A stretch of DNA of 64,000 bases from Fictibacillus marinisediminis (lineage in GTDB: Bacteria; Bacillota; Bacilli; Bacillales; Fictibacillaceae): positions 3,658,001-3,722,000 of the forward strand of contig NZ_JAIWJX010000002.1 in NCBI RefSeq assembly GCF_023149135.1, read 5' to 3'. A program made the translations under genes and the position numbers. Below the pieces are notes generated by a model. It worked only from the letters and a program-made list of their open reading frames with translations. It ran no database searches and had not been told where the DNA came from. Positions 1-64,000 of the stretch are shown here, one piece after another; positions within the stretch are counted from its first letter, which is position 1; every line of letters begins with the position of its first letter.

Positions 1-32
1 AGTAGGAAAACAAAGAGGAAAGGAGAATGGTG

Positions 33-152
33 ATGAGCAGTGAAGTGCTAAAAAAACGCATTCACCAGTATTTCAACACAAAGAAGATAAAGGATGAGCA
101 GCTCGAAACATTGCTGGTACGTTTCATCCTGTCCGTTAAAAAAGGAAAGTAA
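33..152 (+). CDS. Small hypothetical protein, 39 aa
   Basis: A short reading frame begins MSSEVLKKRI and ends in VKKGK. It is preceded by an AGGAGA ribosome binding site six bases upstream of the chosen ATG and followed within two bases by a strong terminator, which is the main argument that it is real. Two in-frame starts (27 and 30) lie too close to the site. The product is basic and soluble, with no motif I recognise. It may be the last gene of an operon that begins left of the window. Confidence 0.5.
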   Translation: MSSEVLKKRIHQYFNTKKIKDEQLETLLVRFILSVKKGK

Positions 153-153
153 G

Positions 154-188
154 AAAAAAGGAGCCTTCATGGAGGGCTCCTTTTTTTC
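154..188 (+). terminator. Rho-independent terminator
   Basis: A GGAGCC stem pairs with GGCTCC around a short loop and is followed by seven T residues. It ends the small gene just upstream. Confidence 0.85.
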
Positions 189-196
189 AATTAAGC

Positions 197-208
197 GTGC
201 CTGGCACC
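197..208. repeat. Half copy of the GGTGCCTGGCACC dispersed repeat
   Basis: GTGCCTGGCACC stands alone just past the end of the transporter gene. It matches one end of the ~50 bp palindromic element found eight more times in the first 15 kb. No second half is present within 50 bases. Confidence 0.7.
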
Positions 209-215
209 AAAACTA

Positions 216-1196
216 TTAAACAGGAATTTTTTCGTTATTTTCCGAAGTAAGTTGTTCATGTCTGCCGTAGTGTTTAGCTATCAGATGGCCGTATATAGAC
301 GCCAGAACCTGCTGAAACAGCATTCCAACCACGACGGGAACAGCTGTCGCCGGCGAAAAGTACGTTAACGCAAGAACAGATCCAGCGCTGATATTCCGCA
401 TGCCTCCACTGAAGACGAGAGCTACAACCGTTTCTCTCTCCCATCCAAAAAGCATGCCGGTCAGCCAGCATATTAAGTAACCGCTGGCCGCGATCAACAG
501 GACGAACAAACCAATCAATAAAAGTTTCCCGTTCACATGAACCAAATACGGGGTGGCAACCGAAGCATTGATGGCGACCACAGCACTCATGCAAATTTTA
601 GAAACAGGAGAGATTCTTTTCCCGAGCGTGTTCTTTATTTCTCCCTTCGTCCAATGATTGAGCAGCATGCCAATGACAGATGGGATCACGATCATAATCA
701 ACAGGTCCTTCACCATGGACCATTCATTAATGGAGACGGTTTCTCCGACAAACAGGGATAGGCTGTAAGGTACGACGATCGGCGATAATAGCGTATCAAT
801 CAATATAATGGAAAGCGCGAGGGTGCTGTTCCCCCGATAAATGGATACCCAGATGCTGCTCGTCACGCCGCACGGTATGACCATTGCCAATACGAGTCCG
901 GTTATGGTTGGGGAATCCGAGGAAAACGCAATGTGCCCGACTCCCCACGCCCATATCGGCATTATGATATGCAGGATGATGAGTGCTGTCAGGATGGGCA
1001 CAGGCCGGGACAGTGTATTGCGCAGATGGGTAAAATTAGACCCTAAACTACCTGAAAACGTCATGAATGCAAAAATCCAAGGAACTAAAAAAAGCAAACC
1101 CTTTAGTTCGCTCGTAAGCAAAATTCCAAGGATCACGCTTGCGGGTGTAATAAATGGCATAAATCTTTCCAGCTGGTGGTTTAACTTTTCTAACAC
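216..1196 (-). CDS. Bile acid:sodium symporter (BASS) family transporter
   Basis: A 326-residue polytopic membrane protein with about nine to ten hydrophobic segments spread evenly along it, as in the BASS/SBF family (usual length 300-340 aa). The family carries organic anions, often with sodium. Conserved-looking stretches include the Gly-rich LVFSGGMRNISAG segment near residue 265 and the MVIPCGVTSS segment near residue 105, both typical of the core helices that bind sodium. The substrate cannot be told from sequence; pantoate, keto acids and bile acid analogues are all known in the family. It is transcribed alone, away from the S-box gene to its right. The fold is fairly sure, the substrate unknown. 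Confidence 0.8.
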   Translation of the reverse strand: MLEKLNHQLERFMPFITPASVILGILLTSELKGLLFLVPWIFAFMTFSGSLGSNFTHLRNTLSRPVPILTALIILHIIMPIWAWGVGHIAFSSDSPTITGLVLAMVIPCGVTSSIWVSIYRGNSTLALSIILIDTLLSPIVVPYSLSLFVGETVSINEWSMVKDLLIMIVIPSVIGMLLNHWTKGEIKNTLGKRISPVSKICMSAVVAINASVATPYLVHVNGKLLLIGLFVLLIAASGYLICWLTGMLFGWERETVVALVFSGGMRNISAGSVLALTYFSPATAVPVVVGMLFQQVLASIYGHLIAKHYGRHEQLTSENNEKIPV

Positions 1197-1269
1197 GATT
1201 AGCCTTCTTCCGTCTGAGTCTATTACTCTAATAGTATATTAATTTATAGTATAAAATATTTAAGTTTGC

Positions 1270-1319
1270 GGTGCCAGGCACCGCAATTACATACTTGTGT
1301 AATTCAGGTGCCTGGCACC
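1270..1319. repeat. Dispersed nested palindrome, copy 1
   Basis: GGTGCCAGGCACC and GGTGCCTGGCACC flank an inner inverted repeat ATTACA...TGTAAT. The whole 50 bp folds as one long hairpin. It lies upstream of the BASS gene. Confidence 0.9.
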
Positions 1320-1440
1320 ATATATGGCACCCTATAAAAACAGGCGCAGGCTATTGTATATTTTTGAATCCCTCTCCCCGCCAGGTGCATAGGATGTATG
1401 CATACACTTTTGAGATAGCTGTCCAAATCAGATTATTTAA

Positions 1441-1469
1441 TTGACAAACTTTTAATTCTATTTTACATT
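1441..1469 (+). promoter_or_regulatory. Sigma-A promoter of the S-box leader
   Basis: A perfect TTGACA -35 (1441-1446) is followed after 17 bases by TACATT as -10 (1464-1469). The S-box aptamer begins 15 bases further on, the spacing expected for the start of the leader RNA. Confidence 0.8.
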
Positions 1470-1483
1470 AAATGAAATTAAAT

Positions 1484-1592
1484 ATTCTTATCCAGAGAGG
1501 TGGAGGGAATTGACCCTGAGAAACCTCGGCAACAGACTCCTATATGAGCACTGTGCCAATTTCAACAAGCTTTTTGCTTGGAAGATAAGAAT
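1484..1592 (+). ncRNA. SAM-I (S-box) riboswitch aptamer
   Basis: The segment carries the S-box signature: TTATCCAGAGAGGTGGAGGG near the 5' end, then CCTGAGAAACCTCGGCAACA. The closing P1 helix is ATTCTTATC (1484-1492) with GATAAGAAT (1584-1592). It should bind S-adenosylmethionine and switch off transcription through the terminator that follows, so the downstream hydrolase should be made when SAM, and hence methionine, is low. Confidence 0.95.
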
Positions 1593-1617
1593 TGTGTTGA
1601 TCATTCTTCGGTCTCTT

Positions 1618-1662
1618 CAACCCTTTCTTATGTTTCCATAAACATAGGAAGGGGTTTTTTAT
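1618..1662 (+). terminator. S-box expression-platform terminator
   Basis: AACCC...TTATGTTT pairs with AAACATA...GGGGTT and is followed by six T residues. Its 5' arm adjoins a sequence able to pair with the aptamer P1 strand, the normal SAM-I off-switch layout. Confidence 0.85.
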
Positions 1663-1733
1663 TGAATCAATTCCGACTAAAAAGATATGAATAGTTATTT
1701 TAAATGATAAACGTTAAATAAGGAGTTGGTGAT

Positions 1734-2546
1734 ATGGAAAAACACGATTGTATACACTGGGAGGGAAAAAGGCTTACCTCAACCGTGCATTATCCGGAAT
1801 CCGTACTGAGCAAAAGTAAGAAATTCCCTGCCGTTATTATTTGCCATGGATTTACAAGCAACCGGATCGGTGTGGACCGCTTGTTTGTTAAAACCGCACA
1901 GCAGCTTTCTTCGAACGGATTTGTTGTGGTTCGGTTTGATTATTCGGGCTGCGGGGAGAGCGAGGGGAATTATGGGGAAAACAGCTTTGAAGACCTAATC
2001 GACCAAACATATGCTGCCGTTAGCTTTGCCTTGGAGCTTCCTAACGTTGATTCCGACCAGATTACCCTGCTGGGCCATAGCCTTGGAGGAGCAGTCGCTG
2101 TGCATTCTGCGGCACGTGACGAAAGGGTTAAACAGTTAATCCTCTGGTCTGCGGTGGGACGGCCGTTTGATGACATTGTTAATATCGTGGGTGAAGAAGA
2201 ATATAGCCATCTATTCATTAAAGGATTCGTGGATCATTTAGGTTATTCCCTGACCACAAAATTTCTGCAGTCTCTCAAGAATTCCAATCCTTTAGACCAG
2301 CTATCCCAGTTTTCGGGTGATGTGCTGCTCCTTCACGGTACGGACGACAAAGAAATTCCAGCCCATTATTGCGGTGAATTCTTTGAGAACACACAAAAAA
2401 GACCCTGTGGAAAAAGCAAGATTCGGCTTATTAAAGGCGCCAACCACACCTTCTCATCCATCATGCACTTCAATGAACTGATCACTGTAACCTCCAATTG
2501 GCTCATAAATGATTCTAATTTGATGGTGCCAGGCACCGGCTTTTGA
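1734..2546 (+). CDS. Alpha/beta hydrolase under S-box control
   Basis: A 270-residue serine hydrolase of the alpha/beta fold. The nucleophile elbow is GHSLGG (Ser116), the oxyanion loop HGFTS lies near residue 38, the acid is probably in HGTDD (~202) and the His in GANHTF (~238). It resembles bacterial acyl esterases and peptidase-like S9 hydrolases. AGGAG precedes the ATG by eight bases. An S-box riboswitch and terminator precede it, so it is tied to methionine or SAM supply, perhaps by cleaving a methionine-containing ester or amide; that part is inference. The last residues (LMVPGTGF) and the stop codon are supplied by a dispersed palindrome, so the original C-terminus was probably different. 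Confidence 0.85.
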   Translation: MEKHDCIHWEGKRLTSTVHYPESVLSKSKKFPAVIICHGFTSNRIGVDRLFVKTAQQLSSNGFVVVRFDYSGCGESEGNYGENSFEDLIDQTYAAVSFALELPNVDSDQITLLGHSLGGAVAVHSAARDERVKQLILWSAVGRPFDDIVNIVGEEEYSHLFIKGFVDHLGYSLTTKFLQSLKNSNPLDQLSQFSGDVLLLHGTDDKEIPAHYCGEFFENTQKRPCGKSKIRLIKGANHTFSSIMHFNELITVTSNWLINDSNLMVPGTGF

Positions 2547-2775
2547 CACTTGTGTAAAAGCGGTGCCTGGCACCTGAAGTACAGCGATGGTAAACCGATC
2601 CCGGATCTCCTTTAACAAAGCCAGTATTGATAGCGATGGTGTTCCAATGAAAACTGACCGGGTTGTTCGCATTTACCGAAAATCTGTCCAGATACAACGT
2701 TTTTTGTGTGAGAGGCGCTAACACATACACTAAACTTTCCAACAACAGGATGACTGCCGCAACTAATTTTTTCAC
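2515..2775 (-). CDS. Small hypothetical membrane or secreted protein, 86 aa
   Basis: From a GTG start with GGAAG eight bases upstream, the product opens with Met-Lys-Lys and a hydrophobic run (LVAAVILLLESLVYVLAP), then a polar stretch. It reads as a short signal-anchored protein, but I know no family for it. Its last ~25 codons run through the dispersed palindrome and into the convergent hydrolase gene, with which it overlaps by 32 bases. The true protein may therefore have been extended or truncated when the repeat arrived. The moderate confidence rests on the ribosome binding site and signal-like start only. Confidence 0.4.
   Translation of the reverse strand: MKKLVAAVILLLESLVYVLAPLTQKTLYLDRFSVNANNPVSFHWNTIAINTGFVKGDPGSVYHRCTSGARHRFYTSVKSRCLAPSN
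2525..2574. repeat. Dispersed nested palindrome, copy 2
   Basis: GGTGCCAGGCACC ... GGTGCCTGGCACC with inner arms TTTTGACAC and GTGTAAAA. It encodes the end of the hydrolase on one strand and of the small protein on the other. Confidence 0.9.
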
Positions 2776-3047
2776 TTCTTCATCTTCCTTTTTAAAAATC
2801 TGCACCTTCGTGATCTTTAAGCTGCTTCAGAATCACTTTCCACTCTGAAAGATACAGCAAATGTGCTCGGTCTTTTTTGATCTTTCAATTAAGAAAGCCG
2901 CATAAAACTTGCTCACATTGTCCCCTTCTGCATTCCATATCGTAGTATAATAGCTTTTGTATTTTTATTATGGACGCGTCGCCGTAAACTTCATTACCCT
3001 TACCATACAACCAACTTGAACGCTCTAAAAATTAAGGGGAGATCAAC

Positions 3048-3923
3048 TTGAGAGAAAAACGCAGAAAAAGTCTGACTAGCCTGATTGTATTGCTGTTAAC
3101 GGCTTTGCTCATCACAGGGTGTGCACAGGCACCTAGCACAGGCCAAACAAGCACGGATCCCGGACAAAAAACGGATTCACCTGCTGCAAAACAAGAAGAT
3201 TCATCTTCAAATGATGTCAAAATCACTCCATCCAGAGATCAGACATCTGCCGTTAAAGGCATGCCGGCTACTGTTACGTATGTGGTCGATGGGGATACAC
3301 TGGATGTGAAATTTAAGAACGGAAAAACGGAGCGAATCCGCATGCTCCTTATCGACACACCCGAGACAAAACATCCGAGGCTCGGTGTTCAGCCGTTCGG
3401 GCCGGAAAGCTCCAAATTTACAAAAACCCAGTTAACGGGCAAAAAAGTCGGTGTCGAGCTGGATGTGTCCGAACGCGATAAATACGGCAGGCTGCTCGCG
3501 TACATATGGATCGGAAAGCAAAACTTTAACCAACTGCTTCTGGAAAAAGGCCTTGCCCGTGTGGCCTATGTGTATCCGCCTAACACCAAATACGTCGATC
3601 AGTTCCGCGCCACACAAGAAAAAGCTCAAAAAGCAGGTGTTGGCATTTGGTCGATTGAAAACTATGCCCAGCAGGATGGATTCCATGCCAATTCAAAAAC
3701 CAGCACATCAAACGGAACAGTTTCCGGAGGGTCACAAACCAACAAGCAGAATACTCAAGTGAAAACGCCAGAGAAACCAAAGGGAAGCTGCAACATCAAG
3801 GGAAACCAGTCCCGAATCTATCACATGCCTGGCGGCCAATATTACGATCGGACGAAAGCCGAGGTCATGTTCTGCTCAGAGGCTGAAGCCCAAAAAGCAG
3901 GCTACCGGAAGTCTCAGCGATAG
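3048..3923 (+). CDS. Thermonuclease-family lipoprotein (SNase-like)
   Basis: A 291-residue exported nuclease. The TTG start is chosen because GGGGAG lies six bases upstream. The lipobox LLITGC places the lipid-bearing Cys at 25. A Ser/Thr/Gln-rich linker follows, then an SNase domain (~70-215) with the catalytic set visible: DGDTLDV (Asp81/Asp83), RIRMLLIDTPE (Arg96/98, Asp103, Glu106) and RDKYGRLLAY. These match the calcium and phosphate ligands of staphylococcal nuclease. A second linker leads to a small C-terminal domain (~245-291) with two Cys, GSCNIKGNQSRIYHMPGG, of the kind found at the end of many Bacillus nucleases and possibly wall-binding. It should degrade DNA or RNA at the cell surface. 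B. subtilis YncB is the nearest relative I know. Confidence 0.9.
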   Translation: MREKRRKSLTSLIVLLLTALLITGCAQAPSTGQTSTDPGQKTDSPAAKQEDSSSNDVKITPSRDQTSAVKGMPATVTYVVDGDTLDVKFKNGKTERIRMLLIDTPETKHPRLGVQPFGPESSKFTKTQLTGKKVGVELDVSERDKYGRLLAYIWIGKQNFNQLLLEKGLARVAYVYPPNTKYVDQFRATQEKAQKAGVGIWSIENYAQQDGFHANSKTSTSNGTVSGGSQTNKQNTQVKTPEKPKGSCNIKGNQSRIYHMPGGQYYDRTKAEVMFCSEAEAQKAGYRKSQR

Positions 3924-3940
3924 ATAGTGGAGATAAAACT

Positions 3941-3977
3941 AAAAGCCTAATCAGCAGTTTGTGCTGATCCGGCTTTT
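3941..3977. terminator. Terminator between convergent genes
   Basis: AAAAGCC plus TCAGCA pair with TGCTGA plus GGCTTTT. T runs in both directions let it serve the nuclease gene and the convergent methyltransferase gene. Confidence 0.8.
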
Positions 3978-3989
3978 CTTTTGGCTTTT

Positions 3990-4790
3990 TTAGATAGTGG
4001 TTCTAGTGCCAATAACGATGGTTGCGTCCAGTTCGCCGGAACGGACTACACGTGATAACAATCCGTTAGCATTAAAAATTTCGAGAGTCTGCAGTGCCTG
4101 CCGTTCGCTGGTCTCAACAAGCAGATGGCCTCCCGGCGCCAGCCAGACCGACGCACCAGCCGCTATCCTCCGCTGGAGGTCAAGTCCATCCTCCCCGCCG
4201 TCCAGTGCCACTCGATCCTCGTGAAGGCGGGCTTCCGCAGGAAGCATCCCGATCGCATCAGTGGGGACGTAAGGTGCGTTAGCGACTAGGAGGTTGACGC
4301 GCCCGAGAAGTGTTTTGGGCATCGGCTCGTACAGGTCACCTTCGTAGACACGGCCACCGAGAGCCGTCACATTACGGCTAGCGCATTGTACCGCTTTCGG
4401 ATCGATGTCAGCAGCATACAGCTTAATACTTTCTTGGATTGAAGCCAGCACGGCGCCAACCGCACCTGAACCGCAGCAGAGATCAACGGCGATGTCTTCC
4501 GTCCGAATGATATTTGCCGCTTGGGAGACAAGAAACTCAGTACGTCGGCGGGGAACAAAAACCTCCGGGTCCACCTTGATCCGGAAGCCGCAGAATTCCG
4601 CCCATCCGATGATTTGTTCGAGAGGAAAACCGGCAGCACGCTGGTCTATCATAGCCGCCAGCTGTGCTGGCGTTTTCGCCTCAGCCATCAGCAAACGAGC
4701 CTCATCCTCCGCATAAACACAGCCTGCTGCCCTAAGCCTCGTGACAACGGATGAAAAATTCCTATCCTGTTGAATATCAACATTCACCAT
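3990..4790 (-). CDS. PrmC/HemK-like class I methyltransferase
   Basis: A 266-residue SAM-dependent methyltransferase. Motif I is DLCCGSGAVG (~103) and the acidic loop AADID follows near 127. The catalytic NPPY of PrmC is replaced by NAPY (171-174), as in the PrmC-related subfamily usually annotated 'putative protein N5-glutamine methyltransferase'. A short helical N-terminus precedes the Rossmann domain, as in PrmC. The substrate is unknown; it is unlikely to be the only PrmC, since release-factor PrmC usually sits beside prfA. The start at 4790 has GAGG seven bases upstream; a longer in-frame version would be translated from the neighbouring palindrome. Codon use looks GC-richer than its neighbours, so acquisition from a higher-GC relative is possible. 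Confidence 0.8.
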   Translation of the reverse strand: MVNVDIQQDRNFSSVVTRLRAAGCVYAEDEARLLMAEAKTPAQLAAMIDQRAAGFPLEQIIGWAEFCGFRIKVDPEVFVPRRRTEFLVSQAANIIRTEDIAVDLCCGSGAVGAVLASIQESIKLYAADIDPKAVQCASRNVTALGGRVYEGDLYEPMPKTLLGRVNLLVANAPYVPTDAIGMLPAEARLHEDRVALDGGEDGLDLQRRIAAGASVWLAPGGHLLVETSERQALQTLEIFNANGLLSRVVRSGELDATIVIGTRTTI

Positions 4791-4831
4791 GATTTTACCT
4801 CTGAATGAATTTTCTGGTGCCTTTTTTTTGA

Positions 4832-4881
4832 GGTGCCTGGCACCACGATTACATACATGTGTAACGGAGGTGCCTGGCACC
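4832..4881. repeat. Dispersed nested palindrome, copy 3
   Basis: GGTGCCTGGCACC at both ends with inner ATTACATACATGTGTAA. It sits between the methyltransferase start and the transporter stop. Its sequence happens to keep an in-frame extension of the methyltransferase open. Confidence 0.9.
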
Positions 4882-4899
4882 CCTCTCTACTCCACCCCT

Positions 4900-6231
4900 C
4901 TAAAAAAACGACAATCCAACTGCGAAGATGACACCCGACACAAGCAGGGTTGTGACGCAGTATCCCATGATGTCCCGTGCGCCGAGTCCGGCAATAGCGA
5001 GAGCCGGCAAAGCCCAAAAAGGCTGGGCCATGTTCATCCATGCTTCACCGTAGGCGATGGCCATCGCTGCGATGCCGGGTTCTACACCGAGCTGCTGTGC
5101 GGCAGGCATGATGAACGGCCCCTGTACGACCCAGTGTCCTCCGCCGGACGGAACGAAGAAGTTGACGAATCCTGAGCTCAAGAACGCAAAGAACGGAAAC
5201 GTCGATGGGTTGGAAATGGAGATAAATGCGTTGGTGATCATCCCGCCAAGGCCGGACAGCTCCATCATCCCTTGAATCCCCGCATAGAACGGGAATTGAA
5301 TCAAGATGCCCGCTGTGCCTTTTGCCGCATTGGATACAGCGTTCATGTAAGACAGCGGCGTTCCGTGAAGCAGAAGACCTGTCGTAAAGAACAGCAAGTT
5401 GACGGTATTGATATCGATTTTAAAACCGTTTGTGGCTATGTAATAGATGATGTACGAATAGCCGAGCACCGCAATTGCCAGGCTGAGAAATCTGCTGTTT
5501 TCCATCGCAACGGCAAACGTTCGTTTCACCTCAGTTGGGGCGATCGCTATCGCTGCAGAGGCTTCGTCTTCCGCGAGGATCTTTGGATCGATCCCAATCA
5601 CGTCTTTTCCCGTAGGCATCATCAGCCTGGCCATGATAGGCAGGATAATAAGCAGCGCGACCGTAATGAACAGGTTATAGCTGGTGAAGATGGTATCCGT
5701 CAGCGGAATCAGCCCAGCTGTTTTTTCCATCGGATTTCCTGGAGTGGCAGCCACGAGGGGAATAGAACCTGACAGTCCGCCGTGCCATGTAAGAAAACCG
5801 ATATACGCACACGCGATCAGAAAACGGTAATCCGAGCCAGGAATCCGTTTGGCTACTTCCTTTGCGAACAGGGCACCAACGATCAGCCCGAACCCCCAGT
5901 TGATAAAACAAGCAAGCCCAGAACCAACCGTAACTAAAATGACCCCTTGAGCTGGTGTTTTAGCAATTCCGGCTAGCTTCACCATCCATTTTTTGATCAA
6001 TGGTGAACTGGCTAGGGCATGCCCCGTCACCAGGACGAGAGCCATCTGCATCGCAAAGGCCAGAAGGTTCCAGAATCCCGATCCCCAGAAACCTACCATT
6101 TCGATGGGGCTGTGATGCGTAAAAATAACACCGGATAAAAAGAGAATGATTGTCAGGATTAATGCAAACACAAATGGATCAGGCAAGAACCTCTGCACAA
6201 GGGTAGTGAAGAAATTAGATAGCGCTTTCAT
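4900..6231 (-). CDS. atoE: AtoE-family short-chain fatty acid transporter
   Basis: A 443-residue polytopic membrane protein starting MKALSNFFTTLVQRFLPDPF, the opening typical of the AtoE (TIGR00366) family. Around twelve hydrophobic segments are visible, with family stretches such as NWGFGLIVGALFAKE, TWHGGLSGSIPL and FFVPSGGGHWVVQGPF. The family takes up short-chain fatty acids such as acetoacetate or butyrate. AGGAG lies six bases before the ATG. No acetoacetate CoA-transferase genes sit beside it, so the substrate is inferred only from family. It is transcribed away from the oxidoreductase on its right. Confidence 0.88.
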   Translation of the reverse strand: MKALSNFFTTLVQRFLPDPFVFALILTIILFLSGVIFTHHSPIEMVGFWGSGFWNLLAFAMQMALVLVTGHALASSPLIKKWMVKLAGIAKTPAQGVILVTVGSGLACFINWGFGLIVGALFAKEVAKRIPGSDYRFLIACAYIGFLTWHGGLSGSIPLVAATPGNPMEKTAGLIPLTDTIFTSYNLFITVALLIILPIMARLMMPTGKDVIGIDPKILAEDEASAAIAIAPTEVKRTFAVAMENSRFLSLAIAVLGYSYIIYYIATNGFKIDINTVNLLFFTTGLLLHGTPLSYMNAVSNAAKGTAGILIQFPFYAGIQGMMELSGLGGMITNAFISISNPSTFPFFAFLSSGFVNFFVPSGGGHWVVQGPFIMPAAQQLGVEPGIAAMAIAYGEAWMNMAQPFWALPALAIAGLGARDIMGYCVTTLLVSGVIFAVGLSFF

Positions 6232-6409
6232 TTTATTCTCCTTCTCTGTTAATCTATTTACTTTTTTAAAAGTACACTGTATAAATATTCATCTTAACGA
6301 AGTAAAAATCCTGTCTGTCTTTTTTCCTATTTGTAAAATTTCATCACTATTCGGCGAAAAATATCAAAAAAAGCAAGAATGATATTTGGCACCATTCTCG
6401 CTCTTCTTA

Positions 6410-7414
6410 TTACTCTCCCACCATCAGTACTACTTTTCCCGTGCTTTTTCTGCTTTCCACCCATTCGTGGGCACGGGCTGCATCTTTTAAAGAAAACTGC
6501 TGTCCAATATTGATTTCCACTCGGCCATCCTCCAGCAACGGAAACACTTTAGGAGCGATTCTTTGCAGTACATCTGGCCTCTCCTTTCTCGTCGTACCGA
6601 GGCTGAAGCCGAGCACCGAACGGCAGCTTGAATGCAGCTCACCCGCCGGAATATTGCCATAGCTTCCACTGGAATTTCCGAAAACAACGAGGCGGCCATA
6701 TTTGGCCAAACAGCTGAAACTCGCTGCAGTCAGGTCCCGGCCGACCGAATCAAGAATGATGTCAGCTCCCTTTCCATGAGTCAGCTCATTCACTCTTTGA
6801 GCAACATTATCCTGCTCATAACAAATGACATGATGAGCGCCGGAATCCTTGGCTGTTTTGATTTTGTTTTCATTTCCCACCGTGCCGATCACAATGCCCG
6901 CACCAAGAGCGAGGGCCATCTGCACTGCTGTCGTTCCAACACCGCCGGCCGCTGAATGAATGACAACAGTCTCTTCTTCCTCTATCTGCGCCAAATTGGC
7001 GAGTAAATGGTATGAAAGAAACGAAACGATACCGCAAGCCCCTGCTGTTTCAAAGCTCATGCTGTCCGGTATCGCGAATGTCAAATTTTCGTCTGCTGCT
7101 ATGTATTCTGCATAGGAACCGTTATGAGGAAAGGCAAGAACCCGCTGCCCCACTTGAAGGCTCTGTACGTCTTCACCCACCAGCTCCACTACCCCAGCCG
7201 CTTCCAAACCCGGAATAAATGGCAGAGTTCCCTTTCCCTTATTCCCATGCCTCGCTTTAATGTCTGCGTAGTTTACAGAAGTAGCCTTCACCTTAATTAA
7301 CACCTGTTTGGATTTGATAGAAGGCACATTCATATCCAGGTACTCCATGTTCTCTGGTCCGCCAAATTTCGTCACCGCAATTGCCTTCATCGTTCCGTTG
7401 ATCGTCCCCTTCAT
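6410..7414 (-). CDS. Quinone-oxidoreductase-like MDR family dehydrogenase
   Basis: A 334-residue medium-chain dehydrogenase/reductase of the NADPH:quinone reductase type, lacking the zinc ligands of true alcohol dehydrogenases. The N-terminal GroES-like domain carries KATSVNYADIKARHG; the Rossmann motif is HSAAGGVGTTAVQMA (~155), followed by GADIILDSVG, a common signature of this branch. It should reduce quinones or activated alkenes with NADPH; the actual substrate is unknown. AAGGAGG lies in front of the chosen start; an internal start eight codons later is possible. A palindrome copy lies just upstream of the gene. Confidence 0.85.
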   Translation of the reverse strand: MKGTINGTMKAIAVTKFGGPENMEYLDMNVPSIKSKQVLIKVKATSVNYADIKARHGNKGKGTLPFIPGLEAAGVVELVGEDVQSLQVGQRVLAFPHNGSYAEYIAADENLTFAIPDSMSFETAGACGIVSFLSYHLLANLAQIEEEETVVIHSAAGGVGTTAVQMALALGAGIVIGTVGNENKIKTAKDSGAHHVICYEQDNVAQRVNELTHGKGADIILDSVGRDLTAASFSCLAKYGRLVVFGNSSGSYGNIPAGELHSSCRSVLGFSLGTTRKERPDVLQRIAPKVFPLLEDGRVEINIGQQFSLKDAARAHEWVESRKSTGKVVLMVGE

Positions 7415-7442
7415 CCCATTTCCTCCTTTTTCCTTTTATTAT

Positions 7443-7492
7443 GGTGCCAGGCACCACAATTACACAAGTGTCAAAACGCGGTGCCTGGCACC
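7443..7492. repeat. Dispersed nested palindrome, copy 4
   Basis: GGTGCCAGGCACC ... GGTGCCTGGCACC around ATTACACAAGTGTCAAAA, whose two inner arms do not match perfectly. It lies between divergently transcribed oxidoreductase genes. A further half motif (GGCACC) follows near 7519. Confidence 0.9.
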
Positions 7493-7588
7493 ATCAAAGT
7501 GGACCCTCACAGGTCTTGGCACCACAAAAATCTCCCTCCTTCTGGTAAACTTAATGAAAATGAAAATACATAGATAGGATGGGATACG

Positions 7589-8554
7589 ATGACTGCTCGA
7601 AAACTGCTGATCGCTCAAAATGTTGATGCTGCTTATGTTGAAAAAGTGCAGGAAGTAATACCGGAATGGACCATTGTGACCGGCAAGGATAAGGAAATAT
7701 GGCAAAAGGAAGCTCCCGATGCTGAAGTGATCGCCGGATGGAAAAAAGGGATGGAGGATTACACCCTTGACAGTGAAAATTCATCTTTAAAATGGGTGCA
7801 AACGTGGAGTGCCGGGGTAAACAGTCTTCCATTAGACAAGCTATCCAGCAAAAATGTGCTTCTGACCAGTGCCAACGGGGTTCATGCCTTCCCGATTTCT
7901 GAGACCATTTTCGCCCTCATGCTCGGGCTGACCCGCAAAATTCATACGTATGTCCGCAACCAGCAGTCCAAAACATGGGATCATTCCAATCTTAAGCTTG
8001 AAATTCACGGAAAGACGATCGGCATCCTTGGTACAGGTGCGATCGGAAAAGAAACGGCAAAGATTGCAAAAGCGTTTGGCATGAGAGTTCTAGGTATGCG
8101 CCACTCCGGAAAACCCGAAGAATATATCGATAAAATGTATACATCTGATGAGTTGCATGATCTGCTGCCTGAATGTGATTATGTGGCAGTGACGCTCCCG
8201 CTTACAGAAAAGACCCATCACCTTCTTGGCCAAAAAGAGTTTCAGCTCATGAAAAACTCTTCTTTCTTCATTAATATAGGACGCGGTGACATCGTGGTCG
8301 AAGAAGAGATGATTGAAGCGCTGAAGAACGGTGAAATTGCCGGAGCCGGGCTTGATGTGTTCGAGACCGAACCGCTCGGAAATAACAGCCCGCTTTGGGA
8401 GATGGAAAATGTCATCATTACACCCCATACCGCCGGATCCACACAGTATTACGACCAGCGGGTGATCGAGGACATCTTGATTCCTAACTTAAAGGAATAT
8501 GTAAACGGAAAGACACCTTCCATTAACGCGGTTGATTACAAGAAAGGCTATTAA
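7589..8554 (+). CDS. D-2-hydroxyacid dehydrogenase (NAD-binding)
   Basis: A 321-residue member of the D-isomer-specific 2-hydroxyacid dehydrogenase family. The nucleotide motif is GILGTGAIGKETA (~146). The catalytic Arg lies in NIGRGDIV, the Glu in VFETEPL and the His in ITPHTAG, so the full triad is present. The family interconverts 2-keto acids and D-2-hydroxyacids with NAD(P)H; the substrate here is not evident, and the N-terminal domain is divergent from SerA or D-lactate dehydrogenase. It is a single gene ending in a hairpin. Confidence 0.87.
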   Translation: MTARKLLIAQNVDAAYVEKVQEVIPEWTIVTGKDKEIWQKEAPDAEVIAGWKKGMEDYTLDSENSSLKWVQTWSAGVNSLPLDKLSSKNVLLTSANGVHAFPISETIFALMLGLTRKIHTYVRNQQSKTWDHSNLKLEIHGKTIGILGTGAIGKETAKIAKAFGMRVLGMRHSGKPEEYIDKMYTSDELHDLLPECDYVAVTLPLTEKTHHLLGQKEFQLMKNSSFFINIGRGDIVVEEEMIEALKNGEIAGAGLDVFETEPLGNNSPLWEMENVIITPHTAGSTQYYDQRVIEDILIPNLKEYVNGKTPSINAVDYKKGY

Positions 8555-8564
8555 ACCATCACTA

Positions 8565-8591
8565 AAGAGGTCCTAATCAAAAGGACCTCTT
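8565..8591 (+). terminator. Probable terminator of the hydroxyacid dehydrogenase gene
   Basis: AAGAGGTCC pairs with GGACCTCTT across a ten-base loop. No long T run follows, so function as a terminator is likely but not certain. Confidence 0.6.
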
Positions 8592-8657
8592 GCCACTGAC
8601 AATTATGTAACTGCCCACTCTACGGCGGACTCCATTAACCTAGCCACCCCATAAATA

Positions 8658-8684
8658 AAAGAGATGGATCTTCTCCATCTCTTT
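8658..8684 (-). terminator. Terminator of the YkgJ-like gene
   Basis: AAAGAGATGGA pairs perfectly with TCCATCTCTTT just past the stop codon of the minus-strand gene. Confidence 0.8.
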
Positions 8685-8686
8685 CT

Positions 8687-9040
8687 TCATTTAAAATCCT
8701 TCCACGTATAATCAACCGACAGCATACCTGCTGGCACCCTTCTATTCAGCGAAGGATCCTCCTTTACCGCCAGTTCCGGCCTTTTAAAGCAAACAAGGCT
8801 TTTATAAAAGCCAAACTTTTGGCATACTTCTGGTCTTGCCGAATAGATGCCGCACTTGTCCTGATCCAGATCATAAAAGATGCACGTTCCGTAGTAGCGG
8901 TTCTGGTTCTCCAGCTTGCTCCGCAGTTTCCGCGGCATGGTCTTCACTTTCTTTTTTATTTTTTTGAGCTCTGCTTCTGTTATGGCAACCGGTCCGCAGC
9001 ATAGTCCTCTGCATCCCTTGCATGGCAGCGTATTCTCCAT
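8687..9040 (-). CDS. YkgJ-family cysteine cluster protein
   Basis: A 117-residue protein opening with PCKGCRGLCCGP, the CxxCxxxCC cluster of the YkgJ (UPF0153) family, with further Cys near 54, 65, 74 and 85 (CIFYDLDQDKCGIYSARPEVC). The family is thought to hold zinc or an Fe-S centre; its role is not settled. The start at 9040 is preferred because the GAGGAGG ribosome binding site would be only about three bases from the earlier ATG at 9046. It is monocistronic, with its own terminator. Confidence 0.85.
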   Translation of the reverse strand: MENTLPCKGCRGLCCGPVAITEAELKKIKKKVKTMPRKLRSKLENQNRYYGTCIFYDLDQDKCGIYSARPEVCQKFGFYKSLVCFKRPELAVKEDPSLNRRVPAGMLSVDYTWKDFK

Positions 9041-9149
9041 CCGCATCCTCCTCCTCAGCCAGGTACCCCGTTAGCCCTAACTTTCTTTCAGCCCATTAAT
9101 TTCCACAAAAACCTGTCGAATCCTTTTTTGGTTTGTTTTTTGTGTTTTT

Positions 9150-9199
9150 GGTGCCAGGCACCGCGTTTTGACATATGTCAAAAAGGGGTGCCTGGCACC
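9150..9199. repeat. Dispersed nested palindrome, copy 5
   Basis: GGTGCCAGGCACC ... GGTGCCTGGCACC with inner arms TTTTGACA and TGTCAAAA that pair perfectly. Compared with the ATTACACA/TGTGTAAT copies, the inner helix has changed on both sides together. Confidence 0.9.
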
Positions 9200-9221
9200 A
9201 CTCCCCGCACATTCTTTTATC

Positions 9222-9273
9222 TTCAAAATAATTCAAAAAAATCTACAAATTTCTAGGTCTTTCGTGATATATT
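9222..9273 (+). promoter_or_regulatory. Possible PhoP-type direct repeats and promoter
   Basis: TTCAAA (9222), TTCAAA (9232) and TCTACA (9242) recur every ten bases ahead of a -10-like TATATT (9268-9273). PhoP of Bacillus binds TT(A/C/T)ACA-like direct repeats about 11 bp apart, and a phosphate-scavenging nucleotidase follows. The match is loose, so this is only suggestive. Confidence 0.3.
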
Positions 9274-9310
9274 AATCTAGCAGTGCAAAAAATTGAAAGG
9301 CTGTGAATCT

Positions 9311-12300
9311 ATGTCGTTTACACGCTCGTTCAAGAAGTTATTGGCATCATCACTTGCAGTCGGACTTGTATCATCCCAATTAGCCAGTCCAACGCTCGCC
9401 GCTTCTAAACCTGCTAAAAAACCTGCTCCAAAAGTACCATTTGAAATATCTGCACCCTATGTGGATTTCTCAAAAGGCACAAAAGCTTCTGTAACGGTTA
9501 CCCCTAAAAAAGGGAACCCGGGTAAAGAAGCTGTCGTTTTTCAGCTTATGAAAGGCAAAACACCCGTTTCACAAGCAGCAGTAGAAACAGACATCAAGAA
9601 AAGCTCCAATTTTTCTGCTTATTTCGATTCAACAAACCCAACCTACTGGGTACAAGTATTTGTCGTTAAGAATTACAACGGCAACACCAGCAAGTTTGGC
9701 TCGAACCTCGCAACACCGGTATCAACATCACCTACGGCACTTCGCATCATGGAAACAACAGATATCCATACCAATCTAGTAGCTTATGATTATTACAAAT
9801 CCGCACCATCTGACGTCGTCGGCCTGTCCAAAACGGCAACTCTCGTCCAGGAAGCACGCGATGAAGTAAAGAATAACGTTCTTGTCGACAATGGAGACTT
9901 GATCCAAGGAACTCCACTCGGAACGTATGTAGCGAAAGTCAACCCACTTAAAAAGGGTGCAGTCCACCCAGTCTATAAAGCTATGAATCTCATGGGCTAT
10001 GATATTGCTACGTTTGGAAACCATGAGTTCAACTACGGCTTGGATTTCCTGCAAAATGCGGTCAGGGGTGCGAAATTCCCTTACATCAATGCCAACATCT
10101 ATAAAAAAGACAAAGACAGCAACCCGAATAATGATAAAAACGAATTCACTCCATATAAAATCGTTACGAAAAAAGTGAAAGACCAAACCGGTAAAACAGC
10201 CACTGTAAAAATCGGTTACCTTGGTCTTGTAGCGCCGCAGATCATGGATTGGGATAAAAACAACCTCGAAGGCAAAGTAACGGCCCGAGGAGTCGTCGAA
10301 ACTGCACAAAAATTTGTACCGCAAATGAAAAAAGCCGGTGCAGACGTTGTGGTTGTTATGGCTCACTCTGGTTTCAATGGCGATATCAAGAACAGCGAAG
10401 ATACGATTTATGCCTTGAGCAAAGTGTCTGGAGTCGATGCAATTACGTTCTCTCATACGCACAAAGTTTTCCCTGCAGCCGATGAAAAATCGCTGGATGC
10501 GCTTTTTAAAGACGCACAAGGAAATGTCCTTCCCGGCGTGGATAACACAAAAGGAACGATTAACGGTGTAGCTGCTGTTCAAGCCGGCTATGGCGGAAGC
10601 AACCTTGGAATCATCGATCTTAATCTACAAAAAGTAAAAGGAAAATGGAAGATCTACAATACGCAATCCTCCACAAAAGCCATTTTCAATAAAAACACAG
10701 GGTACAAAGCTGACGAAGATCCGGAAATCGTTGACGCGGTAAGAAAAGATGTAAACGCAACAATCAAATACGTCAACACGCCAATCGGTAAAACAACGGA
10801 TGATATCTACAGCTACTTCGCGCTTGTAAAAGACGATCCTTCCGTACAGGTCGTAACGAACGCGCAAAAATGGTATGCGGAAAAATACATCGCAGCCAAC
10901 AAACCGCAATACAAAGACCTGCCAATTCTATCTGTAGGTGCACCATTTAAAGCAGGACGAAACGGTGTGGAAGAATATACAGAGATCAACAAAGGCGACT
11001 TGACGATCCGCAGCGCCGCTGATCTGTATCTTTATGACAACACCATTAAAGCAATTAAAGTAAAAGGGTCTGACATCAAGCAATGGCTTGAAATGTCAGC
11101 AGGCAAGTTCAACACGATCGATCCGAACAAAGCAGGAGAGCAAAAGCTGCTTAATGATACTTTCCCTGTTTACAACTTCGATGTGATCGACGGTGTAACG
11201 TACCAAATCGATGTTACAAAACCAGCTCGCTATGACGTAAGAGGCGTGAAAATTTCGGATTCCAGCCGTATCAAGAACCTGAAATTCAACGGCAAGTCGA
11301 TCGATCCGGACCAAGACTTCATCGTTGTGACAAACAACTACCGCGCATCAGGCGGCGGAAACTTCCCTGGTATTAAAGGTGCGGAGTATGTCATTGACTC
11401 TACAGAAGAAAACCGTCAAATCTTGATGGATTACATCACAGAGAAAAAGGAGATCACTCCTACGGCTGACAGCAACTGGTCAATCGCACCGATCCAAGGA
11501 GACGCAGACGTTACGTTTACTTCTTCTCCAAACGGAGCAAAGTACCTTACTCCGGACAGCAAGATCTCTTACACTGGAAAAACGGATGATAAAGGCTTCG
11601 GCATCTACAAGTACGACCTAAAAGGTGAAAAACCTGAGGACTTCAAATTGTCCATCATGCACACGAACGATACACACGCTCACATTGATAACGTGGCAAA
11701 ACGCATCACGGCGATCAAAGACGTGCGTGCTGCAAAGCCTAACTCTTTATTGATCGATGCAGGCGATGTTTTCTCGGGTACCCTTTACTTTAACGAGTTC
11801 AAAGGACAAGCAGACCTTGATTTTATGAACCTTGCAAAATACGATGTAATGACATTCGGAAACCATGAATTCGATCTAGGCGCAAGCCCGGAGGGACACA
11901 AAGCGTTATCCGAATTTGTAAAAAAAGCAAACTTTCCTTTTGTCAGCGCGAACGTAGACTTTTCGCAGGACAGTCTGTTTAATGGCCTGCAAACGAAAAA
12001 GATCAGTGCAGCGCCGCAAAACGGAAACATCTACACGGGAATTATTAAAGAAGTAAACGGTGAAGAAGTTGGAATCTTCGGGCTGACCACTGAAGAAACG
12101 AAAGACATCTCAAGCCCAGAAAAAGTTCAATTCCAAAACTACTTGGAACAAGCACAAAAGGCAGTACAATCATTTGAAGACCGAGGTATCGACAAGATCA
12201 TCGCAGTAACTCATATCGGCTATGACGATAATCCTGCGTACGATAATGACCTTGAGCTTGCTAAAAGAGTGGATGGCATTGACGTGATCGTCGGCGGACA

Positions 12301-13195
12301 CAGCCATACACAGCTTAATGCACCAGTTGTTGTATCCAAAGACGAAGACGGCAAGGATAAAGATTCCACTGTGATCGTTCAAACGGGACAATACAGCGAT
12401 AACCTTGGTACATTGGATGTTGACTTTGACCAAGACGGAAAAGTAGTAAAAGAAGAAGGCAAACTAATTAAACTTGCTGACCAGAAGGATGATCCTGAAG
12501 CAGCGGAAATGCTTAAGAAATACTCTGATAAAATTGCAGATGTAAAGAACAAGCCTACCGGCGCAACTGCAGTGAATGCATTGGAAAACCCTCGTTCTTC
12601 CGACGTTGGTCCGAGTGTACGCAGCAACGAAACACCGCTTGGAAACCTGATCACAGATGCAATGCTGGATAAAGCGAAGCAATACAATTCAAAGACTGTG
12701 ATTGCATTGCAAAACGGCGGCGGAATCCGCGCCCCGATCGATGCTGGTGAAATTACGTTAGGAGAAGTGCTTACGACTCTCCCTTTCGGCAATACACTGG
12801 CAACAATGAAACTGACTGGAGCTGAAATCAAGCAAGCGCTTGAGCACAGCGTAGACCAGTCACCAAAAGAGAGCGGCGCATTCCTTCATATGTCAGGAAT
12901 GAAGCTGAAATTCGACAGCAGCAAACCTGCTGGACAGCGCGTCGTTTCTGTTGAAGTCGAGGAAACTAAAGGTCAATTCACTGCTCTTGACCCAGCAAAA
13001 GAATATGTCGTGGCTACCAATGCCTTTACCGCAAAAGGCGGAGACAACTTCGAAGTGTTCAAAAAAGCCTACGAAGCCGGAAAAGTTACCGATCTAGGAT
13101 TCTCTGATTGGGAGAACCTAAGAGATTATGTAGCTAAACTCAAAACGGTGGACCCTAAAGTTGAGGGCCGTATTATCGACGAAGCAAAGAAATAA
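9311..13195 (+). CDS. yfkN: Secreted bifunctional nucleotidase/cyclic-nucleotide phosphodiesterase, YfkN-like
   Basis: A 1294-residue exported enzyme with two tandem metallophosphatase plus 5'-nucleotidase C-terminal units. After a signal peptide (cleavage near ASPTLAA) and a beta-rich stretch, unit 1 shows ETTDIHTN, DNGDLIQGTP, FGNHEFNYG and FSHTHKVFP. Unit 2 shows MHTNDTHAHI, DAGDVFSGTL, FGNHEFDLG, VTHIGYDDN and GGHSHTQL, then NGGGIRAPI near 1140. These residues bind two metal ions. B. subtilis YfkN (about 1460 aa) hydrolyses 2',3'-cyclic nucleotides and nucleoside monophosphates. Unlike that protein, this one stops after the second domain without an LPXTG-like sorting signal, so it is probably released. 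It lets the cell use extracellular nucleotides as phosphate. The ATG at 9311 is preferred over an in-frame TTG at 9293. Confidence 0.9.
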   Translation: MSFTRSFKKLLASSLAVGLVSSQLASPTLAASKPAKKPAPKVPFEISAPYVDFSKGTKASVTVTPKKGNPGKEAVVFQLMKGKTPVSQAAVETDIKKSSNFSAYFDSTNPTYWVQVFVVKNYNGNTSKFGSNLATPVSTSPTALRIMETTDIHTNLVAYDYYKSAPSDVVGLSKTATLVQEARDEVKNNVLVDNGDLIQGTPLGTYVAKVNPLKKGAVHPVYKAMNLMGYDIATFGNHEFNYGLDFLQNAVRGAKFPYINANIYKKDKDSNPNNDKNEFTPYKIVTKKVKDQTGKTATVKIGYLGLVAPQIMDWDKNNLEGKVTARGVVETAQKFVPQMKKAGADVVVVMAHSGFNGDIKNSEDTIYALSKVSGVDAITFSHTHKVFPAADEKSLDALFKDAQGNVLPGVDNTKGTINGVAAVQAGYGGSNLGIIDLNLQKVKGKWKIYNTQSSTKAIFNKNTGYKADEDPEIVDAVRKDVNATIKYVNTPIGKTTDDIYSYFALVKDDPSVQVVTNAQKWYAEKYIAANKPQYKDLPILSVGAPFKAGRNGVEEYTEINKGDLTIRSAADLYLYDNTIKAIKVKGSDIKQWLEMSAGKFNTIDPNKAGEQKLLNDTFPVYNFDVIDGVTYQIDVTKPARYDVRGVKISDSSRIKNLKFNGKSIDPDQDFIVVTNNYRASGGGNFPGIKGAEYVIDSTEENRQILMDYITEKKEITPTADSNWSIAPIQGDADVTFTSSPNGAKYLTPDSKISYTGKTDDKGFGIYKYDLKGEKPEDFKLSIMHTNDTHAHIDNVAKRITAIKDVRAAKPNSLLIDAGDVFSGTLYFNEFKGQADLDFMNLAKYDVMTFGNHEFDLGASPEGHKALSEFVKKANFPFVSANVDFSQDSLFNGLQTKKISAAPQNGNIYTGIIKEVNGEEVGIFGLTTEETKDISSPEKVQFQNYLEQAQKAVQSFEDRGIDKIIAVTHIGYDDNPAYDNDLELAKRVDGIDVIVGGHSHTQLNAPVVVSKDEDGKDKDSTVIVQTGQYSDNLGTLDVDFDQDGKVVKEEGKLIKLADQKDDPEAAEMLKKYSDKIADVKNKPTGATAVNALENPRSSDVGPSVRSNETPLGNLITDAMLDKAKQYNSKTVIALQNGGGIRAPIDAGEITLGEVLTTLPFGNTLATMKLTGAEIKQALEHSVDQSPKESGAFLHMSGMKLKFDSSKPAGQRVVSVEVEETKGQFTALDPAKEYVVATNAFTAKGGDNFEVFKKAYEAGKVTDLGFSDWENLRDYVAKLKTVDPKVEGRIIDEAKK

Positions 13196-13202
13196 AGAAT
13201 TA

Positions 13203-13253
13203 GGTGCCAGACACCGCCATTACACACTTGTGTAATGAGTGGTGCCTGGCACC
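13203..13253. repeat. Dispersed nested palindrome, copy 6
   Basis: GGTGCCAGACACC (one base off the consensus) ... GGTGCCTGGCACC with inner CATTACACACTTGTGTAATG. It lies seven bases past the nucleotidase stop and is followed by five T residues, so it could act as its terminator. Confidence 0.9.
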
Positions 13254-13256
13254 TTT

Positions 13257-13754
13257 TTAATGATGGCTTCGAGCATCAACAACGGTGCACTGTGGTACGC
13301 CCCTCCTGATCATTTTTTTCGCTTCATCCAAAGGAATTCTCACAAACACCGCCCGGTCAAAATCATCTTCAACATCAAACAAAGCAAACGCCTGGTTTTT
13401 ATTGATAAAAATACATTGAAACTCTACATTTACACCCTCTGTTGCTACCGGAATGCTATTTTGAATCTGACAGAATTCCAATCCAGCATCGTGGAGCTGC
13501 ATAGCGGTTTGCTGATCTATACGGATGATCACATACACTGATAGCTCAACATTTGGAACCGCCGACTCTATTTCTACTACTGCAAAAAAGCGGTTTTTGA
13601 GTACTAACAGGCAATTGGCGCCAATTTCAAAAATCTCTTCATTTGTCATAGTGCCCATAGTGCCCATGGTTCCCATAGTTCCCGTATTGCTACTATTGCA
13701 TGAATTGCACGTATTGCTCATCACATTCATATCGCCAATTTGATAATCGAACAT
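13257..13754 (-). CDS. Uncharacterised protein with (GTM)n repeat, paralog of the gene at 14653
   Basis: A 165-residue protein of unknown family. The first ~40 residues are Cys/Asn/Ser/Gly/Thr-rich with four tandem Gly-Thr-Met units, encoded by a 9-base repeat. The rest (~40-165) is a compact alpha/beta-looking domain with EEIFEIGANCLLVL, EIESAVPNVELSVYVIIR and VEFQCIFI. This domain is about 65% identical by eye to the second paralog, which lacks the repeat. Conserved Cys in GANC, EFC, FQC and QCTV could matter. No signal peptide is seen. The Cys/Asn-rich head resembles spore-surface proteins, but I have no firm homology. A weak GGGAT precedes the start. Confidence 0.6.
   Translation of the reverse strand: MFDYQIGDMNVMSNTCNSCNSSNTGTMGTMGTMGTMTNEEIFEIGANCLLVLKNRFFAVVEIESAVPNVELSVYVIIRIDQQTAMQLHDAGLEFCQIQNSIPVATEGVNVEFQCIFINKNQAFALFDVEDDFDRAVFVRIPLDEAKKMIRRGVPQCTVVDARSHH
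13646..13683. repeat. In-frame 9-base tandem repeat
   Basis: About four copies of a 9-base unit like ATAGTGCCC, encoding Gly-Thr-Met on the minus strand. Copy-number change would lengthen or shorten the protein without a frameshift. Confidence 0.75.
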
Positions 13755-13782
13755 CTATATCCCTAACTTTCCTATAAAAATT

Positions 13783-14016
13783 TTAATTTCCGAATGGATG
13801 CACGCTTGTCCAACCGGCCTGTTCTGAAAATGAAAAGGGCCGTAGAAAAACCACCTTGCATCCTTCACTGTCTAGCATATTCAGATAGAGGACAAGTGCT
13901 ACTAAAATAGTACGATCACCTATTAAGTGTTGCAAAAACAGTACTGTATCCCCTTTTATGACCGCCATAGATCTATAATCATAGATAGCTGCTATACCCA
14001 TAATTTGAGAACACAT
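13783..14016 (-). CDS. Possible small protein, 77 aa; a decayed copy lies at 15120-15250
   Basis: The frame reads coherently (for example LIGDRTILVALVLYLNMLDS) and lies just upstream of the repeat protein gene on the same strand. A similar DNA segment upstream of the second paralog has stop codons in the same frame, which fits a duplicated two-gene unit with one decayed copy. It fits equally well a shared non-coding leader. The start codon is uncertain; a hairpin overlaps the AAGG that could serve the first ATG. Function unknown. Confidence 0.35.
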   Translation of the reverse strand: MCSQIMGIAAIYDYRSMAVIKGDTVLFLQHLIGDRTILVALVLYLNMLDSEGCKVVFLRPFSFSEQAGWTSVHPFGN

Positions 14017-14017
14017 A

Positions 14018-14045
14018 AAGGCTGACCTTATTAAAGGCCAGCCTA
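14018..14045. terminator. Short hairpin, possible terminator
   Basis: AGGCTG-CCTT pairs with AAGG-CAGCCT around a four-base loop. Its partner gene is unclear, because it lies between divergent reading frames. Confidence 0.4.
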
Positions 14046-14143
14046 TTTAATAATATCGATGCAATCCCTAAATAAAGCTTTGTTCCCTAAGACCGTCGCC
14101 TGCAATATAAATACATTAACAGGACTGAACCAGGAGATGAATA

Positions 14144-14575
14144 ATGGTAGAAATGATTCCAGGTAAACTGTATATTGGTGGTCTAATCAGGAGTGAAGAT
14201 TGGGGATTTATTCAACAGAATATCACAGCCATTATTAACTTAAGAACAACTCCGGATGATCCTCCGTTTGACTTTTCTGGACGTGTAATGATTTGGGCTC
14301 CGTTGACGGTATATTATGCTCCGGATATCCAGTGGGTAGTAAAAATGATGAACCAAATGAACCAATTGCTTGATTCAGGGTACCGTATTCTCGTTCATGA
14401 TACAGCTGGCTATCAGCGTTTGGGATTTTTTATAACCGCCTTTTTTATGCAGAGATTTAACCTAGAGCGTGATCAGGCACTTGCAATGGTGCGGCAAAGA
14501 AAACCTGATCTAGATCCCCCTCCAAATTACATGGAGCTATTAAAATCATATGGTGTTTATCTAAAACAACAATAA
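14144..14575 (+). CDS. Dual-specificity-phosphatase-like protein with a lost catalytic Cys
   Basis: A 143-residue protein with the outline of a small dual-specificity phosphatase: KLYIGGL near the N-terminus, ITAIINLRTTPDDPP where the family has its beta strand and Asp loop, and VHDTAGYQR (84-92) at the position of the HCxxGxxR P-loop. The nucleophilic Cys is Asp86, while the Arg (92) and Gly (89) remain. As written it should not hydrolyse phosphoesters and may be a phosphate- or phosphoprotein-binding pseudophosphatase. AGGAG lies seven bases before the start. It stands between two paralogs of unknown function on the other strand, each with its own upstream segment. Confidence 0.7.
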   Translation: MVEMIPGKLYIGGLIRSEDWGFIQQNITAIINLRTTPDDPPFDFSGRVMIWAPLTVYYAPDIQWVVKMMNQMNQLLDSGYRILVHDTAGYQRLGFFITAFFMQRFNLERDQALAMVRQRKPDLDPPPNYMELLKSYGVYLKQQ

Positions 14576-14626
14576 GGTGCCAGGCACCTCCCTTACACAC
14601 TTGTGTAATGAGTGGTGCCTGGCACC
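14576..14626. repeat. Dispersed nested palindrome, copy 7
   Basis: GGTGCCAGGCACC ... GGTGCCTGGCACC with inner CTTACACACTTGTGTAATG. It begins one base after the pseudophosphatase stop codon and could end both convergent transcripts. Confidence 0.9.
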
Positions 14627-14652
14627 TTTAAATGGTGGCACCTTTAAAATAA

Positions 14653-15087
14653 TTAGCGGTTTCGAGCATCAATTACTGTGCATTGCATGGCGCCTCTGCG
14701 GATTAAACGCTTTGCTTCAGCGAGTGAGATCTTAACGAATACAGCTTTGTCAAAATCATTTTCCACATCAAACAAAGCAAAAACATTGCAGCCATCAATA
14801 AACACACATTGAAACTCTACCGTAATTCCTTTTCTCGCGCGCGGAACTGTTCGTGTTACTTCACAAAAATCAAGACCAGCGTCATGAAGTTTCCGTGCAG
14901 TGACTTCATCCGTACGAACGATTACATATACACTGAGCTCCACATCTGGAACAGCAGATTCAATTTCAATGACAAGAAAAAACTTATGGCCCAGCACCAA
15001 CAAGCAATTGGCCCCGATCTCAAAAATCTCTTCTGTCGTCATTTTGCTTAAATTGCTTAATTTATTTAAATTACTTATGTTCCCCAT
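14653..15087 (-). CDS. Uncharacterised protein, paralog of the (GTM)n protein
   Basis: A 144-residue protein of the same unknown family as the product at 13257-13754. Its N-terminus is short and Asn/Leu/Ser-rich (GNISNLNKLSNLSK) instead of Cys- and GTM-rich. The shared domain starts at MTTEEIFEIGANCLLVL and ends in QCTVIDARN. AAGGG lies nine bases before the ATG. The two copies differ at most third codon positions and many first ones, so the duplication is old and both copies look selected. No catalytic motif is visible. Confidence 0.65.
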   Translation of the reverse strand: MGNISNLNKLSNLSKMTTEEIFEIGANCLLVLGHKFFLVIEIESAVPDVELSVYVIVRTDEVTARKLHDAGLDFCEVTRTVPRARKGITVEFQCVFIDGCNVFALFDVENDFDKAVFVKISLAEAKRLIRRGAMQCTVIDARNR

Positions 15088-15119
15088 CTTACCAACCCTT
15101 TACCGTAAAAGTTACATAG

Positions 15120-15250
15120 AGAATAAATGCCATGCTTGTCCAATAAGCGGCTACCCCTTTCCTATGTCAGCACTTCAGCATCATTCAATATCTAGCTTAT
15201 TCCGTAAAGGTACAATTGCTACTAAAATAGTAAGTTAACCTATTAATGTT
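15120..15250 (-). pseudogene. Decayed copy of the segment upstream of the paralogous gene
   Basis: It shares a near-identical core (GCTACTAAAATAGTA, then ACCTATTAA) and CTTGTCCAA with the segment at 13790-13945. In the frame used by the possible 77-aa protein it carries several stop codons. It is either a broken gene or a conserved leader of the 144-aa gene. Confidence 0.4.
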
Positions 15251-15307
15251 AAGAATCTTTACTAATTCGCTTGTTAATTGTTGTTGTTTTAGTGGGGGTG
15301 ATTGAAC

Positions 15308-15363
15308 CGCCATCTGAAAAGCAGAAGGGTATAAGCCAGCTTTATCCCATCTGCTTTTCGGCG
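15308..15363. other. Long imperfect inverted repeat
   Basis: CGCC and AAAAGCAGA pair with TCTGCTTTT and GGCG around a partly paired core (GGGTATAA/TTTATCCC). There is no T run. It sits in a gene-free stretch of about 300 bases (15250-15549) in which I see nothing else apart from the terminator at its right end. Confidence 0.5.
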
Positions 15364-15512
15364 CTTCATTTGTTTCACCAATCAGCCGGCTCTTATCAGC
15401 GCCAGCTATCACCCCTTATTATTGGAGAATAAGATTTGAGGGTCTCTTTTAAGCATCAGCATGCGAGGCCAAATATGATAGAAAATCAACATTATACTTT
15501 AACAAAACCAAA

Positions 15513-15542
15513 TAAAAAAGCCCTCGCAAAACGCAAGAGCAA
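15513..15542 (-). terminator. Terminator of the c-di-GMP operon
   Basis: On the minus strand GCTCTTGC pairs with GCGAGGGC around TTTT and is followed by six T residues, eight bases past the HD-GYP gene's stop codon. Confidence 0.85.
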
Positions 15543-15549
15543 TCAATTA

Positions 15550-16569
15550 TTATACACTCGCCACCTGCAAAAGGGTCAACCCCGACTCCTTCAAGTTAAG
15601 CGGCAGGTAGCCTTCTACCTCGAGGATCGGCTGGTTAGGCCTATCCGGGAACACATGGCGGATCTCCGCTGTTTTCCCATTGCGCAGCGGAATTTTTCTT
15701 TTTTTCAGAGCTTCCATCAAGTAGTTGGCAAACGGTATGACCACATCAATATCCAGCCGATTTCCCCGTGCATCCTTAATGAGCTCGTCCACGGCAAAAA
15801 AGATCGACCGATTGTCTTTATAAACTCTTCTGGAGCAGATGGCATCAAACGTATCCGCCACAGACAGGATCCGGACTAAAAATGGAATGTGCGAAGACAC
15901 TTTATTCGGATACCCCGTTCCATCCAGCCGTTCATGATGCATCAGTGTACCAAGTAGAATTTCCTGAGGGATACCCGCTTCTTTTAATAGATTGTAGCCA
16001 TACTGCGGATGCCTTTTCATGATCTCAAATTCCTCGTCCGTCAATCGTCCTGGTTTGTTCAGAATCGCCGGGTCGATCTTGAATTTGCCGACATCATGAA
16101 AGATACCCATCTGTGCCAGCATGTTTTGTTCATTCTTGCTCAGATACAGCATCTGGCCTATTTTTCTTGCGACCAAACCAACATTCAGACTGTGCTGATA
16201 CAAATATTCATCCTGGCTGAGCTGTTCCTTCAGCTGAATGAGTGAGATGTTGTCCTTGGTGACCAGCCCTGAGAAGGCCTCTTTTATACAGGTGGCATCT
16301 TCACTCGTTAAGACTTCCTTTTTATAAATGGACGCATACTGCTCTTTCAGCTTTGAAAGGGTCTCTTGGTATACCTTTTTCACTTTTTCTTCCTCTGACA
16401 GAGGCTTCTGCCTGATGCTGTCTCTTTTGATCGTTTTCACATTATACTTGGCCAGCAGCCGCATATGAATTTCATTAATGACTGTACCTTTTCGAAGAAG
16501 CAAGATATTGCTAGAGGAATACAGATCGTCTAACAGTTCTTGTCCAATTTCAATCTTTACCTGATCCAC
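15550..16569 (-). CDS. HD-GYP domain c-di-GMP phosphodiesterase
   Basis: A 339-residue cytosolic protein. The N-terminal ~110 residues are a short regulatory region beginning with a strand pattern (NILLLRKGTVINE) common to Bacillus HD-GYP proteins. The HD-GYP domain (~120-300) keeps QHSLNV (His126), FHDVGKF (His158-Asp159) and HHERLDGTGYP (211-221), the metal and substrate ligands. It should cleave c-di-GMP to pGpG or GMP. It is the last gene of an operon with two GGDEF proteins, 35 bases after the preceding one, so synthesis and breakdown are made together. A close relative is encoded at 37497-38489. Confidence 0.92.
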   Translation of the reverse strand: MDQVKIEIGQELLDDLYSSSNILLLRKGTVINEIHMRLLAKYNVKTIKRDSIRQKPLSEEEKVKKVYQETLSKLKEQYASIYKKEVLTSEDATCIKEAFSGLVTKDNISLIQLKEQLSQDEYLYQHSLNVGLVARKIGQMLYLSKNEQNMLAQMGIFHDVGKFKIDPAILNKPGRLTDEEFEIMKRHPQYGYNLLKEAGIPQEILLGTLMHHERLDGTGYPNKVSSHIPFLVRILSVADTFDAICSRRVYKDNRSIFFAVDELIKDARGNRLDIDVVIPFANYLMEALKKRKIPLRNGKTAEIRHVFPDRPNQPILEVEGYLPLNLKESGLTLLQVASV

Positions 16570-16604
16570 GTCTCATTTCCCTTCCATTCTTGTTCTATTT
16601 GTAT

Positions 16605-17675
16605 TTATGTAAACCGAACCTGATTTCGTCCGTTCCGTTTTGCTAAGTATAAAGCTTCATCTGCTTTTTTTAGTAAAGGCTTCTCCTGAATGGTTGGATA
16701 GTGGGCAACACCGAGCGAGACCGTCACACAGATCGCCTCACCTGTACTTAAAGTGAACGGGTGCAGCTCAACAGCCTTCCGTACTCTTTCTGCAACTTCA
16801 ACAGCTTTTGGCAGCGTACAGTCCGGAAGAATAACGCTGAACTCCTCCCCTCCATTCCGGCAGACGATATCATAGGACCTCGTGGACTGAAGCAGCACCC
16901 TTCCCATTTCCCGAAGGACTCGATCACCCTCCTGATGGCCGTATGTATCGTTCACCTTTTTAAAAAAATCGATATCGAGATAGATGAGTGACAGTTCTTC
17001 TCCTTTTTCTGCCGCCTGCTGTACCCGCTCATTAAACACTTGTTTAAAGTAGCGGACATTTCCGAGCTTTGTTAAGAAATCCGTATAGGATTCCCTTTCA
17101 TAACGCTTAAATAAGGAGTGGGCCTTCCGGAAATGCTCACATAAATAAACGGCCAGCCAGCCTCCTGCAATACACATCACCCAGTAGACCGGCAGGATAA
17201 TTCCAATGATCTGTTTATCCTGCACTATCATTAGAAAAATGAGGGAAAACATCATGTTTGCATACAATAGCATGGCGGCCACTTTTGCAGTAAAAGCCCA
17301 TTTCTTCCGGCAAAAAATCAGAAAACCAAGGTATGTTACGATGATGATGATCGCTGCCATATTGGACGCTTCGTTTACCCCGTATAAAAAACGGCCGCCA
17401 GCAATCAAGACTGTACAAATGAATCCCGGCAGCCATCCCCCATAAACCATGGCAATCAACAGCGGAATGTAACGAAGGTCAGCACGGATCTCATCTGTCA
17501 CATGGATGGAATAAAGCATTAATATATTGCCGAGCAAACCGCCCGACACACCGGCGACAACCTTCGTCGAAAATGGAGCCGCTGCATTGAGCGGCCTGTC
17601 CTTTGCCCACTGGCAATACAAAAACAACAGGGCAATCAAAATGGTTATGTTTACAAAGAAATCTTTTATGATCAT
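16605..17675 (-). CDS. dgcK: Membrane diguanylate cyclase, DgcK-like
   Basis: A 356-residue protein with about six hydrophobic segments in its first 190 residues, of the 5TMR sensor type, and a C-terminal GGDEF domain. The signature is GGEEF, with a canonical RxxD inhibitory site (RSYD) five residues ahead, so product feedback is expected. The substrate loop LDIDFFKKVNDTYGH is intact. B. subtilis DgcK (YhcK, 359 aa) has the same layout. It makes c-di-GMP from two GTP in response to an unknown membrane or wall signal. It follows the DgcW-like gene by 36 bases. Confidence 0.9.
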   Translation of the reverse strand: MIIKDFFVNITILIALLFLYCQWAKDRPLNAAAPFSTKVVAGVSGGLLGNILMLYSIHVTDEIRADLRYIPLLIAMVYGGWLPGFICTVLIAGGRFLYGVNEASNMAAIIIIVTYLGFLIFCRKKWAFTAKVAAMLLYANMMFSLIFLMIVQDKQIIGIILPVYWVMCIAGGWLAVYLCEHFRKAHSLFKRYERESYTDFLTKLGNVRYFKQVFNERVQQAAEKGEELSLIYLDIDFFKKVNDTYGHQEGDRVLREMGRVLLQSTRSYDIVCRNGGEEFSVILPDCTLPKAVEVAERVRKAVELHPFTLSTGEAICVTVSLGVAHYPTIQEKPLLKKADEALYLAKRNGRNQVRFT

Positions 17676-17711
17676 TTCTGTTCGGAATGTCTCCTCACTT
17701 ATGCGATTGAA

Positions 17712-20147
17712 CTATTGCGGCAAGACCGCGGCTTTATCATCAAAAATAACAGCGATCTCCTCAGGGGAAATCGGGCGGCTGAATAAATAGCCCTGTGCCT
17801 CATTGCAAAGTCCCTGCTGCAAAAACTGGAGCTGTTCCTGTGTTTCAACTCCTTCCGCAATAACCTTAAGCTCAAGGTTATGAGCCATAGCAATGATGGT
17901 GCTGACGAGCGCCATATCCTTCGTATCAGCAAAAATATTGCTCGTGAACGACCGATCAATCTTTAAGCTGTCGATCGGAAACAGTTTGAGATAGCTTAAG
18001 GAGGAGTACCCGGTTCCAAAATCATCAATGGAAAGATGAACACCCATCGCTTTCAGATTATTCATCATGGAAATGGCATGCTTTGAATCCTGGATGATAC
18101 TCTCTGTCAGCTCGAGTTCAAGGTATTGAGGATCCAGGCCGGTTTCTTCCAGTGTTCTGCGGATGGCCTCAACCAGGCTCGTCTGCTGAAACTGCCGGGA
18201 TGAAACGTTGACAGCGACCCGGATGAAAGGATAACCTGCTTCCTGCCAAGCTTTGTTCTGGCGGCAGGCTTCATACAGCACCCATTCCCCGAGAGGAACG
18301 ATCAATCCTGATTCTTCCGCCAGCGGAATGAATTCAGCCGGAGAAATGTTCCCAAATTCCGGATGCTCCCAGCGTAATAGGGCTTCCACACCGACCAGCT
18401 CATCGGAATGAATGTTAAACTGTGGCTGATAGTACACGGTGAATTCTCCGTTCTTCAATCCCCTGCGAAGACCGATCTCCAGCCTGATTTTCCGGGATTG
18501 CGCCTCGTTCATTCCTGGCGTATAGAACTGAAAATGATTCTTTCCGTCCTCCTTCACCCGGTACATGGCGGTATCGGCATTCTTAATGAGTGTTTCTTTG
18601 TCTTTGCCGTCTGAGGGGTAAACGCTGATCCCGATCGAAGGCGTTATATACAGCTCCTGCTCATCGATGACAATAGGATCGCTGAACGCCTGAAGAATCC
18701 TCGCTGCCTTTTGGGTAATCTCTCCAGACGCCGTATTGGGAAGAAGAACAAGAAACTCGTCCCCTCCCTGCCTTGAAACGGTATCGGTCTTATCCGTACA
18801 GCCCTCAAGCCGTTTTGCCGTTTCAATCAATAATTGATCTCCGGTCACATGCCCAAGTGTGTCGTTGATAATTTTAAAGCGGTCAAGGTCAATGAACATC
18901 ATGCCGATCATCTGCTGGTTCATTTCTGCATATTCGAGCGCTTTTTCCATACGGTCCATCAGCAGCAGGCGGTTCGGCAAACCTGTCAGTGAATCCCGGT
19001 ACACCATCTGATTGATCTTCTGTTCCGCTTTTTTCCGGTCCGTAATGTCCCGGATGATGCTGCTGAAATAGGTCTCGTTCTCTTCTGTCCATGCTGCGAG
19101 TGAAAGCTCGATCGGAAACTCGCACCCGTCTTTCCTGCGGCCTTCAAGCTCCACTGTTTTTCCAATCACATACGGCTTGTTTGTTTCCAGGTAGCGTTCC
19201 ATGCCCTGCTGATGTGCGGTTCTGAAACGCTCGGGTATGATCATTTGAAGGTTTTGCCCGATCACTTCACTCTTCTCAAATCCAAAGATATGTTGTGCTC
19301 CCTGATTCCAGGAGATAATGATTCCTTCACTGCTCGCCAGGATGATCGCATCGTTCGCCGACTCGATGACCGATCGGAATTTCCGTTCGGATTTCAGCAC
19401 CTGAGACTCGAACCGCTGATCAATAAAAAGACTGATGAATACCAGCCCTAAAACGAACAGCATGCCAATCCCGATGGCATATGCCAAATAGACCGGATTA
19501 AATGAGGTGCCTGGCACCGCCAAATGATGCTCATGGTGAGTGAAGGAAGCGGATGACATCCCGGTATAGTGCATACCTGCGATGGCAAACCCCATGATCA
19601 GGGCGCTCACAGTTTTTCTCATCCACAATTTCCCCTTGCCGCTATCCTGCTGAATGGAAAAGAGCAGGTACAGAGCGGCAAGTGACGTGACAAACGCGAT
19701 AACAGCGGACAGCCACCATAGCCAAGGATTATAGATGATCCCGCCCTGCACAATCATCGCTTTCATCCCGATATAGTGCATGGATACGATCCCCGCCGCC
19801 ATCAAAAGAGCCCCGAAGATCACCTGGAACGCTTTTAAGGACGAGCGGCTGACCATCCAAAAAGCGAGTCCGGATGCAAGGATGGCCGGAAAAATCGATA
19901 CGATGACGAGCGGCAGATGGTAGGTCACCGGAACCGCTAGATGAAAGGCGAGCATTCCGATAAAATGCATCGACCAAATACCCATTCCCATCGTAATGGC
20001 CCCGCCCCAAAGCCATAAGTAGCGCAGTCTTCCTTTTGTTTTATCTATTCGAATCCCTAAATCGAGTGCTGCATAGGACGCTGCACAGGCAATAAATATA
20101 GAAAGCAGCACTAATGGCAGCTGATAGTAGCCAGTAATCATGTTCAT
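17712..20147 (-). CDS. dgcW: MHYT-PAS-GGDEF-EAL protein, DgcW-like
   Basis: An 811-residue membrane protein. Residues ~1-240 form the seven-helix MHYT sensor (SMHFIGM, SMHYIGM, GMHYTGM), thought to sense gases through copper. A PAS domain (~255-375) follows, then GGDEF (~380-545; RQGGDEF, without an RxxD site, DKTD instead), then EAL (~555-805). The EAL domain keeps every phosphodiesterase residue I can check: EALLRW, NVSSRQF, ELTES, DDFGTGYSS, KIDRSF, EGVET and QGYLFSRP. It can therefore probably both make and break c-di-GMP. B. subtilis YkoW/DgcW has the same order. A half copy of the dispersed palindrome adds VPGT near residue 211, between the last sensor helices. Confidence 0.92.
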   Translation of the reverse strand: MNMITGYYQLPLVLLSIFIACAASYAALDLGIRIDKTKGRLRYLWLWGGAITMGMGIWSMHFIGMLAFHLAVPVTYHLPLVIVSIFPAILASGLAFWMVSRSSLKAFQVIFGALLMAAGIVSMHYIGMKAMIVQGGIIYNPWLWWLSAVIAFVTSLAALYLLFSIQQDSGKGKLWMRKTVSALIMGFAIAGMHYTGMSSASFTHHEHHLAVPGTSFNPVYLAYAIGIGMLFVLGLVFISLFIDQRFESQVLKSERKFRSVIESANDAIILASSEGIIISWNQGAQHIFGFEKSEVIGQNLQMIIPERFRTAHQQGMERYLETNKPYVIGKTVELEGRRKDGCEFPIELSLAAWTEENETYFSSIIRDITDRKKAEQKINQMVYRDSLTGLPNRLLLMDRMEKALEYAEMNQQMIGMMFIDLDRFKIINDTLGHVTGDQLLIETAKRLEGCTDKTDTVSRQGGDEFLVLLPNTASGEITQKAARILQAFSDPIVIDEQELYITPSIGISVYPSDGKDKETLIKNADTAMYRVKEDGKNHFQFYTPGMNEAQSRKIRLEIGLRRGLKNGEFTVYYQPQFNIHSDELVGVEALLRWEHPEFGNISPAEFIPLAEESGLIVPLGEWVLYEACRQNKAWQEAGYPFIRVAVNVSSRQFQQTSLVEAIRRTLEETGLDPQYLELELTESIIQDSKHAISMMNNLKAMGVHLSIDDFGTGYSSLSYLKLFPIDSLKIDRSFTSNIFADTKDMALVSTIIAMAHNLELKVIAEGVETQEQLQFLQQGLCNEAQGYLFSRPISPEEIAVIFDDKAAVLPQ
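19506..19518. repeat. Half palindrome inside the dgcW-like coding region
   Basis: GGTGCCTGGCACC, the end motif of the dispersed element, lies in frame within the sensor domain and encodes Val-Pro-Gly-Thr. Its partner half is absent. Confidence 0.75.
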
Positions 20148-20322
20148 GTTGATAGTAAGTCTCCCAGTTAGTCGTTTGCATAAAAAAGATAGTTATATAC
20201 CTATTATCGGTCTAATGGCCTATACGATTAGTAGATTTTTACTTTTTTGAAGAACTCTCTAATTTTTACAGAAAAAATGATGCTGTCTAATAAGCTGTTA
20301 GATCGGATATCTGGAAGCAGAT

Positions 20323-20520
20323 GATTTCCGTTCCAGGCTGCTCGCTTTTCGCGGGGCGTGCGCTGAACCCCTCGGCGCTTGCGCCTGCGGGTTTCACCTG
20401 TCACACTCGTCCCGCAGGACAAGGAAGGCTTCGTCAGCGTTATATCGCACGAAGAAAATGTGACGTTCATTTTCGAGGAGTCTCGCATCTTCCACTACAA
20501 TCAACTTGTCATCGAAGATT
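20323..20520. repeat. Second dispersed repeat family, copy 1
   Basis: Begins GATTTCCGTTCCAGGCTGCT, runs through CGCGGGGCGTGCGCTGA and CCCGCAGGA, and ends TCAACTTGTCA. It matches the segment at 29668-29800 but carries about 55 extra bases between the CCCGCAGGA and GTCTCGCA blocks. It lies in the 430-base gap between the dgcW-like and chemoreceptor genes. I see no gene in it. Confidence 0.85.
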
Positions 20521-20527
20521 TCTAAAC

Positions 20528-20575
20528 AAAAGAAGCTGCTAGAAGGTCAGTCTATGACTTTCTAGCAGCTTCTTT
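20528..20575 (-). terminator. Terminator of the chemoreceptor operon
   Basis: AAAGAAGCTGCTAGAA pairs perfectly with TTTCTAGCAGCTTCTTT, extended by TCA/TGA pairs. It lies directly after the chemoreceptor stop codon. Confidence 0.9.
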
Positions 20576-20581
20576 ATTTTT

Positions 20582-22231
20582 CTACAATTTAAATTTCGAA
20601 ACAACATCCTGCAGTTCTTCAGCAAGATTGGTAAGAGATGTGGCTGCTGCGTTTACTTCTTCCATGGATGCGAGCTGTTCTTCTGAAGCCGCGACCACTT
20701 CCATGGCGCTTGCGGACGTTGTGCCCGCTACGTTCGACATCTCAGCCACATGGCCGGAAACCTGGCTTACTTCCTCATTGATCTTCTGAGAGGTAGCGGA
20801 GATTTCCTTGATCTGCTGTGTTACTTGAACGATCGCATTTAAAATGGTGGTAAACGATTCATTAGTCTTTTGAGCGATTTCTAATCCTGAATCTACTTTT
20901 TCCTTCACATCATTGATGGATGTGACCGTATTCTTTGTTTCTTCCTGAATGTGTTTCGTCATAGCTGATATATCAAGTACAGATTTTCGTGTCTGGTCAG
21001 CAAGCTTGCGGACCTCATTGGCCACGACGGCAAACCCTTTACCCGCATCTCCCGCGCGTGCTGCTTCAATCGCTGCATTCAGCGCAAGAAGATTCGTCTG
21101 TTCAGCGATATCATTGATAATGTTCAGGATCGAACCGATCTCCACGGAACGCTGGCTTAAGTCATTCAATGCCTGGTCGGTTCCTGCCACCGAGTGATGA
21201 ATGGAATCCATCTGCTGAAGTGTATCGTGCACAAGCGCCGAGCCCTGCTGTGTCTGTTCGCTCGCATTCTCCGCCAGTTCAAGCACCAAGGCAGCGTTTT
21301 CGGAGATCTGCTCAACAGCATTTTTACTCTGTTCAACCGATCGGACGGATTCATCCGACATTTTTGTCTGATTTTCTGCCCCTTCAGACACCTGCTGAAT
21401 GGAGGCGGTAATCAATTCGCTTCCTTTCATCGTTTCATCCGCACTCGCCATCAGCTGTTCTGCCGATGCAGCAACCTGTCCGGATCCGTTTCCGACCTGG
21501 GTGATAACGGCTCTTAAGTTATCAATCATTTGACCGAACGACTGATTTAATTCGTACACTTCATCTTTCGTTCGTACCGTAACAGCTGGTACAGCCAGAT
21601 TTCCGTTAGCCACTTCCCCAGCATTTTCGGTAATCCTTTTCAGCGGATCAACAATCCTGCGGGTCATGATGATGGATAGGACAAGGCTTCCGAGAACCAA
21701 AATGATAAGAGCAACCATAGAAAATGTAATCATGCCCTTAATCTTTTCCTTCAGATCCGCCTGCATCCATTCGTACTGACCATTGATCTGCTGCTTCAGC
21801 TGGTACACATCATTGATTAATCCTTTTGTCCTGAGGGACTGCCGTTTGATCTCTGCCTGGTCACCTTCTTTAACAGCGGTATCCGACTCGCTTTTAAGCT
21901 CATCGAATTTACTGCCGATCCGTTCGATCAGCTGCGCTTGTTTTTTATCTGTCAGCCCTTTTTTCAGCTTATTGTAATCAGAAGCCAGTATCTGAAAATC
22001 ATTGGTCACATCATTCGTGTTGCTCGCTGAAATGTTCAGTGAGTAGGCACTTAATGATTTTTCAAGACTCTTGGCGGAGCTGTTCAGCTCTTCCACCTCT
22101 ACTAAAACCTTTACAATCTTTTCAGTGGAAGAGTTCAATTTGGTCATACCGAAAATGTTATAGCCGATGATGATCACAGACAGCAGCAGCGGCACAATCG
22201 ATATCATTAATATTTTAGTTTTCAGTTTCAT
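20582..22231 (-). CDS. Methyl-accepting chemotaxis protein
   Basis: A 549-residue transmembrane chemoreceptor. The first membrane segment is at ~7-28 and the second at ~168-190, bracketing a ~140-residue extracellular helical sensor of the four-helix-bundle type. A HAMP domain (~192-245) follows, then a long cytoplasmic coiled coil with the signalling tip [20 protein letters not shown]. It should report ligand binding to CheA/CheW. It follows a BMP-family binding lipoprotein gene by 21 bases in the same operon, which suggests that the lipoprotein presents the ligand to it. Confidence 0.93.
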
Positions 22232-22252
22232 GGTGTAAACTCCTTCTGGCCT

Positions 22253-23236
22253 CTACAGCTCGATGTGAATCTTTCCCTGTGAGATGCCTTCCCTTAACTC
22301 ATTCAGTTTGGCTTGCTGCTTGGCGTTCAGCTCGATCAAACGGATCGGAGCGATGTCGATGCCGCCCTCTTTGATGCCGAGAACGCTGTCTTTTTCTTTT
22401 AGCTGACCTGTCTTGGCCATCTGTTTTGCTGCTTGATAGATCGCAACATCCACTTTTTTCATCATCGATGTGGCAATCGCTTTTTCTGCGAGGTAGTACT
22501 GGTCCGTATCCACACCTAAGGCATGAACTCCTGCTTTTTGCGCTTCCAGCAGTGCACCGACACCGGTAAACCCTGCCGGCGGGTAGATATAGTCCGCTTT
22601 CTTAACGATCATCCTTTTAGCCATTTTTTCGCCAAGTTTATCATCATCAAACGTTCCTGCGAATTCTGAAATGACTTTTGCTTTTGGATTAACAGCCTTC
22701 ATTCCTTGGATATATCCCTTTTCAAACTTGCGGATCAGCGGAACATCCATACCACCGATAAAGCCGGCTACATTGCTTTTGGTTTTCATTCCGGCAATCG
22801 CCCCAACGAGATAGGATCCTTCTTCTTCCTTGAAGGTAATAGAATAGACATTCGAAAGCTTGGATTGAGAATCAATCAATAAGAATTTCTGCTTCGGATA
22901 CTTTTGAGCGACCTTTTCCATGTCCTTCTGCATGGAGAATCCAAGCCCGATCACCAGGTCGTTCCCTTCCTTCACAAGAGACTCAATCCCGGCTTCATAG
23001 GTCTTACTTGTCGCAAGCTCGCGATAGTTGAAGACGATGTCCTGCTCGTCACGTGCTTTTTCCAGACCGGCAAACCCTGCATCAGAAAACGACTGGTCCC
23101 CGAGTCCCGCATCCGACAGCATGATGCCGATCTTCACTCTCTTTTTAGCCGCAGCGGACTGGGCTTTTTCCATCGAACAGCCGCTGTTAATGAGCAACGC
23201 GGCAATTATTGCAAATATCACTGTATATCGTTTCAT
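22253..23236 (-). CDS. BMP-family substrate-binding lipoprotein
   Basis: A 327-residue lipoprotein with lipobox INSGC (Cys near 20) and the BMP/PBP1 fold: KIGIMLSDAGLGDQSF, VIGLGFSMQKDM, SYLVGAIAGM and GFIGGMDVP are family segments. BMP proteins bind nucleosides or related small molecules, usually for an ABC importer. No permease or ATPase gene is nearby. It is co-transcribed with a chemoreceptor, so a role as periplasm-like sensor for chemotaxis is the better guess. The ATG at 23236 is preferred because AAGGA lies eight bases before it, while the ATG three codons earlier abuts that site. Confidence 0.85.
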   Translation of the reverse strand: MKRYTVIFAIIAALLINSGCSMEKAQSAAAKKRVKIGIMLSDAGLGDQSFSDAGFAGLEKARDEQDIVFNYRELATSKTYEAGIESLVKEGNDLVIGLGFSMQKDMEKVAQKYPKQKFLLIDSQSKLSNVYSITFKEEEGSYLVGAIAGMKTKSNVAGFIGGMDVPLIRKFEKGYIQGMKAVNPKAKVISEFAGTFDDDKLGEKMAKRMIVKKADYIYPPAGFTGVGALLEAQKAGVHALGVDTDQYYLAEKAIATSMMKKVDVAIYQAAKQMAKTGQLKEKDSVLGIKEGGIDIAPIRLIELNAKQQAKLNELREGISQGKIHIEL

Positions 23237-23426
23237 GTTATTCATCCTTACTCACTAAAATTTACTACTCTAGTATTAACGGCAAAAATTGTCGAATGTT
23301 AACAAGAAGAATAAATGTTGAAATTTTCTTGCAATAATAAAATAAAAAAGCAACCAGGCACAAGCCAAATATGCTTTTATTAATTCGGATCGGGGTGCTT
23401 ACATTAAATTCGAGTTTATTCCCTAT

Positions 23427-23457
23427 AAAAAATAGCATCTCGCAGGATGCTATTTTT
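23427..23457 (-). terminator. Terminator downstream of the small lipoprotein gene
   Basis: AAAAATAGCATC pairs with GATGCTATTTTT, with a T run on the minus strand. It lies in the 365-base gap 23246-23610, in which I see no gene. Confidence 0.8.
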
Positions 23458-23610
23458 GCGTTTACCAGTTAAGGGCCTTTTTTTCAATAGTAATCAACTT
23501 GTCCGTATCCACTTCTCTGCTATGTGCATTTAATAGAGTAGGAGAGAGATGTACTAAATGGGAAAAATATGTCCCTCGCCGTTTAAGCCTGCTGTCTGCG
23601 CTCTGAGCGA

Positions 23611-24063
23611 TCATTCGCTATTTGGCAATTCGGGTACTTTTTTATGAATATCGTTATTTATTTTTATTTTCAATGTGTCTGAATGTTTGGTAGGTGTAAA
23701 TTTAACATTTGCTAAAAGGGGACCTGCCACTTTTTGTCCACTTTTTTTCTTGTTTTGGAGTTCATCAATGTTTTTTACAGTGGTCTTCGCTACTTTAATG
23801 GTGTATTTAGTCGTCAAATTCAACTTAACTTTTGCTTCTTTATTTTCATTTGTAATGATGATAAAACTTTTTGGTAATACGGCGGCGGCCTGATCTGTTT
23901 CTTTTCCATCCGTTATAACCGTAAGTAAGAAATGCTGATTTTTCTCCTGTGTATTAACAATTTGCAAGGTGATCTCCTTTGACCTCAAATGGTCCTTTCC
24001 TCCTGTTGAAGAACAACTTGCTAACAAAATGACAAGCAAGATACGTATAAGGTATTTCAGCAT
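23611..24063 (-). CDS. Small hypothetical lipoprotein
   Basis: A 150-residue protein with a clear type II signal peptide (ILLVILLASC, lipid Cys near 17) and a beta-rich, Lys/Thr-rich body. No family is recognised. It is divergent from the secreted protease gene, with only 62 bases between their starts, so the two may share control. Confidence 0.65.
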   Translation of the reverse strand: MLKYLIRILLVILLASCSSTGGKDHLRSKEITLQIVNTQEKNQHFLLTVITDGKETDQAAAVLPKSFIIITNENKEAKVKLNLTTKYTIKVAKTTVKNIDELQNKKKSGQKVAGPLLANVKFTPTKHSDTLKIKINNDIHKKVPELPNSE

Positions 24064-24125
24064 AACTCCTCCTTTTTTCCTATTTTTAGATGGTTACATT
24101 AAAGTATTAGGAGGTGATGTGAAAT

Positions 24126-25130
24126 ATGAAGAAACTTAGCTTTTTTTTGTTATGTTTATTCATTGTTGCTCCTCTGTTAACTCCCCTTAAAACATCCCCT
24201 TTACAACAAAAAAAATTAAGAAGCCCAAGTCAGCTCTATGCTAACATCGATATGCTAAAACTGGAAAAAGACAAAGTTTCGCGATTAAATGAAAAACTTA
24301 AAAACGCTAAACTGAAGCCCATAAAAGAATTCAGTGCAAGTGAACGAAAAAAAATAAAAAATATGAAAAATAAATTTGCTTCTGTTAGTTCACAAGGAGA
24401 CATTCTACAAGGAAAGGATAGCCCAGTTCTTAATAGCGGGATATCTTTTACCAGTTCTGATGTTACTGCACTTGCTGAAGATCATAGAGTGAAAGTGACG
24501 AACACGGCTACAAGTCCTTACAACGCTATGGTACAAATTAATTTTAAAGATGCAAGCGGCGATTGGTATGTATGTTCTGGAACCTTTTTAAACAGAACCA
24601 CCGTACTTACTGCAGCTCACTGTGTATTTGATTCATATACTCATAAATTCCATTCCTATTGGTCTGTCTATCCAGGCGATAATGGTACAGCCCTCCCTTA
24701 TGGCGGATGGTCATCCACCAAAGCTTATGCTCCGATCGGATGGATAAACTCGACTGCTCCTAGCGAAGGTGAAATCTATTTAAGAGATGTACAATATGAT
24801 TACGCAGTCATAAAAATTGACTCCAGCCATTCCTATCATCTGCCTATAAGTTCGACTTCCGGGATTGGAGACTCTATCATTTCATATGGGTACCCCACTG
24901 ATAAAGGGGAGGGTTCCGGATATTATTACTTATATAAAAGTGCTGGATCCATAACTGATGTTCAATACAATGCAATCATTCATTCTTCGTATGTGACAAG
25001 TGGAATGAGTGGTGGGCCAATTTTAAAATCGAGCTCAATTATATCGGTTAATAGTACGTACAATTGGAGTGCCAAGTTCGGTTCAACTCATGTTAATACA
25101 ATAAATGAATGGAAATCCCTTCCGTACTAG
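24126..25130 (+). CDS. Secreted V8-like serine protease
   Basis: A 334-residue exported protease. A signal peptide (~1-22) is followed by a Lys-rich propeptide-like region (~25-115) and a trypsin-fold domain. The catalytic triad is visible: LTAAHC (His165), DYAVIK (Asp225) and TSGMSGGP (Ser295). It belongs with glutamyl endopeptidases and related S1B proteases, but the specificity pocket is not readable by eye. GGAGGTG lies nine bases before the ATG. The charged propeptide suggests secretion as a zymogen. Confidence 0.9.
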   Translation: MKKLSFFLLCLFIVAPLLTPLKTSPLQQKKLRSPSQLYANIDMLKLEKDKVSRLNEKLKNAKLKPIKEFSASERKKIKNMKNKFASVSSQGDILQGKDSPVLNSGISFTSSDVTALAEDHRVKVTNTATSPYNAMVQINFKDASGDWYVCSGTFLNRTTVLTAAHCVFDSYTHKFHSYWSVYPGDNGTALPYGGWSSTKAYAPIGWINSTAPSEGEIYLRDVQYDYAVIKIDSSHSYHLPISSTSGIGDSIISYGYPTDKGEGSGYYYLYKSAGSITDVQYNAIIHSSYVTSGMSGGPILKSSSIISVNSTYNWSAKFGSTHVNTINEWKSLPY

Positions 25131-25261
25131 AAATAACCCAGGAAAAAGTAAAAAAGAGCTGCCTCGCTTTTTATGAGTCAGCTCTTCCGCTATTCCAAAC
25201 AATCGAAAACGTGCTTCTATTCGGTTACAAGAAATACTGCAATTCAGCACGTGATCGAAAG

Positions 25262-25290
25262 AATGACCCCGGAACAATACCGAGGTCATG
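25262..25290. terminator. Terminator between protease and glycosyltransferase genes
   Basis: ATGACC-CCGG pairs with CCG-GGTCAT around AACAATA, between two convergent genes. A second inverted repeat (AAGCATAC/GTATGCTT, 25314-25344) lies just to the right. Confidence 0.6.
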
Positions 25291-25355
25291 TTTCAATTAA
25301 ACTTTCTATTTTTAAGCATACAGTTCACCATTAGTTGGTATGCTTCATTTATGCA

Positions 25356-27203
25356 TTACTTCTTCCTTTTTATTAGCTTTTTCAATTTCCCTGTAATCCG
25401 GTTGATCATTGTAAACGACATAAGGGATACGTTGTTATTACCCGTTTTATACAGATCAATGTATCGGTCAGCGATTCGGATAAGCTGAGGTTCAAAACGG
25501 TCAAACTGGGCGGCACTGATTCTTACATTATCATTGACCAGCCGGTAGTACAGATCATATGAGCCATGCTTCTCAAGAAAATACTTCCATGGAAGCTGGA
25601 ACTGTGAATCATCGAGCTTCTGAAAAAAGATCTTTTCCTTTGATCGCCTGTCCCTCATAAAGAAACCGATATTGGTATTCCACCCTTTCGCATCAAGGAG
25701 GATCCTTTGATCATCACAAGTGACTTGAGAGATTCGAAGATTAGAAATCAGCAGTGATAAGTTCCCCTTGCCCGTGAAATAAATCCTGTTATTGGCTTTC
25801 TGGTCTTCAATCGTGCTCTCCACCATCTTGCTGGAAACACGGAACATACTCTCGGTCCCATTGATATCAATAAACTCAACATAGACATCAAAGATACTTG
25901 ATTCGTTTCGCCGGTCCACTTCTCCAGCAGCAGAAAAGCTTCCATCGCCGTTTTCCTCCAGCGGCATCACAATACGATCCGTGACGTCTGTTCTTGATCT
26001 GAGTATAACAGTTGCTGTTTCAACGTCAAAGACGTTCGGAATTCTTAACCCGCTTACGGTTAAGTGATGATCCGAATACTGAATGCTTTTGATCTTGATA
26101 AAATTCGCCAGCAGCACCTTAATACGATAAAACTCATCGGGAATCCGTTCTGAGCCATCCCGAAAAAAAGGCAGTGCCCAAAAATAGTGATCGTTTTCCT
26201 CAACGATAGGGCCATTTGGTTCCTCAGAGAGATAAAACAGCAATTCCTCTGTCAGGTCGTTTAAGATCATGTAGATATAAAGATTTCTCAGGACACCCAA
26301 GTCGTTGTCATAAACATCTTTTATGCTGCTTAACACGGCTTTTACTTCACGCAGATATACTTCTCTGAATTCCTCATCTTCTGCGATCCCTTTGATCGGA
26401 AAGAATAACCTGTCGATGTTTCTTTTCAGAAAAGCGGTTCTTAGTTCTTCATCCTGCAGGCTGTCGAAGTAATTCAATTGATGGTGAAGAGAGCTCATGC
26501 GGTCCAGAAAATTTTTAATATCATTCTTCATCTGGGTAATGGATTTGTTATCTGTCTCTTCCTCACGTTTTCTCCACAAATACACCGTGTCTGTAATAAT
26601 ATTGATCTTCTTCGCCTTTGTGAAGGCTTTATGAACCATCGGCCGGTCGGCATAAAGCATCCCCGGAGGCATAAAGCATTCATTATCAATCATGAAGTCG
26701 CGCTTATAGATCTTGTTCCAATAGAAACCATCGTAAAAGATATCGGGAAACTCAAGCAAATGGTTCACTTCCCGGCTGCTCTTCCAAACATCCCGTTCCC
26801 TTTTATAGATGATCTCCTTTTGAATTCCGTTAACCAATATATTTGGTTTCCCGATCACGATATCGGAATCTGTTTCTTTCGCTTTTTTATATAGTTTTTC
26901 ATACGCATCCAATGGAACGATATCATCAGAATCCATGACCGTAACATACTCACCGGACGCTCGTTTCAATCCGTTGTTGCCCGCAACTGCACCGCCGCTG
27001 TTCTCTTGGTGAATGACCGTAATGTTATCGTACTTTTCCCGGTATTCTTCAAGGATCAGGTGGCTGTTGTCCGGGCTGCTGTCATTGACTAAAATGATCT
27101 CGATTCCTTTTAGCGTTTGATTGACCAGGGATTCCAGGCAATCTCTTAGAAATTCTTCCGTATTATAGACCAGTACGACGACACTCAATTTGTAATTATT
27201 CAT
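25356..27203 (-). CDS. Family 2 glycosyltransferase with long C-terminal extension
   Basis: A 615-residue protein. Residues 1-~220 are a GT-A family 2 domain (SVVVLVYNTEEFLRDCLESL, VNDSSPDNS, then MDSDD as the metal-binding DxD). The remaining ~390 residues are of unknown, partly beta-rich type, a layout seen in wall teichoic acid glycosyltransferases such as TarS. It is the last gene of the glycopolymer operon, starting two bases after the aminotransferase gene, whose end carries its AGGTG. It probably attaches the operon's amino sugar to a glycerol- or ribitol-phosphate type polymer; that is inference from neighbours. Confidence 0.82.
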   Translation of the reverse strand: MNNYKLSVVVLVYNTEEFLRDCLESLVNQTLKGIEIILVNDSSPDNSHLILEEYREKYDNITVIHQENSGGAVAGNNGLKRASGEYVTVMDSDDIVPLDAYEKLYKKAKETDSDIVIGKPNILVNGIQKEIIYKRERDVWKSSREVNHLLEFPDIFYDGFYWNKIYKRDFMIDNECFMPPGMLYADRPMVHKAFTKAKKINIITDTVYLWRKREEETDNKSITQMKNDIKNFLDRMSSLHHQLNYFDSLQDEELRTAFLKRNIDRLFFPIKGIAEDEEFREVYLREVKAVLSSIKDVYDNDLGVLRNLYIYMILNDLTEELLFYLSEEPNGPIVEENDHYFWALPFFRDGSERIPDEFYRIKVLLANFIKIKSIQYSDHHLTVSGLRIPNVFDVETATVILRSRTDVTDRIVMPLEENGDGSFSAAGEVDRRNESSIFDVYVEFIDINGTESMFRVSSKMVESTIEDQKANNRIYFTGKGNLSLLISNLRISQVTCDDQRILLDAKGWNTNIGFFMRDRRSKEKIFFQKLDDSQFQLPWKYFLEKHGSYDLYYRLVNDNVRISAAQFDRFEPQLIRIADRYIDLYKTGNNNVSLMSFTMINRITGKLKKLIKRKK

Positions 27204-27205
27204 GT

Positions 27206-28324
27206 TTATTCACCTAACTCGAATCTGATTATGCTGCAAATTTGCTGTACAATCTCCGTTTCCAGTTCCGTGTACATCGGCAAACATAAAATACGTTCGC
27301 TGACGAAAGTGGCCTTGGGCATGTCTTCCTGATACTCCGCATAACAGCTGAAATCTGTACACAACGGGTAAAAATACTTCCTCGTAAATACGTTGTAGTT
27401 CTTTAACGACTCATGCAGCTGATCTCTTGTCTCCTGATCGTGCAGCAGAATAGGAAAGTACGAATAATTATGCTTCACATTCTCCATGGAATTCGGCAGA
27501 TGCCTGATCGCTTCAACCGAATTCAAATGTTCGATATACGTCTCGTGAACGAGCTTTCTTTTACTGATATCTTCATCAATCGTCTGCAGATTGCTCAAGC
27601 CCATGGCCGCCTGGAACTCATTCATTTTGGCATTGGTACCAACATAGTCGACAGAGTCTTGGGAGGTGATCCCGAAATTTTTCAGGGCCTTCAGCTTCTG
27701 CTTCAATCCTTCATCCTGGAACGAGAGCAAGCCTCCTTCGATCGAATGAAACACTTTGGTTGAATGAAAACTGAACATCGAAACATCTCCAAAGTCGGCG
27801 ATGCTTCTGCCGTTTATTTCTACACCAAACGTATGCGCAGCATCATAGATCACCGCCAGGTTATGCTTTTTGGCCAATTCTTCGATCTTTTCCAGGTTGC
27901 ACGGAAGCCCAAAGACATGGACAGCCAGAATGGCACACGTCTGGCTTGTGATATGCTTTTCGAGCTGATCCGTATCGATCGTGAAGCTGTCCATCTCGAT
28001 ATCACAAAAAACAGGCGTCAATCCGCTATTTACGATGGCATGCGTCGTCGATGCAAAAGTAAACGGAGTCGTTATGACTTCCCCTTTTAAATCCAGGGCC
28101 TTGATTGCTGTTTCCAGCGCAAGATGGCCATTCGTAAACAGTTCCAAGTTGGAAACATTCAAGTAGTCTTTAAGATTTTCTTTAAATTGTTCATGAAGCG
28201 GTCCGTCATTGGTCAGCCACTGGTTCTCCCAGATTCCTTCTATATATTCCTTGTAGAGCTCGAAGTCTGGAAGCTTTGGCTTCGTAACATGAATGGGTCG
28301 GTCAATTTTCAATTCAGTAAGCAT
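27206..28324 (-). CDS. DegT/DnrJ/EryC1-type sugar aminotransferase
   Basis: A 372-residue PLP enzyme of the family that aminates nucleotide-linked keto sugars. Seen are NGHLALETAI, the PLP-contacting YDAAHTFG and the Schiff-base Lys in FHSTKVFHSIEGG. With RmlA and RmlB encoded in the same operon and no RmlC/RmlD, the likely substrate is dTDP-4-keto-6-deoxyglucose or its 3-keto isomer, giving a dTDP-amino-dideoxy sugar. The start at 28324 has GGAGA seven bases upstream, inside the end of the preceding gene; only one base separates the two genes. Confidence 0.88.
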   Translation of the reverse strand: MLTELKIDRPIHVTKPKLPDFELYKEYIEGIWENQWLTNDGPLHEQFKENLKDYLNVSNLELFTNGHLALETAIKALDLKGEVITTPFTFASTTHAIVNSGLTPVFCDIEMDSFTIDTDQLEKHITSQTCAILAVHVFGLPCNLEKIEELAKKHNLAVIYDAAHTFGVEINGRSIADFGDVSMFSFHSTKVFHSIEGGLLSFQDEGLKQKLKALKNFGITSQDSVDYVGTNAKMNEFQAAMGLSNLQTIDEDISKRKLVHETYIEHLNSVEAIRHLPNSMENVKHNYSYFPILLHDQETRDQLHESLKNYNVFTRKYFYPLCTDFSCYAEYQEDMPKATFVSERILCLPMYTELETEIVQQICSIIRFELGE

Positions 28325-28325
28325 C

Positions 28326-29612
28326 TTAATTTCTCCAATCGATGAGACATTCAATGGCATCCAGGTCGAAAACAGGCATACCCGTCATCTCTTTCATCAT
28401 CTTCCGCTCGCTGTACGAGTCATCAATAAAAATAGATGGCTTATCATTCTTGATGTATTTATGTTTGTCATCCTCTTTTGTAATATGGACGATTTCACTG
28501 AATATGCTGTGATCTACTTTTAAATGAGTCAGGGTTTCCCTAATGTCCCTTGCATGCTTGGTGATGAGGACGAGTTCAATGTCCTTGTTAATGCACTGGT
28601 AGATGTACATCATGACCATCGGATTAATTTTCTCATCCTTCGTGATGGCATCATCAAAATCAATAAATACCCGTTTATACTCAAAATCCAGTGTGAAACG
28701 GTTGATCAGGGCACGGTCGACTTCAATTTTAAAATTGTTCTCAATCACATCCAGCTTGTACTCCTGACGGTCGAACAGGCTTAACAATGGAAAGTTGATT
28801 CCTTTGTTTCGGTATAAACTCATCGTGCCGGCGATTCTTGGCGAGATTTCCAAAAGTTTAAATTCTCCGTTTTTGTCTTCTTTCACCTGAAAGAACCATA
28901 CACCGCGGAAGTTCAGCTTCTTGTTGATCTCTTCTGCCATCTTCCGGATGACAGCAGTCGGTTCCAGTGAAGCCGAGTTCACACTGATCCCGCTTTTGAT
29001 CCTCTTTCTTTCGCGCATTCCGACGAACCGGAGTTCACGGTTAAAATCGGAGAAGCAGTCAATCGTATACTCCTTGCCCGGCAGATACTCAAGCGTAAGC
29101 AGATCTGTGTTTTTCTCTATATGGTACTCCAGTTCGCTGCGGTTTTTAGCAAGCGCAACGCCTTTTGAGCCTTGTCCAACATCCGGCTTCAAAAAGACCG
29201 GGTATTCTGGAATGTCGCCGACCGAACTATACATTCCAGGGACAAACGCAGAATCTGCAAAATACTCGTATGTTTTCTTTTTCGAACGACAGATTTCACA
29301 TGTTTCTTTTGGAGAGGTAATCACTTCCGCCCCCAGTACATCCTGATGCTGAGCGAGCTTCAGGACCGCACTGTCATGGGCAGGAAAGATATAATCGATA
29401 TTAAATTTCTTCACTACTTCATTGATGTGATCGATGAAATCTGGTGCATCAATGTTTGGAATTCCATCAATATAATTCTGATAAACATATTTCCCGTGAT
29501 CAGAAACGCTCGAACCTCCGAATAGCTTATACCCCTTTACAAACTTCAGGGCATTGTTGATCTCTAGACCGATTTCTGATCCACAAGGGAAAACTAAGAC
29601 ATTCTTTTTCAA
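28326..29612 (-). CDS. ATP-grasp enzyme fused to a HAD-like domain
   Basis: A 428-residue protein. Residues 1-~330 form a CarB-like ATP-grasp module (VFPCGSEIG opening; PVFLKPDVGQGSKGV as the ATP-binding lysine loop; LLEISPRIAGT near the metal site). Residues ~335-428 look like a small HAD-type domain (FIDFDDAIT and SIFIDDS). ATP-grasp enzymes join a carboxylate to an amine or thiol. Next to a sugar aminotransferase, amino-acylation of the new amine is an attractive but unproven role. The start is TTG at 29612, with AGAGGTG nine bases upstream. A longer frame would begin inside the neighbouring dispersed repeat and is rejected. Confidence 0.78.
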   Translation of the reverse strand: MKKNVLVFPCGSEIGLEINNALKFVKGYKLFGGSSVSDHGKYVYQNYIDGIPNIDAPDFIDHINEVVKKFNIDYIFPAHDSAVLKLAQHQDVLGAEVITSPKETCEICRSKKKTYEYFADSAFVPGMYSSVGDIPEYPVFLKPDVGQGSKGVALAKNRSELEYHIEKNTDLLTLEYLPGKEYTIDCFSDFNRELRFVGMRERKRIKSGISVNSASLEPTAVIRKMAEEINKKLNFRGVWFFQVKEDKNGEFKLLEISPRIAGTMSLYRNKGINFPLLSLFDRQEYKLDVIENNFKIEVDRALINRFTLDFEYKRVFIDFDDAITKDEKINPMVMMYIYQCINKDIELVLITKHARDIRETLTHLKVDHSIFSEIVHITKEDDKHKYIKNDKPSIFIDDSYSERKMMKEMTGMPVFDLDAIECLIDWRN

Positions 29613-29667
29613 AACCGCCGACACCTCTTTTACGTCCGTTTTCTTAACCTTTGCTGCTCTTGAAAGT

Positions 29668-29800
29668 GGTTGATTTCCGTTCCAGGCTGCTCGCTTTCCG
29701 CGGGGCGTGCGCTGAGCCACTCGGCGTAAACGCCTTCGTGTCTCATCTGTCACGCTACTCCCGCAGGAGTCTCGCACCTTGCACTCCAATCAACTTGTCA
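29668..29800. repeat. Second dispersed repeat family, copy 2
   Basis: Same blocks as the copy at 20323 (GATTTCCGTTCCAGGCTGCT ... CGCGGGGCGTGCGCTGA ... CCCGCAGGAGTCTCGCA ... CAATCAACTTGTCA). It interrupts the glycopolymer operon between the TagF-like and ATP-grasp genes. Confidence 0.88.
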
Positions 29801-29831
29801 AGGAAGATTCTGGAAAAATGTTCCCGTTCAC

Positions 29832-31838
29832 TTACTTGAAAACGAGTTCTGCAATTGTTTTAGCCGCATTCCCGTCTTCAAGGGAACAGTATTCGTTATA
29901 GAAATCCTCATATTTCTGTCCATATTGCCTTTTCAAGGAATTAATGTTTTGAATCGCCTGAATGAGCTCCGGCCCCGTACGGATGACCGGCCCCGGCAGA
30001 TCCTTAGCCATATCCAGATAGAATCCTCGGATATTGTCTTTGTACATTTCATAGTCATACGCAAAGAACAGGATCGGTTTCTTTGAATTGGCATAATCAA
30101 AGAACACGGAAGAATAGTCCGTAATCAGCAGATCTGACAATGTATACAGTTCCTGGATATCATCATATTTGGAGAGATCATAAACAAAATTCTTATACTT
30201 CGCGTCAATCTCCAGCATATCTGATACAAGATGATGCATGCGCAAGACCAAAACATACTCATCACCGAGCTTGTTATACAAATCATCGAGGTTAAACGGC
30301 AGCGTAAACGTATGGTTCCATGAATTGGCCATCTCATTGTCCCGCCATGTTGGCGCATAGAGAATGACCTTTTTAGAAGCTGGAATATTGAGTTTGGTTT
30401 TAAGCGACTGTGCTTTGGATGGAGTTTCCTCCTGATAAAAAATATCGTTTGCCGGATACCCTGCCTCCAGTACTTTCTTATCGAACTTAAACGCCCGTTT
30501 AAAAATATCGCTGGAATACTTGTTGGCTGCAACGAGATAATCCCAGTTTCGAGACTCGATATAGAAGTTTTCACGAGCGAGTGTTTCCGGTCCTTCGATC
30601 TCAATGTCAAAGCCCAATTTCTTCAGCGGTGTACCGTGCCACGTCTGCAAATAAACGTTGCCTTCGCGCTTCCGGTGGATCGGCAGGATGATGTTGCTGA
30701 CCCAGTATTTCGCGCGCGCCAAATACTTATAATAATCCTCAGACTCCCGGTTCACGATAATCGGATTACCCGGTATGCATTCTGGATTTGAACCTGAATA
30801 GGACCAGACGAAGATAAAGTCTTTAAATCTATTGTTTTGAATCATCTCTTCATAAATATATTTTGGATTTCCGGAATAGTTTTTCCCTAGGAAGCTCTCA
30901 AAGAACACCATCCTGCTGTTGAGTTTTTCTCTTTCGCTGACTTCATTAAAAATGCTCTTTCCTTTGGCGATCTGATAGGTTCTCGCAAACTGGCTCTTGT
31001 CGGTATACCAGAGGGCCAGGCTGTTTTTCCCCATCGTAGCGTAAAGGACCGCCACATGCTGATCATTCAGCTGTGCCGTTTCAAGGTACCTGTACTCTTC
31101 CCGCTCGTAGCTTCTGAAGCCCTGCGTGTTCATGATTTCACGGTGGATCAGGTTATTTTTATCATCTCTCAGCTGGAAAAAGACATCCCATCGCGAGTTC
31201 ATCGCAAGGGCGCTTCTCAGCTTTTCAATAAACACCATGCCATTGAATGTGTACAAGTTGTCACTGCCTGGTTTTTTGAGTTCAAACTTATATCCGAAGC
31301 CTTGCCGTGTATCCCTTCTTACCAGCACCATTTCAACCGAAGCTGGCTTCATATCTTCCAAAGGTTCAACTTCCCCTGAAAGATAAAAATTGCTTCCCAT
31401 CGGCTTGATTTCAAGGAGTGTGCATCGGAACGACGTTCTTTCCGTCATCAATGAAACATTATTTCTGATCGTCTTGTAAAAACGGAACTTCTTCTTTCGT
31501 TCTTCATCGATATGTTCAAACAATGGAACGTCATGGTTGTGCGCAATCCTTGTCTGCAGCGTACGGTTGAACAGATAGCTCTTGAGGTAAAAATCAATCT
31601 TGCCGGTGTCGGACATTTCATGCAGCTCTGTCAGATCGATGGATGTCCTGTTCTGCTCGATTCTGCTCTGAAGCCTTCTGCCCGTTGCTTTATCCTTTAA
31701 CACCAAATATTTTTTTCCCGAGAGCTGGCTTAACTGATCAAACGTAACATTCAGCTTGCTGTTGTCTTCTATTTCAATATGCCTGATTCGATGGCCAAGC
31801 ATTAACTTTTTAATGGCCTTTTTCACAAAGACTTTCAA
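29832..31838 (-). CDS. CDP-glycerol glycerophosphotransferase, TagF-like
   Basis: A 668-residue teichoic-acid type polymerase. The C-terminal GT-B half (~285-668) has TWHGTPLKKLGFD, ILYAPTWRDNE and LLITDYSSVFFDYA, the hallmark stretches of TagF/TagB enzymes. The first ~280 residues are a beta-rich accessory region. It should transfer glycerol phosphate from CDP-glycerol onto a growing polymer at the inner membrane face. TTG start with GGGGAGGAAG upstream. It lies 90 bases after rmlB; a repeat of about 130 bases separates it from the next gene. Confidence 0.88.
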   Translation of the reverse strand: MKVFVKKAIKKLMLGHRIRHIEIEDNSKLNVTFDQLSQLSGKKYLVLKDKATGRRLQSRIEQNRTSIDLTELHEMSDTGKIDFYLKSYLFNRTLQTRIAHNHDVPLFEHIDEERKKKFRFYKTIRNNVSLMTERTSFRCTLLEIKPMGSNFYLSGEVEPLEDMKPASVEMVLVRRDTRQGFGYKFELKKPGSDNLYTFNGMVFIEKLRSALAMNSRWDVFFQLRDDKNNLIHREIMNTQGFRSYEREEYRYLETAQLNDQHVAVLYATMGKNSLALWYTDKSQFARTYQIAKGKSIFNEVSEREKLNSRMVFFESFLGKNYSGNPKYIYEEMIQNNRFKDFIFVWSYSGSNPECIPGNPIIVNRESEDYYKYLARAKYWVSNIILPIHRKREGNVYLQTWHGTPLKKLGFDIEIEGPETLARENFYIESRNWDYLVAANKYSSDIFKRAFKFDKKVLEAGYPANDIFYQEETPSKAQSLKTKLNIPASKKVILYAPTWRDNEMANSWNHTFTLPFNLDDLYNKLGDEYVLVLRMHHLVSDMLEIDAKYKNFVYDLSKYDDIQELYTLSDLLITDYSSVFFDYANSKKPILFFAYDYEMYKDNIRGFYLDMAKDLPGPVIRTGPELIQAIQNINSLKRQYGQKYEDFYNEYCSLEDGNAAKTIAELVFK

Positions 31839-31928
31839 TCATTCTTCCTCCCCTATACCGTTTCAGAGTTAAGATGGCGATACGTTAGAAGGAGCTACCC
31901 TGTAAGACAGAATACCCCCTTCACCTTT

Positions 31929-32981
31929 TTATTCCTGCACGTTTACATAGGTTTGCTGCTGATAGCTGCCGTCCTCTATGTTCTTGATCCAGTCTTGACT
32001 TGTTAAGTACCATTCAATGGTTTTAACAATACCGTCCTCAAAGTTCGTATCCGGTACCCAGCCAAGTTCCCTTTTGATTTTTTCAGGATTGATGCCGTAC
32101 CTGCGATCGTGCCCTTTGCGGTCGGTCACATACGTGATCAGCTTTTCCGAGATATTCGCATCCACATGGGTTTGAAGATAGTGAATAATGGTCTTCATGA
32201 TGTCAATGTTGGTGCGTTCATTGTGTCCCCCGACATTGTACACCTCACCCGGATTTCCTTTGTTAATCACCATATCAATCGCTTTGCAATGATCCTCTAC
32301 ATAAAGCCAATCCCTGATGTTCAGTCCATCGCCATACAGAGGAAGGTCCTTTCCTTTAAGGCAGTTATTGATGATTAGCGGTATAAGTTTCTCCGGGAAT
32401 TGATACGGCCCGTAGTTATTGGAACACCTTGTGATATTGACAGGCAATTTGTACGTATCGAAATAAGCTTTGACCATCAGATCAGAAGATGCCTTGCTGG
32501 ATGAATACGGGCTATGCGGGTCGATCGGTGTACTCTCTTCAAAGAATCCGGTATCCCCTAAAGAACCGTACACCTCATCGGTGGAAACATGAAGAAACTT
32601 CCTTCCTTCTTTATAGAGATCATCACCGACAGACCAGCTCTTCTTTGCAAGATTTAATAGATTCAAAGTACCCAGTACGTTCGTTTTCACAAAGATTTCG
32701 GGATCTTCAATGCTTCGGTCTACATGGGACTCAGCCGCAAAGTTTACGACATAATCGATATCATACTTGTTAAAAACGTCCTCCAGACTCTTATCGCATA
32801 TGTCAGCCTGTACAAAATGGTAGTCAGGATTTCCCTCAAACTCTTTTACATTTTCTAAATTCCCGGCATACGTGAGTTTATCTACATTGATGATCTTAAT
32901 GCTGTCATACCTGTTCAGCATATAATGGATAAAGTTAGCGCCAATAAACCCGGCACCGCCGGTAACTAAATACGTTTTCAT
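31929..32981 (-). CDS. rmlB: dTDP-glucose 4,6-dehydratase
   Basis: A 350-residue extended SDR. GGAGFIGANF is the NAD loop, HVSTDEVYG supplies the acid/base Asp-Glu, and the YxxxK motif is YSSSK. The match to RmlB/RfbB is full length. It turns dTDP-glucose into dTDP-4-keto-6-deoxyglucose. The ATG at 32981 gives the usual N-terminus MKTYLVTGG; a TTG four codons earlier overlaps the ribosome binding site. It follows rmlA by 16 bases. Confidence 0.95.
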   Translation of the reverse strand: MKTYLVTGGAGFIGANFIHYMLNRYDSIKIINVDKLTYAGNLENVKEFEGNPDYHFVQADICDKSLEDVFNKYDIDYVVNFAAESHVDRSIEDPEIFVKTNVLGTLNLLNLAKKSWSVGDDLYKEGRKFLHVSTDEVYGSLGDTGFFEESTPIDPHSPYSSSKASSDLMVKAYFDTYKLPVNITRCSNNYGPYQFPEKLIPLIINNCLKGKDLPLYGDGLNIRDWLYVEDHCKAIDMVINKGNPGEVYNVGGHNERTNIDIMKTIIHYLQTHVDANISEKLITYVTDRKGHDRRYGINPEKIKRELGWVPDTNFEDGIVKTIEWYLTSQDWIKNIEDGSYQQQTYVNVQE

Positions 32982-32997
32982 CTGTTCACACAACCCC

Positions 32998-33888
32998 TTA
33001 CTGTATTTCCGACAAGTGTCTGCTTCGATCGGTAAGACGAATTAAATATTTTCCGTAATCGGTCTTTTTCAAAGGCTCTGCCAGGGCAAGAAGCTGTGCT
33101 TCATTGATGTAGCCCATTCGGTAAGAGATCTCTTCAATACACGCGATATAGAGCCCCTGCCGGTTCTGTACAGCTTCTACAAAATTGCTCGCCTTCAGCA
33201 AGCTGCTGTGTGTGCCTGTATCCAGCCATGCCATACCCCGGCCAAGCACCTGTACTTTTAATCGGCCCTGTTTAAGATACTCCTCATTAATCGAAGTGAT
33301 CTCCAATTCACCGCGGTGGGAGGGTTCAACCTTTTTTGCAATATTCACTACATCATTGTCATAGAAATACAGCCCCGGTACGGCATAATTCGACCGGGGA
33401 TTAATTGGCTTTTCTTCTAATGCTACCGCATTGCCATTGCTGTCAAATTCAACTACACCATAGTCTTCTGGATTCATAACATAATAGCCGAAAACAACCG
33501 CTCCATCATCGACCGATACAGCTCGTGACAGCGTCTCAGAGAACCCCTGCCCGTAAAAGATGTTATCTCCCAGGACTAACGCAACCTTATCTGAACCGAT
33601 AAAATCTTCTCCTATGATGAATGCCTCAGCAAGCCCCCTCGGTTCTTCCTGGACTGCATAGGAAAGGGTTAGACCCAAGCTGCTTCCATCCGAAAGCAGC
33701 TCCTTGAACTGCCGTATGTCCTGAGGAGTGGAAATGATCAGGATCTCTTTGATCCCCGCCAGCATCAAAACCGACAGCGGATAGTAGATCATAGGTTTAT
33801 CATATATTGGAACAAGCTGCTTCGATATCGATTTTGTAATCGGATACAATCTTGTGCCCGAACCTCCGGCTAATATAATACCTTTCAA
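32998..33888 (-). CDS. rmlA: Glucose-1-phosphate thymidylyltransferase
   Basis: A 296-residue nucleotidyltransferase starting [16 protein letters not shown], with [24 protein letters not shown] and AWLDTGTH all as in RmlA. It makes dTDP-glucose, the first step of the operon's sugar pathway. The start is TTG at 33888, with AGAGGTGG five bases upstream. It is the first gene of the six-gene leftward operon. Confidence 0.95.
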
Positions 33889-34270
33889 TACTGCCACCTC
33901 TTTACGAATTTGAATTTTCAAACAAGAATAGAACCGAGCCCTACGTTATTGACAGATATCGCTAAATCATTCGATATATTTACTAAAATTTCGAGGTTTT
34001 TCCTTGAAAAATAATACCATATTTTCTACCTTTTATATAGAAATAGCATTTTAATGGTAACTTTGTACTAGTTTTAATGCGAATTTGAAGTGGTTTGACC
34101 TAATCATTCTTATCGTTGGTAATATTGTATTTTCCTAATTAGTTATTTATATAGAATAGTATTTTTTTGTATTTCGGATCACTTAACAGGTATAAATGCT
34201 TATGATATTTCAATTAATTAACTAAAATTAAGTATTTCCCATGTAAAATACTTCATACTTTTTAATATAG
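33889..34270. other. AT-rich intergenic region between divergent transcripts
   Basis: About 380 bases without a gene. It must hold the promoter of the glycopolymer operon, but I cannot pick one with confidence. Confidence 0.5.
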
Positions 34271-34279
34271 TGGTATAAT
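34271..34279 (+). promoter_or_regulatory. Extended -10 promoter
   Basis: TGGTATAAT is a perfect extended -10 about 42 bases before the start of the next gene. No good -35 is visible, as is usual for this promoter type. Confidence 0.6.
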
Positions 34280-34320
34280 CAATTAGTATTTTATACACAG
34301 GTCAAAAGGGGGATGCTTTA

Positions 34321-34656
34321 ATGCATGCAAGATTAAAGAATGAAGCAGGGGTAGTAAAAGAAGTAAAAATTGGTTTTAGCTGGACAACTTTCTTTTTCGG
34401 ATTCTTTCCAGCTCTTTTCAGAGGAGATTTGAAATGGGCAGCCATCATGTTCATTACTGGAGCATTAGCTGCAGTATTTACCTTTGGGTTTGGAGCTTGG
34501 ATTCCAGGAATCATCTTTTCTTTCGTTTATAACAAAATCAATATAAAAGATCTGCTGGAAAAAGGCTACCGTCCATCAGATGAGCAAACACAGTCTGAAC
34601 TGCAAGCTCGAGGAATTATTACTTCTGCTCCAGCCGGGCAGAAAGTTGGAGCGTAA
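34321..34656 (+). CDS. Small membrane protein, DUF2628/HrgC-like
   Basis: A 111-residue protein with two to three hydrophobic segments (TTFFFGFFPALFRGDLKWA, then MFITGALAAVFTFGFGAW) and a C-terminal NKINIKDLLEKGYRPSDE tail. The 'F-PALFRGD' and 'LLEKGY.P' patterns occur in the DUF2628 family of unknown function. An extended -10 promoter and a terminator make it a single transcription unit. Confidence 0.7.
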   Translation: MHARLKNEAGVVKEVKIGFSWTTFFFGFFPALFRGDLKWAAIMFITGALAAVFTFGFGAWIPGIIFSFVYNKINIKDLLEKGYRPSDEQTQSELQARGIITSAPAGQKVGA

Positions 34657-34663
34657 TAGCAAC

Positions 34664-34692
34664 AGCTAATCACTTTTGTGTGGTTAGCTTTT
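34664..34692 (+). terminator. Terminator
   Basis: AGCTAATCA pairs with TGGTTAGCT and is followed by a T-rich run. Confidence 0.75.
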
Positions 34693-34732
34693 CTTGTGGT
34701 ATTAAAATTGAAGTTAAAAAGGGAGATCAAAA

Positions 34733-35680
34733 ATGGGGATGTTTTTTGGGTTTATAAGTTTACTTGCTCTTTTTGTGTTTGTCATCCTGGCTCTAATCAG
34801 CCTCGTTAAAAAGAATGGAAAAGCGAAGAAGAACTTTTTAATCGCAGGCATATGCATGGTCATTTTTATAGTAGCTGTTTCAACAAGTGGAGCAACTGAT
34901 ACCACACAAACTTCCAGTACAAATGACAAGGCAGTAAAAGATACTGCCTCGAAGAAAGAAACGAAAGAAGAAAAAGCAAAGAGCGCTGAGGTACAAGCGA
35001 AGGAAGAAGCTAAGCAGAAAGCGGATGCTGAGCAAAAAGCAAAAGAAGTAGCGAAAGCTAAAGCGGAAGCTAAACAAAAGGCCAAGGCCGAAGCTGAAGC
35101 CAAGAAAAAAGCTGAAGCGGCAGCAAAAGCAAAAGCCGCTGCCGAAGCTAAACGTAAAGCGGATGCTTTGAAAATGTCAGGCAGTGGAGACACAGCCACA
35201 AAACAGTTTAAACTCGAACCAGGTTTTGTCGTCTTCCAAGCGAAATATACTGGCTCACAAAATTTCATTGTCACTCTTTTAGATGAGAATGGAAACAATG
35301 TGGATCTTTTGGTCAATACGATCGGATCTTACCAAGGCAAACGATTTGTTGCCGTTCCAGATGGCGGCAAGTACATGCTTAATGTGAAAGCGAGCGGTCC
35401 GTGGACCATCCAGGGAAGCCAGGAAATTCCGAAAGAGGAAAAAGGAACAATCAGCGGCAATGGAGACGATGTACGATTTGTACACATGAATTCAGGTGCC
35501 AGAACCTTTACCCTTTCCCATTCTGGCAGCCAGAACTTTATTGTTAAGATCAACGACTCCGTTCTATTGGCGAACGAGATTGGAAATTATCATGGTTCCA
35601 CGGTAGAAAGCATTCCGGATGACTCTGTATATGCGATAGGTATTCAAGCGAATGGACCATGGAAAATTAGTATTAAATAG
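34733..35680 (+). CDS. Membrane-anchored protein with Lys/Ala coiled coil and duplicated beta domain
   Basis: A 315-residue protein. Two membrane segments (~4-27 and ~38-56) are followed by a ~90-residue Ala/Lys/Glu-rich helix (AEAKQKAKAEAEAKKKAE) and two copies of a ~75-residue beta domain (~153-225 and ~242-315). Each copy contains a '(T/S)GSQNFIV', then a 'G(S/N)Y(Q/H)G' and an 'A(S/N)GPWTI/KI' pattern. The layout suggests a cell-surface spacer carrying two small binding domains outside the membrane. No enzyme motif is seen. GGGAGAT precedes the start. Confidence 0.75.
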   Translation: MGMFFGFISLLALFVFVILALISLVKKNGKAKKNFLIAGICMVIFIVAVSTSGATDTTQTSSTNDKAVKDTASKKETKEEKAKSAEVQAKEEAKQKADAEQKAKEVAKAKAEAKQKAKAEAEAKKKAEAAAKAKAAAEAKRKADALKMSGSGDTATKQFKLEPGFVVFQAKYTGSQNFIVTLLDENGNNVDLLVNTIGSYQGKRFVAVPDGGKYMLNVKASGPWTIQGSQEIPKEEKGTISGNGDDVRFVHMNSGARTFTLSHSGSQNFIVKINDSVLLANEIGNYHGSTVESIPDDSVYAIGIQANGPWKISIK

Positions 35681-35689
35681 ATAAACAGA

Positions 35690-35725
35690 AACGGACCGCT
35701 ATTTTGTATAGCGGTCCGTTTTTTG
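35690..35725. terminator. Bidirectional terminator
   Basis: AACGGACCGCTA pairs perfectly with TAGCGGTCCGTT and is followed by six T residues. It separates convergent genes. Confidence 0.9.
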
Positions 35726-35754
35726 TTTGTTATATTCGGAGTACAGTCTTTTTT

Positions 35755-37038
35755 CTAATTCTTCAGTTCCTGCATTCCGCTTTGCCTCAACGTTTCATTT
35801 TTCAGCTTAAAACGCAAGATGCGCTCGACAGCTTCATCAATCCGCTGTTCTGAGAGCTTGTGAGATTGTACAGCCGATAAGATACCATTGTACACCTCTT
35901 TCTGGCTTTGCAGCGTATGGCAGACAAGCAGCAGGTCGGCCCCTGTTTCCACCGCTTTATAACCCAGGTCTTCATTGCTGTAATATTTATGTACAGCTCC
36001 CATCTCCAGGTCATCCGTCACAACAATTCCTTTAAAGCCGAGCTGCTTGCGCAATAGGTCTATTTTGATTTTGGAAGACAAACTCGCTGGATTCTCCTGA
36101 TCATAGGCAGGATACTTGATGTGTGTCACCATTACAAAAAACTTATCATTATCCATTTGGTCAATCATGGATTTAAACGGGTAAATATCGCTGCTTTCAA
36201 GTTCTTTCTTGTCCGCTTGCACCGAAGACGTATCCTTATGAGGGTCTATGCTGCTTCTCCCATTACCGGGAAAATGCTTGACTGTGGCTGTGATACCGCC
36301 ATCCGTAAGACCTTTAATGACCTGCGCCCCATAACTGCTGACAAGCTTTGGATCTGATCCGAATGATCGAGAATCCTTATCCGAAATATCCAGAACAGGC
36401 GCAAAGTTTACATTCACTCCCATGTTCAGCAGCTCTTTGGCAGTAGTGGATGCTTGATGATAGACCGCTTTCGAGTTCTTTTTCACTCCCAAATCATGCT
36501 GAGAAGCTTTAAGTGCCACCTGGTCTCTCATGCGGACAATCAGGCCGCCTTCCTGATCAATACTCACCATAAGTGGAATCTGCAGAGGATCTTTCATAGC
36601 CAGGTTTTGCAGCTGGCTGTTCAATTCTCCCACTTGCTGCTGGTTCTTCATGTTCCTGTCGAACAGAATGATTCCGCCGGCATGATAGTCTTTGATCATC
36701 TCGGTAACTCCGCTGTCTACCTCCTGCCCAGGAAGCCCTACCACAATCAGCTGGCCGATTTTCTCTTTCAATGTCATGTTCTTAATTAGATGATTTACTT
36801 TTTCATCAAGATTTTCTTGTGTAAAAAAAGTAACCTCTGGCTTTTCTCTTTGTGGATCTGCTGGCTTATCGTCAGTTTTAATTGGTTTCATGGAAGGCAT
36901 CGCCTCATCCTGCTGTTTTTCAGGCTGATCCTTCTGTTCATCCTGCCCTTTTAATAAGTAGACAGCCCCTGCCAGGCAGACCAAGATGAATAAAATACTC
37001 CAGGCAAGTCTTCTGCTTTTTCTTTTTCGCCTTCTCAT
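35755..37038 (-). CDS. nagZ: Glycoside hydrolase family 3 beta-N-acetylglucosaminidase, NagZ-like
   Basis: A 427-residue exported enzyme with an N-terminal membrane anchor (~11-28) after a highly basic stretch, then a linker and the GH3 barrel. The substrate loop KHFPGNGRSSIDPHKD matches the NagZ KHFPGHG....DSH motif. Its Asp/His pair (IDPHKD) supplies the acid/base dyad, although the first loop His is Asn here. The nucleophile lies in VTDDLEMGAV. It should remove GlcNAc from muropeptides, as YbbD/NagZ does in Bacillus. Its ATG overlaps the stop of a broken gene upstream (ATGA). A c-di-GMP-I riboswitch lies about 350 bases upstream on the same strand. Confidence 0.88.
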   Translation of the reverse strand: MRRRKRKSRRLAWSILFILVCLAGAVYLLKGQDEQKDQPEKQQDEAMPSMKPIKTDDKPADPQREKPEVTFFTQENLDEKVNHLIKNMTLKEKIGQLIVVGLPGQEVDSGVTEMIKDYHAGGIILFDRNMKNQQQVGELNSQLQNLAMKDPLQIPLMVSIDQEGGLIVRMRDQVALKASQHDLGVKKNSKAVYHQASTTAKELLNMGVNVNFAPVLDISDKDSRSFGSDPKLVSSYGAQVIKGLTDGGITATVKHFPGNGRSSIDPHKDTSSVQADKKELESSDIYPFKSMIDQMDNDKFFVMVTHIKYPAYDQENPASLSSKIKIDLLRKQLGFKGIVVTDDLEMGAVHKYYSNEDLGYKAVETGADLLLVCHTLQSQKEVYNGILSAVQSHKLSEQRIDEAVERILRFKLKNETLRQSGMQELKN

Positions 37039-37250
37039 TGTACGTTGGAATCCCGCTTTTCAAGATGGGCCTGATCGAGTTTCCATTTGCCATCTTCATA
37101 GACAAGATCCCATTCCCCGCCCCATTTCTGTAGTAATGTATGTCCGTTCTTCATTTTATCATAGGATGTCATTTCTACATATGCTGTTGCGGTATCTCCG
37201 TCCGTACTGTTCACTTACAACTTTTTGATTAATGGCTTTTTAAAAAAAGC
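37035..37250 (-). pseudogene. Remnant of a gene ahead of nagZ
   Basis: On the minus strand, codons from about 37214 to 37035 read as a plausible protein tail (for example AYVEMTSYDKMKNG, then KWGGEWDLVYEDGKWKLD) whose stop overlaps the nagZ start as ATGA. Upstream the frame hits a stop (TAA at ~37215), and a believable continuation (INQKVVSEQYG) lies in another frame, pointing to a frameshift or deletion. No intact start with a ribosome binding site is present. The intact gene probably encoded a small exported protein, translationally coupled to nagZ. I do not recognise the family. Confidence 0.6.
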
Positions 37251-37344
37251 AGTCATGGAAGGCAGCTTTAATGTTTTGGAATATGCAAAGAACTACTTAT
37301 ATCTTTTTTGTCCCCTATGTATGGAAAATGTTCCGCAGTCTAAT

Positions 37345-37390
37345 AACATAAAAAAAGACCATGATTAAAAGAACCATAGCACGTATCCAT
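37345..37390 (-). terminator. Expression-platform terminator of the c-di-GMP riboswitch
   Basis: On the minus strand GCCATG-AT pairs with AT-CATGGT and is followed by CTTTTTTT. Its 5' arm overlaps the last bases of the aptamer, so ligand binding would compete with terminator formation and favour read-through. Confidence 0.6.
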
Positions 37391-37476
37391 GGCAGCCAGA
37401 CGATCCTAGTTTAATCCTGCTAAACCTTAGACTCTTCGCTTTGCGTCCTACCCTTTCGAATAGTTTGCCTTTTTCT
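37387..37476 (-). ncRNA. c-di-GMP-I (GEMM) riboswitch aptamer
   Basis: On the minus strand the segment reads GGCAAAC, a hairpin with a CGAAAG loop, then GGACGCAAAGC and AGAGTCTAAGG, and closes with TCTGGCTGCC. This is the order and spacing of the GEMM-I aptamer: a GAAA tetraloop, its AC-GCAAAG receptor strand, and a second helix. It lies between the HD-GYP gene and the broken gene/nagZ pair and should control the latter in response to c-di-GMP. Confidence 0.85.
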
Positions 37477-37496
37477 GTGTATTCTGTTTTCGGTTT

Positions 37497-38489
37497 TCAT
37501 ATTTTAGCAACCTGAAACAAAGTCAGCCCGGAACTCTTTAAATTGATTGGTGAATAGCCTTCTACACATAAAATGGGCTGATTCGGGTTTGCCGGAAAAA
37601 TATGGCTGATATTAGCGCTCTTCCCATTCCTCAGTTCTATTTTTCTGCCCCTTAGCAAGTCCATAACCGCGAAACAAAAAGGGCGCACAATATCAATATC
37701 CAAGCGGTTGGAATTCGCTTCTTTTAGTAACTCCTCAATGGCATAAAAGATGGATTGAGTACTTTTGTACACCCTATTGGAGCAAATGGCATCAAACGTA
37801 TCCGCCACAGAAAGGATCCTTACGAGCATTGGAATGTTTTTTGAGTTTAAGCCAAAAGGGTAGCCCGACCCATCCAGCCTCTCATGGTGCATAAGGGCGC
37901 CCGTAACTACCTCTTTTGGTAATTGGGTATCATTTAAAAGTTCCTGTCCATAAAGGGAATGCTTCTTCATCTCAGCAAATTCTGCATCGGTAAGGAACGT
38001 TGGTTTATACAATATAGCTGGATCAACGAGAAACTTGCCCACATCATGAAACAATCCCATCAGAGGCAATAAATACTGATCATTGTTATTTACACCCATC
38101 ATCTGTCCAATGGTACTGGCGATCAAGGCTACTCTTAAACTATGACTATATAAGTATTCCTCATTCTGAAACTGATCATTGATGTCAAGAATGTTAAGGC
38201 TAGAGTCTTTATATAGTTGTAAGTAGGTTTCACTTATCATCTTAATGTCAGCGTTGGTTAAAGCTTTATTCTTATCAATATTTTTATAGCACGACAATAA
38301 TAACGTTTGTTCTTCTTTCGGATTTAGGCTTGTTTCCTCTGTTCTTATTGCTGCTTCTTCTTTTTGAATTTCGTGCCGGGAAAGCAGCTGAATATGATGG
38401 TCATTTACAACCGTTCCCTTTTTTAATAGAAGAACTCCTCTGGAGGAATAAATGTGCTCGCCTAATTCCATTCCGACTGAAATTGTCAT
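37497..38489 (-). CDS. HD-GYP domain c-di-GMP phosphodiesterase, second copy
   Basis: A 330-residue paralog of the protein at 15550-16569, similar over its full length and with the same closing pattern (NPNQPILCVEGYSPINLK). The active-site motifs are intact: YSHSLRV, FHDVGKF and HHERLDGSGYP. It lies directly upstream of a c-di-GMP-I riboswitch on the same strand, so enzyme and sensor of the same messenger sit 20 bases apart. The first domain (~1-100) is shorter than in the paralog. Confidence 0.92.
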   Translation of the reverse strand: MTISVGMELGEHIYSSRGVLLLKKGTVVNDHHIQLLSRHEIQKEEAAIRTEETSLNPKEEQTLLLSCYKNIDKNKALTNADIKMISETYLQLYKDSSLNILDINDQFQNEEYLYSHSLRVALIASTIGQMMGVNNNDQYLLPLMGLFHDVGKFLVDPAILYKPTFLTDAEFAEMKKHSLYGQELLNDTQLPKEVVTGALMHHERLDGSGYPFGLNSKNIPMLVRILSVADTFDAICSNRVYKSTQSIFYAIEELLKEANSNRLDIDIVRPFCFAVMDLLRGRKIELRNGKSANISHIFPANPNQPILCVEGYSPINLKSSGLTLFQVAKI

Positions 38490-38806
38490 TCATTAACTCT
38501 ATCCTTTCCATTTTTTAAAGAACGAAATGATTTAGATGTTAACCCAATTTATGTAAACACATATTTTTATCGTAGTTCAAAAGCCCTAAAATATCAATAT
38601 TATTTTAAGAATTTTTTGTTTATTCATAATACATCTTAATTTATTAACCATTACAAAAGTCCCTCAGAAAGAGGTGAAACAAGGTATATATACTCATTAA
38701 AATAGATAATATATCCAGTTAAATCTAAAGAACTGTAAACGGTAAACCGATAAAGATATAGGGACGAAAAGTTAATACCTAATATTTTTTAGAGGGGAAG
38801 TTTTTT
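38490..38806. other. AT-rich intergenic region
   Basis: About 315 bases with no gene. It should hold divergent promoters for the HD-GYP gene and the secreted protein gene. A stretch near 38740-38772 recalls part of a GEMM aptamer but lacks the 3' half. Confidence 0.5.
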
Positions 38807-39871
38807 ATGAAAAGGTCGCTAATCACTGTTTTCACATTTGTTCTGGGTCTATGTTTATTTTTCCCTTATACCGGAAAAGCTGCTGCAAACCCAACGTACT
38901 TCACAGCAGAAGCGAACAAAACCACGGTACCTGGAATTTACAAAAGTACGCCAAATGGAAAAGCTTCTTTAGTGCTTAAAGGGGCGATTTTTAAGCCGAA
39001 AACCATTACCAGCCCTTTGATTAAACTGACGGACACAAACTTTTTTCAGACCAATGGAAAAGCTGGAAATAAGGAAGACGAAAATATTATTTCTAAACCT
39101 ATCCAGGACGTTCAAACTTCCGGAAAGGACATCTATTATACAAAATTCCTGATGAGTGCCATGTATGCTGGTAGCTGCGGCGGCGGTGGCGGTGATATTT
39201 TAGAGGTCTTTAAAAAGAGTGCCAGCGGGAAAGTGACAAAGGTTACTTCTGACAAGGTTTCTTCGCACACAGAACAGTCCATCAAAGTTGCTAATTCCTC
39301 ACTTTACTATCCAAAAGTTGAAGATCAAGTAATGGGGAATTTCTCAATTGTTCGCCTGACTTTAAATGGGAAAAGCAAAAAAACACTGATTAAGAAAGTG
39401 GATGACTTCTGGATTCAACAAAATAAGATTTATGTCATCAAAGATGAAGCTCTTTATAAAATGAATCTGGATGGATCAAGCCTTAAAAAACAAACAGATA
39501 TGCAAGCAAAGCTCTATGATGCAAGCGGCTGTGATGAAGGAAACTATATGGTTTCAAAGAATGGCGTGACTGCAGCAAATTGGGACAAATCAAATGAAAT
39601 CGTGTACTACCAATTCTCTACTGGAAAAACTTCAAAGCTTTCAGGAGGGGACGGCATCATTGATGTTAATCTAAAAACAAAAAAATATTTAGCTTTCAGT
39701 TATGACGATGATGAAAACTCCGCTATTTCGCTGTTTGATTTTAAAGGCAAATTGATTAAAAAAGTAAAAGTGTTTAATTGGGATAATGGTTTTAAATTAA
39801 TTTCTGCAGATGCGATAAAAGGGGAACTGCTTTACAGCGAGGGCTCGAAATTAAAACTTACGAAATTTTAA
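38807..39871 (+). CDS. Secreted protein, probable DUF5050-like beta-propeller
   Basis: A 354-residue protein with a signal peptide (cleavage near GKAAA). It carries repeated ~45-residue units in which a 'YY' or 'IY' strand precedes a 'L..(D/N)G.S.K' strand (LTLNGKSKKTL, MNLDGSSLKKQ). That is the look of extracellular DUF5050-type propellers. A Gly-rich loop (SCGGGGGD) near residue 130 and a second Cys near 247 may form a disulphide. Function unknown. AGAGGGGAAG lies eight bases before the start. Confidence 0.7.
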   Translation: MKRSLITVFTFVLGLCLFFPYTGKAAANPTYFTAEANKTTVPGIYKSTPNGKASLVLKGAIFKPKTITSPLIKLTDTNFFQTNGKAGNKEDENIISKPIQDVQTSGKDIYYTKFLMSAMYAGSCGGGGGDILEVFKKSASGKVTKVTSDKVSSHTEQSIKVANSSLYYPKVEDQVMGNFSIVRLTLNGKSKKTLIKKVDDFWIQQNKIYVIKDEALYKMNLDGSSLKKQTDMQAKLYDASGCDEGNYMVSKNGVTAANWDKSNEIVYYQFSTGKTSKLSGGDGIIDVNLKTKKYLAFSYDDDENSAISLFDFKGKLIKKVKVFNWDNGFKLISADAIKGELLYSEGSKLKLTKF

Positions 39872-39918
39872 GCCATACTAAGGAAAATTAAGATGTTCAA
39901 TCCGAGCAAATAATAGTT

Positions 39919-39958
39919 AAAAGAATCAGTGGCTGCACTGGTTCTTTTATTTTTTTCT
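39919..39958 (+). terminator. Terminator
   Basis: AAAAGAA-CAGTG pairs with CACTG-TTCTTTT and is followed by A then seven T residues. Confidence 0.85.
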
Positions 39959-40073
39959 TCTATTTTATAAAAGTCAGTTTAATAGGAAAAAGGTCGTAGG
40001 ATTTTAGTTGTTAATTCCTCTAGGGGGTTTTATAATTATAATGGAAAAAAATTCATAAAAAGGGAGCTCTTCA

Positions 40074-41480
40074 ATGAATAAGAAAATTCCGATGATGTTT
40101 TTAGCACTTGTATTGGTTCTCAGTGTTTTTAGTTTTTATGGCAAGACGGCCTTCGCAAATCATTCAGTAACCGATGCTACACCTGTTAACCTCAATACAC
40201 TCTATCAGTTTACTAGCCAACATGAAAAAAGCTATTACAAAGTAGTTGTTCCCGCAAATGGGATGTTGGAAGTAAAGCTTAGTAATGACTACGGTCTAGA
40301 TAAACGTTTTGCCATCCTCGGCACGAATGGCGGATATTATACAGACTATACATATACGGACGACTCTCAATTTGCCTCTGATTTTGCGAGTCATAAAATT
40401 GGTCTATCACCTGGAACTTATTATATAGAAGTCTATTCTCCGTATGAGGACAACTTTTCATTTAAAATGGGTGCTTACTTTACCCCCAGTGAATATTGGG
40501 AAAAAGAATCTAATGATGTAGTTACGCAAGCTGATGAATTGGTTTTAAACAAACTATACTCTGCTGCTGTTGATGGTGATTCCGACGATGACTTCTTTTC
40601 ATTTACAATGGTCAAAGATGGTTCCACAAAGATAAAAGTCAGTAATACTCCTGATCTCTATCAGAAATTCGAACTTTTTTATGTGAAGAATGGCAAAAAA
40701 GTTGATTTATTCTATAATACAACCGATGACTCTGCCTACGCTTCAGGATACTCAACTATCTCCGTAGGATTACCCAAAGGCAAATATTATGTAAGGGTCA
40801 GTGATCCTAACAATTCCTTTAATGGCACCATCAACCCTACCTATAAAATCGGAGTAGATGCAGCCTATACTGACGATTGGGAAAAAGAAGATAACGAGAA
40901 CGTACAAACCGCAACACCAATGAAGTTAGACCGTTACATGAATGCTGATTTGGCTACTGATGATATTGACTTTTTTAAGTTCACTTTATCTAAGGGAACC
41001 AATTTGCAACTCAATGCACTAAATATTAAAGAAGGTTATTTTAAGTATCTGATCACCGACTCAAACGGCAATGAAAAATTTTATTTAGAAACCATAGAGG
41101 GTGATTATGCTAAAGGCTACAAAACGGGCCGGTTTTATTTACCGGCTGGTACTTACTACTTGAAAACGGGTTCATACGCTGCAGCACAATACAAATTCGC
41201 TCTTAAACAAGTAACCCCTACTCTCAAAGGATCCAACGTGACCGTGACCAATTATAAAACCAAAAGCGACACGATCTATGTAAAAGGCATCCAGAAGAAT
41301 GATGTAGTTAAGGTTTATAGCAGTAAAAACAAATTACTGGCAACTAAAAAAGCAACAGGCACTTCCACAACGGCAACTGTTAAACAGCTTGGAAAGTCTA
41401 CAGGATATGTTTATGTAACGTTAACTAGAGGCAGCATGCTTGAAAGTGCGAAGCTTAAAGAGATTTATAAGAAAGAATAG
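40074..41480 (+). CDS. Secreted protein with three PPC-like domains and a C-terminal Ig-like domain
   Basis: A 468-residue exported protein (signal peptide ending near TAFA). Three ~120-residue units (about 28-138, 142-265 and 268-385) each contain an 'E..YYKV' or 'DDFFSF'/'DIDFFKF' strand and a '(G/A)(T/K)YY(I/V/L)(E/R/K)' strand. This is the pattern of bacterial pre-peptidase C-terminal (PPC) domains, which act as ligand-binding or folding modules on secreted enzymes. No catalytic domain is attached. The tail (~390-468) resembles a Bacillus Ig-like module (TIYVKGIQKNDVVKVY). It may be a matrix or wall-binding protein. AGGGAGC lies before the start. Confidence 0.75.
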   Translation: MNKKIPMMFLALVLVLSVFSFYGKTAFANHSVTDATPVNLNTLYQFTSQHEKSYYKVVVPANGMLEVKLSNDYGLDKRFAILGTNGGYYTDYTYTDDSQFASDFASHKIGLSPGTYYIEVYSPYEDNFSFKMGAYFTPSEYWEKESNDVVTQADELVLNKLYSAAVDGDSDDDFFSFTMVKDGSTKIKVSNTPDLYQKFELFYVKNGKKVDLFYNTTDDSAYASGYSTISVGLPKGKYYVRVSDPNNSFNGTINPTYKIGVDAAYTDDWEKEDNENVQTATPMKLDRYMNADLATDDIDFFKFTLSKGTNLQLNALNIKEGYFKYLITDSNGNEKFYLETIEGDYAKGYKTGRFYLPAGTYYLKTGSYAAAQYKFALKQVTPTLKGSNVTVTNYKTKSDTIYVKGIQKNDVVKVYSSKNKLLATKKATGTSTTATVKQLGKSTGYVYVTLTRGSMLESAKLKEIYKKE

Positions 41481-41569
41481 TAGTTCCAGCTAATTATAAG
41501 TTTATTAAAGTCCCAGACCTGGAGTAGCCCCTAAGGAGACTATCCAAGGCTTCTTCTCGGAACGCAGAT

Positions 41570-41610
41570 CACCCCCTCTCCAACTAATTTGGAAGGGGGT
41601 GTTTGTTTTT
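41570..41610 (+). terminator. Terminator
   Basis: CACCCCCTCTCC pairs with GGAAGGGGGTG and is followed by a T-rich run. Confidence 0.85.
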
Positions 41611-42319
41611 GTTTTGATTTATCATTTTTTGTAGATAGACATCTCCATGCATGTACCTTTCTAGTCAAAGTACAACTCAAGTTAATATTATTGCAACTGA
41701 TAACAAACATTTCTAATGTTCGTTAATCGCACTTAAACTTCAATGTAAATTTATTTCTTTTGAAACAATATTTAAATAACGATATAGATTCTCACAAACA
41801 ATATTTAGCTCCAATATTATTTAATTAACCATATATTAAAATAATTGAAACAATAAATAATATATTTTAAATGTACTCAAAACCTATTTTTTGAAAACGA
41901 CTAAACACTTTAAATAGGAATTTAGGAATACATCAAATATATTACATTTTCTATATCATCTATTTATTTATAAATAAAAAAGATAACCTAATTTAATAAC
42001 GGGTTCTCTTTTGGAGTACAAAAAGTTAAAAAACATCGTAAATCACATATAAATGAGCAAGTGAAAAAGCACTGCAATTTGCAGTGCTTTTAACATTTGT
42101 ATATGTTTCAAATTGGATCGATCCCAATTTTTTATACTTATTCAGCAATCGCACCCGTTTGTGGAAGATCCAATCTTAACGACACGATCACCCGACAAAC
42201 TGAATTAGACTGACTCGTAAAAAAAGCAGTGACGGACTAGGAACTCGAAAGACCTCGACTGCCGCTGCTTTTATTGTGCTAACGTAATCCGGTTAGCGTA
42301 ATCTACTTTAGGAGACAAG
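41611..42319. other. AT-rich gene-free stretch with two hairpins
   Basis: About 700 bases with no convincing reading frame. At 42064-42091 AAAAAGCACTGC pairs perfectly with GCAGTGCTTTT. At 42220-42272 a longer hairpin (AAAAGCAG/CTGCTTTT arms) followed on the minus strand by T residues should terminate the reductase gene. The first hairpin has no obvious gene, so a lost gene or an unannotated small RNA is possible. Confidence 0.6.
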
Positions 42320-42320
42320 T

Positions 42321-42896
42321 TCATCTAACCGTCTGGTAAACGAGGCCTATGGCTCCAGAATCAAATGTCTTGTTTTCGATAAGTTTAAGATTGATCTTCT
42401 CCTTGAGACCTTGGAATAACGGCAACCCGCTGCCAATCAGGACGGGCGAAACCGTAATTTTATACTCATCTATTAAATCAAGCTGCATAAGGTAGTGTGC
42501 GAACCTAGGACTTCCGAGGATGACCATATCCTTGCCTGGCTGCTCTTTGAGGTTCTTGATCTCTTTCTCGACATCTTCTTTCACCAGTCTGGAATTGTTC
42601 CATTCGACTTTCTCCAGCGTCGTGGAAAAAACGATTTTGGATGTCTTTTCGATCCATTCGGCATGATCCCGTTCATGCTGCGAAGCTGATGGGTTCGAAG
42701 GCACAGATGGCCAGTAATTGTGCATCATCTGATAAGTCCCACGTCCCCAAATAACAGTGTCGGCAGTACTCAGAATTTCTTTCGCGTGTTTCTCCAATTC
42801 AGCATCGTAGGAAACCCAGCCAATGTCCATTTCACCGTTCGGCCCTTCTACAAAACCGTCAAGCGATGCGTGCAGAAATAGAACGAGCTTTCTCAT
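42321..42896 (-). CDS. Dihydrofolate reductase-like (RibD C-terminal) family protein
   Basis: A 191-residue protein of the DHFR/RibD C-terminal fold, starting MRKLVLFLHASLDGFVEGPNG, the classic opening of this family, with WGRGTYQMM and VILGSPRFAHYLM further on. Such proteins bind NADPH; most have no known substrate and are not true folate reductases. The start at 42896 has AGGAGA six bases upstream; a start seven codons earlier would bury that site. Confidence 0.88.
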   Translation of the reverse strand: MRKLVLFLHASLDGFVEGPNGEMDIGWVSYDAELEKHAKEILSTADTVIWGRGTYQMMHNYWPSVPSNPSASQHERDHAEWIEKTSKIVFSTTLEKVEWNNSRLVKEDVEKEIKNLKEQPGKDMVILGSPRFAHYLMQLDLIDEYKITVSPVLIGSGLPLFQGLKEKINLKLIENKTFDSGAIGLVYQTVR

Positions 42897-42920
42897 TTTC
42901 AGTTCTCCTTTGTTCATAAT

Positions 42921-43145
42921 ATTTTTGAATTAGATATTGAAGAGGGTGCATATGACGTTGTTTATGATTTGGGTTGCTTTCACCATATTGCTCCTCACCG
43001 TAGAATGAACTACATAGGTCTAATCAAGAAAGCTTTAAAACCGAATGGCTTCTTTGCAATCACCTGTTTTCTACAAGGTGGAGACTTAGGCGTAGCAGAC
43101 ATATACGATTGGAAAGTCTTGCAACAAAGAATCCAACATTGTTAA
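42921..43145 (+). pseudogene. Fragment of a class I SAM methyltransferase gene
   Basis: The plus strand reads as the middle of a methyltransferase: YDVVYDLGCFHHIAP, LIKKALKPNGFFAITCF, then GGDLGVADIYDW, ending at a stop. The SAM-binding N-terminal motif and a start are missing, and the expected C-terminal ~60 residues are gone. The fragment begins only 25 bases from the start of the divergent reductase gene, as if a deletion joined the two. Confidence 0.75.
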
Positions 43146-43652
43146 AACATCTTCATACCCATAAATTGTCTCGTCCAAAAATACCCCTTTCATCATACCC
43201 ACACCCCACTGACCTTAATGTCTTAATATTAGATCTATTCTAACTTAAATTTTCTTTAATTAACAGAGATATCCAGTGTCCGTTATTCCATAATCCTGCA
43301 CGTTTGTTGAATAAGGACAGCATACTTTTAATCTTATTTATATATTCGATTTAGTCGTCGTCTAATCTTTTTCGCCAAAATTGGTAAGTCTTTTAACAAG
43401 TGAATTAGCATATTAGCCAAAGTCAAAATCCTTTCTTATTTATTGTCTAATTTTGCGTATAATAAATGCCTTGAACCCATTCTAAGTACTCCTATAATGC
43501 TTCATTGGCGGGTAAGATCGTGATTCGTTACTCCATTGTTTGCTGCATAATTATATTATTTAACCTTCTAATTTCTAATTTAAATTCTCTTTTATTCATT
43601 TTCTCCGTATTTAGTTATCTAACCCCACTCTATTTGTACTTTTTAAAAAAAC
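43146..43652. other. AT-rich gene-free stretch
   Basis: About 500 bases between the methyltransferase remnant and the biosynthetic cluster. I see no reading frame with a ribosome binding site. It may be the left boundary of the cluster. Confidence 0.5.
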
Positions 43653-43686
43653 AGGGTTGATTCCCGAAAATAGGGAGTCAACCCTT
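43653..43686 (-). terminator. Terminator at the left end of the biosynthetic cluster
   Basis: AGGGTTGA-TCCC pairs with GGGA-TCAACCCT, just past the Sfp-type gene's stop codon on the minus strand. Confidence 0.85.
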
Positions 43687-43705
43687 ATTATTGCATTTCT
43701 TTAAA

Positions 43706-44398
43706 TCAAGAATTTAAGAAATAGGAAACCAATGAATCTATTGGCATGATTTGAACACTTTCACAAAACTTATTGCTTTGCGAACAGGCAGTTAGCGCGT
43801 ATTCACTATCTAATAGGTACGTCTTGAGATACCAATTCTCATGCTCAAATACACGCAATCCTTCAACATTTCCCTGCCTAACAGTGGAAAAGCTGTTCAA
43901 TGGGATGGAAAGACCTTTACCGATTGCTTTAATGTAGCTTTCTTTCGCTGTCCAAACTTCAAAAAAACGTTCTTGTTTTTGCTGTTCATCCCAATTACCC
44001 TCAATGTAGTCGTATTCTTCTTGTGCAAAAAACTGCCTGGCAATTTGCAAATCAATAGCATTCTTTTTTTCGATATCTATGCCAACTGTACATTCATCAG
44101 TTATGCAGACCACCCAGTTACCTGAATGTGAGATATTATAGTGCAATTTATTTAATGGAGTTTTTAAAGAAGGTTTTCCAAAGTCAGTCAATTCAAACAA
44201 AATGCTTTTTACAGGAACGGCGAATGTATCGGATGCAATTTTCCTAATTAGCAGCTCGGCGAGCAATCCGCGGAGGCAATCTTCACGTCGTGAAAAAGTA
44301 AAAAGTCTTTGCTTTCTCTCCTCAGTAACAAAGGGCAGTAAATGGGGGAAGTATCTATCTGGAAAACCAACAATAGGCACTGCGTATATTTGCATCAT
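43706..44398 (-). CDS. sfp: Sfp-type 4'-phosphopantetheinyl transferase
   Basis: A 230-residue enzyme with the two conserved stretches of the family: VGIDIEK (~106) and WTAKESYIKAIGKGL (~152), plus FSRREDCLRGLLAE and HYNISHSG. It moves phosphopantetheine from CoA to the carrier domains of the adjacent NRPS proteins, turning them on. It is the last gene of the minus-strand cluster, about 100 bases after the DAHP synthase gene. The start at 44398 has GGAGG six bases upstream. Confidence 0.93.
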   Translation of the reverse strand: MMQIYAVPIVGFPDRYFPHLLPFVTEERKQRLFTFSRREDCLRGLLAELLIRKIASDTFAVPVKSILFELTDFGKPSLKTPLNKLHYNISHSGNWVVCITDECTVGIDIEKKNAIDLQIARQFFAQEEYDYIEGNWDEQQKQERFFEVWTAKESYIKAIGKGLSIPLNSFSTVRQGNVEGLRVFEHENWYLKTYLLDSEYALTACSQSNKFCESVQIMPIDSLVSYFLNS

Positions 44399-44502
44399 GC
44401 TGAACCTCCAATATTTCATAGATAACAGATCTCCTATAGAGATTCATCACAGCTTACCATGTGTGGAAAAATCATTATATAAACTGGAAAATCTTCTACA
44501 GA

Positions 44503-45576
44503 TTACACTGTAACTGCAGCCGGACGAAGCGCATTAATCCATTCGTTGAATTGATCGATGTTCATTTGTTGGGCAGAGTCAGAGAGAGCAACAGCCGGAT
44601 CTGGATGAACCTCTGCCATTACGCCGTCTGCTCCAATCGCAAGCGCTGCTTTTGTTATCGGCAACAAAAGGTCGCGCCGGCCTGTGGAATGCGTCACATC
44701 AACGAAAACTGGCAAATGCGTTTCCATCTTCAAAATTGGCACAGCAGAAATATCAAGCGTATTTCGTGTTGCTTTTTCATATGTTCTGATACCCCTCTCG
44801 CATAGAATAATTTGATCATTGCCCTGAGCAATAATGTATTCAGCTGCATTCATGAACTCCTGCAGTGTTGCGGCAAGACCTCTCTTGAGAAGGACGGGTT
44901 TTTTTACAGCCCCTGCTGCTTTCAGCAAATCAAAGTTCTGCATATTGCGCGCGCCGATTTGAATAACATCAATGTATTGCACAGCTGTCTCAATGTCTGC
45001 AGGATTGACAATCTCGCTGATCACAGCCATATCGTATTCATCTGCTACCTGTTTAAGAATTCTTAAACCTTCTAGTCCAAGTCCCTGGAAATCATACGGA
45101 CTTGTTCTTGGTTTAAAAGCACCTCCGCGAAGCAAACGAATGCCCTGTTTTTTTGCAGCTTCCGCAACTTTTGCGGTCTGATTGTAGCTCTCCACTGCAC
45201 AAGGTCCTACGATAAAGGATTGTGTACCGTTTCCAATCAGCTCTCCTTTTACATTCACAACCGTATCTTCTGGTTTCTTTTTTCTTGATACTAGAAGTTC
45301 CTTGCTGTGCTCGTCCTCCTGCAGAGCAAGGCCTGCTTTGAATATCTCTTTGAAAATATGCTGGATGGTAGATTGTTCGAAAGGTCCATTATTGGCTTCA
45401 TTGATCACACTAAGCATTTTTCTTTCGCGCACCGGATCAAAACGGTATACACCTTGATTTCCTTTCATTTTTCCAATTCCCTGTACAAATCTTCCCCGCT
45501 CATTAATCATCTCTAAAATCTGAAGATTGATTTTATCTACTTTTTCCCTTAGAAAATCTAATTCTGACTGGCTCAT
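44503..45576 (-). CDS. Bifunctional chorismate mutase/DAHP synthase
   Basis: A 357-residue protein with an AroH-type chorismate mutase domain (~1-85, [20 protein letters not shown]) joined to a type I-beta DAHP synthase (~95-357; [43 protein letters not shown] and [12 protein letters not shown]). It commits erythrose-4-phosphate and PEP to the shikimate route. An extra copy beside aryl-acid and NRPS genes raises chorismate supply for the product, as in many siderophore and aminobenzoate clusters. A Fur-box-like site lies about 180 bases upstream. The start at 45576 has AAAGGG upstream. Confidence 0.93.
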
Positions 45577-45752
45577 TCTGTACACCCTTTCTAGTAAAAT
45601 ATTTTTGAATAGTAACGTCTTGCGCAGGTCCTTTCAACCTTCATCATGAATAAAGAGATAAAGCATGAAACTTATAAAAGTATCCTCTTTTTACTCCAAC
45701 TTTCATTTAGTTAAGCAATAATCGGAAAAGTATCGCCTAGAATGTATATTAA

Positions 45753-45771
45753 GAGAATGCTAATCAATATC
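45753..45771. promoter_or_regulatory. Fur-box-like site upstream of the DAHP synthase gene
   Basis: GAGAATGCTAATCAATATC matches the classic 19-base Fur consensus at 16 positions. On the minus strand it overlaps a TTGATT that could be the -35 of the DAHP synthase promoter, with TACATT 15 bases on. Iron repression of the DAHP synthase-sfp unit is the simplest reading. Confidence 0.6.
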
Positions 45772-45823
45772 ACACAGTCTTTGTGAGCGCGAAACGATTA
45801 CAACTTCTCACTACGATAATAAA

Positions 45824-45874
45824 AAATAGCAGGTTAAGTAAAATCCAATACAAATTTTGCTTAACCTGCTATTT
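45824..45874 (-). terminator. Terminator of the upstream cluster operon
   Basis: AAATAGCAGGTTAAG pairs perfectly with CTTAACCTGCTATTT. It lies about 40 bases past the SDR gene's stop codon and splits the cluster into at least two transcription units. Confidence 0.85.
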
Positions 45875-45916
45875 CTGAGTAAAGAGGGTAATTTATGCCC
45901 TTTTTACCTTTTTATA

Positions 45917-46657
45917 TCATCCTACGAACATTGCCCCGTTTGTATCTAGCACTGCTCCACAAACATATGATGCATCATCACTACATAAAAATGATATAGC
46001 CTTGGATTGCTCATTAACGGTGGACGGTCGACCAATAGGAACTCTTTCAATAATAAAGTTTTTATCTTCTTCAGAATAATCATCCCACATTTTTTGTACC
46101 CTATTTGTCAACGTCAATCCTGGCGCGATAGCATTAACTGTTATTCCATAAGGGGCTAACTCAAATCCACATTGTCTTGTAAAACCAATTAGTGCTGCTT
46201 TCACTGATGCAAAATCAGCACCACCAAAAAACGTAGATGTTCTTCCAGCTACTGCTGATATATTGACGATTCTTCCCCATTTAGCTTGCTTCATATATGG
46301 AACTGCAAATTTTGTGCAATAAAAAGCACTTTTAAGATTTAAATCAAAATGTAAATTCCAATCAAGTTCTTCAATTTCTTCAATTTTTTTTGAATGTAAC
46401 GTTCCTCCAACAGCATTAATTAAAATATCTATTCTTCCAAATTGGTTAAATATCTCTTTAAAAGTTAGTTTAACTTGATCTTCTTTTGTAACGTCAACTT
46501 TAAATAATGTTTTATTCGGATCATCATTGAAAGCAATTTTGTCAAAATTTATATCCAATTGAACCACATGGCATCCACACGATTGCAGTTCTTTGACACT
46601 TGCTTGACCTATACCTTCAGCTGCTCCTGTGACAACAGCTATTCTTTTGGTATGCAT
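45917..46657 (-). CDS. Short-chain dehydrogenase/reductase with Phe in place of the catalytic Tyr
   Basis: A 246-residue SDR. VVTGAAEGIGQ is the NAD(P) loop, INAVGG the NNAG equivalent, and Ser134 (NISAVAG) and Lys153 of the triad are present. The Tyr of YxxxK is Phe149 (FASVK). In tilivalline-type and benzoxazole-type pathways an SDR of this kind oxidises dihydro-hydroxyanthranilate or dihydro-dihydroxybenzoate, and the neighbours here fit such a role, but loss of the Tyr argues for altered chemistry. The start at 46657 is chosen for family length; GAGGAGG lies 11 bases upstream. Confidence 0.8.
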   Translation of the reverse strand: MHTKRIAVVTGAAEGIGQASVKELQSCGCHVVQLDINFDKIAFNDDPNKTLFKVDVTKEDQVKLTFKEIFNQFGRIDILINAVGGTLHSKKIEEIEELDWNLHFDLNLKSAFYCTKFAVPYMKQAKWGRIVNISAVAGRTSTFFGGADFASVKAALIGFTRQCGFELAPYGITVNAIAPGLTLTNRVQKMWDDYSEEDKNFIIERVPIGRPSTVNEQSKAISFLCSDDASYVCGAVLDTNGAMFVG

Positions 46658-46813
46658 AGTAAATCTATCCTCCTCATTAGGTTTAGTTATCATGCGAAAT
46701 GATTATTTTTAATTAAAGCTTGTACTCATTTTCGGAGGACAAAACAGATAGGTAGGCCTTGATGATGTAGCTAGTAGACCCACCATCCATTGCTTAAGTT
46801 GTAGTAGTTTAAA

Positions 46814-47416
46814 TTAGATAAGTTCAGGTGTTAGTGTTGAGATTTTATTTAACGAATTGGCAATCAGCTCAAACCCAAAATCTGTTCCAATACTTTCTGG
46901 ATGAAATTGAACACCTTCTATCGGTCTTGTTTTATGTCTAATGCCCATTACTACTTCCTTATTGTCTATACAGGTAGTAGAAGCACATACAACTAAATCA
47001 TCCACATTATAAGTGTTTTCTATTGCTAAAGAGTGATATCGAACAACATTAATTGGAGATGGAATCCCTGAAAAAACACCTTTAGAATCATGAATTATTC
47101 GGGATTTTTTTCCATGTTCTATTGTTGGGGCATGTACAAGCTCCCAGCCAAAGAATTCTCCTATTGCTTGATATCCTAAACACACACCAAAAACTACTTG
47201 GCTATCTTTGACTTTACTGAGAATATCCAAATATCCATGATCGCTAGGTGTGCCTGGACCTGGACCAAGAACTAAAACATCCGGTTCCCAATTATAATAA
47301 CTTTCCAGAGGATCTTCATTCACTCTTACTACTCTAGTAGTAGCACCAAGTTTTTCATAATAGTGTGCAATCACGTATACAAAACTGTCAAAAGCATCTA
47401 CTAATAAGACCTTCAT
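46814..47416 (-). CDS. Anthranilate/aminodeoxychorismate synthase glutaminase subunit
   Basis: A 200-residue class I glutamine amidotransferase. Seen are the LGPGPGTPSDHG loop, the nucleophile in FGVCLGYQAIG and the His-Glu pair in VQFHPES. It supplies ammonia to the partner synthase encoded just upstream (gap 15 bases). By itself it cannot be told apart from TrpG or PabA; the partner decides. GGGGT lies eight bases before the start. Confidence 0.9.
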   Translation of the reverse strand: MKVLLVDAFDSFVYVIAHYYEKLGATTRVVRVNEDPLESYYNWEPDVLVLGPGPGTPSDHGYLDILSKVKDSQVVFGVCLGYQAIGEFFGWELVHAPTIEHGKKSRIIHDSKGVFSGIPSPINVVRYHSLAIENTYNVDDLVVCASTTCIDNKEVVMGIRHKTRPIEGVQFHPESIGTDFGFELIANSLNKISTLTPELI

Positions 47417-47431
47417 ATTTATTTACCCCAT

Positions 47432-48832
47432 TTATAATTTGTTTTTGGGATCAATTGCTTTTGCAAAAGATTTTGTTTTAATACCTGCTTCATCCCATTC
47501 TGCAGATGGAATTGAATCTGCAACAATGCCTGCTGCTGCGCACAACTTATAGTTTCCTGGGTTTCCTATAATAGTTCTAATTGTAAGAGCAAAAACTCCT
47601 TCACCGTTGGAGGTAAAGTATCCTCCAAAACCACTGTATAGACCACGTGGAGTATCCTCAAGCTCAGCAATTATCTCCATTGCTCTAACTTTTGGCGCTC
47701 CTGTCATAGTGCCTGCAGGAAAATTGGAAGAGATTAGATCCCAGATATCAATCCCCTCTTTTATTTTTGTCTCCACAGTCGATACCAAGTGATCAATATC
47801 TCCATAAGGTTCTAGTTTCATTAGATTTGTGACCTTTAAGCCACCTGATAATGCACAACGAGCCAAATCATTTCTTGCTAAATCAACAAGCATGAGATGT
47901 TCCGCAGATTCCTTAGGAATTTCATTTAAAGGAGTATCCCTAATATCATTTCTTGACATTGTACCTGCAATGGGACGAACTTGAGCTACATTATCTTTAA
48001 TTCTTATCATTAATTCTGGACTTGAAGATATGACATGTTGTTTATTTAACTCAATATAATACATATACGGGGAAGGATTTACTAAAGACAATCGTTCATA
48101 CAATTCTAATGGAGGAATATCCGCACTTGAAAAAGTAGTTCGACACAATTGTACTTGATATATTTCTCCATCTTTAATGTATTGCTTTGCATGATTGACA
48201 GCTTGTAAAAATTTTTCTTTATCTGTTACATCAATCATTTTCCCTTTATCCCAATTTACTTTTGATTTTTGCATATAATTCTCTTTGATAAATGACGTTA
48301 ACTCTTTTCTTTTATCAATTATCCTATCATCGCAAGATAGACTTTTAACAGTTGCTAAATTACGTTCCTTATCAACTGAAACAACATTTTTGTAAACTCG
48401 AAAAACAACCTCGGGTTCAGCCTGATCAATTTTTATATTTGGTATATCTTCGACAAATCGCGCAGCACTATAAGAGAGCATAAAGACTATTGGAAAAGAT
48501 TCCGGCAAATTTAATAAGTTAGTTATCTCTCTAAAACGTTCCCATAGGCTTGAACCTTCTCGATTTAGAATTACATTTACAGGGTCATTATATATATTGA
48601 AAAACTCTTTTGATTCAATTTTCCAAGTTCCGTCTACTAAAGTTATCTCAAAAAGCAAGTCAACCATAAAAGTAGTGTCCGCTCCGTCAACTTCTTGAAA
48701 CCCACTGCTTGTTTCAAAAAGGGCTGAGTTTGGATATAAAGTTAATAGTTGTTTACGAAGTATGTCTATAGTTAATACTTCTGAAACTGTGTATTCATTA
48801 ATTCTCCAATTAATTGCTTCAGTTTGTATCAC
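47432..48832 (-). CDS. Anthranilate-synthase-type chorismate-converting subunit
   Basis: A 466-residue chorismate-utilising enzyme of the TrpE/PabB family: EIYQVQLCRTTF, SSSPELMIRI, RPIAGT, LVDLARNDLAR and FPAGTMTGAPKVRAMEII. The PIAGT motif has Ala where aminodeoxychorismate synthases keep Lys (PIKGT), so the product should be anthranilate or the intermediate ADIC rather than p-aminobenzoate. Dependence on a glutaminase partner rules out a salicylate synthase. GTG start with GGAGAT eight bases upstream. It follows the PaaK-like gene by six bases. Confidence 0.88.
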   Translation of the reverse strand: MIQTEAINWRINEYTVSEVLTIDILRKQLLTLYPNSALFETSSGFQEVDGADTTFMVDLLFEITLVDGTWKIESKEFFNIYNDPVNVILNREGSSLWERFREITNLLNLPESFPIVFMLSYSAARFVEDIPNIKIDQAEPEVVFRVYKNVVSVDKERNLATVKSLSCDDRIIDKRKELTSFIKENYMQKSKVNWDKGKMIDVTDKEKFLQAVNHAKQYIKDGEIYQVQLCRTTFSSADIPPLELYERLSLVNPSPYMYYIELNKQHVISSSPELMIRIKDNVAQVRPIAGTMSRNDIRDTPLNEIPKESAEHLMLVDLARNDLARCALSGGLKVTNLMKLEPYGDIDHLVSTVETKIKEGIDIWDLISSNFPAGTMTGAPKVRAMEIIAELEDTPRGLYSGFGGYFTSNGEGVFALTIRTIIGNPGNYKLCAAAGIVADSIPSAEWDEAGIKTKSFAKAIDPKNKL

Positions 48833-48838
48833 TTTTTA

Positions 48839-50155
48839 TTATCTCCAATCCCTTATGCGAGCAAATTTCCAAGATACGTATGCCCCTGTTTCCGTTTGAG
48901 CATCTAAACTATCCTGTATTCTCAAATCTACCTTTGCCTTAAACAACTCAGTTAGTTTTTTCTCAATAACACTGACATCTATGTTTGTTTGCTGAGTAGT
49001 GACAGACAGTACTACACTGTCTTCCCCAGAGTCTAATTTCGTAATATCAAATTTATATCCCTCTACCTTGTTTAAACTATTCAATATTCGTGATTCGATC
49101 TCCGCCGGAAGATACTTTTCCCCACTTATTGTAACTATGTCGTCTACACGACCGGATATTTTTAGAACTCTGCTACAACTTCCGCATTTACATGACGCAG
49201 CTTCATTTATAGACGCAAGGTCACCAGTTCTAAATCTAATTAAAGGTTTGGCACCTGGTACAAGCATAGTTATGCAAAGTTCACCAACATCTTTTTGAAG
49301 ACCTTCTATAGGAACAATCTCAATAATATAATTTGTTTCTGATATGTGAAGGTTCCCCTCTGTACAACCTGTTGCCAAAGCATGTATTTCTTGTGAGCCA
49401 TATAATCCATGAGTACAAGCTGCATCCCAAATTTCAGATATATTTCTTAACATTTCCGGTGTACATAATTCACCTAAAACAAAAATTTGTTTAACTGTAC
49501 TTTTTCTCGGATCAATTCCCTTTCCTGCATACAATCGAGCTAGAGATAAGGCTATAGCAGGTGAACATATTAATGCTTTAACTTTCAAGTTTGTAATCAG
49601 CTCCGAAGCCTTTTCAATTCCGACCCTTGGACTTTCTGGCCACAGTTTTACATATGGAATTCCCAAATCTCGGCATATCTCAGCATAAGTATCCCCAAAT
49701 GCATATAATTCAGATGGTCCCATAATTGCAGTGAGTGCTTGAGTGGTGCCAAATGTTTCTTGATAAACATCTGCCATTGCCTTATGCACGAACAAGCCAC
49801 TTGTATTAATGTCAATTGGTGCTCTAGGACAAGGTGTTGGGATACCTGTTGTTCCTGTAGTTTCGTAATAAGTGCCTATCTCATTCATACCGAGACTGCA
49901 AATATCCATTCCCACTTTCCTGAGTTCATCTTTTGTAGTAAAGGGGATAGATTTTAAACTTAATTGTTCGATAGATTTTGATATTTGTACATTTTTTAAT
50001 TGACTAGAATAATATGGTGATTTAGTTGAAACATAGTCTAATATATGAGTTAATGAATTTTGGTTTTGAGTATGTACCTCATCAAGAGTTACGGTACCAT
50101 CTAAAAAGTTATTAATTCTTCTCGACCATTTATCATTGATAGACACTGTATTCAA
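48839..50155 (-). CDS. PaaK-like aryl-CoA/aryl-AMP ligase
   Basis: A 438-residue adenylate-forming enzyme of the phenylacetate-CoA ligase branch: YYETTGTTGIPTP is the ATP loop, LYGSQEIHA the A5-like region, IRFRTGD the A7/A8 region and GEKYLPAEIE the C-terminal start. A four-Cys cluster (ASCKCGSC plus CTEG upstream) near 325 recalls structural zinc sites. In other clusters relatives activate anthranilate or hydroxyanthranilate. Here, directly beside the anthranilate synthase genes, it is the best candidate to load the aryl starter onto a carrier protein or CoA. TTG start with AGGGGAG eight bases upstream. Confidence 0.82.
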   Translation of the reverse strand: MNTVSINDKWSRRINNFLDGTVTLDEVHTQNQNSLTHILDYVSTKSPYYSSQLKNVQISKSIEQLSLKSIPFTTKDELRKVGMDICSLGMNEIGTYYETTGTTGIPTPCPRAPIDINTSGLFVHKAMADVYQETFGTTQALTAIMGPSELYAFGDTYAEICRDLGIPYVKLWPESPRVGIEKASELITNLKVKALICSPAIALSLARLYAGKGIDPRKSTVKQIFVLGELCTPEMLRNISEIWDAACTHGLYGSQEIHALATGCTEGNLHISETNYIIEIVPIEGLQKDVGELCITMLVPGAKPLIRFRTGDLASINEAASCKCGSCSRVLKISGRVDDIVTISGEKYLPAEIESRILNSLNKVEGYKFDITKLDSGEDSVVLSVTTQQTNIDVSVIEKKLTELFKAKVDLRIQDSLDAQTETGAYVSWKFARIRDWR

Positions 50156-50254
50156 TAGTCAAGCTCCCCTCTCTATACCTTTAATAAGTTATTTCATAAT
50201 ATTCAAAAAATTATTTGTAGGAAATGTCTTCAAACCGTTTATAGAAGTATGCTT

Positions 50255-50323
50255 AGAACAGCTCTAATCATGACTACAAAGTACGTAATTAACTTTTGAT
50301 GATTTATTAAATAGAGCTGTTCT
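50255..50323 (-). terminator. Inverted repeat between NRPS and PaaK-like genes
   Basis: AGAACAGCTCTA pairs perfectly with TAGAGCTGTTCT across a ~45-base loop. It may attenuate or end the upstream transcript. There is no T run directly after it. Confidence 0.45.
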
Positions 50324-50351
50324 CATATCCCCTACTATTTGCCAAAGTCCT

Positions 50352-52706
50352 TTAGTTTGTCGCGACTGGCCATGAGCAACGTTCAGGTGCTGGTAATGCC
50401 TTTCGATCTAGTTTTCCGTGAGAAGTTGTTGGTAACTTCTCCAACCAAACAATCATAGCTGGTATCATCCACTCTGGTAAATTTCCGCTGAGATACTCTT
50501 TAAGTTGATGTGGAGAAACATTTATGTTGCCTTCTTTGATTACTACATAAGCGATTAATCGCTTATCCTCTCCCTCAGTGCGACACACTACTACACACTG
50601 CTCAACAGCTTTGTGAGCGCCAAGCGTTATTTCAATTTCTCCAAGCTCAATTCGATGCCCCCGCAGTTTTATCTGATGGTCCTTTCTTGCAATATATTCT
50701 AGCGTTCCATCTGAACGGTAACGTACAAGATCGCCTGTTCGATACATTCGTACCTTCTTATTATCATTGAAAATTTTTAGCAGAAAGCGATCTGCTGTCA
50801 ATTCTGGTCTGTTGATATAAGCACGTGCTAATCCGTTTCCTGCGACATACAACTCCCCCATTACACCAATCGGTACTTCACGCTGATATTCATCAAGCAC
50901 GTAAAGTTGACGATTTGCAATAGGTTTTCCTATAGTTATAGGTCCTTCGAGTTCTCTCTTGATCAGCGATACAGTGGTATAAGTGGTATCTTCAGATAAA
51001 CCATAGGCATTCCATATTTTTTCTAGCTTTGTAGAGTTAAAAATTCTCGTTGTTACCTGACGAGATAAAGGCTCTCCCGCTAAAAGCGCTGCTCTCGTAT
51101 TGTCAGGAACCCAACCTAATTCAGCAAGTGTACAGAGTGCGGAAGGCACAGTACTTAAAAGTGAGATTTTTTCCCTTCCTTCAGTGTTACGAACTTGCAA
51201 AATGTCGTCTACTATAATTACAGTGCCACCCCAGCTTAATGGAACATATAATTCGAAAATTGACATGTCAAAACAGATTGACGATGATGCCAAAACACCA
51301 GATAGTGTTTCAAGTCCAAATTCATCTTTTGCCCAATACATTAACTCGATCACACTACCATGTTCAATCACAGCAGCTTTCGGAAGACCTGTGGAACCAG
51401 ACGTAAATACAAGATATGCAACATTACTTGATATTGTCTGACACTCTAGATTAGTGCATTCGAAACTAGCGATTATTGGCCACTCAACATCTAATTTAAT
51501 TATTTTCCTTCCGTCGAAAGACAACTGCTCGCTAAGTAGGTTATCGGTTAGTATCATCTCGACGTTTGCATCATCCAACATATGATGAAGACGCTCTTTC
51601 GGGTAATTTGGATCAAGAGGCACATAACCTCCACCTGCTTTGAGAATTCCCAATAATCCTATTAACATAAGATTACTTCGCTTCATGCAGATGCCGACGA
51701 GAAATTCGGGGCCGACTCCTAAATTACGCAAATACCGTGCAAGCTGATTACTACGTTCATTCAGTTCTTGATAAGTAAGACTTTCATTTTTGTTAATGCT
51801 TGCTATTTGATTAGGTGTTCTTTGAGCTTGTTCCTCAAAGAGTTGCAATAGATTATTCTTTAATGGAAACTCTTTAATCGTAAGGTTGTTCCATTCTGAC
51901 AATAATTTTTCATCATTTATAGTGAGCCAATTTGAGTTTGTATGAATAGTTAATAAATCTTTACCAATCGATTCAAGTATTCGAGAATAGTAATACCCAA
52001 GAGCGATTACCTGATCTTTGGTTATTTGATCATCTCGATATTGAATTAAACACTTAATATCATTAAATGAAGATATGGTTGAATTCGAATGGAATTTAAC
52101 TGTAAGCGAATTACTTTCATCGTTATCTTCAGAGAGTAACTCGTTTTTAAAATCATGTTCAACGTAAGCAAAATTAACATCGAAAAGCCTATTTATATCT
52201 TTCAAATCTGAGGTTATTAACGTCTTCAGTTCTTTTATCATACCTATTTTCTCATGTACCCTTAGAGCAATGTCATTCCATGTCTCTAGTGGACCCAATG
52301 TAATTGCAAGAGGTAAAAACTGAGCATGATTTCCCATGTCTATTTGGTGTTCAACGGATGAGCGTTGTGTCTCTATGCCCATACCAGTTGCAATCGTTGA
52401 TTGACCACTTAACAGACTTACAACTTTACAATGTGCAACAAATAACAACGTCTCTATATTTGTAGCACTTTTTCGTGCCGCATCTGACAGGGAATTGTAA
52501 ACTTCCTGTGGAATGTTTATTTCCTCTTTCTGAATTTTACCTCCACTACGTTTACTCAACTTCCCTGAATTGCTCATTATTAGAGTTTCAGTCATTTGAT
52601 GACGATTTTCATCCCAAAATGCTTGTACACTTGAAAGTGGATATACATTGTCTGTATCTACTGGTAGATGCTCAATAGAAAAAAAGTCGTTGTTATTGAT
52701 CTTCAT
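50352..52706 (-). CDS. NRPS protein: truncated C domain plus adenylation domain, no carrier
   Basis: A 784-residue protein. The first ~270 residues match only the C-terminal half of a condensation domain (NIETLLFVAHCKVVSLLSGQ, a QIDMGNHAQFLPLAI latch region); the HHxxxDG half is missing. Residues ~290-784 are a full adenylation domain: VFTSGSTGLPKA (A3), CFDMSIFEL (A4), NAYGLSEDTTYTT (A5), YRTGD (A7) and GKLDRKALP (A10 with its Lys). Pocket residues by eye are D-M-F-S-L-A-A-Y-T-K, which I cannot assign to an amino acid. No carrier domain follows, so it must load a carrier in trans; the free carrier at 58516 is a candidate. GGAGAC precedes the start. Confidence 0.85.
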   Translation of the reverse strand: MKINNNDFFSIEHLPVDTDNVYPLSSVQAFWDENRHQMTETLIMSNSGKLSKRSGGKIQKEEINIPQEVYNSLSDAARKSATNIETLLFVAHCKVVSLLSGQSTIATGMGIETQRSSVEHQIDMGNHAQFLPLAITLGPLETWNDIALRVHEKIGMIKELKTLITSDLKDINRLFDVNFAYVEHDFKNELLSEDNDESNSLTVKFHSNSTISSFNDIKCLIQYRDDQITKDQVIALGYYYSRILESIGKDLLTIHTNSNWLTINDEKLLSEWNNLTIKEFPLKNNLLQLFEEQAQRTPNQIASINKNESLTYQELNERSNQLARYLRNLGVGPEFLVGICMKRSNLMLIGLLGILKAGGGYVPLDPNYPKERLHHMLDDANVEMILTDNLLSEQLSFDGRKIIKLDVEWPIIASFECTNLECQTISSNVAYLVFTSGSTGLPKAAVIEHGSVIELMYWAKDEFGLETLSGVLASSSICFDMSIFELYVPLSWGGTVIIVDDILQVRNTEGREKISLLSTVPSALCTLAELGWVPDNTRAALLAGEPLSRQVTTRIFNSTKLEKIWNAYGLSEDTTYTTVSLIKRELEGPITIGKPIANRQLYVLDEYQREVPIGVMGELYVAGNGLARAYINRPELTADRFLLKIFNDNKKVRMYRTGDLVRYRSDGTLEYIARKDHQIKLRGHRIELGEIEITLGAHKAVEQCVVVCRTEGEDKRLIAYVVIKEGNINVSPHQLKEYLSGNLPEWMIPAMIVWLEKLPTTSHGKLDRKALPAPERCSWPVATN

Positions 52707-52718
52707 AAAGATTGTCTC

Positions 52719-53945
52719 CTATTCCATAGCATAGTCCAAAATATTACAAAGTTCATTCACTTGTTCAATGTTTTGAGTGTATGGAAATGCAATTCGCAAC
52801 CACGGTGTATCCTGATCAATAGATAACATCAATATATACACTGATTGCTCTTCTAAATACTTACTCAAGTCTTTAATCGGCCATTTCCAAAAATGCCCCG
52901 ATTTAGGACGCACAGCTATGAATGAAGTCATTTCCGTACCATTATTACTTCCAATTACAGACAAACGCGAGTGCATACGTCGAATAAAGTAATCACGTAA
53001 GCGTATAGAATGTGCACGCCAGTTTTCTAAGCCAACTCTGTCTATAGCTCTTAGACTACTTGCAAGACTGGTAAAAACGCGCACGTTGGTAGTTGTTGCT
53101 GGAAATGAATGACTCCATGCATCATAGGGGATCTCATCCTCCTTCACCGGTCGTGGAGTAATAATGACTCCACATGGCTCTGGTGAAAGAAGCCACTTGT
53201 GAACACTTATTACATAAGCCCAACATTTATCTATATCTACCGAGGAAATGTAGTTACCTGCTGCATGTGCACCGTCTAGTATGATATGTAAAGTTGAATC
53301 ATTTACCTTTTGTAAATGATTCATAATTTCCGTCGTCCGATTAACTAGTCCAGTGGAATAGTTGACCACACTTAGAATGAGTGCCGTCGGTCCACAACTG
53401 CTGTCCACTTCGTCTTGAATCATTTTGATCATTTTTGTTTCCTGATCTATAGGCGATAGATGGTAATCCTTCGCCTCAAAATGTAACTGACAGACATCAG
53501 CATTTATAATGTTTCCTAGCCATCTAGCAAGCGAAAGCACAGAAGGATGCTCAAACGGTGATAAGATGATACGTGATAACCCTTTAATTCTGCACAATGC
53601 TACTTCTAAACCTCTACACATGCTTGGCACAAATTCAATATCACAATGGTCACGATAAGCAGATGAGATAAGAGTGTTGCGAATTCGTTCACGACATTCC
53701 ATAACGAGTGATATCAGAAAACTGCTACATTCATCGCTTCCGGGTACATACTGTGCATATTTACGCATAAGTTTATTGGCACTATTAGCAATTTCCCCTT
53801 GTTGGGGTGCGACTGCAAGTTTCCAAAAGTCTAGTGATTTTTTTTGTTCTTTCACAGGCAACATTTCTGCTGTAATACCACCGAACCACGCTTTAGGAGA
53901 ATAATCGACTTCTCTGTAAGGCGATATTAATTTTTCAGATGTCAT
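52719..53945 (-). CDS. Class V aminotransferase-fold PLP enzyme
   Basis: A 408-residue PLP protein of the cysteine desulfurase/isopenicillin-N-epimerase-like group. The cofactor residues are in LDGAHAAG (Asp) and SVHKWLLSPEPCG (Schiff-base Lys). Its placement between NRPS genes, 12 bases before the next one, makes it a tailoring or precursor enzyme, for example an epimerase, sulfur donor or PLP-dependent lyase. I cannot choose between these. GGAGG lies four bases before the ATG. Confidence 0.8.
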   Translation of the reverse strand: MTSEKLISPYREVDYSPKAWFGGITAEMLPVKEQKKSLDFWKLAVAPQQGEIANSANKLMRKYAQYVPGSDECSSFLISLVMECRERIRNTLISSAYRDHCDIEFVPSMCRGLEVALCRIKGLSRIILSPFEHPSVLSLARWLGNIINADVCQLHFEAKDYHLSPIDQETKMIKMIQDEVDSSCGPTALILSVVNYSTGLVNRTTEIMNHLQKVNDSTLHIILDGAHAAGNYISSVDIDKCWAYVISVHKWLLSPEPCGVIITPRPVKEDEIPYDAWSHSFPATTTNVRVFTSLASSLRAIDRVGLENWRAHSIRLRDYFIRRMHSRLSVIGSNNGTEMTSFIAVRPKSGHFWKWPIKDLSKYLEEQSVYILMLSIDQDTPWLRIAFPYTQNIEQVNELCNILDYAME

Positions 53946-53985
53946 TTTGTCCTCCTTTTTTAGGATGAAAAAATCATTTTCTAAA

Positions 53986-55101
53986 TCATAGTATTAGTTC
54001 TGCAGGCATACCAAAAAATGTACCCACCCTCTGTACTTCTAGGTTGATTTCCTTTTGAACTGGTTCTACGATTTCCGGTAATGCATTTATTCTTACCTCT
54101 ATACGTCGCTGATAATGCTTTATCTCCCATGAACCAACAATATATCCGTTAATTACAATTGCTGGTCTCAATAGTCCTCCACCACGATAAACATCTTTTT
54201 CTGCATTTGGTGACAGAATCAACTCACGATTTTGATAGCCTAAAAGATAGGTATCATATGCTGGTACGAGAAGTACAGACGAATCTATTATTTTGGATTT
54301 GTTAGATAAAAATTGCTCTTCAAGCATATACAAACGGTGTTCACCATTTTTTACTTCAATCATCTCGTTAGATACGCTTTTCCAACCTTGACGTATTGTT
54401 TTCAATGGCAGCCCTGACCAATTCGCCAAGTCTGCTAAAGTTGCAGGCCCATATGCTTCAAGATAGCGTCTTACAAGTGTATGTAATGCTTCTTCTTTGG
54501 ATAAATGTTGAGGTTTGATTTTTAGCCAGTTCTCTACTAGCACGTACGTTGGTTCACTCTTGCGATCTGGTCCGAAGCATATCAAACCATTGAGGGCAGC
54601 ACGTCTCAAAAGATGATACGGTGCTTGCCCCTCAAGCTTGATACCTTGCGTCATGAGATAATCTTTTACTTCGTCACGTGTTAATGACTCACTTTGTGAA
54701 AATAGCAAGTATAGTTTGTCGATGCATTTTTCATATAATTTCTCATCTATTCCTAATTGTTCATACCGACGTTTGCTTTTCTGAATAAATACTTCTCCAT
54801 GTAGACCAATGAGCCAGTGAAAATCCTCTGCTGCAAGAAAATGTAGTGTTCCACGCATGCACCATGTACGAACAATAGTTCTCTCATCAATCAATATCTG
54901 TTTTAAATCCTTTGAGGTTAGATTGTTCATGCGCACATGAAGAGCGAGTGCTGCGTCAGATGGATATTGTGCTTGAACACCACAATTCGTTTGTAAAATT
55001 TTTTCAATACTTATGTTTTGTGTCTCAGTATCAACTGATAGTTGTTGAGCACATAATCTTAGATTCCGTATTTCCTGTACTGAAAGCTCAATTGTCTGCA
55101 A
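53986..55101 (-). CDS. Winged-helix protein of the AlkZ/YcaQ DNA glycosylase family
   Basis: A 371-residue member of the HTH_42 family. Near the N-terminus it has GVQAQYPSDAALALHVR, with Gln43-Ala-Gln45 at the position of the QxQ active-site motif of AlkZ-type DNA glycosylases. RTIVRTWCMRGTLHFLAAED and the C-terminal GGLLRPAIVINGYIVGSW are further family stretches. AlkZ of the azinomycin cluster removes alkylated or crosslinked bases and protects the producer; E. coli YcaQ does a related job. Lying inside an NRPS operon, it may be a self-resistance enzyme, though the family also occurs outside such clusters. The start is TTG with AAAGGA upstream. Confidence 0.8.
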   Translation of the reverse strand: MQTIELSVQEIRNLRLCAQQLSVDTETQNISIEKILQTNCGVQAQYPSDAALALHVRMNNLTSKDLKQILIDERTIVRTWCMRGTLHFLAAEDFHWLIGLHGEVFIQKSKRRYEQLGIDEKLYEKCIDKLYLLFSQSESLTRDEVKDYLMTQGIKLEGQAPYHLLRRAALNGLICFGPDRKSEPTYVLVENWLKIKPQHLSKEEALHTLVRRYLEAYGPATLADLANWSGLPLKTIRQGWKSVSNEMIEVKNGEHRLYMLEEQFLSNKSKIIDSSVLLVPAYDTYLLGYQNRELILSPNAEKDVYRGGGLLRPAIVINGYIVGSWEIKHYQRRIEVRINALPEIVEPVQKEINLEVQRVGTFFGMPAELIL

Positions 55102-55164
55102 GATAAATATTCCTTTCGTATGTCCCTATTTAGTATTTCAAAAACTTTTTTAACAAAATACGAA

Positions 55165-58100
55165 CTAAACTCTCTCTTTTCTCAGATCTTCAACAACAGA
55201 GTTAAGTTCACTAATTCCTATTTGAGAAAACATTTCAGTAAGAACGTTAATTGTTTCGCTATCGTCCCCTTGGTTTATATAAGAACAAATTTTTTCAACG
55301 GTTGGATTATTAAACAGCGTTGATAAAGGCATACTTATGCCGAGCATCTCCTCGATTCGATTATTCAATCGAGTTGCACTTATTGAATCGCCACCCAAAT
55401 CGAAAAAATTGTCCAACACGCCGACTCGTTCTAGATTGAGCACATCGCCCATTAACGAAGCAACAATAGCCTCTAATTCCGTTCGTGGAGTAACATATTC
55501 GATTAAAAAGTCACCAGTAGTATATTCTTTCGCCATCTTAGTTAATTGTAACCGATCAATTTTACCATTCTCGCTGAGTGGTAGTTTTTCAAGAATCTCA
55601 ATGTGTGACGGGATCATATAATTTGGTAATTTCTTTTCGAAAACTTCTTTAATTAAACTTGGGTCAAGTAAGTGCTTGTCTTCAGGTCTTGCCTCTACAA
55701 ATGCTACAATCCATTTATGTTCAGTTTCTCCTTCGACAACAACAGCTACAGCTGAACGGACTCCTTCCTGCATTTTAAGGCTTGCCTCTATCTCGCCTAA
55801 CTCAATTCGATGCCCGTTTATTTGTACTTGAAAATCATTACGACCAAGAATCTCAATATTTCCATCAGGCAGATACCGGCCCATATCACCTGTAGCATAC
55901 ATTCGTTGGCCAGTTTTTGGATGTTTGATAAAGCGTTGATTAGTCAAAGCCTCATTACGCCAAAATCCCTTAGCAAGACCTATTTCACTACCATCATACA
56001 TCTCACCTGGAACCCATACCGGCTGATCTGAAAGATGCTTATCCAATATGAAATATTTATGATTTGTTGTTGGACATCCATAAGGAATACTAACCCAGTT
56101 CGGATCGACATCCTCAATTGGGTAACTAATAGACCATACGATGGTTTCAGTCGGACCTCCTGCGCTTAGAATATTCACTTCAGGAGCGATATTACGTAAA
56201 CGATTAGGCATTGTAATAGGGATAAAATCTCCTGACAGAATAACCTCTCGAAGACTTTTCAGTTGAAGCTCATGCTTACCTTCAACATATGATAACAAAA
56301 TGTCCATGAATGCCGGAACCGAATTCCAAAACGATACATCATGTGCACGGATCATTTCCACCCAATGCGCTGGTTCTGGGTTCGGTGTAGGGTCAGGTAC
56401 AACGTTACCTATGCCACATCCTATTGCAAACACGTCAAAGACAGAAGCATCATGTTGTAGAGATGAAATTGCGAATGCCCGATCTCCTTGACTGAGGTTA
56501 CATCGTTGCTTAATATCAAACAGCATATTAACCACACCGCGATGTGCAACCATTGTGCCCTTAGGCTTTCCAGTAGATCCTGATGTGTAGATAACATATG
56601 CCAGATCATCAGATGTTTGAATACTCTCTAAAGGACTAGAATCAACTTCATCAAAATCGCAGTCCACACAGAATCGTTGCAATCCTTCTGGCCACTGTAG
56701 TCGCTGATTTACTTCTGACTGGGTAAGTATTATTGACACTTCCCCTTCCTTCAGCATGAAATCTAGTCGCTCTTGCGGCATACTCGGATCGATAGGCAGA
56801 TAAGCTGAACCAGCAACGAGTACTCCGTAAACTGCAGCATACTGCTCCCACCCTTTGTCCATTACTATTGCTACCAACTCATTTGGCTGAGCACCGTTCT
56901 CTCGAATCTTTCGACCAATCTGATTTGCACGACAACTTAGCTCAGAATATGTAAGTGTGCTAGAACTTGAAATCACGGCCATTTTGTTTGGCTCATTTTG
57001 TGCAACTTGCATCATCATTTCATGAAGCATAAGGTCGGGTACGTCCCCATCTGTTGCGTTGATTACATCATGTTGTTCGATCTGCCATTGAGGTAGCATC
57101 TCGAAGCTTTCTTTACCCCAGTTCTCATCATGCTCAAGTTGACGTAAAATGTTGCAATAAACCTCGAACATATCATCAAGCATACCTTCTGGAAAGTGAG
57201 CATCTAAAGAATCCCAATTGAATCGAAGCTCGCCTTCAAATTCAGATATTTGAAAGTCCAATAGTACTTGTGGCGTCTGAGTGATAGCATGTACTTCACG
57301 GCCAAAGCTTGTCATTTCATGTCGTGTCGGGTTCCCCAATAAGCTTGTAACGACAATCGGCGCTAATGCACCTACACCCTTCTGTAAACGCATTAACTCA
57401 CGCAAAACGCGGACACCACTAAATTGACGATGTTCTAAATCTCTAATTACTTGTCTTTGTATCGACTTAGCACGGTCAGTAAAATTGCCATCACTTTTTT
57501 CGATAGATACTAACAGATTATTTGTAAAGTCTCCAAGTACATTATTGATCTGAGGATGGACTGGTTTTCTGTCATATATAGGGAAATTGATGGTGAAGGC
57601 GTCATTCCCGCTCCATTTCCTTATTACTTCAGCAAAGGCAGAAACCATTATTATCGATGGCGTTACTCCGCGACGTCGCCCTTGAGCCTTAATTTCAGAC
57701 CACTCTTTCTCTTTAACTACATATTCACGTGAATTGAACTTGATCTCAGTATTTGGATCAATTGCTGATATTTGCGGGAGAGAAGCAGCTGGTGGCAGAT
57801 TAGGTAGGCGTTCCATCCAGTATTGTTTTGCCAACTGATACTCTTCTGTATCTTCAAGTTCTGACTCAACTTTGGTTATATAGTCTCTAAAAGTAACCTC
57901 TAGTGCAGGAAATACGTGATCAGGGTTATTGTAAACCTCTATCAAATCTGGCAGAATAATTTGAAAGTAACTCCAGGCATCCATAATCAGTAAATCAATG
58001 CTGGTGAACAATCGATAATAATTATCTTTTAGTTTAGCTACAACTACCTCTAATAACGGCCATTTGTCAGCAGGCAAAACTTGATGAGACATACGTTCCC

Positions 58101-58440
58101 GGATTTCGCTTAAAATTTCTTCTACTTTATCATCTGATTCCTCTCTTAGATCAACAACTTGTACCTCAAAAGGCGGAACCTCTCGAAGAACCTGCTGTGT
58201 TTCATCATGTGAGTGAAATACCGCTCTTAACATGTCATGTCTTTCGATGAGTTTTAACCATGCATTCTTGTATGCTTCAAGATTTAAATCATTCGATTCG
58301 TGCTCACAGTACGCATGACAACCAACATCACCAAACTCCACCGCATTGCCGCGCCCTATTAGTAAAGCTTGCTGCATATCACTAAGTCGAAATGGCTCGT
58401 ATCGATTTTCTTCATCGTGCTTTAATATTTCAGTATTCAT
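55165..58440 (-). CDS. NRPS module: heterocyclization-adenylation-carrier (Cy-A-PCP)
   Basis: A 1091-residue single module. The first domain (~1-440) has D149-LLIM-D154-AW-S157, the DxxxxDxxS signature of heterocyclization domains, so it should condense and cyclise a Cys, Ser or Thr to an azoline ring. The adenylation domain (~480-970) has IYTSGSTGKPKG, QHDASVFDVF, SAGGPTETIVW, YATGD and ENGKIDRLQL. Pocket residues by eye (D-A-F-A-I-S-A-V-W-K) are not a code I know. The carrier domain at ~1000-1060 has DLGGDSISA with the attachment Ser. No oxidase or methyltransferase insert is seen, so the ring should remain a thiazoline or oxazoline. AGGAG precedes the start. Confidence 0.9.
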   Translation of the reverse strand: MNTEILKHDEENRYEPFRLSDMQQALLIGRGNAVEFGDVGCHAYCEHESNDLNLEAYKNAWLKLIERHDMLRAVFHSHDETQQVLREVPPFEVQVVDLREESDDKVEEILSEIRERMSHQVLPADKWPLLEVVVAKLKDNYYRLFTSIDLLIMDAWSYFQIILPDLIEVYNNPDHVFPALEVTFRDYITKVESELEDTEEYQLAKQYWMERLPNLPPAASLPQISAIDPNTEIKFNSREYVVKEKEWSEIKAQGRRRGVTPSIIMVSAFAEVIRKWSGNDAFTINFPIYDRKPVHPQINNVLGDFTNNLLVSIEKSDGNFTDRAKSIQRQVIRDLEHRQFSGVRVLRELMRLQKGVGALAPIVVTSLLGNPTRHEMTSFGREVHAITQTPQVLLDFQISEFEGELRFNWDSLDAHFPEGMLDDMFEVYCNILRQLEHDENWGKESFEMLPQWQIEQHDVINATDGDVPDLMLHEMMMQVAQNEPNKMAVISSSSTLTYSELSCRANQIGRKIRENGAQPNELVAIVMDKGWEQYAAVYGVLVAGSAYLPIDPSMPQERLDFMLKEGEVSIILTQSEVNQRLQWPEGLQRFCVDCDFDEVDSSPLESIQTSDDLAYVIYTSGSTGKPKGTMVAHRGVVNMLFDIKQRCNLSQGDRAFAISSLQHDASVFDVFAIGCGIGNVVPDPTPNPEPAHWVEMIRAHDVSFWNSVPAFMDILLSYVEGKHELQLKSLREVILSGDFIPITMPNRLRNIAPEVNILSAGGPTETIVWSISYPIEDVDPNWVSIPYGCPTTNHKYFILDKHLSDQPVWVPGEMYDGSEIGLAKGFWRNEALTNQRFIKHPKTGQRMYATGDMGRYLPDGNIEILGRNDFQVQINGHRIELGEIEASLKMQEGVRSAVAVVVEGETEHKWIVAFVEARPEDKHLLDPSLIKEVFEKKLPNYMIPSHIEILEKLPLSENGKIDRLQLTKMAKEYTTGDFLIEYVTPRTELEAIVASLMGDVLNLERVGVLDNFFDLGGDSISATRLNNRIEEMLGISMPLSTLFNNPTVEKICSYINQGDDSETINVLTEMFSQIGISELNSVVEDLRKERV

Positions 58441-58515
58441 GAGCGTTTATCTCCTTTTTAATTTCAGGACTTTTAGATTTAAATTGGACAACTGTTTACT
58501 GACTAAGTTAGTGAA

Positions 58516-59088
58516 TCAGAGAATAGTTTCTTTCTTCATTTGTGCTATATTTAGTGCCAACTCTGATAGTACGCTTGTCCCCAGCATAAGTTCAAAATCC
58601 ATGTATACTCCTAGATCGCGTTCAATCGCATAGTGCATTTGGGCTAGAAGGAGTGAGTGTCCTCCTAATGCGTAAAAATCATCTTCAACACTTATTCTTC
58701 CCACTGGTAGAAACTCTCCCCATAGCCTCACGAGGTACTCCTCAATAGAATTGCTTGCCTTAACGTAGACAGATTTCTGTTTGAACAATTTGTCATAAAT
58801 ATCTAACAATTCACTTGGGGTGTTATTTTTATCAATCGAATCGACTATAATTAACTCCTCAGGAATTGGTACACTCGGTGATGTCTCACGCAGTTTACGT
58901 CGTAACAAGGAAAAGGCCATGGTATCACTTGCAGGAACAAGTAAAGCGATCAATCGTTCACTTGAACCTTTCCCAACCTGAAACACTTTGACTTCATTCA
59001 CATCATCTAAAGCTTCAAATGAAGATACTATATGTTGGTACTGCAATGCTTCTTCCTTTTCTATAATCTCTTCGATCTCGTCGTTCAT
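58516..59088 (-). CDS. Free-standing carrier protein with vestigial adenylation tail
   Basis: A 190-residue protein. Its last ~80 residues are a carrier domain (DDFYALGGHSLLLAQM, attachment Ser in GGHS). The first ~100 residues look like the small C-terminal subdomain of an adenylation domain, but the A10 lysine motif is lost (DSIDKNNTPSEL), so it cannot adenylate. It could carry the substrate of the carrier-less adenylation protein or the aryl group activated by the PaaK-like ligase. The second ATG is preferred (GGAG six bases upstream). Confidence 0.78.
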   Translation of the reverse strand: MNDEIEEIIEKEEALQYQHIVSSFEALDDVNEVKVFQVGKGSSERLIALLVPASDTMAFSLLRRKLRETSPSVPIPEELIIVDSIDKNNTPSELLDIYDKLFKQKSVYVKASNSIEEYLVRLWGEFLPVGRISVEDDFYALGGHSLLLAQMHYAIERDLGVYMDFELMLGTSVLSELALNIAQMKKETIL

Positions 59089-59157
59089 GTTATTCTCCAT
59101 AGTCTCTTTTATTTTTTATGATTATGTTTAGTCCGCCCTGATTGTTTGTCTAGTCTA

Positions 59158-59874
59158 TTAAGCATTAATAATTGGCATTAGGGTGTTCGCTGATTTCTGT
59201 ACTGAGAAGTGATCTCCATCTATAAGATACTCTGTTACGTCACTATAACCTCGCCAGCCCAGTAGTTCATCAAAAGGCATGCCCTGATCATCACTCCATG
59301 CAAATGTTGTGATTGGACAGGATATTTTACGCACCGGAGGTTGATAGCTATCACACATTGCGAGATCTTTACGAAGAAGCTGGATAGCGTGTGGCATTAG
59401 TATCGATAATAGTTTAGGGTCACTCAACTCTGAAGTATTACTAAGCAAGTTGCTCGCTAATTCATCATCCGACAAATCCAAATGTACGGGTCCTCGATGG
59501 CTCGAATGAGGTGCTCGTGATGCAGAAACGTAAAAGTGATCAGGCATACGAACGTTTCGTTCCATAATCTTTAAAATGAGATCATATGCTATTAACGCTC
59601 CCATGCAATGCCCAAATATGACATATGGTCGATCAAGATATGGGAGAAGTTCGTTAAGCAAATCGTTTGATAGACTTTCTATTTCACTGTATTGTAAATC
59701 AGCAGATCTATTCTCTCGTCCAGGAAGTTGCACTGGACATATCTCAAATTTTTCAGATGCTGTTGGCCAGAGACGATATGCCGAGGCGCCAATCCCGGCA
59801 AATGGTAAACAAAATAATCTTGCTTTCGCATCGGGATTGAGTTCTCGAAGTAACCACCTTGATGATTGTGTCAT
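59158..59874 (-). CDS. Type II thioesterase with Cys nucleophile
   Basis: A 238-residue alpha/beta hydrolase of the NRPS editing type (LFCLPFAGIGASAYRLWP, PVQLPGREN, then DGDHFS with the catalytic His). The nucleophile elbow reads FGHCMG, so Cys90 replaces the usual Ser. Such Cys thioesterases exist and often favour slow acyl release or unusual ring closure. Its start overlaps the stop of the preceding C-PCP gene by four bases (ATGA), so the two are translationally coupled. Confidence 0.88.
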   Translation of the reverse strand: MTQSSRWLLRELNPDAKARLFCLPFAGIGASAYRLWPTASEKFEICPVQLPGRENRSADLQYSEIESLSNDLLNELLPYLDRPYVIFGHCMGALIAYDLILKIMERNVRMPDHFYVSASRAPHSSHRGPVHLDLSDDELASNLLSNTSELSDPKLLSILMPHAIQLLRKDLAMCDSYQPPVRKISCPITTFAWSDDQGMPFDELLGWRGYSDVTEYLIDGDHFSVQKSANTLMPIINA

Positions 59875-61820
59875 AATTTCACGTCCACCAATTCTTGTGA
59901 TTCGCTATTATCTTCGATACTATGAGACTTTTCTTGCTGCTCAATCAGCTCTAAAACTTCAGCTTCGGTCAATTGTTCGATACGATCTAGCAGAGATAGT
60001 GCATGATCTTGATTTAGTGTGTTATTTGTCAATTGATCAATTACATTGGCAAGAGAATAAACGGTTGTATTTTCTAGAAAATTCTGTAATGTCAAATCAA
60101 TACCAAATTGTTCACGAAATTGCATTACCATCTGTGCAGCCATAACAGAGTGGCCACCAACAGCAAAGAAGTCGTCCGTTCTTTCTATTTGATTGATACC
60201 GAGTTCATTTGACCATGCTTTGGCAATCGTAAGTTCAGTAGTAGACATTTCTGATTTGGAAGAAGCACTCGTTAGTAATTCTGATTGACTTATAATTGCA
60301 CTTTCGCTTACCGTTTTACTTTCTCTAATTGGCTGTTTATACATCGTCGGGCAAAGAGCAGATAAGCGTAATTCAGGTTGCTGAGCTATGGCTTCGACAA
60401 TCTGCACATAATCATGAGATAAAGCTTCTGCAGTTTCCCTTCGAAAGAGATCAGTACAATAGTCAAATCTCCCAAAGAGACCATCAGGTTGTTCGTCAAT
60501 AGCTAGTTCAAAGTCGAATTTCACGGTTGGTGTTGAGACCCCATCCCAGCTTATATCAAGATCAGAAGTCAATTTAATATCATTATCTAGTAGAGGGGTG
60601 CTACCATAAATAAACATGGTTTGGCACAATGGCGGTCGTCTATGATCACGTTCTGGTGCAAGCTCTTGAATTAATTTACCAAACGGGAGATCCTGATGTG
60701 CAATAGCTTCTAGTGTCACGTGACGTACTCGTTCCACCAACTCAATAAATGTCGGATCTCCAGACATTTTCGTACGAATCACGATGATATTTACGAAAGA
60801 ACCAATGAGAGATTCTACCTCTGATTTGGTTCGCCCGGTAATTCCAGTACCTAGAACACATTCATTTTGACCTGTACGACTTACAAGTAATAATTGATAG
60901 GCCGCTAGCAATATAGTAAATGGTGTGACACCACAACGCTTGCTGATCTTTGATATATTATCTGCTGTTTGTTTCGAAATAGAAAATAGACAGGTGTCAC
61001 CTCTCATACTCTGAATAGCTGGTCGCGTAAAATCTGTTTCTACTCTCAAAGGCTCACAGCCATCTAGTTGCTCTTTCCAATAATTCAAGATCCGTTCATA
61101 CGTCTCACCACTAAGATTTTCTCTTTGCCAGATAGCAAAATCACCAAATTGAATAGGAAGTTCGTCAAGATCAATTTTCTCATCACGATAGAAAGAGCCA
61201 TATAGAGATATTAACTCGCGAATTATTATACTTAGCGACCATCCATCTGCTATTGCATGGCTACCAACCCAAAGTAAAACATGGTCGAGTCCAGCCTCAT
61301 CAAGCTGTAAAAGATGTACGCGATAAAGCGGCCCGTCAGCAAGATTCAATGTAGTTTGCATGAATTTTTTTGCAAACTCCATAGCTGAGTTTTGAGGATC
61401 CTTCTCTTTACTCAAGTCCGTTACAGGTAGTTCCATGGAACGCACCGGTGCTATGACCTGAACTACCTTCCCTTCACGCAGCTGTAGGGTTGTTCTCAAC
61501 GATTCATGTCGCTTTTCAATCTCGTTCAGAGATGCAGTTAGTGCCGTCACACTAAGCGGCCCTTTTAAATTGAAACGAAATGGGACATTGTAAGTTGGTA
61601 AATCAGGAGAGAGCTGTTCCAAATACCACATTTGTTCTTGCCAAAACGATGCTATTGGCTCTGTATACGCTACACGTTGATGAGTTAATTTCTCTTTAGA
61701 TAAATTTGCATGACTAGTTGCTTTACCAGTTCGTAAACGAGCAAGAACTTGTGATCGTTCCTGAGAGGAGAGTTGACCGAGTGTTTTAATGAAATTATCA
61801 ATATTTGATAAATTGTCCAC
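59871..61820 (-). CDS. NRPS protein: condensation domain plus carrier (C-PCP)
   Basis: A 649-residue protein. The condensation domain (~50-480) has SHAIADGWS where HHxxxDG is expected: the first His is Ser, but the catalytic second His, Asp and Gly are present. Other core motifs (GSFVNIIVIR, HQDLPFGKLIQEL) are normal. A linker leads to a carrier domain (~525-605) with AVGGHSVMAAQM. It lacks its own adenylation domain, so its carrier is loaded in trans or receives a chain. GTG at 61820 is preferred since GAAGG lies seven bases before it; the ATG six codons earlier has no ribosome binding site. Confidence 0.87.
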   Translation of the reverse strand: MDNLSNIDNFIKTLGQLSSQERSQVLARLRTGKATSHANLSKEKLTHQRVAYTEPIASFWQEQMWYLEQLSPDLPTYNVPFRFNLKGPLSVTALTASLNEIEKRHESLRTTLQLREGKVVQVIAPVRSMELPVTDLSKEKDPQNSAMEFAKKFMQTTLNLADGPLYRVHLLQLDEAGLDHVLLWVGSHAIADGWSLSIIIRELISLYGSFYRDEKIDLDELPIQFGDFAIWQRENLSGETYERILNYWKEQLDGCEPLRVETDFTRPAIQSMRGDTCLFSISKQTADNISKISKRCGVTPFTILLAAYQLLLVSRTGQNECVLGTGITGRTKSEVESLIGSFVNIIVIRTKMSGDPTFIELVERVRHVTLEAIAHQDLPFGKLIQELAPERDHRRPPLCQTMFIYGSTPLLDNDIKLTSDLDISWDGVSTPTVKFDFELAIDEQPDGLFGRFDYCTDLFRRETAEALSHDYVQIVEAIAQQPELRLSALCPTMYKQPIRESKTVSESAIISQSELLTSASSKSEMSTTELTIAKAWSNELGINQIERTDDFFAVGGHSVMAAQMVMQFREQFGIDLTLQNFLENTTVYSLANVIDQLTNNTLNQDHALSLLDRIEQLTEAEVLELIEQQEKSHSIEDNSESQELVDVKL

Positions 61821-61929
61821 GTAGATACCTTCTTCCATTAATTTACTGATTTCAACTTTTTATTTTATAAAAGGATTGGCTTGAGACATAAAAGCAAACA
61901 ATCTTAAATTCAACTTATCTTCATGCCTA

Positions 61930-64000
61930 TTAATTCACCTTATAAAAAAGCTTTCTAGTAAGAAAACGCCATAACTTCGTTATACCTCGACTGTTATTTC
62001 TATCTAATGAAAGTTCTTTCGCTAGTAAACTAGCTAATTGCATGGCTTCATGTTTAACGAAATAGTGATTTCCTCTAGAAATCCTTGAACTCTTAACATT
62101 TGTTGCAAAGGCTTTCCAATCCGCAGCACGATTTTCCTGTTTATTTGTTATGACGTCACATTCTCCTAATACACAATGAAGTGGTGTACGTAACTTGATA
62201 GATGGTTCTTTATAATTTTTCTCGAAAAACCTTGCATGCTCTAACATGTCATGTCTTACTGCAGCGATAATTTCTTTAGTCTCTCCGTAATTGAGCGCCC
62301 CGTCGAATCCACCAATTGACTGAAGATACATCTCCAACTCGTTTTCTGAAGTCGAATTACTGCGTTCTCTAGATCCCACTGGATCAATATCAGGTAAAGC
62401 AGCACCTACATACAAAGTGTGAACCTCACGTCCATGCTTTTCCAACAATTGCGTCAGATAAACTGCTATGGTTGATCCTGAACATTGTCCATAAATTGCT
62501 ATCGGACCATCAATCTTCTCTATAATTTCACGACAACATTTCTCAGCTATATCTTCCCAAGACATATACGATTCACCACGTCGTCCTGGATCATGTCCTG
62601 GTAAAGCAACTGACCACAGTGCTATATGGGATGGAAGTGAATCAGCTAACGACTGATAGACAGTAACATTCCCACCTCCATAAGGAATACACACCAACGA
62701 AATGTTATGATCTGACTCAGGTGTTAAACGATAGAGTAACTCAGCTTGAGATGAGACTGAACTTCTTAAATAGTTCGCTATCATACGAACTGTGCGCTGT
62801 TTAAATAATTCTACAACAGGTAGTCCCCCTTCAATGCTTCGAGATAACCGAATTGCAGAGAATGAATCGCCACCTATTTCAAAGAAATCATCATCAATTC
62901 CTATATCATCAATTCCTAGAATCTGCTTCCACGTATTTAGAATACTTGCTTCCAGTGTGTCTGTTGGCTCTTGTAGAGTCGCTTCGTTTATTTGAGGTGT
63001 AATCTTTTTCAAAGCAAGACGATCCACTTTTCCACTTCGATTTTTTGGAAGACTATCGATTCCTCTAAAGGAAGAAGGTATCATATATATCGGTAAAATT
63101 TGTGTGAGATACTCGCGCAAATTTATCTCTACGACATCTCTATCCATTACGGGCACATAATACGCTATCAATGATGAGCCTCGTTTATCATTGGAATTTA
63201 CAACTACAACAGCTTCTTTGATATCTTTGTAAGAACCTAGTGCAGATTCAATATCACTCAAATCCACACGTAACCCATGAACCTTAGCTTGAAAATCTAT
63301 ACGTCCGATAAGTTCAAGATTGCCATCTTTACGCCAACGCGCAAGATCACCTGTTCTAAAAAGTCTTTCTGGTTGATTTCCCCGTAAGTTATAATTGATA
63401 AAGCGTTTTTGAGTAAGTTCTGGCAGACCAATATATTCACGTGCTAGCCCAACCCCTCCGAGGTATAGCTCGCCTGGAACCCCTACAGGTGTTGGCTGCA
63501 TCCATCGATCAAGAACATAGACATGCTGGTTGGCCATTGGTTTACCGTATGGAATACTGGTCCAATGTTCTTCAATTTTATCAACCGAATAGATTGTTGA
63601 GTGAATTGAGGATTCTGTAGCACCACCAAGAGCAATAACTTTTACATTAGGTGCATACTTACGTAGTCTCTCGGGTATTGATACTGGTATCCAGTCCCCT
63701 CCCAGTAAAACTAAACGTAAATTTGGCAAATATATATCATTAGCCCGTTCAAGTTCTTCAACTAGTAATTCAAGTAAGGCGGGTGCTGAGTTCCAGATTG
63801 TGACTTCATTTTTACGCATCAAATCTAACCAATGTGTAGGTTCTCTCAAGGAATCAGAATCTGGGATCACTAACGTTCCTCCCGCGATTAGCATTCCCAT
63901 CGTTTCATAGACAGACATATCAAAGCTAGGTGATGAAAGAAAAAGTATCCGATCTTCTTTACTCACTGCAAATCTTTGATTTATATCCAGAAGATTATTT
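61930..64000 (-). CDS. NRPS module: adenylation (partial)-carrier-thioesterase, runs off the window
   Basis: At least 690 residues, open to the right edge. It holds the second half of an adenylation domain (SPSFDMSVYETM A4, LGGATESSIHSTIY A5, FRTGD A7, SGKVDRLALKK A10), a carrier domain (FFEIGGDSFSAIRL) and a C-terminal thioesterase. The thioesterase elbow is IYGQCSGST, so its nucleophile is Cys, like that of the separate type II enzyme; the catalytic His is in RGNHYFVKHEA. Pocket residues by eye are D-M-Y-A-L-G-G-I-H-K, not assigned. The terminal thioesterase suggests that this protein releases the product even though its gene comes first in the operon. A basic tail (RFLTRKLFYK) ends the protein. 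Confidence 0.88.
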   Translation of the reverse strand, partial: NNLLDINQRFAVSKEDRILFLSSPSFDMSVYETMGMLIAGGTLVIPDSDSLREPTHWLDLMRKNEVTIWNSAPALLELLVEELERANDIYLPNLRLVLLGGDWIPVSIPERLRKYAPNVKVIALGGATESSIHSTIYSVDKIEEHWTSIPYGKPMANQHVYVLDRWMQPTPVGVPGELYLGGVGLAREYIGLPELTQKRFINYNLRGNQPERLFRTGDLARWRKDGNLELIGRIDFQAKVHGLRVDLSDIESALGSYKDIKEAVVVVNSNDKRGSSLIAYYVPVMDRDVVEINLREYLTQILPIYMIPSSFRGIDSLPKNRSGKVDRLALKKITPQINEATLQEPTDTLEASILNTWKQILGIDDIGIDDDFFEIGGDSFSAIRLSRSIEGGLPVVELFKQRTVRMIANYLRSSVSSQAELLYRLTPESDHNISLVCIPYGGGNVTVYQSLADSLPSHIALWSVALPGHDPGRRGESYMSWEDIAEKCCREIIEKIDGPIAIYGQCSGSTIAVYLTQLLEKHGREVHTLYVGAALPDIDPVGSRERSNSTSENELEMYLQSIGGFDGALNYGETKEIIAAVRHDMLEHARFFEKNYKEPSIKLRTPLHCVLGECDVITNKQENRAADWKAFATNVKSSRISRGNHYFVKHEAMQLASLLAKELSLDRNNSRGITKLWRFLTRKLFYKVN

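Follow-up and report, generated by a model that had tools for sequence, protein, structure and literature searches.

Reading of the host genome past the edge of the window, a 64,000-nucleotide stretch of Fictibacillus marinisediminis DNA, revealed a gene cluster of ~35 kb that extends from window position 43706 to ~78600 and comprises about 22 genes (Table 1). The gene set is intact and was apparently acquired by this Bacillus-like host. The original prediction described an azoline-forming NRPS cluster with a chorismate-derived aromatic starter, thioesterase release and a DNA-protection gene, all of which was borne out. The genes it named are real and open, lie close to the predicted coordinates, all on the minus strand, and match their families above the Pfam cut-offs with the exception of the PaaK-like ligase. 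The cluster was correctly recognized as cut by the window edge; the remainder was found past position 64000 and extends to about the far position given above. The protein crossing the edge contains the predicted A, PCP and TE domains together with a C domain that had been missed. The A protein described as carrier-less has no carrier, but its N-terminus resembles the second half of a condensation domain, matching the Pfam model from position 195 to 414 of 456 (E 5e-4, 19.3 bits against a cut-off of 30.6).

Table 1. Features of the cluster in window numbering; positions above 64000 are past the window edge.
Feature	Position	Strand	Match
Sfp-type 4'-phosphopantetheinyl transferase	43706-44419	-	PF01648 65.6 bits, PF22624 53.8 bits
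Bifunctional DAHP synthase/chorismate mutase, extra copy	44503-45585	-	NF009239 637 bits
SDR	45917-46693	-	PF13561 169 bits
Glutamine amidotransferase subunit, TrpG type	46814-47416	-	PF00117 155 bits
Anthranilate-synthase-I-type subunit	47432-48832	-	PF00425 259 bits
PaaK-like acyl-AMP ligase	48839-50155	-	alignment to relatives; 57.7% identical to L021:12477-13835
Truncated C + A, no carrier, code DMFSLAATYK	50352-52706	-	weak C match + A domain
Class V PLP enzyme	52719-53945	-	PF00266 32.9 bits
AlkZ-like (HTH_42) DNA glycosylase, QAQ motif	53986-55101	-	PF06224 203 bits
Cy-A-PCP, FmoA3-like, code DAFNISAVWK	55165-58440	-	6lta, top PDB match, 844 bits
Free-standing PCP, longer N-terminal region	58516-59100	-	PF00550 36.7 bits; GGHS site
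Type II thioesterase	59158-59874	-	PF00975 87 bits
C-PCP	59871-61838	-	PF00668 308 bits, PF00550 54 bits
C-A-PCP-TE, code DMYNLGLIHK, 1367 aa	61930-66033 (crosses edge)	-	
MFS exporter	66100-67365	-	
SHMT	67421-68794	-	
Isochorismatase-fold protein	69316-69807	-	
282-aa orphan protein	69952-70800	-	
SagB-like oxidase	70808-71545	-	
Cy-A (Cys)	71623-74358	-	
Hidden PCP, 84 aa	74552-74806	-	
A-PCP-Cy (starter)	74912-78601	-	

The DAHP synthase has a second near-complete match elsewhere in the host genome (C2:2132737). The TrpG-type subunit is 57-65% identical to the copies in relatives, and its TrpE-type partner, which shares 53-56% identity with the copies at benzobactin loci, is predicted to be an ADIC synthase of the PbzF/XvbF type, the benzoxazolinate pathway using either the SgcD/PbzF or the PhzE type. 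The PaaK-like ligase showed no Pfam match at 1e-3 and matched NCBIfam models below their cut-offs; it shares 57.7% identity with the X. szentirmaii gene identified by strain and position as XsbC, and 54-59% with the copies at other loci. The Zn tetrad (C-x5-H, C-x-C) and a C-terminal TETGAY(I/V)SWK Lys extension are present in all 10 rows of the ligase alignment, two of which are from one genome. The ligase is thus predicted to be a benzoxazolinate cyclase of the XsbC type, the role of XsbC being known from deletion and expression in E. coli as described in PMC10098953.

The pocket string of the starter A domain, GMVLLAVVVK, is identical in 10 of 10 domains, its own and those of nine of nine relatives that include the xsb and xvb strains. 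The pocket codes were read off a MAFFT alignment with core motifs as anchors, position 4 of the starter code being the least certain (T when judged by eye). The domain lacks Asp235, as in benzobactin clusters. The SHMT, just 46-49% identical to benzobactin-locus SHMTs, has TTEGYPGRRFH, compared with TAEG..G(R/K)RYH in relatives, and is of the PbzB type, in which T and H replace the two Tyr of GlyA (PMC10098953). The XsbC-like ligase, the shared starter pocket and the PbzB-type SHMT motif together indicate that the starter is most likely benzoxazolinate and not the aminobenzoate originally proposed. Half of the cluster therefore has a known match in the benzoxazolinate/benzobactin family, through its ligase, TrpE/TrpG pair and starter A domain; the earlier statement of no obvious known match stands only for the product, none with this gene set having been found in a literature search.

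The SDR is proposed, from its sequence and distribution, to replace the SgcG/XsbA-type dehydrogenase that aromatises ADIC. Four other Firmicute clusters contain it at 60-62% identity, in each case also in place of SgcG/XsbA, and it was found in none of four Gram-negative genomes at E<=1e-40. The step from ADIC to OPA rests on this predicted role because the host genome contains no close copy of the FMN/[Fe-S] dehydrogenase SgcG/XsbA (best match 25% identity).

An aminobenzoate starter, either anthranilate or 3-hydroxyanthranilate, made by a tilivalline-type route is unlikely. Tilivalline-type clusters also have a DAHP synthase, an SDR and an anthranilate-type synthase, on which the original comparison was partly based, and an isochorismatase-fold gene lies beyond the window edge. 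This sole isochorismatase-fold gene appears unlike the PhzD type needed for the 3-hydroxyanthranilate route, and no PhzD-type enzyme was found within the cluster. The protein retains a Cys within GADAIACV, or GADATACV in the Paenibacillus copy, presumably at the position of the Cys of cysteine hydrolases; its only NCBIfam matches are weak, to biuret amidohydrolase and nicotinamidase, and the top PDB match is a 'putative isochorismatase' at 30 bits. Moreover, the Halobacillus and G306 stretches have the SDR without an isochorismatase-fold gene, the xsb and xvb proteins have an identical starter pocket, and the XsbC-type ligase would be left without a role. ADIC is itself the branch point to tilivalline (PMC10098953); nevertheless, we rejected the route because no PhzD-like enzyme was found in the cluster and on account of the identity of the ligase and A domain.

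The starter protein lacks the second A domain (2-hydroxymethylserine) of the benzobactin protein, and the T2 carrier remains as a separate gene. This hidden PCP gene is preceded by a Shine-Dalgarno-like GGGAGG, and its product shares 66% identity with T2 of protein P0066 across 97 aligned residues. Loss or damage of the second A domain is confined to one branch of the tree (12 of 12, SH-aLRT 100), a clade to which the window belongs; in Paenibacillus sp. GSMTC-2017, T2 is fused behind a truncated second A domain and a second, separate 97-aa copy is present. The plain benzobactin-type clusters of the Firmicutes G306, Halobacillus karajensis and Clostridium DSM 8431 share the SDR and the core but keep the second A domain with TSGSTG (codes DMFAVACNWK, DMFAIACNWK and DMFAVASNWK), and the added modules of the window cluster were not found in the stretches examined. 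By its sequence, the cluster is a descendant of a Firmicute benzobactin cluster, its own second A domain gone and the carrier surviving as the hidden 84-aa gene. For bimodular proteins of Actinobacteria, of which P0119 is an example, identity is 36% in the starter part and 49% in the second module. Bacillothiazol, suggested as the parent by the B. velezensis name of P0070, was dropped because G306 has a protein 99.3% identical to P0070 and its cluster is of the plain benzobactin type.

The top PDB match of Cy-A is BmdB, and its pocket code, DLFNLSLIWK, is one that we take to be of the Cys type. Its Cy domain lacks the Ser of DxxxxDxxS (DLLITDGLG), which is kept in Paenibacillus. The oxidase reached 63 bits, short of the 78.4 bits set as the curated SagB cut-off, and is distant from solved relatives (43 bits or less); a search for a close relative in the G306 genus gave at best 28% identity, in 2 of 41 genomes. 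The 282-aa orphan has no Pfam or NCBIfam match, and its model (pLDDT 75.8) has an N-terminal strand/helix pattern and a stretch EIGPLVF that may resemble those of RiPP-recognition/E1-like proteins. The top match of Cy-A-PCP is a structure we take to be FmoA3, and its pocket is close to, but differs from, DAYNVSSCWK of the comparison domains; an azoline module for an alpha-substituted serine is predicted. The truncated-C/A protein is expected to load a carrier in trans. Neither its pocket nor that of C-A-PCP-TE has a confident substrate, the latter code being presumably Thr-like. The PLP enzyme falls in a clade of its own, with 17 homologues in the database at 65-96% identity and the next at 44% or less. 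A profile search with it extends to structures of cysteine desulfurase, cystine lyase and PvdN, and another genome of the host species lacks the gene. The GVQAQ of the AlkZ-like protein aligns with identical letters in AlkZ (5uuj), and a (Q/H)-aliphatic-Q motif defines the AlkZ (AZL) glycosylases as described in PMC9040887. Self-resistance is proposed for this glycosylase.

Building on gene content, homology, motif and pocket conservation and distribution, all directly observed, we infer one cluster making a benzoxazolinate-capped azole/azoline peptide, with a probability of about 0.74. The extra DAHP synthase would raise chorismate supply, the TrpE/TrpG pair would form ADIC, the SDR would aromatise it to 3-enolpyruvoylanthranilate (OPA), and the PaaK-like ligase would close the ring of benzoxazolinate, to be loaded by the A domain of A-PCP-Cy. 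Cysteine would be activated by Cy-A for the hidden PCP, and A-PCP-Cy would condense and cyclise it to a thiazoline, although ring formation is not certain because the homologous Cy-like domain of PbzD was proposed to form an ester and not a ring (PMC10098953). Oxidation to the thiazole would fall to the SagB-like oxidase, perhaps assisted by the 282-aa protein. The SHMT would provide an alpha-substituted serine for conversion to methyl- or hydroxymethyl-oxazoline by the FmoA3-like module, and two further residues would come from C-PCP, trans-loaded by the truncated-C/A protein, and C-A-PCP-TE before release by the TE. The tally of six carriers, five A, three Cy and two C domains fits a six-unit chain with one A domain serving two carriers. 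In the course of evolution, the second A domain of a Firmicute benzobactin ancestor would have disappeared and modules for Cys and alpha-serine would have been taken up.

The product is probably DNA-directed, an activity likewise deduced from the genes: the MFS protein would export it and AlkZ would clear the lesion it causes in host DNA. Aryl-azoline NRPs are often siderophores, but a product that is mainly a metal chelator is improbable, as no receptor, ferric reductase or ABC import family was found among the 25 proteins scanned with Pfam, and the MFS exporter and catalytic-motif AlkZ are present instead. Two independent adjoining clusters, one benzobactin-like and one JBIR-34/tambromycin-like, would account for the different nearest relatives of the parts; this was rejected as highly improbable because 19 of the 21 annotated cluster genes occur together in Paenibacillus GSMTC-2017 in changed order (19 of 23 proteins compared, 53-78% identical; Sfp, DAHP synthase and two flanking genes unmatched), and the genes are interleaved in the window and the benzobactin second A domain was lost or damaged in a single clade. 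A decaying remnant, suggested by the excised A domain and altered Cy of Cy-A, is equally remote given open genes, otherwise intact catalytic motifs where checked and the 19 genes conserved in Paenibacillus.

A wider reading, offered tentatively and open to more doubt than belief, is a new class of DNA-reactive product combining the benzoxazolinate intercalator known from C-1027 and the benzobactins with a thiazole/oxazoline peptide. A Firmicute benzobactin synthetase would have been broken by deletion of the second A domain, with the carrier kept as a free gene, and the gap refilled by trans-acting modules; the SDR would have taken over the SgcG step in Firmicutes; catalytic AlkZ would have replaced the motif-less HTH_42 protein in this clade because the product now alkylates DNA; and a RiPP-type SagB oxidase and E1-like partner would act on an NRPS-bound thiazoline. 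More generally, a clade coupling benzoxazolinate to azoles, guarded by a lesion-removing glycosylase, would represent a new DNA-targeting scaffold and would exemplify an assembly line rebuilt in stages, with the A domain passing from full length with damaged motifs through truncation to excision. It also raises the question of whether an SDR is able to replace the FMN/[Fe-S] enzyme SgcG.

The cluster shares the ligase, starter A-PCP pocket string, Cy-like domain, PbzB-type SHMT motif, HTH_42-family protein and MFS with the benzobactin clusters xvb and pbz and the benzoxazolinate cluster xsb (PMC10098953, PMC9177418), and the TrpE/TrpG type with the benzobactin clusters but not xsb. In contrast to benzobactin clusters, it has no second A domain, an SDR instead of the FMN dehydrogenase and a catalytic-motif AlkZ instead of a motif-less HTH_42 protein, and adds the Cys, alpha-serine, C-PCP, C-A-PCP-TE, SagB-like, orphan and PLP genes. 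Compared by description, JBIR-34/35 (FmoA3) and tambromycin have an FmoA3-like Cy-A-PCP, an SHMT for alpha-methylserine (PMC10098953) and an AlkZ-like gene (PMC9040887), all with counterparts in the window; they carry a chlorinated indole (PMC9040887), whereas no halogenase family was found among the 25 proteins scanned, and benzoxazolinate genes are not reported for their clusters in the passages covered. Cy-A for Cys is shared with the bacillamide synthetase BmdB, and a discrete oxidase with bacillothiazol (nrs), by description (PMC10327441). The ashimides and C-1027 of the Actinomycetota have benzoxazolinate in common with the predicted product, and the ashimides also share an SHMT, AsmD, as described in PMC10098953. 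Just four benzoxazolinate producers were known before the benzobactin survey, and the moiety is the means by which C-1027 intercalates DNA, as described in PMC10098953. Here this rare bicyclic benzoxazolinate head, as in the benzobactins, is most likely joined to a chain of sulfur and oxygen rings, a combination for which no described product was found.

The cluster was followed past the window edge in the host genome (4.57 Mb, 4 contigs; the window is G000:C2:3658001-3722000). Every gene listed in the original prediction was found on the minus strand as an open frame with family matches. The PaaK-like protein, predicted to be a ligase of the XsbC type, matched NCBIfam models below their cut-offs and gave no Pfam match at 1e-3. 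The anticipated truncation at the window edge was confirmed: the right flank sequence joins the window exactly and the cluster continues there, which allowed the right boundary to be placed and a total of 22 genes to be counted. The edge gene, described as A-PCP-TE, contains all three domains; the protein is actually C-A-PCP-TE. The genome has two PF08769 copies, of 150 and 75 bits; the weaker, the Spo0A-type response regulator adjoining the cluster, is a possible regulator of the cluster. Another type II thioesterase is encoded near the cluster end, possibly as part of it.

Positions of features of the cluster (window numbering, continued past the edge) and of two Paenibacillus GSMTC-2017 genes (locus L013)
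Feature	Position	Strand	Remark
Whole cluster	43706-78601		Sfp to end of A-PCP-Cy
C-A-PCP-TE	to 66033	-	spans the edge; the genes down to A-PCP-Cy follow in order
MFS			past edge
SHMT			past edge
Isochorismatase-fold protein			past edge
282-aa orphan			past edge
SagB-like oxidase			past edge
Cy-A			past edge
Hidden PCP (T2)	74552-74806		separate 84-aa gene
A-PCP-Cy	to 78601		starter protein
Spo0A-type response regulator	78990-79793	+	past edge
Type II thioesterase	80437-81129		past edge
L013, T2-like carrier	~207261-207554		separate 97-aa frame
L013, flavodoxin-like protein	~215370-216008		212 aa

Matches to 19 of the 23 window-side proteins (SDR to A-PCP-Cy) were found within one 35-kb stretch of Paenibacillus GSMTC-2017, reordered and with 53-78% identity, while Sfp, DAHP synthase and two flanking genes had no match in that stretch. 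The PLP gene, the one gene tested across the host genus, was present in 1 of 7 genomes, that of the host; a second genome of the host species was without it. The ligase was detected at E<=1e-90 in 2 of 398 genomes of the class, the host and a genome with a plain benzobactin-type cluster (G306), and A-PCP-Cy at E<=1e-60 in 2 of 149 relatives, the host and a match of 27% identity. The cluster is real and intact, and was apparently gained by horizontal transfer. Bacillus halotolerans, Mammaliicoccus and a single record labelled Staphylococcus aureus also have homologues of the starter protein, the PLP enzyme or the orphan; those of the latter two (P0078, P0199, P0200 and, by a circumstantial link to P0200, P0017) may reflect contamination or mislabelling. 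The 212-aa Paenibacillus protein, flavodoxin-like by eye, adjoins the isochorismatase-fold gene, and the starter protein P0073 is annotated with flavodoxin-type domains that its length and tail put ahead of A-PCP-Cy.

Related loci were sought by protein search with A-PCP-Cy and by a scan of genome contigs, in which the pattern matched 33 stretches. Nine loci were confirmed: Paenibacillus GSMTC-2017, Xenorhabdus vietnamensis, Xenorhabdus szentirmaii, Brenneria (two in one genome), Pseudomonas (two), Halobacillus karajensis and Clostridium DSM 8431. The Brenneria sp. hezel4-2-4 copies (L015, L016) lie near the ends of two contigs, the result of either duplication or an assembly effect. The ligase was present in all nine loci, TrpE and TrpG with >50% identity in eight (X. 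szentirmaii had only a 27% TrpE-like match) and SHMT in seven; Paenibacillus has an SHMT copy just beyond its locus. Since Bacillus, Paenibacillus, Halobacillus and Clostridium are listed as carriers of such clusters (PMC10098953), the family is already known from Firmicutes. The xvb (benzobactin) cluster is that of X. vietnamensis DSM 22392, and the xsb (benzoxazolinate) cluster that of X. szentirmaii DSM 16338 (PMC10098953). The strain and the order of the genes served to equate those of the X. szentirmaii locus with XsbA-E. Deletion of the XsbC ligase showed it to be required for benzoxazolinate, and E. coli with XsbC, XsbA and ADIC synthase produced benzoxazolinate (PMC10098953). The gene equated with XsbC shares 57.7% identity with the window ligase, and a C-x5-H and C-x-C pattern with a C-terminal TETGAY(I/V)SWK was conserved in 10/10 aligned rows, two from one Brenneria genome. 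The starter A domain has Gly instead of Asp at the amino-binding site, with a pocket string identical across the ten domains compared.

Copies of XsbA at least 80% identical to the query were found in 4/4 Gram-negative genomes (one the query's source; the second Pseudomonas left out). The host, Paenibacillus and Clostridium genomes gave matches of 22-28% identity only; Halobacillus gave none, nor did G306 in a search without a positive control of its own. The window SDR is 60-62% identical to copies in four other Firmicute clusters (Paenibacillus, Halobacillus, Clostridium, G306) and had no match at E<=1e-40 in the four Gram-negative genomes. On a simple reading, the SDR would be a non-orthologous replacement of the XsbA-type enzyme. 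ADIC, the proposed TrpE/TrpG product, carries no free hydroxyl on its ring, and as the substrate of an SDR it would be unusual.

Benzobactin synthetases have the layout A1-T1-Cy-A2-T2, with A, T and Cy denoting adenylation, carrier and cyclization domains. A2 with the TSGSTG motif was retained in 31 of 44 aligned homologues; P0089 is a fragment, and in 12 A2 is missing, truncated or, in P0066, complete in length but mutated in its motifs. All 12 fell on a single branch (SH-aLRT 100) beside the intact Firmicute proteins P0070 and P0084 in a quick tree of 43 rows with some long branches flagged. The Paenibacillus GSMTC-2017 synthetase has lost the front of A2 through an in-frame deletion and retains a fused T2; the T2-like frame directly behind this synthetase is a duplicated carrier. 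The separate T2 of the host cluster, with a GGDS site and GGGAGG upstream, is 66% identical to T2 of P0066 across 97 residues.

The Cy-A protein adjoining this carrier has the pocket DLFNLSLIWK, which we take to be a cysteine code, and its best solved relative is BmdB; both point to cysteine as the predicted substrate. The oxidase belongs to the nitroreductase family (45 bits vs cut-off 23.5), scored 63 bits against the SagB model, below the cut-off of 78.4, and matched McbC weakly (24 bits). The top PDB match of Cy-A-PCP was 6lta, presumably FmoA3, with 844 bits, followed by LgrA (712, two stretches) and BmdB (631); the first two pocket positions are D-A, as in DAYNVSSCWK domains. By BLAST it is 49.4-49.6% identical to the second modules of actinobacterial bimodular P0119 and P0112, 45% to Streptomyces Cy-A-PCP such as P0172 and 37% to the benzobactin module. 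SHMT has the T..H motif of PbzB type, with 7qcw as top PDB match (431 bits; next 395); the PbzB structure is 7QWZ (PMC10098953). Cy motifs read DLLIADAWS in A-PCP-Cy, DLLIMDAWS in Cy-A-PCP and DLLITDGLG in Cy-A, where the final Ser retained in Paenibacillus is lost. Two C domains have their His, and one rear half of C was weakly matched. With six carriers and five A domains plus the ligase, the domain count fits benzoxazolinate and five residues, one A domain loading two carriers.

HTH_42 matches occurred in eight of the nine loci, and Pfam confirmed the four checked (Halobacillus, Brenneria, Clostridium, one Pseudomonas). Alignment of the window AlkZ to AlkZ 5uuj (88 bits) shows that GVQAQ is retained, the QAQ conforming to the motif definition of AlkZ-type (AZL) glycosylases (PMC9040887). 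At the same aligned place the HTH_42 proteins of six benzobactin-type loci (L014, L015, L017, L018, L020, G306) read GVYST, GIYSS and similar; these are AlkZ-family matches without a Q-x-Q or Q-x-D motif there. Since the window and Paenibacillus proteins keep QAQ whereas the benzobactin-type proteins are without it, the comparison suggests that the product may damage DNA.

No described combination of benzoxazolinate/benzobactin genes with thiazole and alpha-serine azoline modules was found in the open-licence papers searched. Overall, the cluster belongs to the benzoxazolinate/benzobactin kind, as a variant that has recruited modules of both these types.
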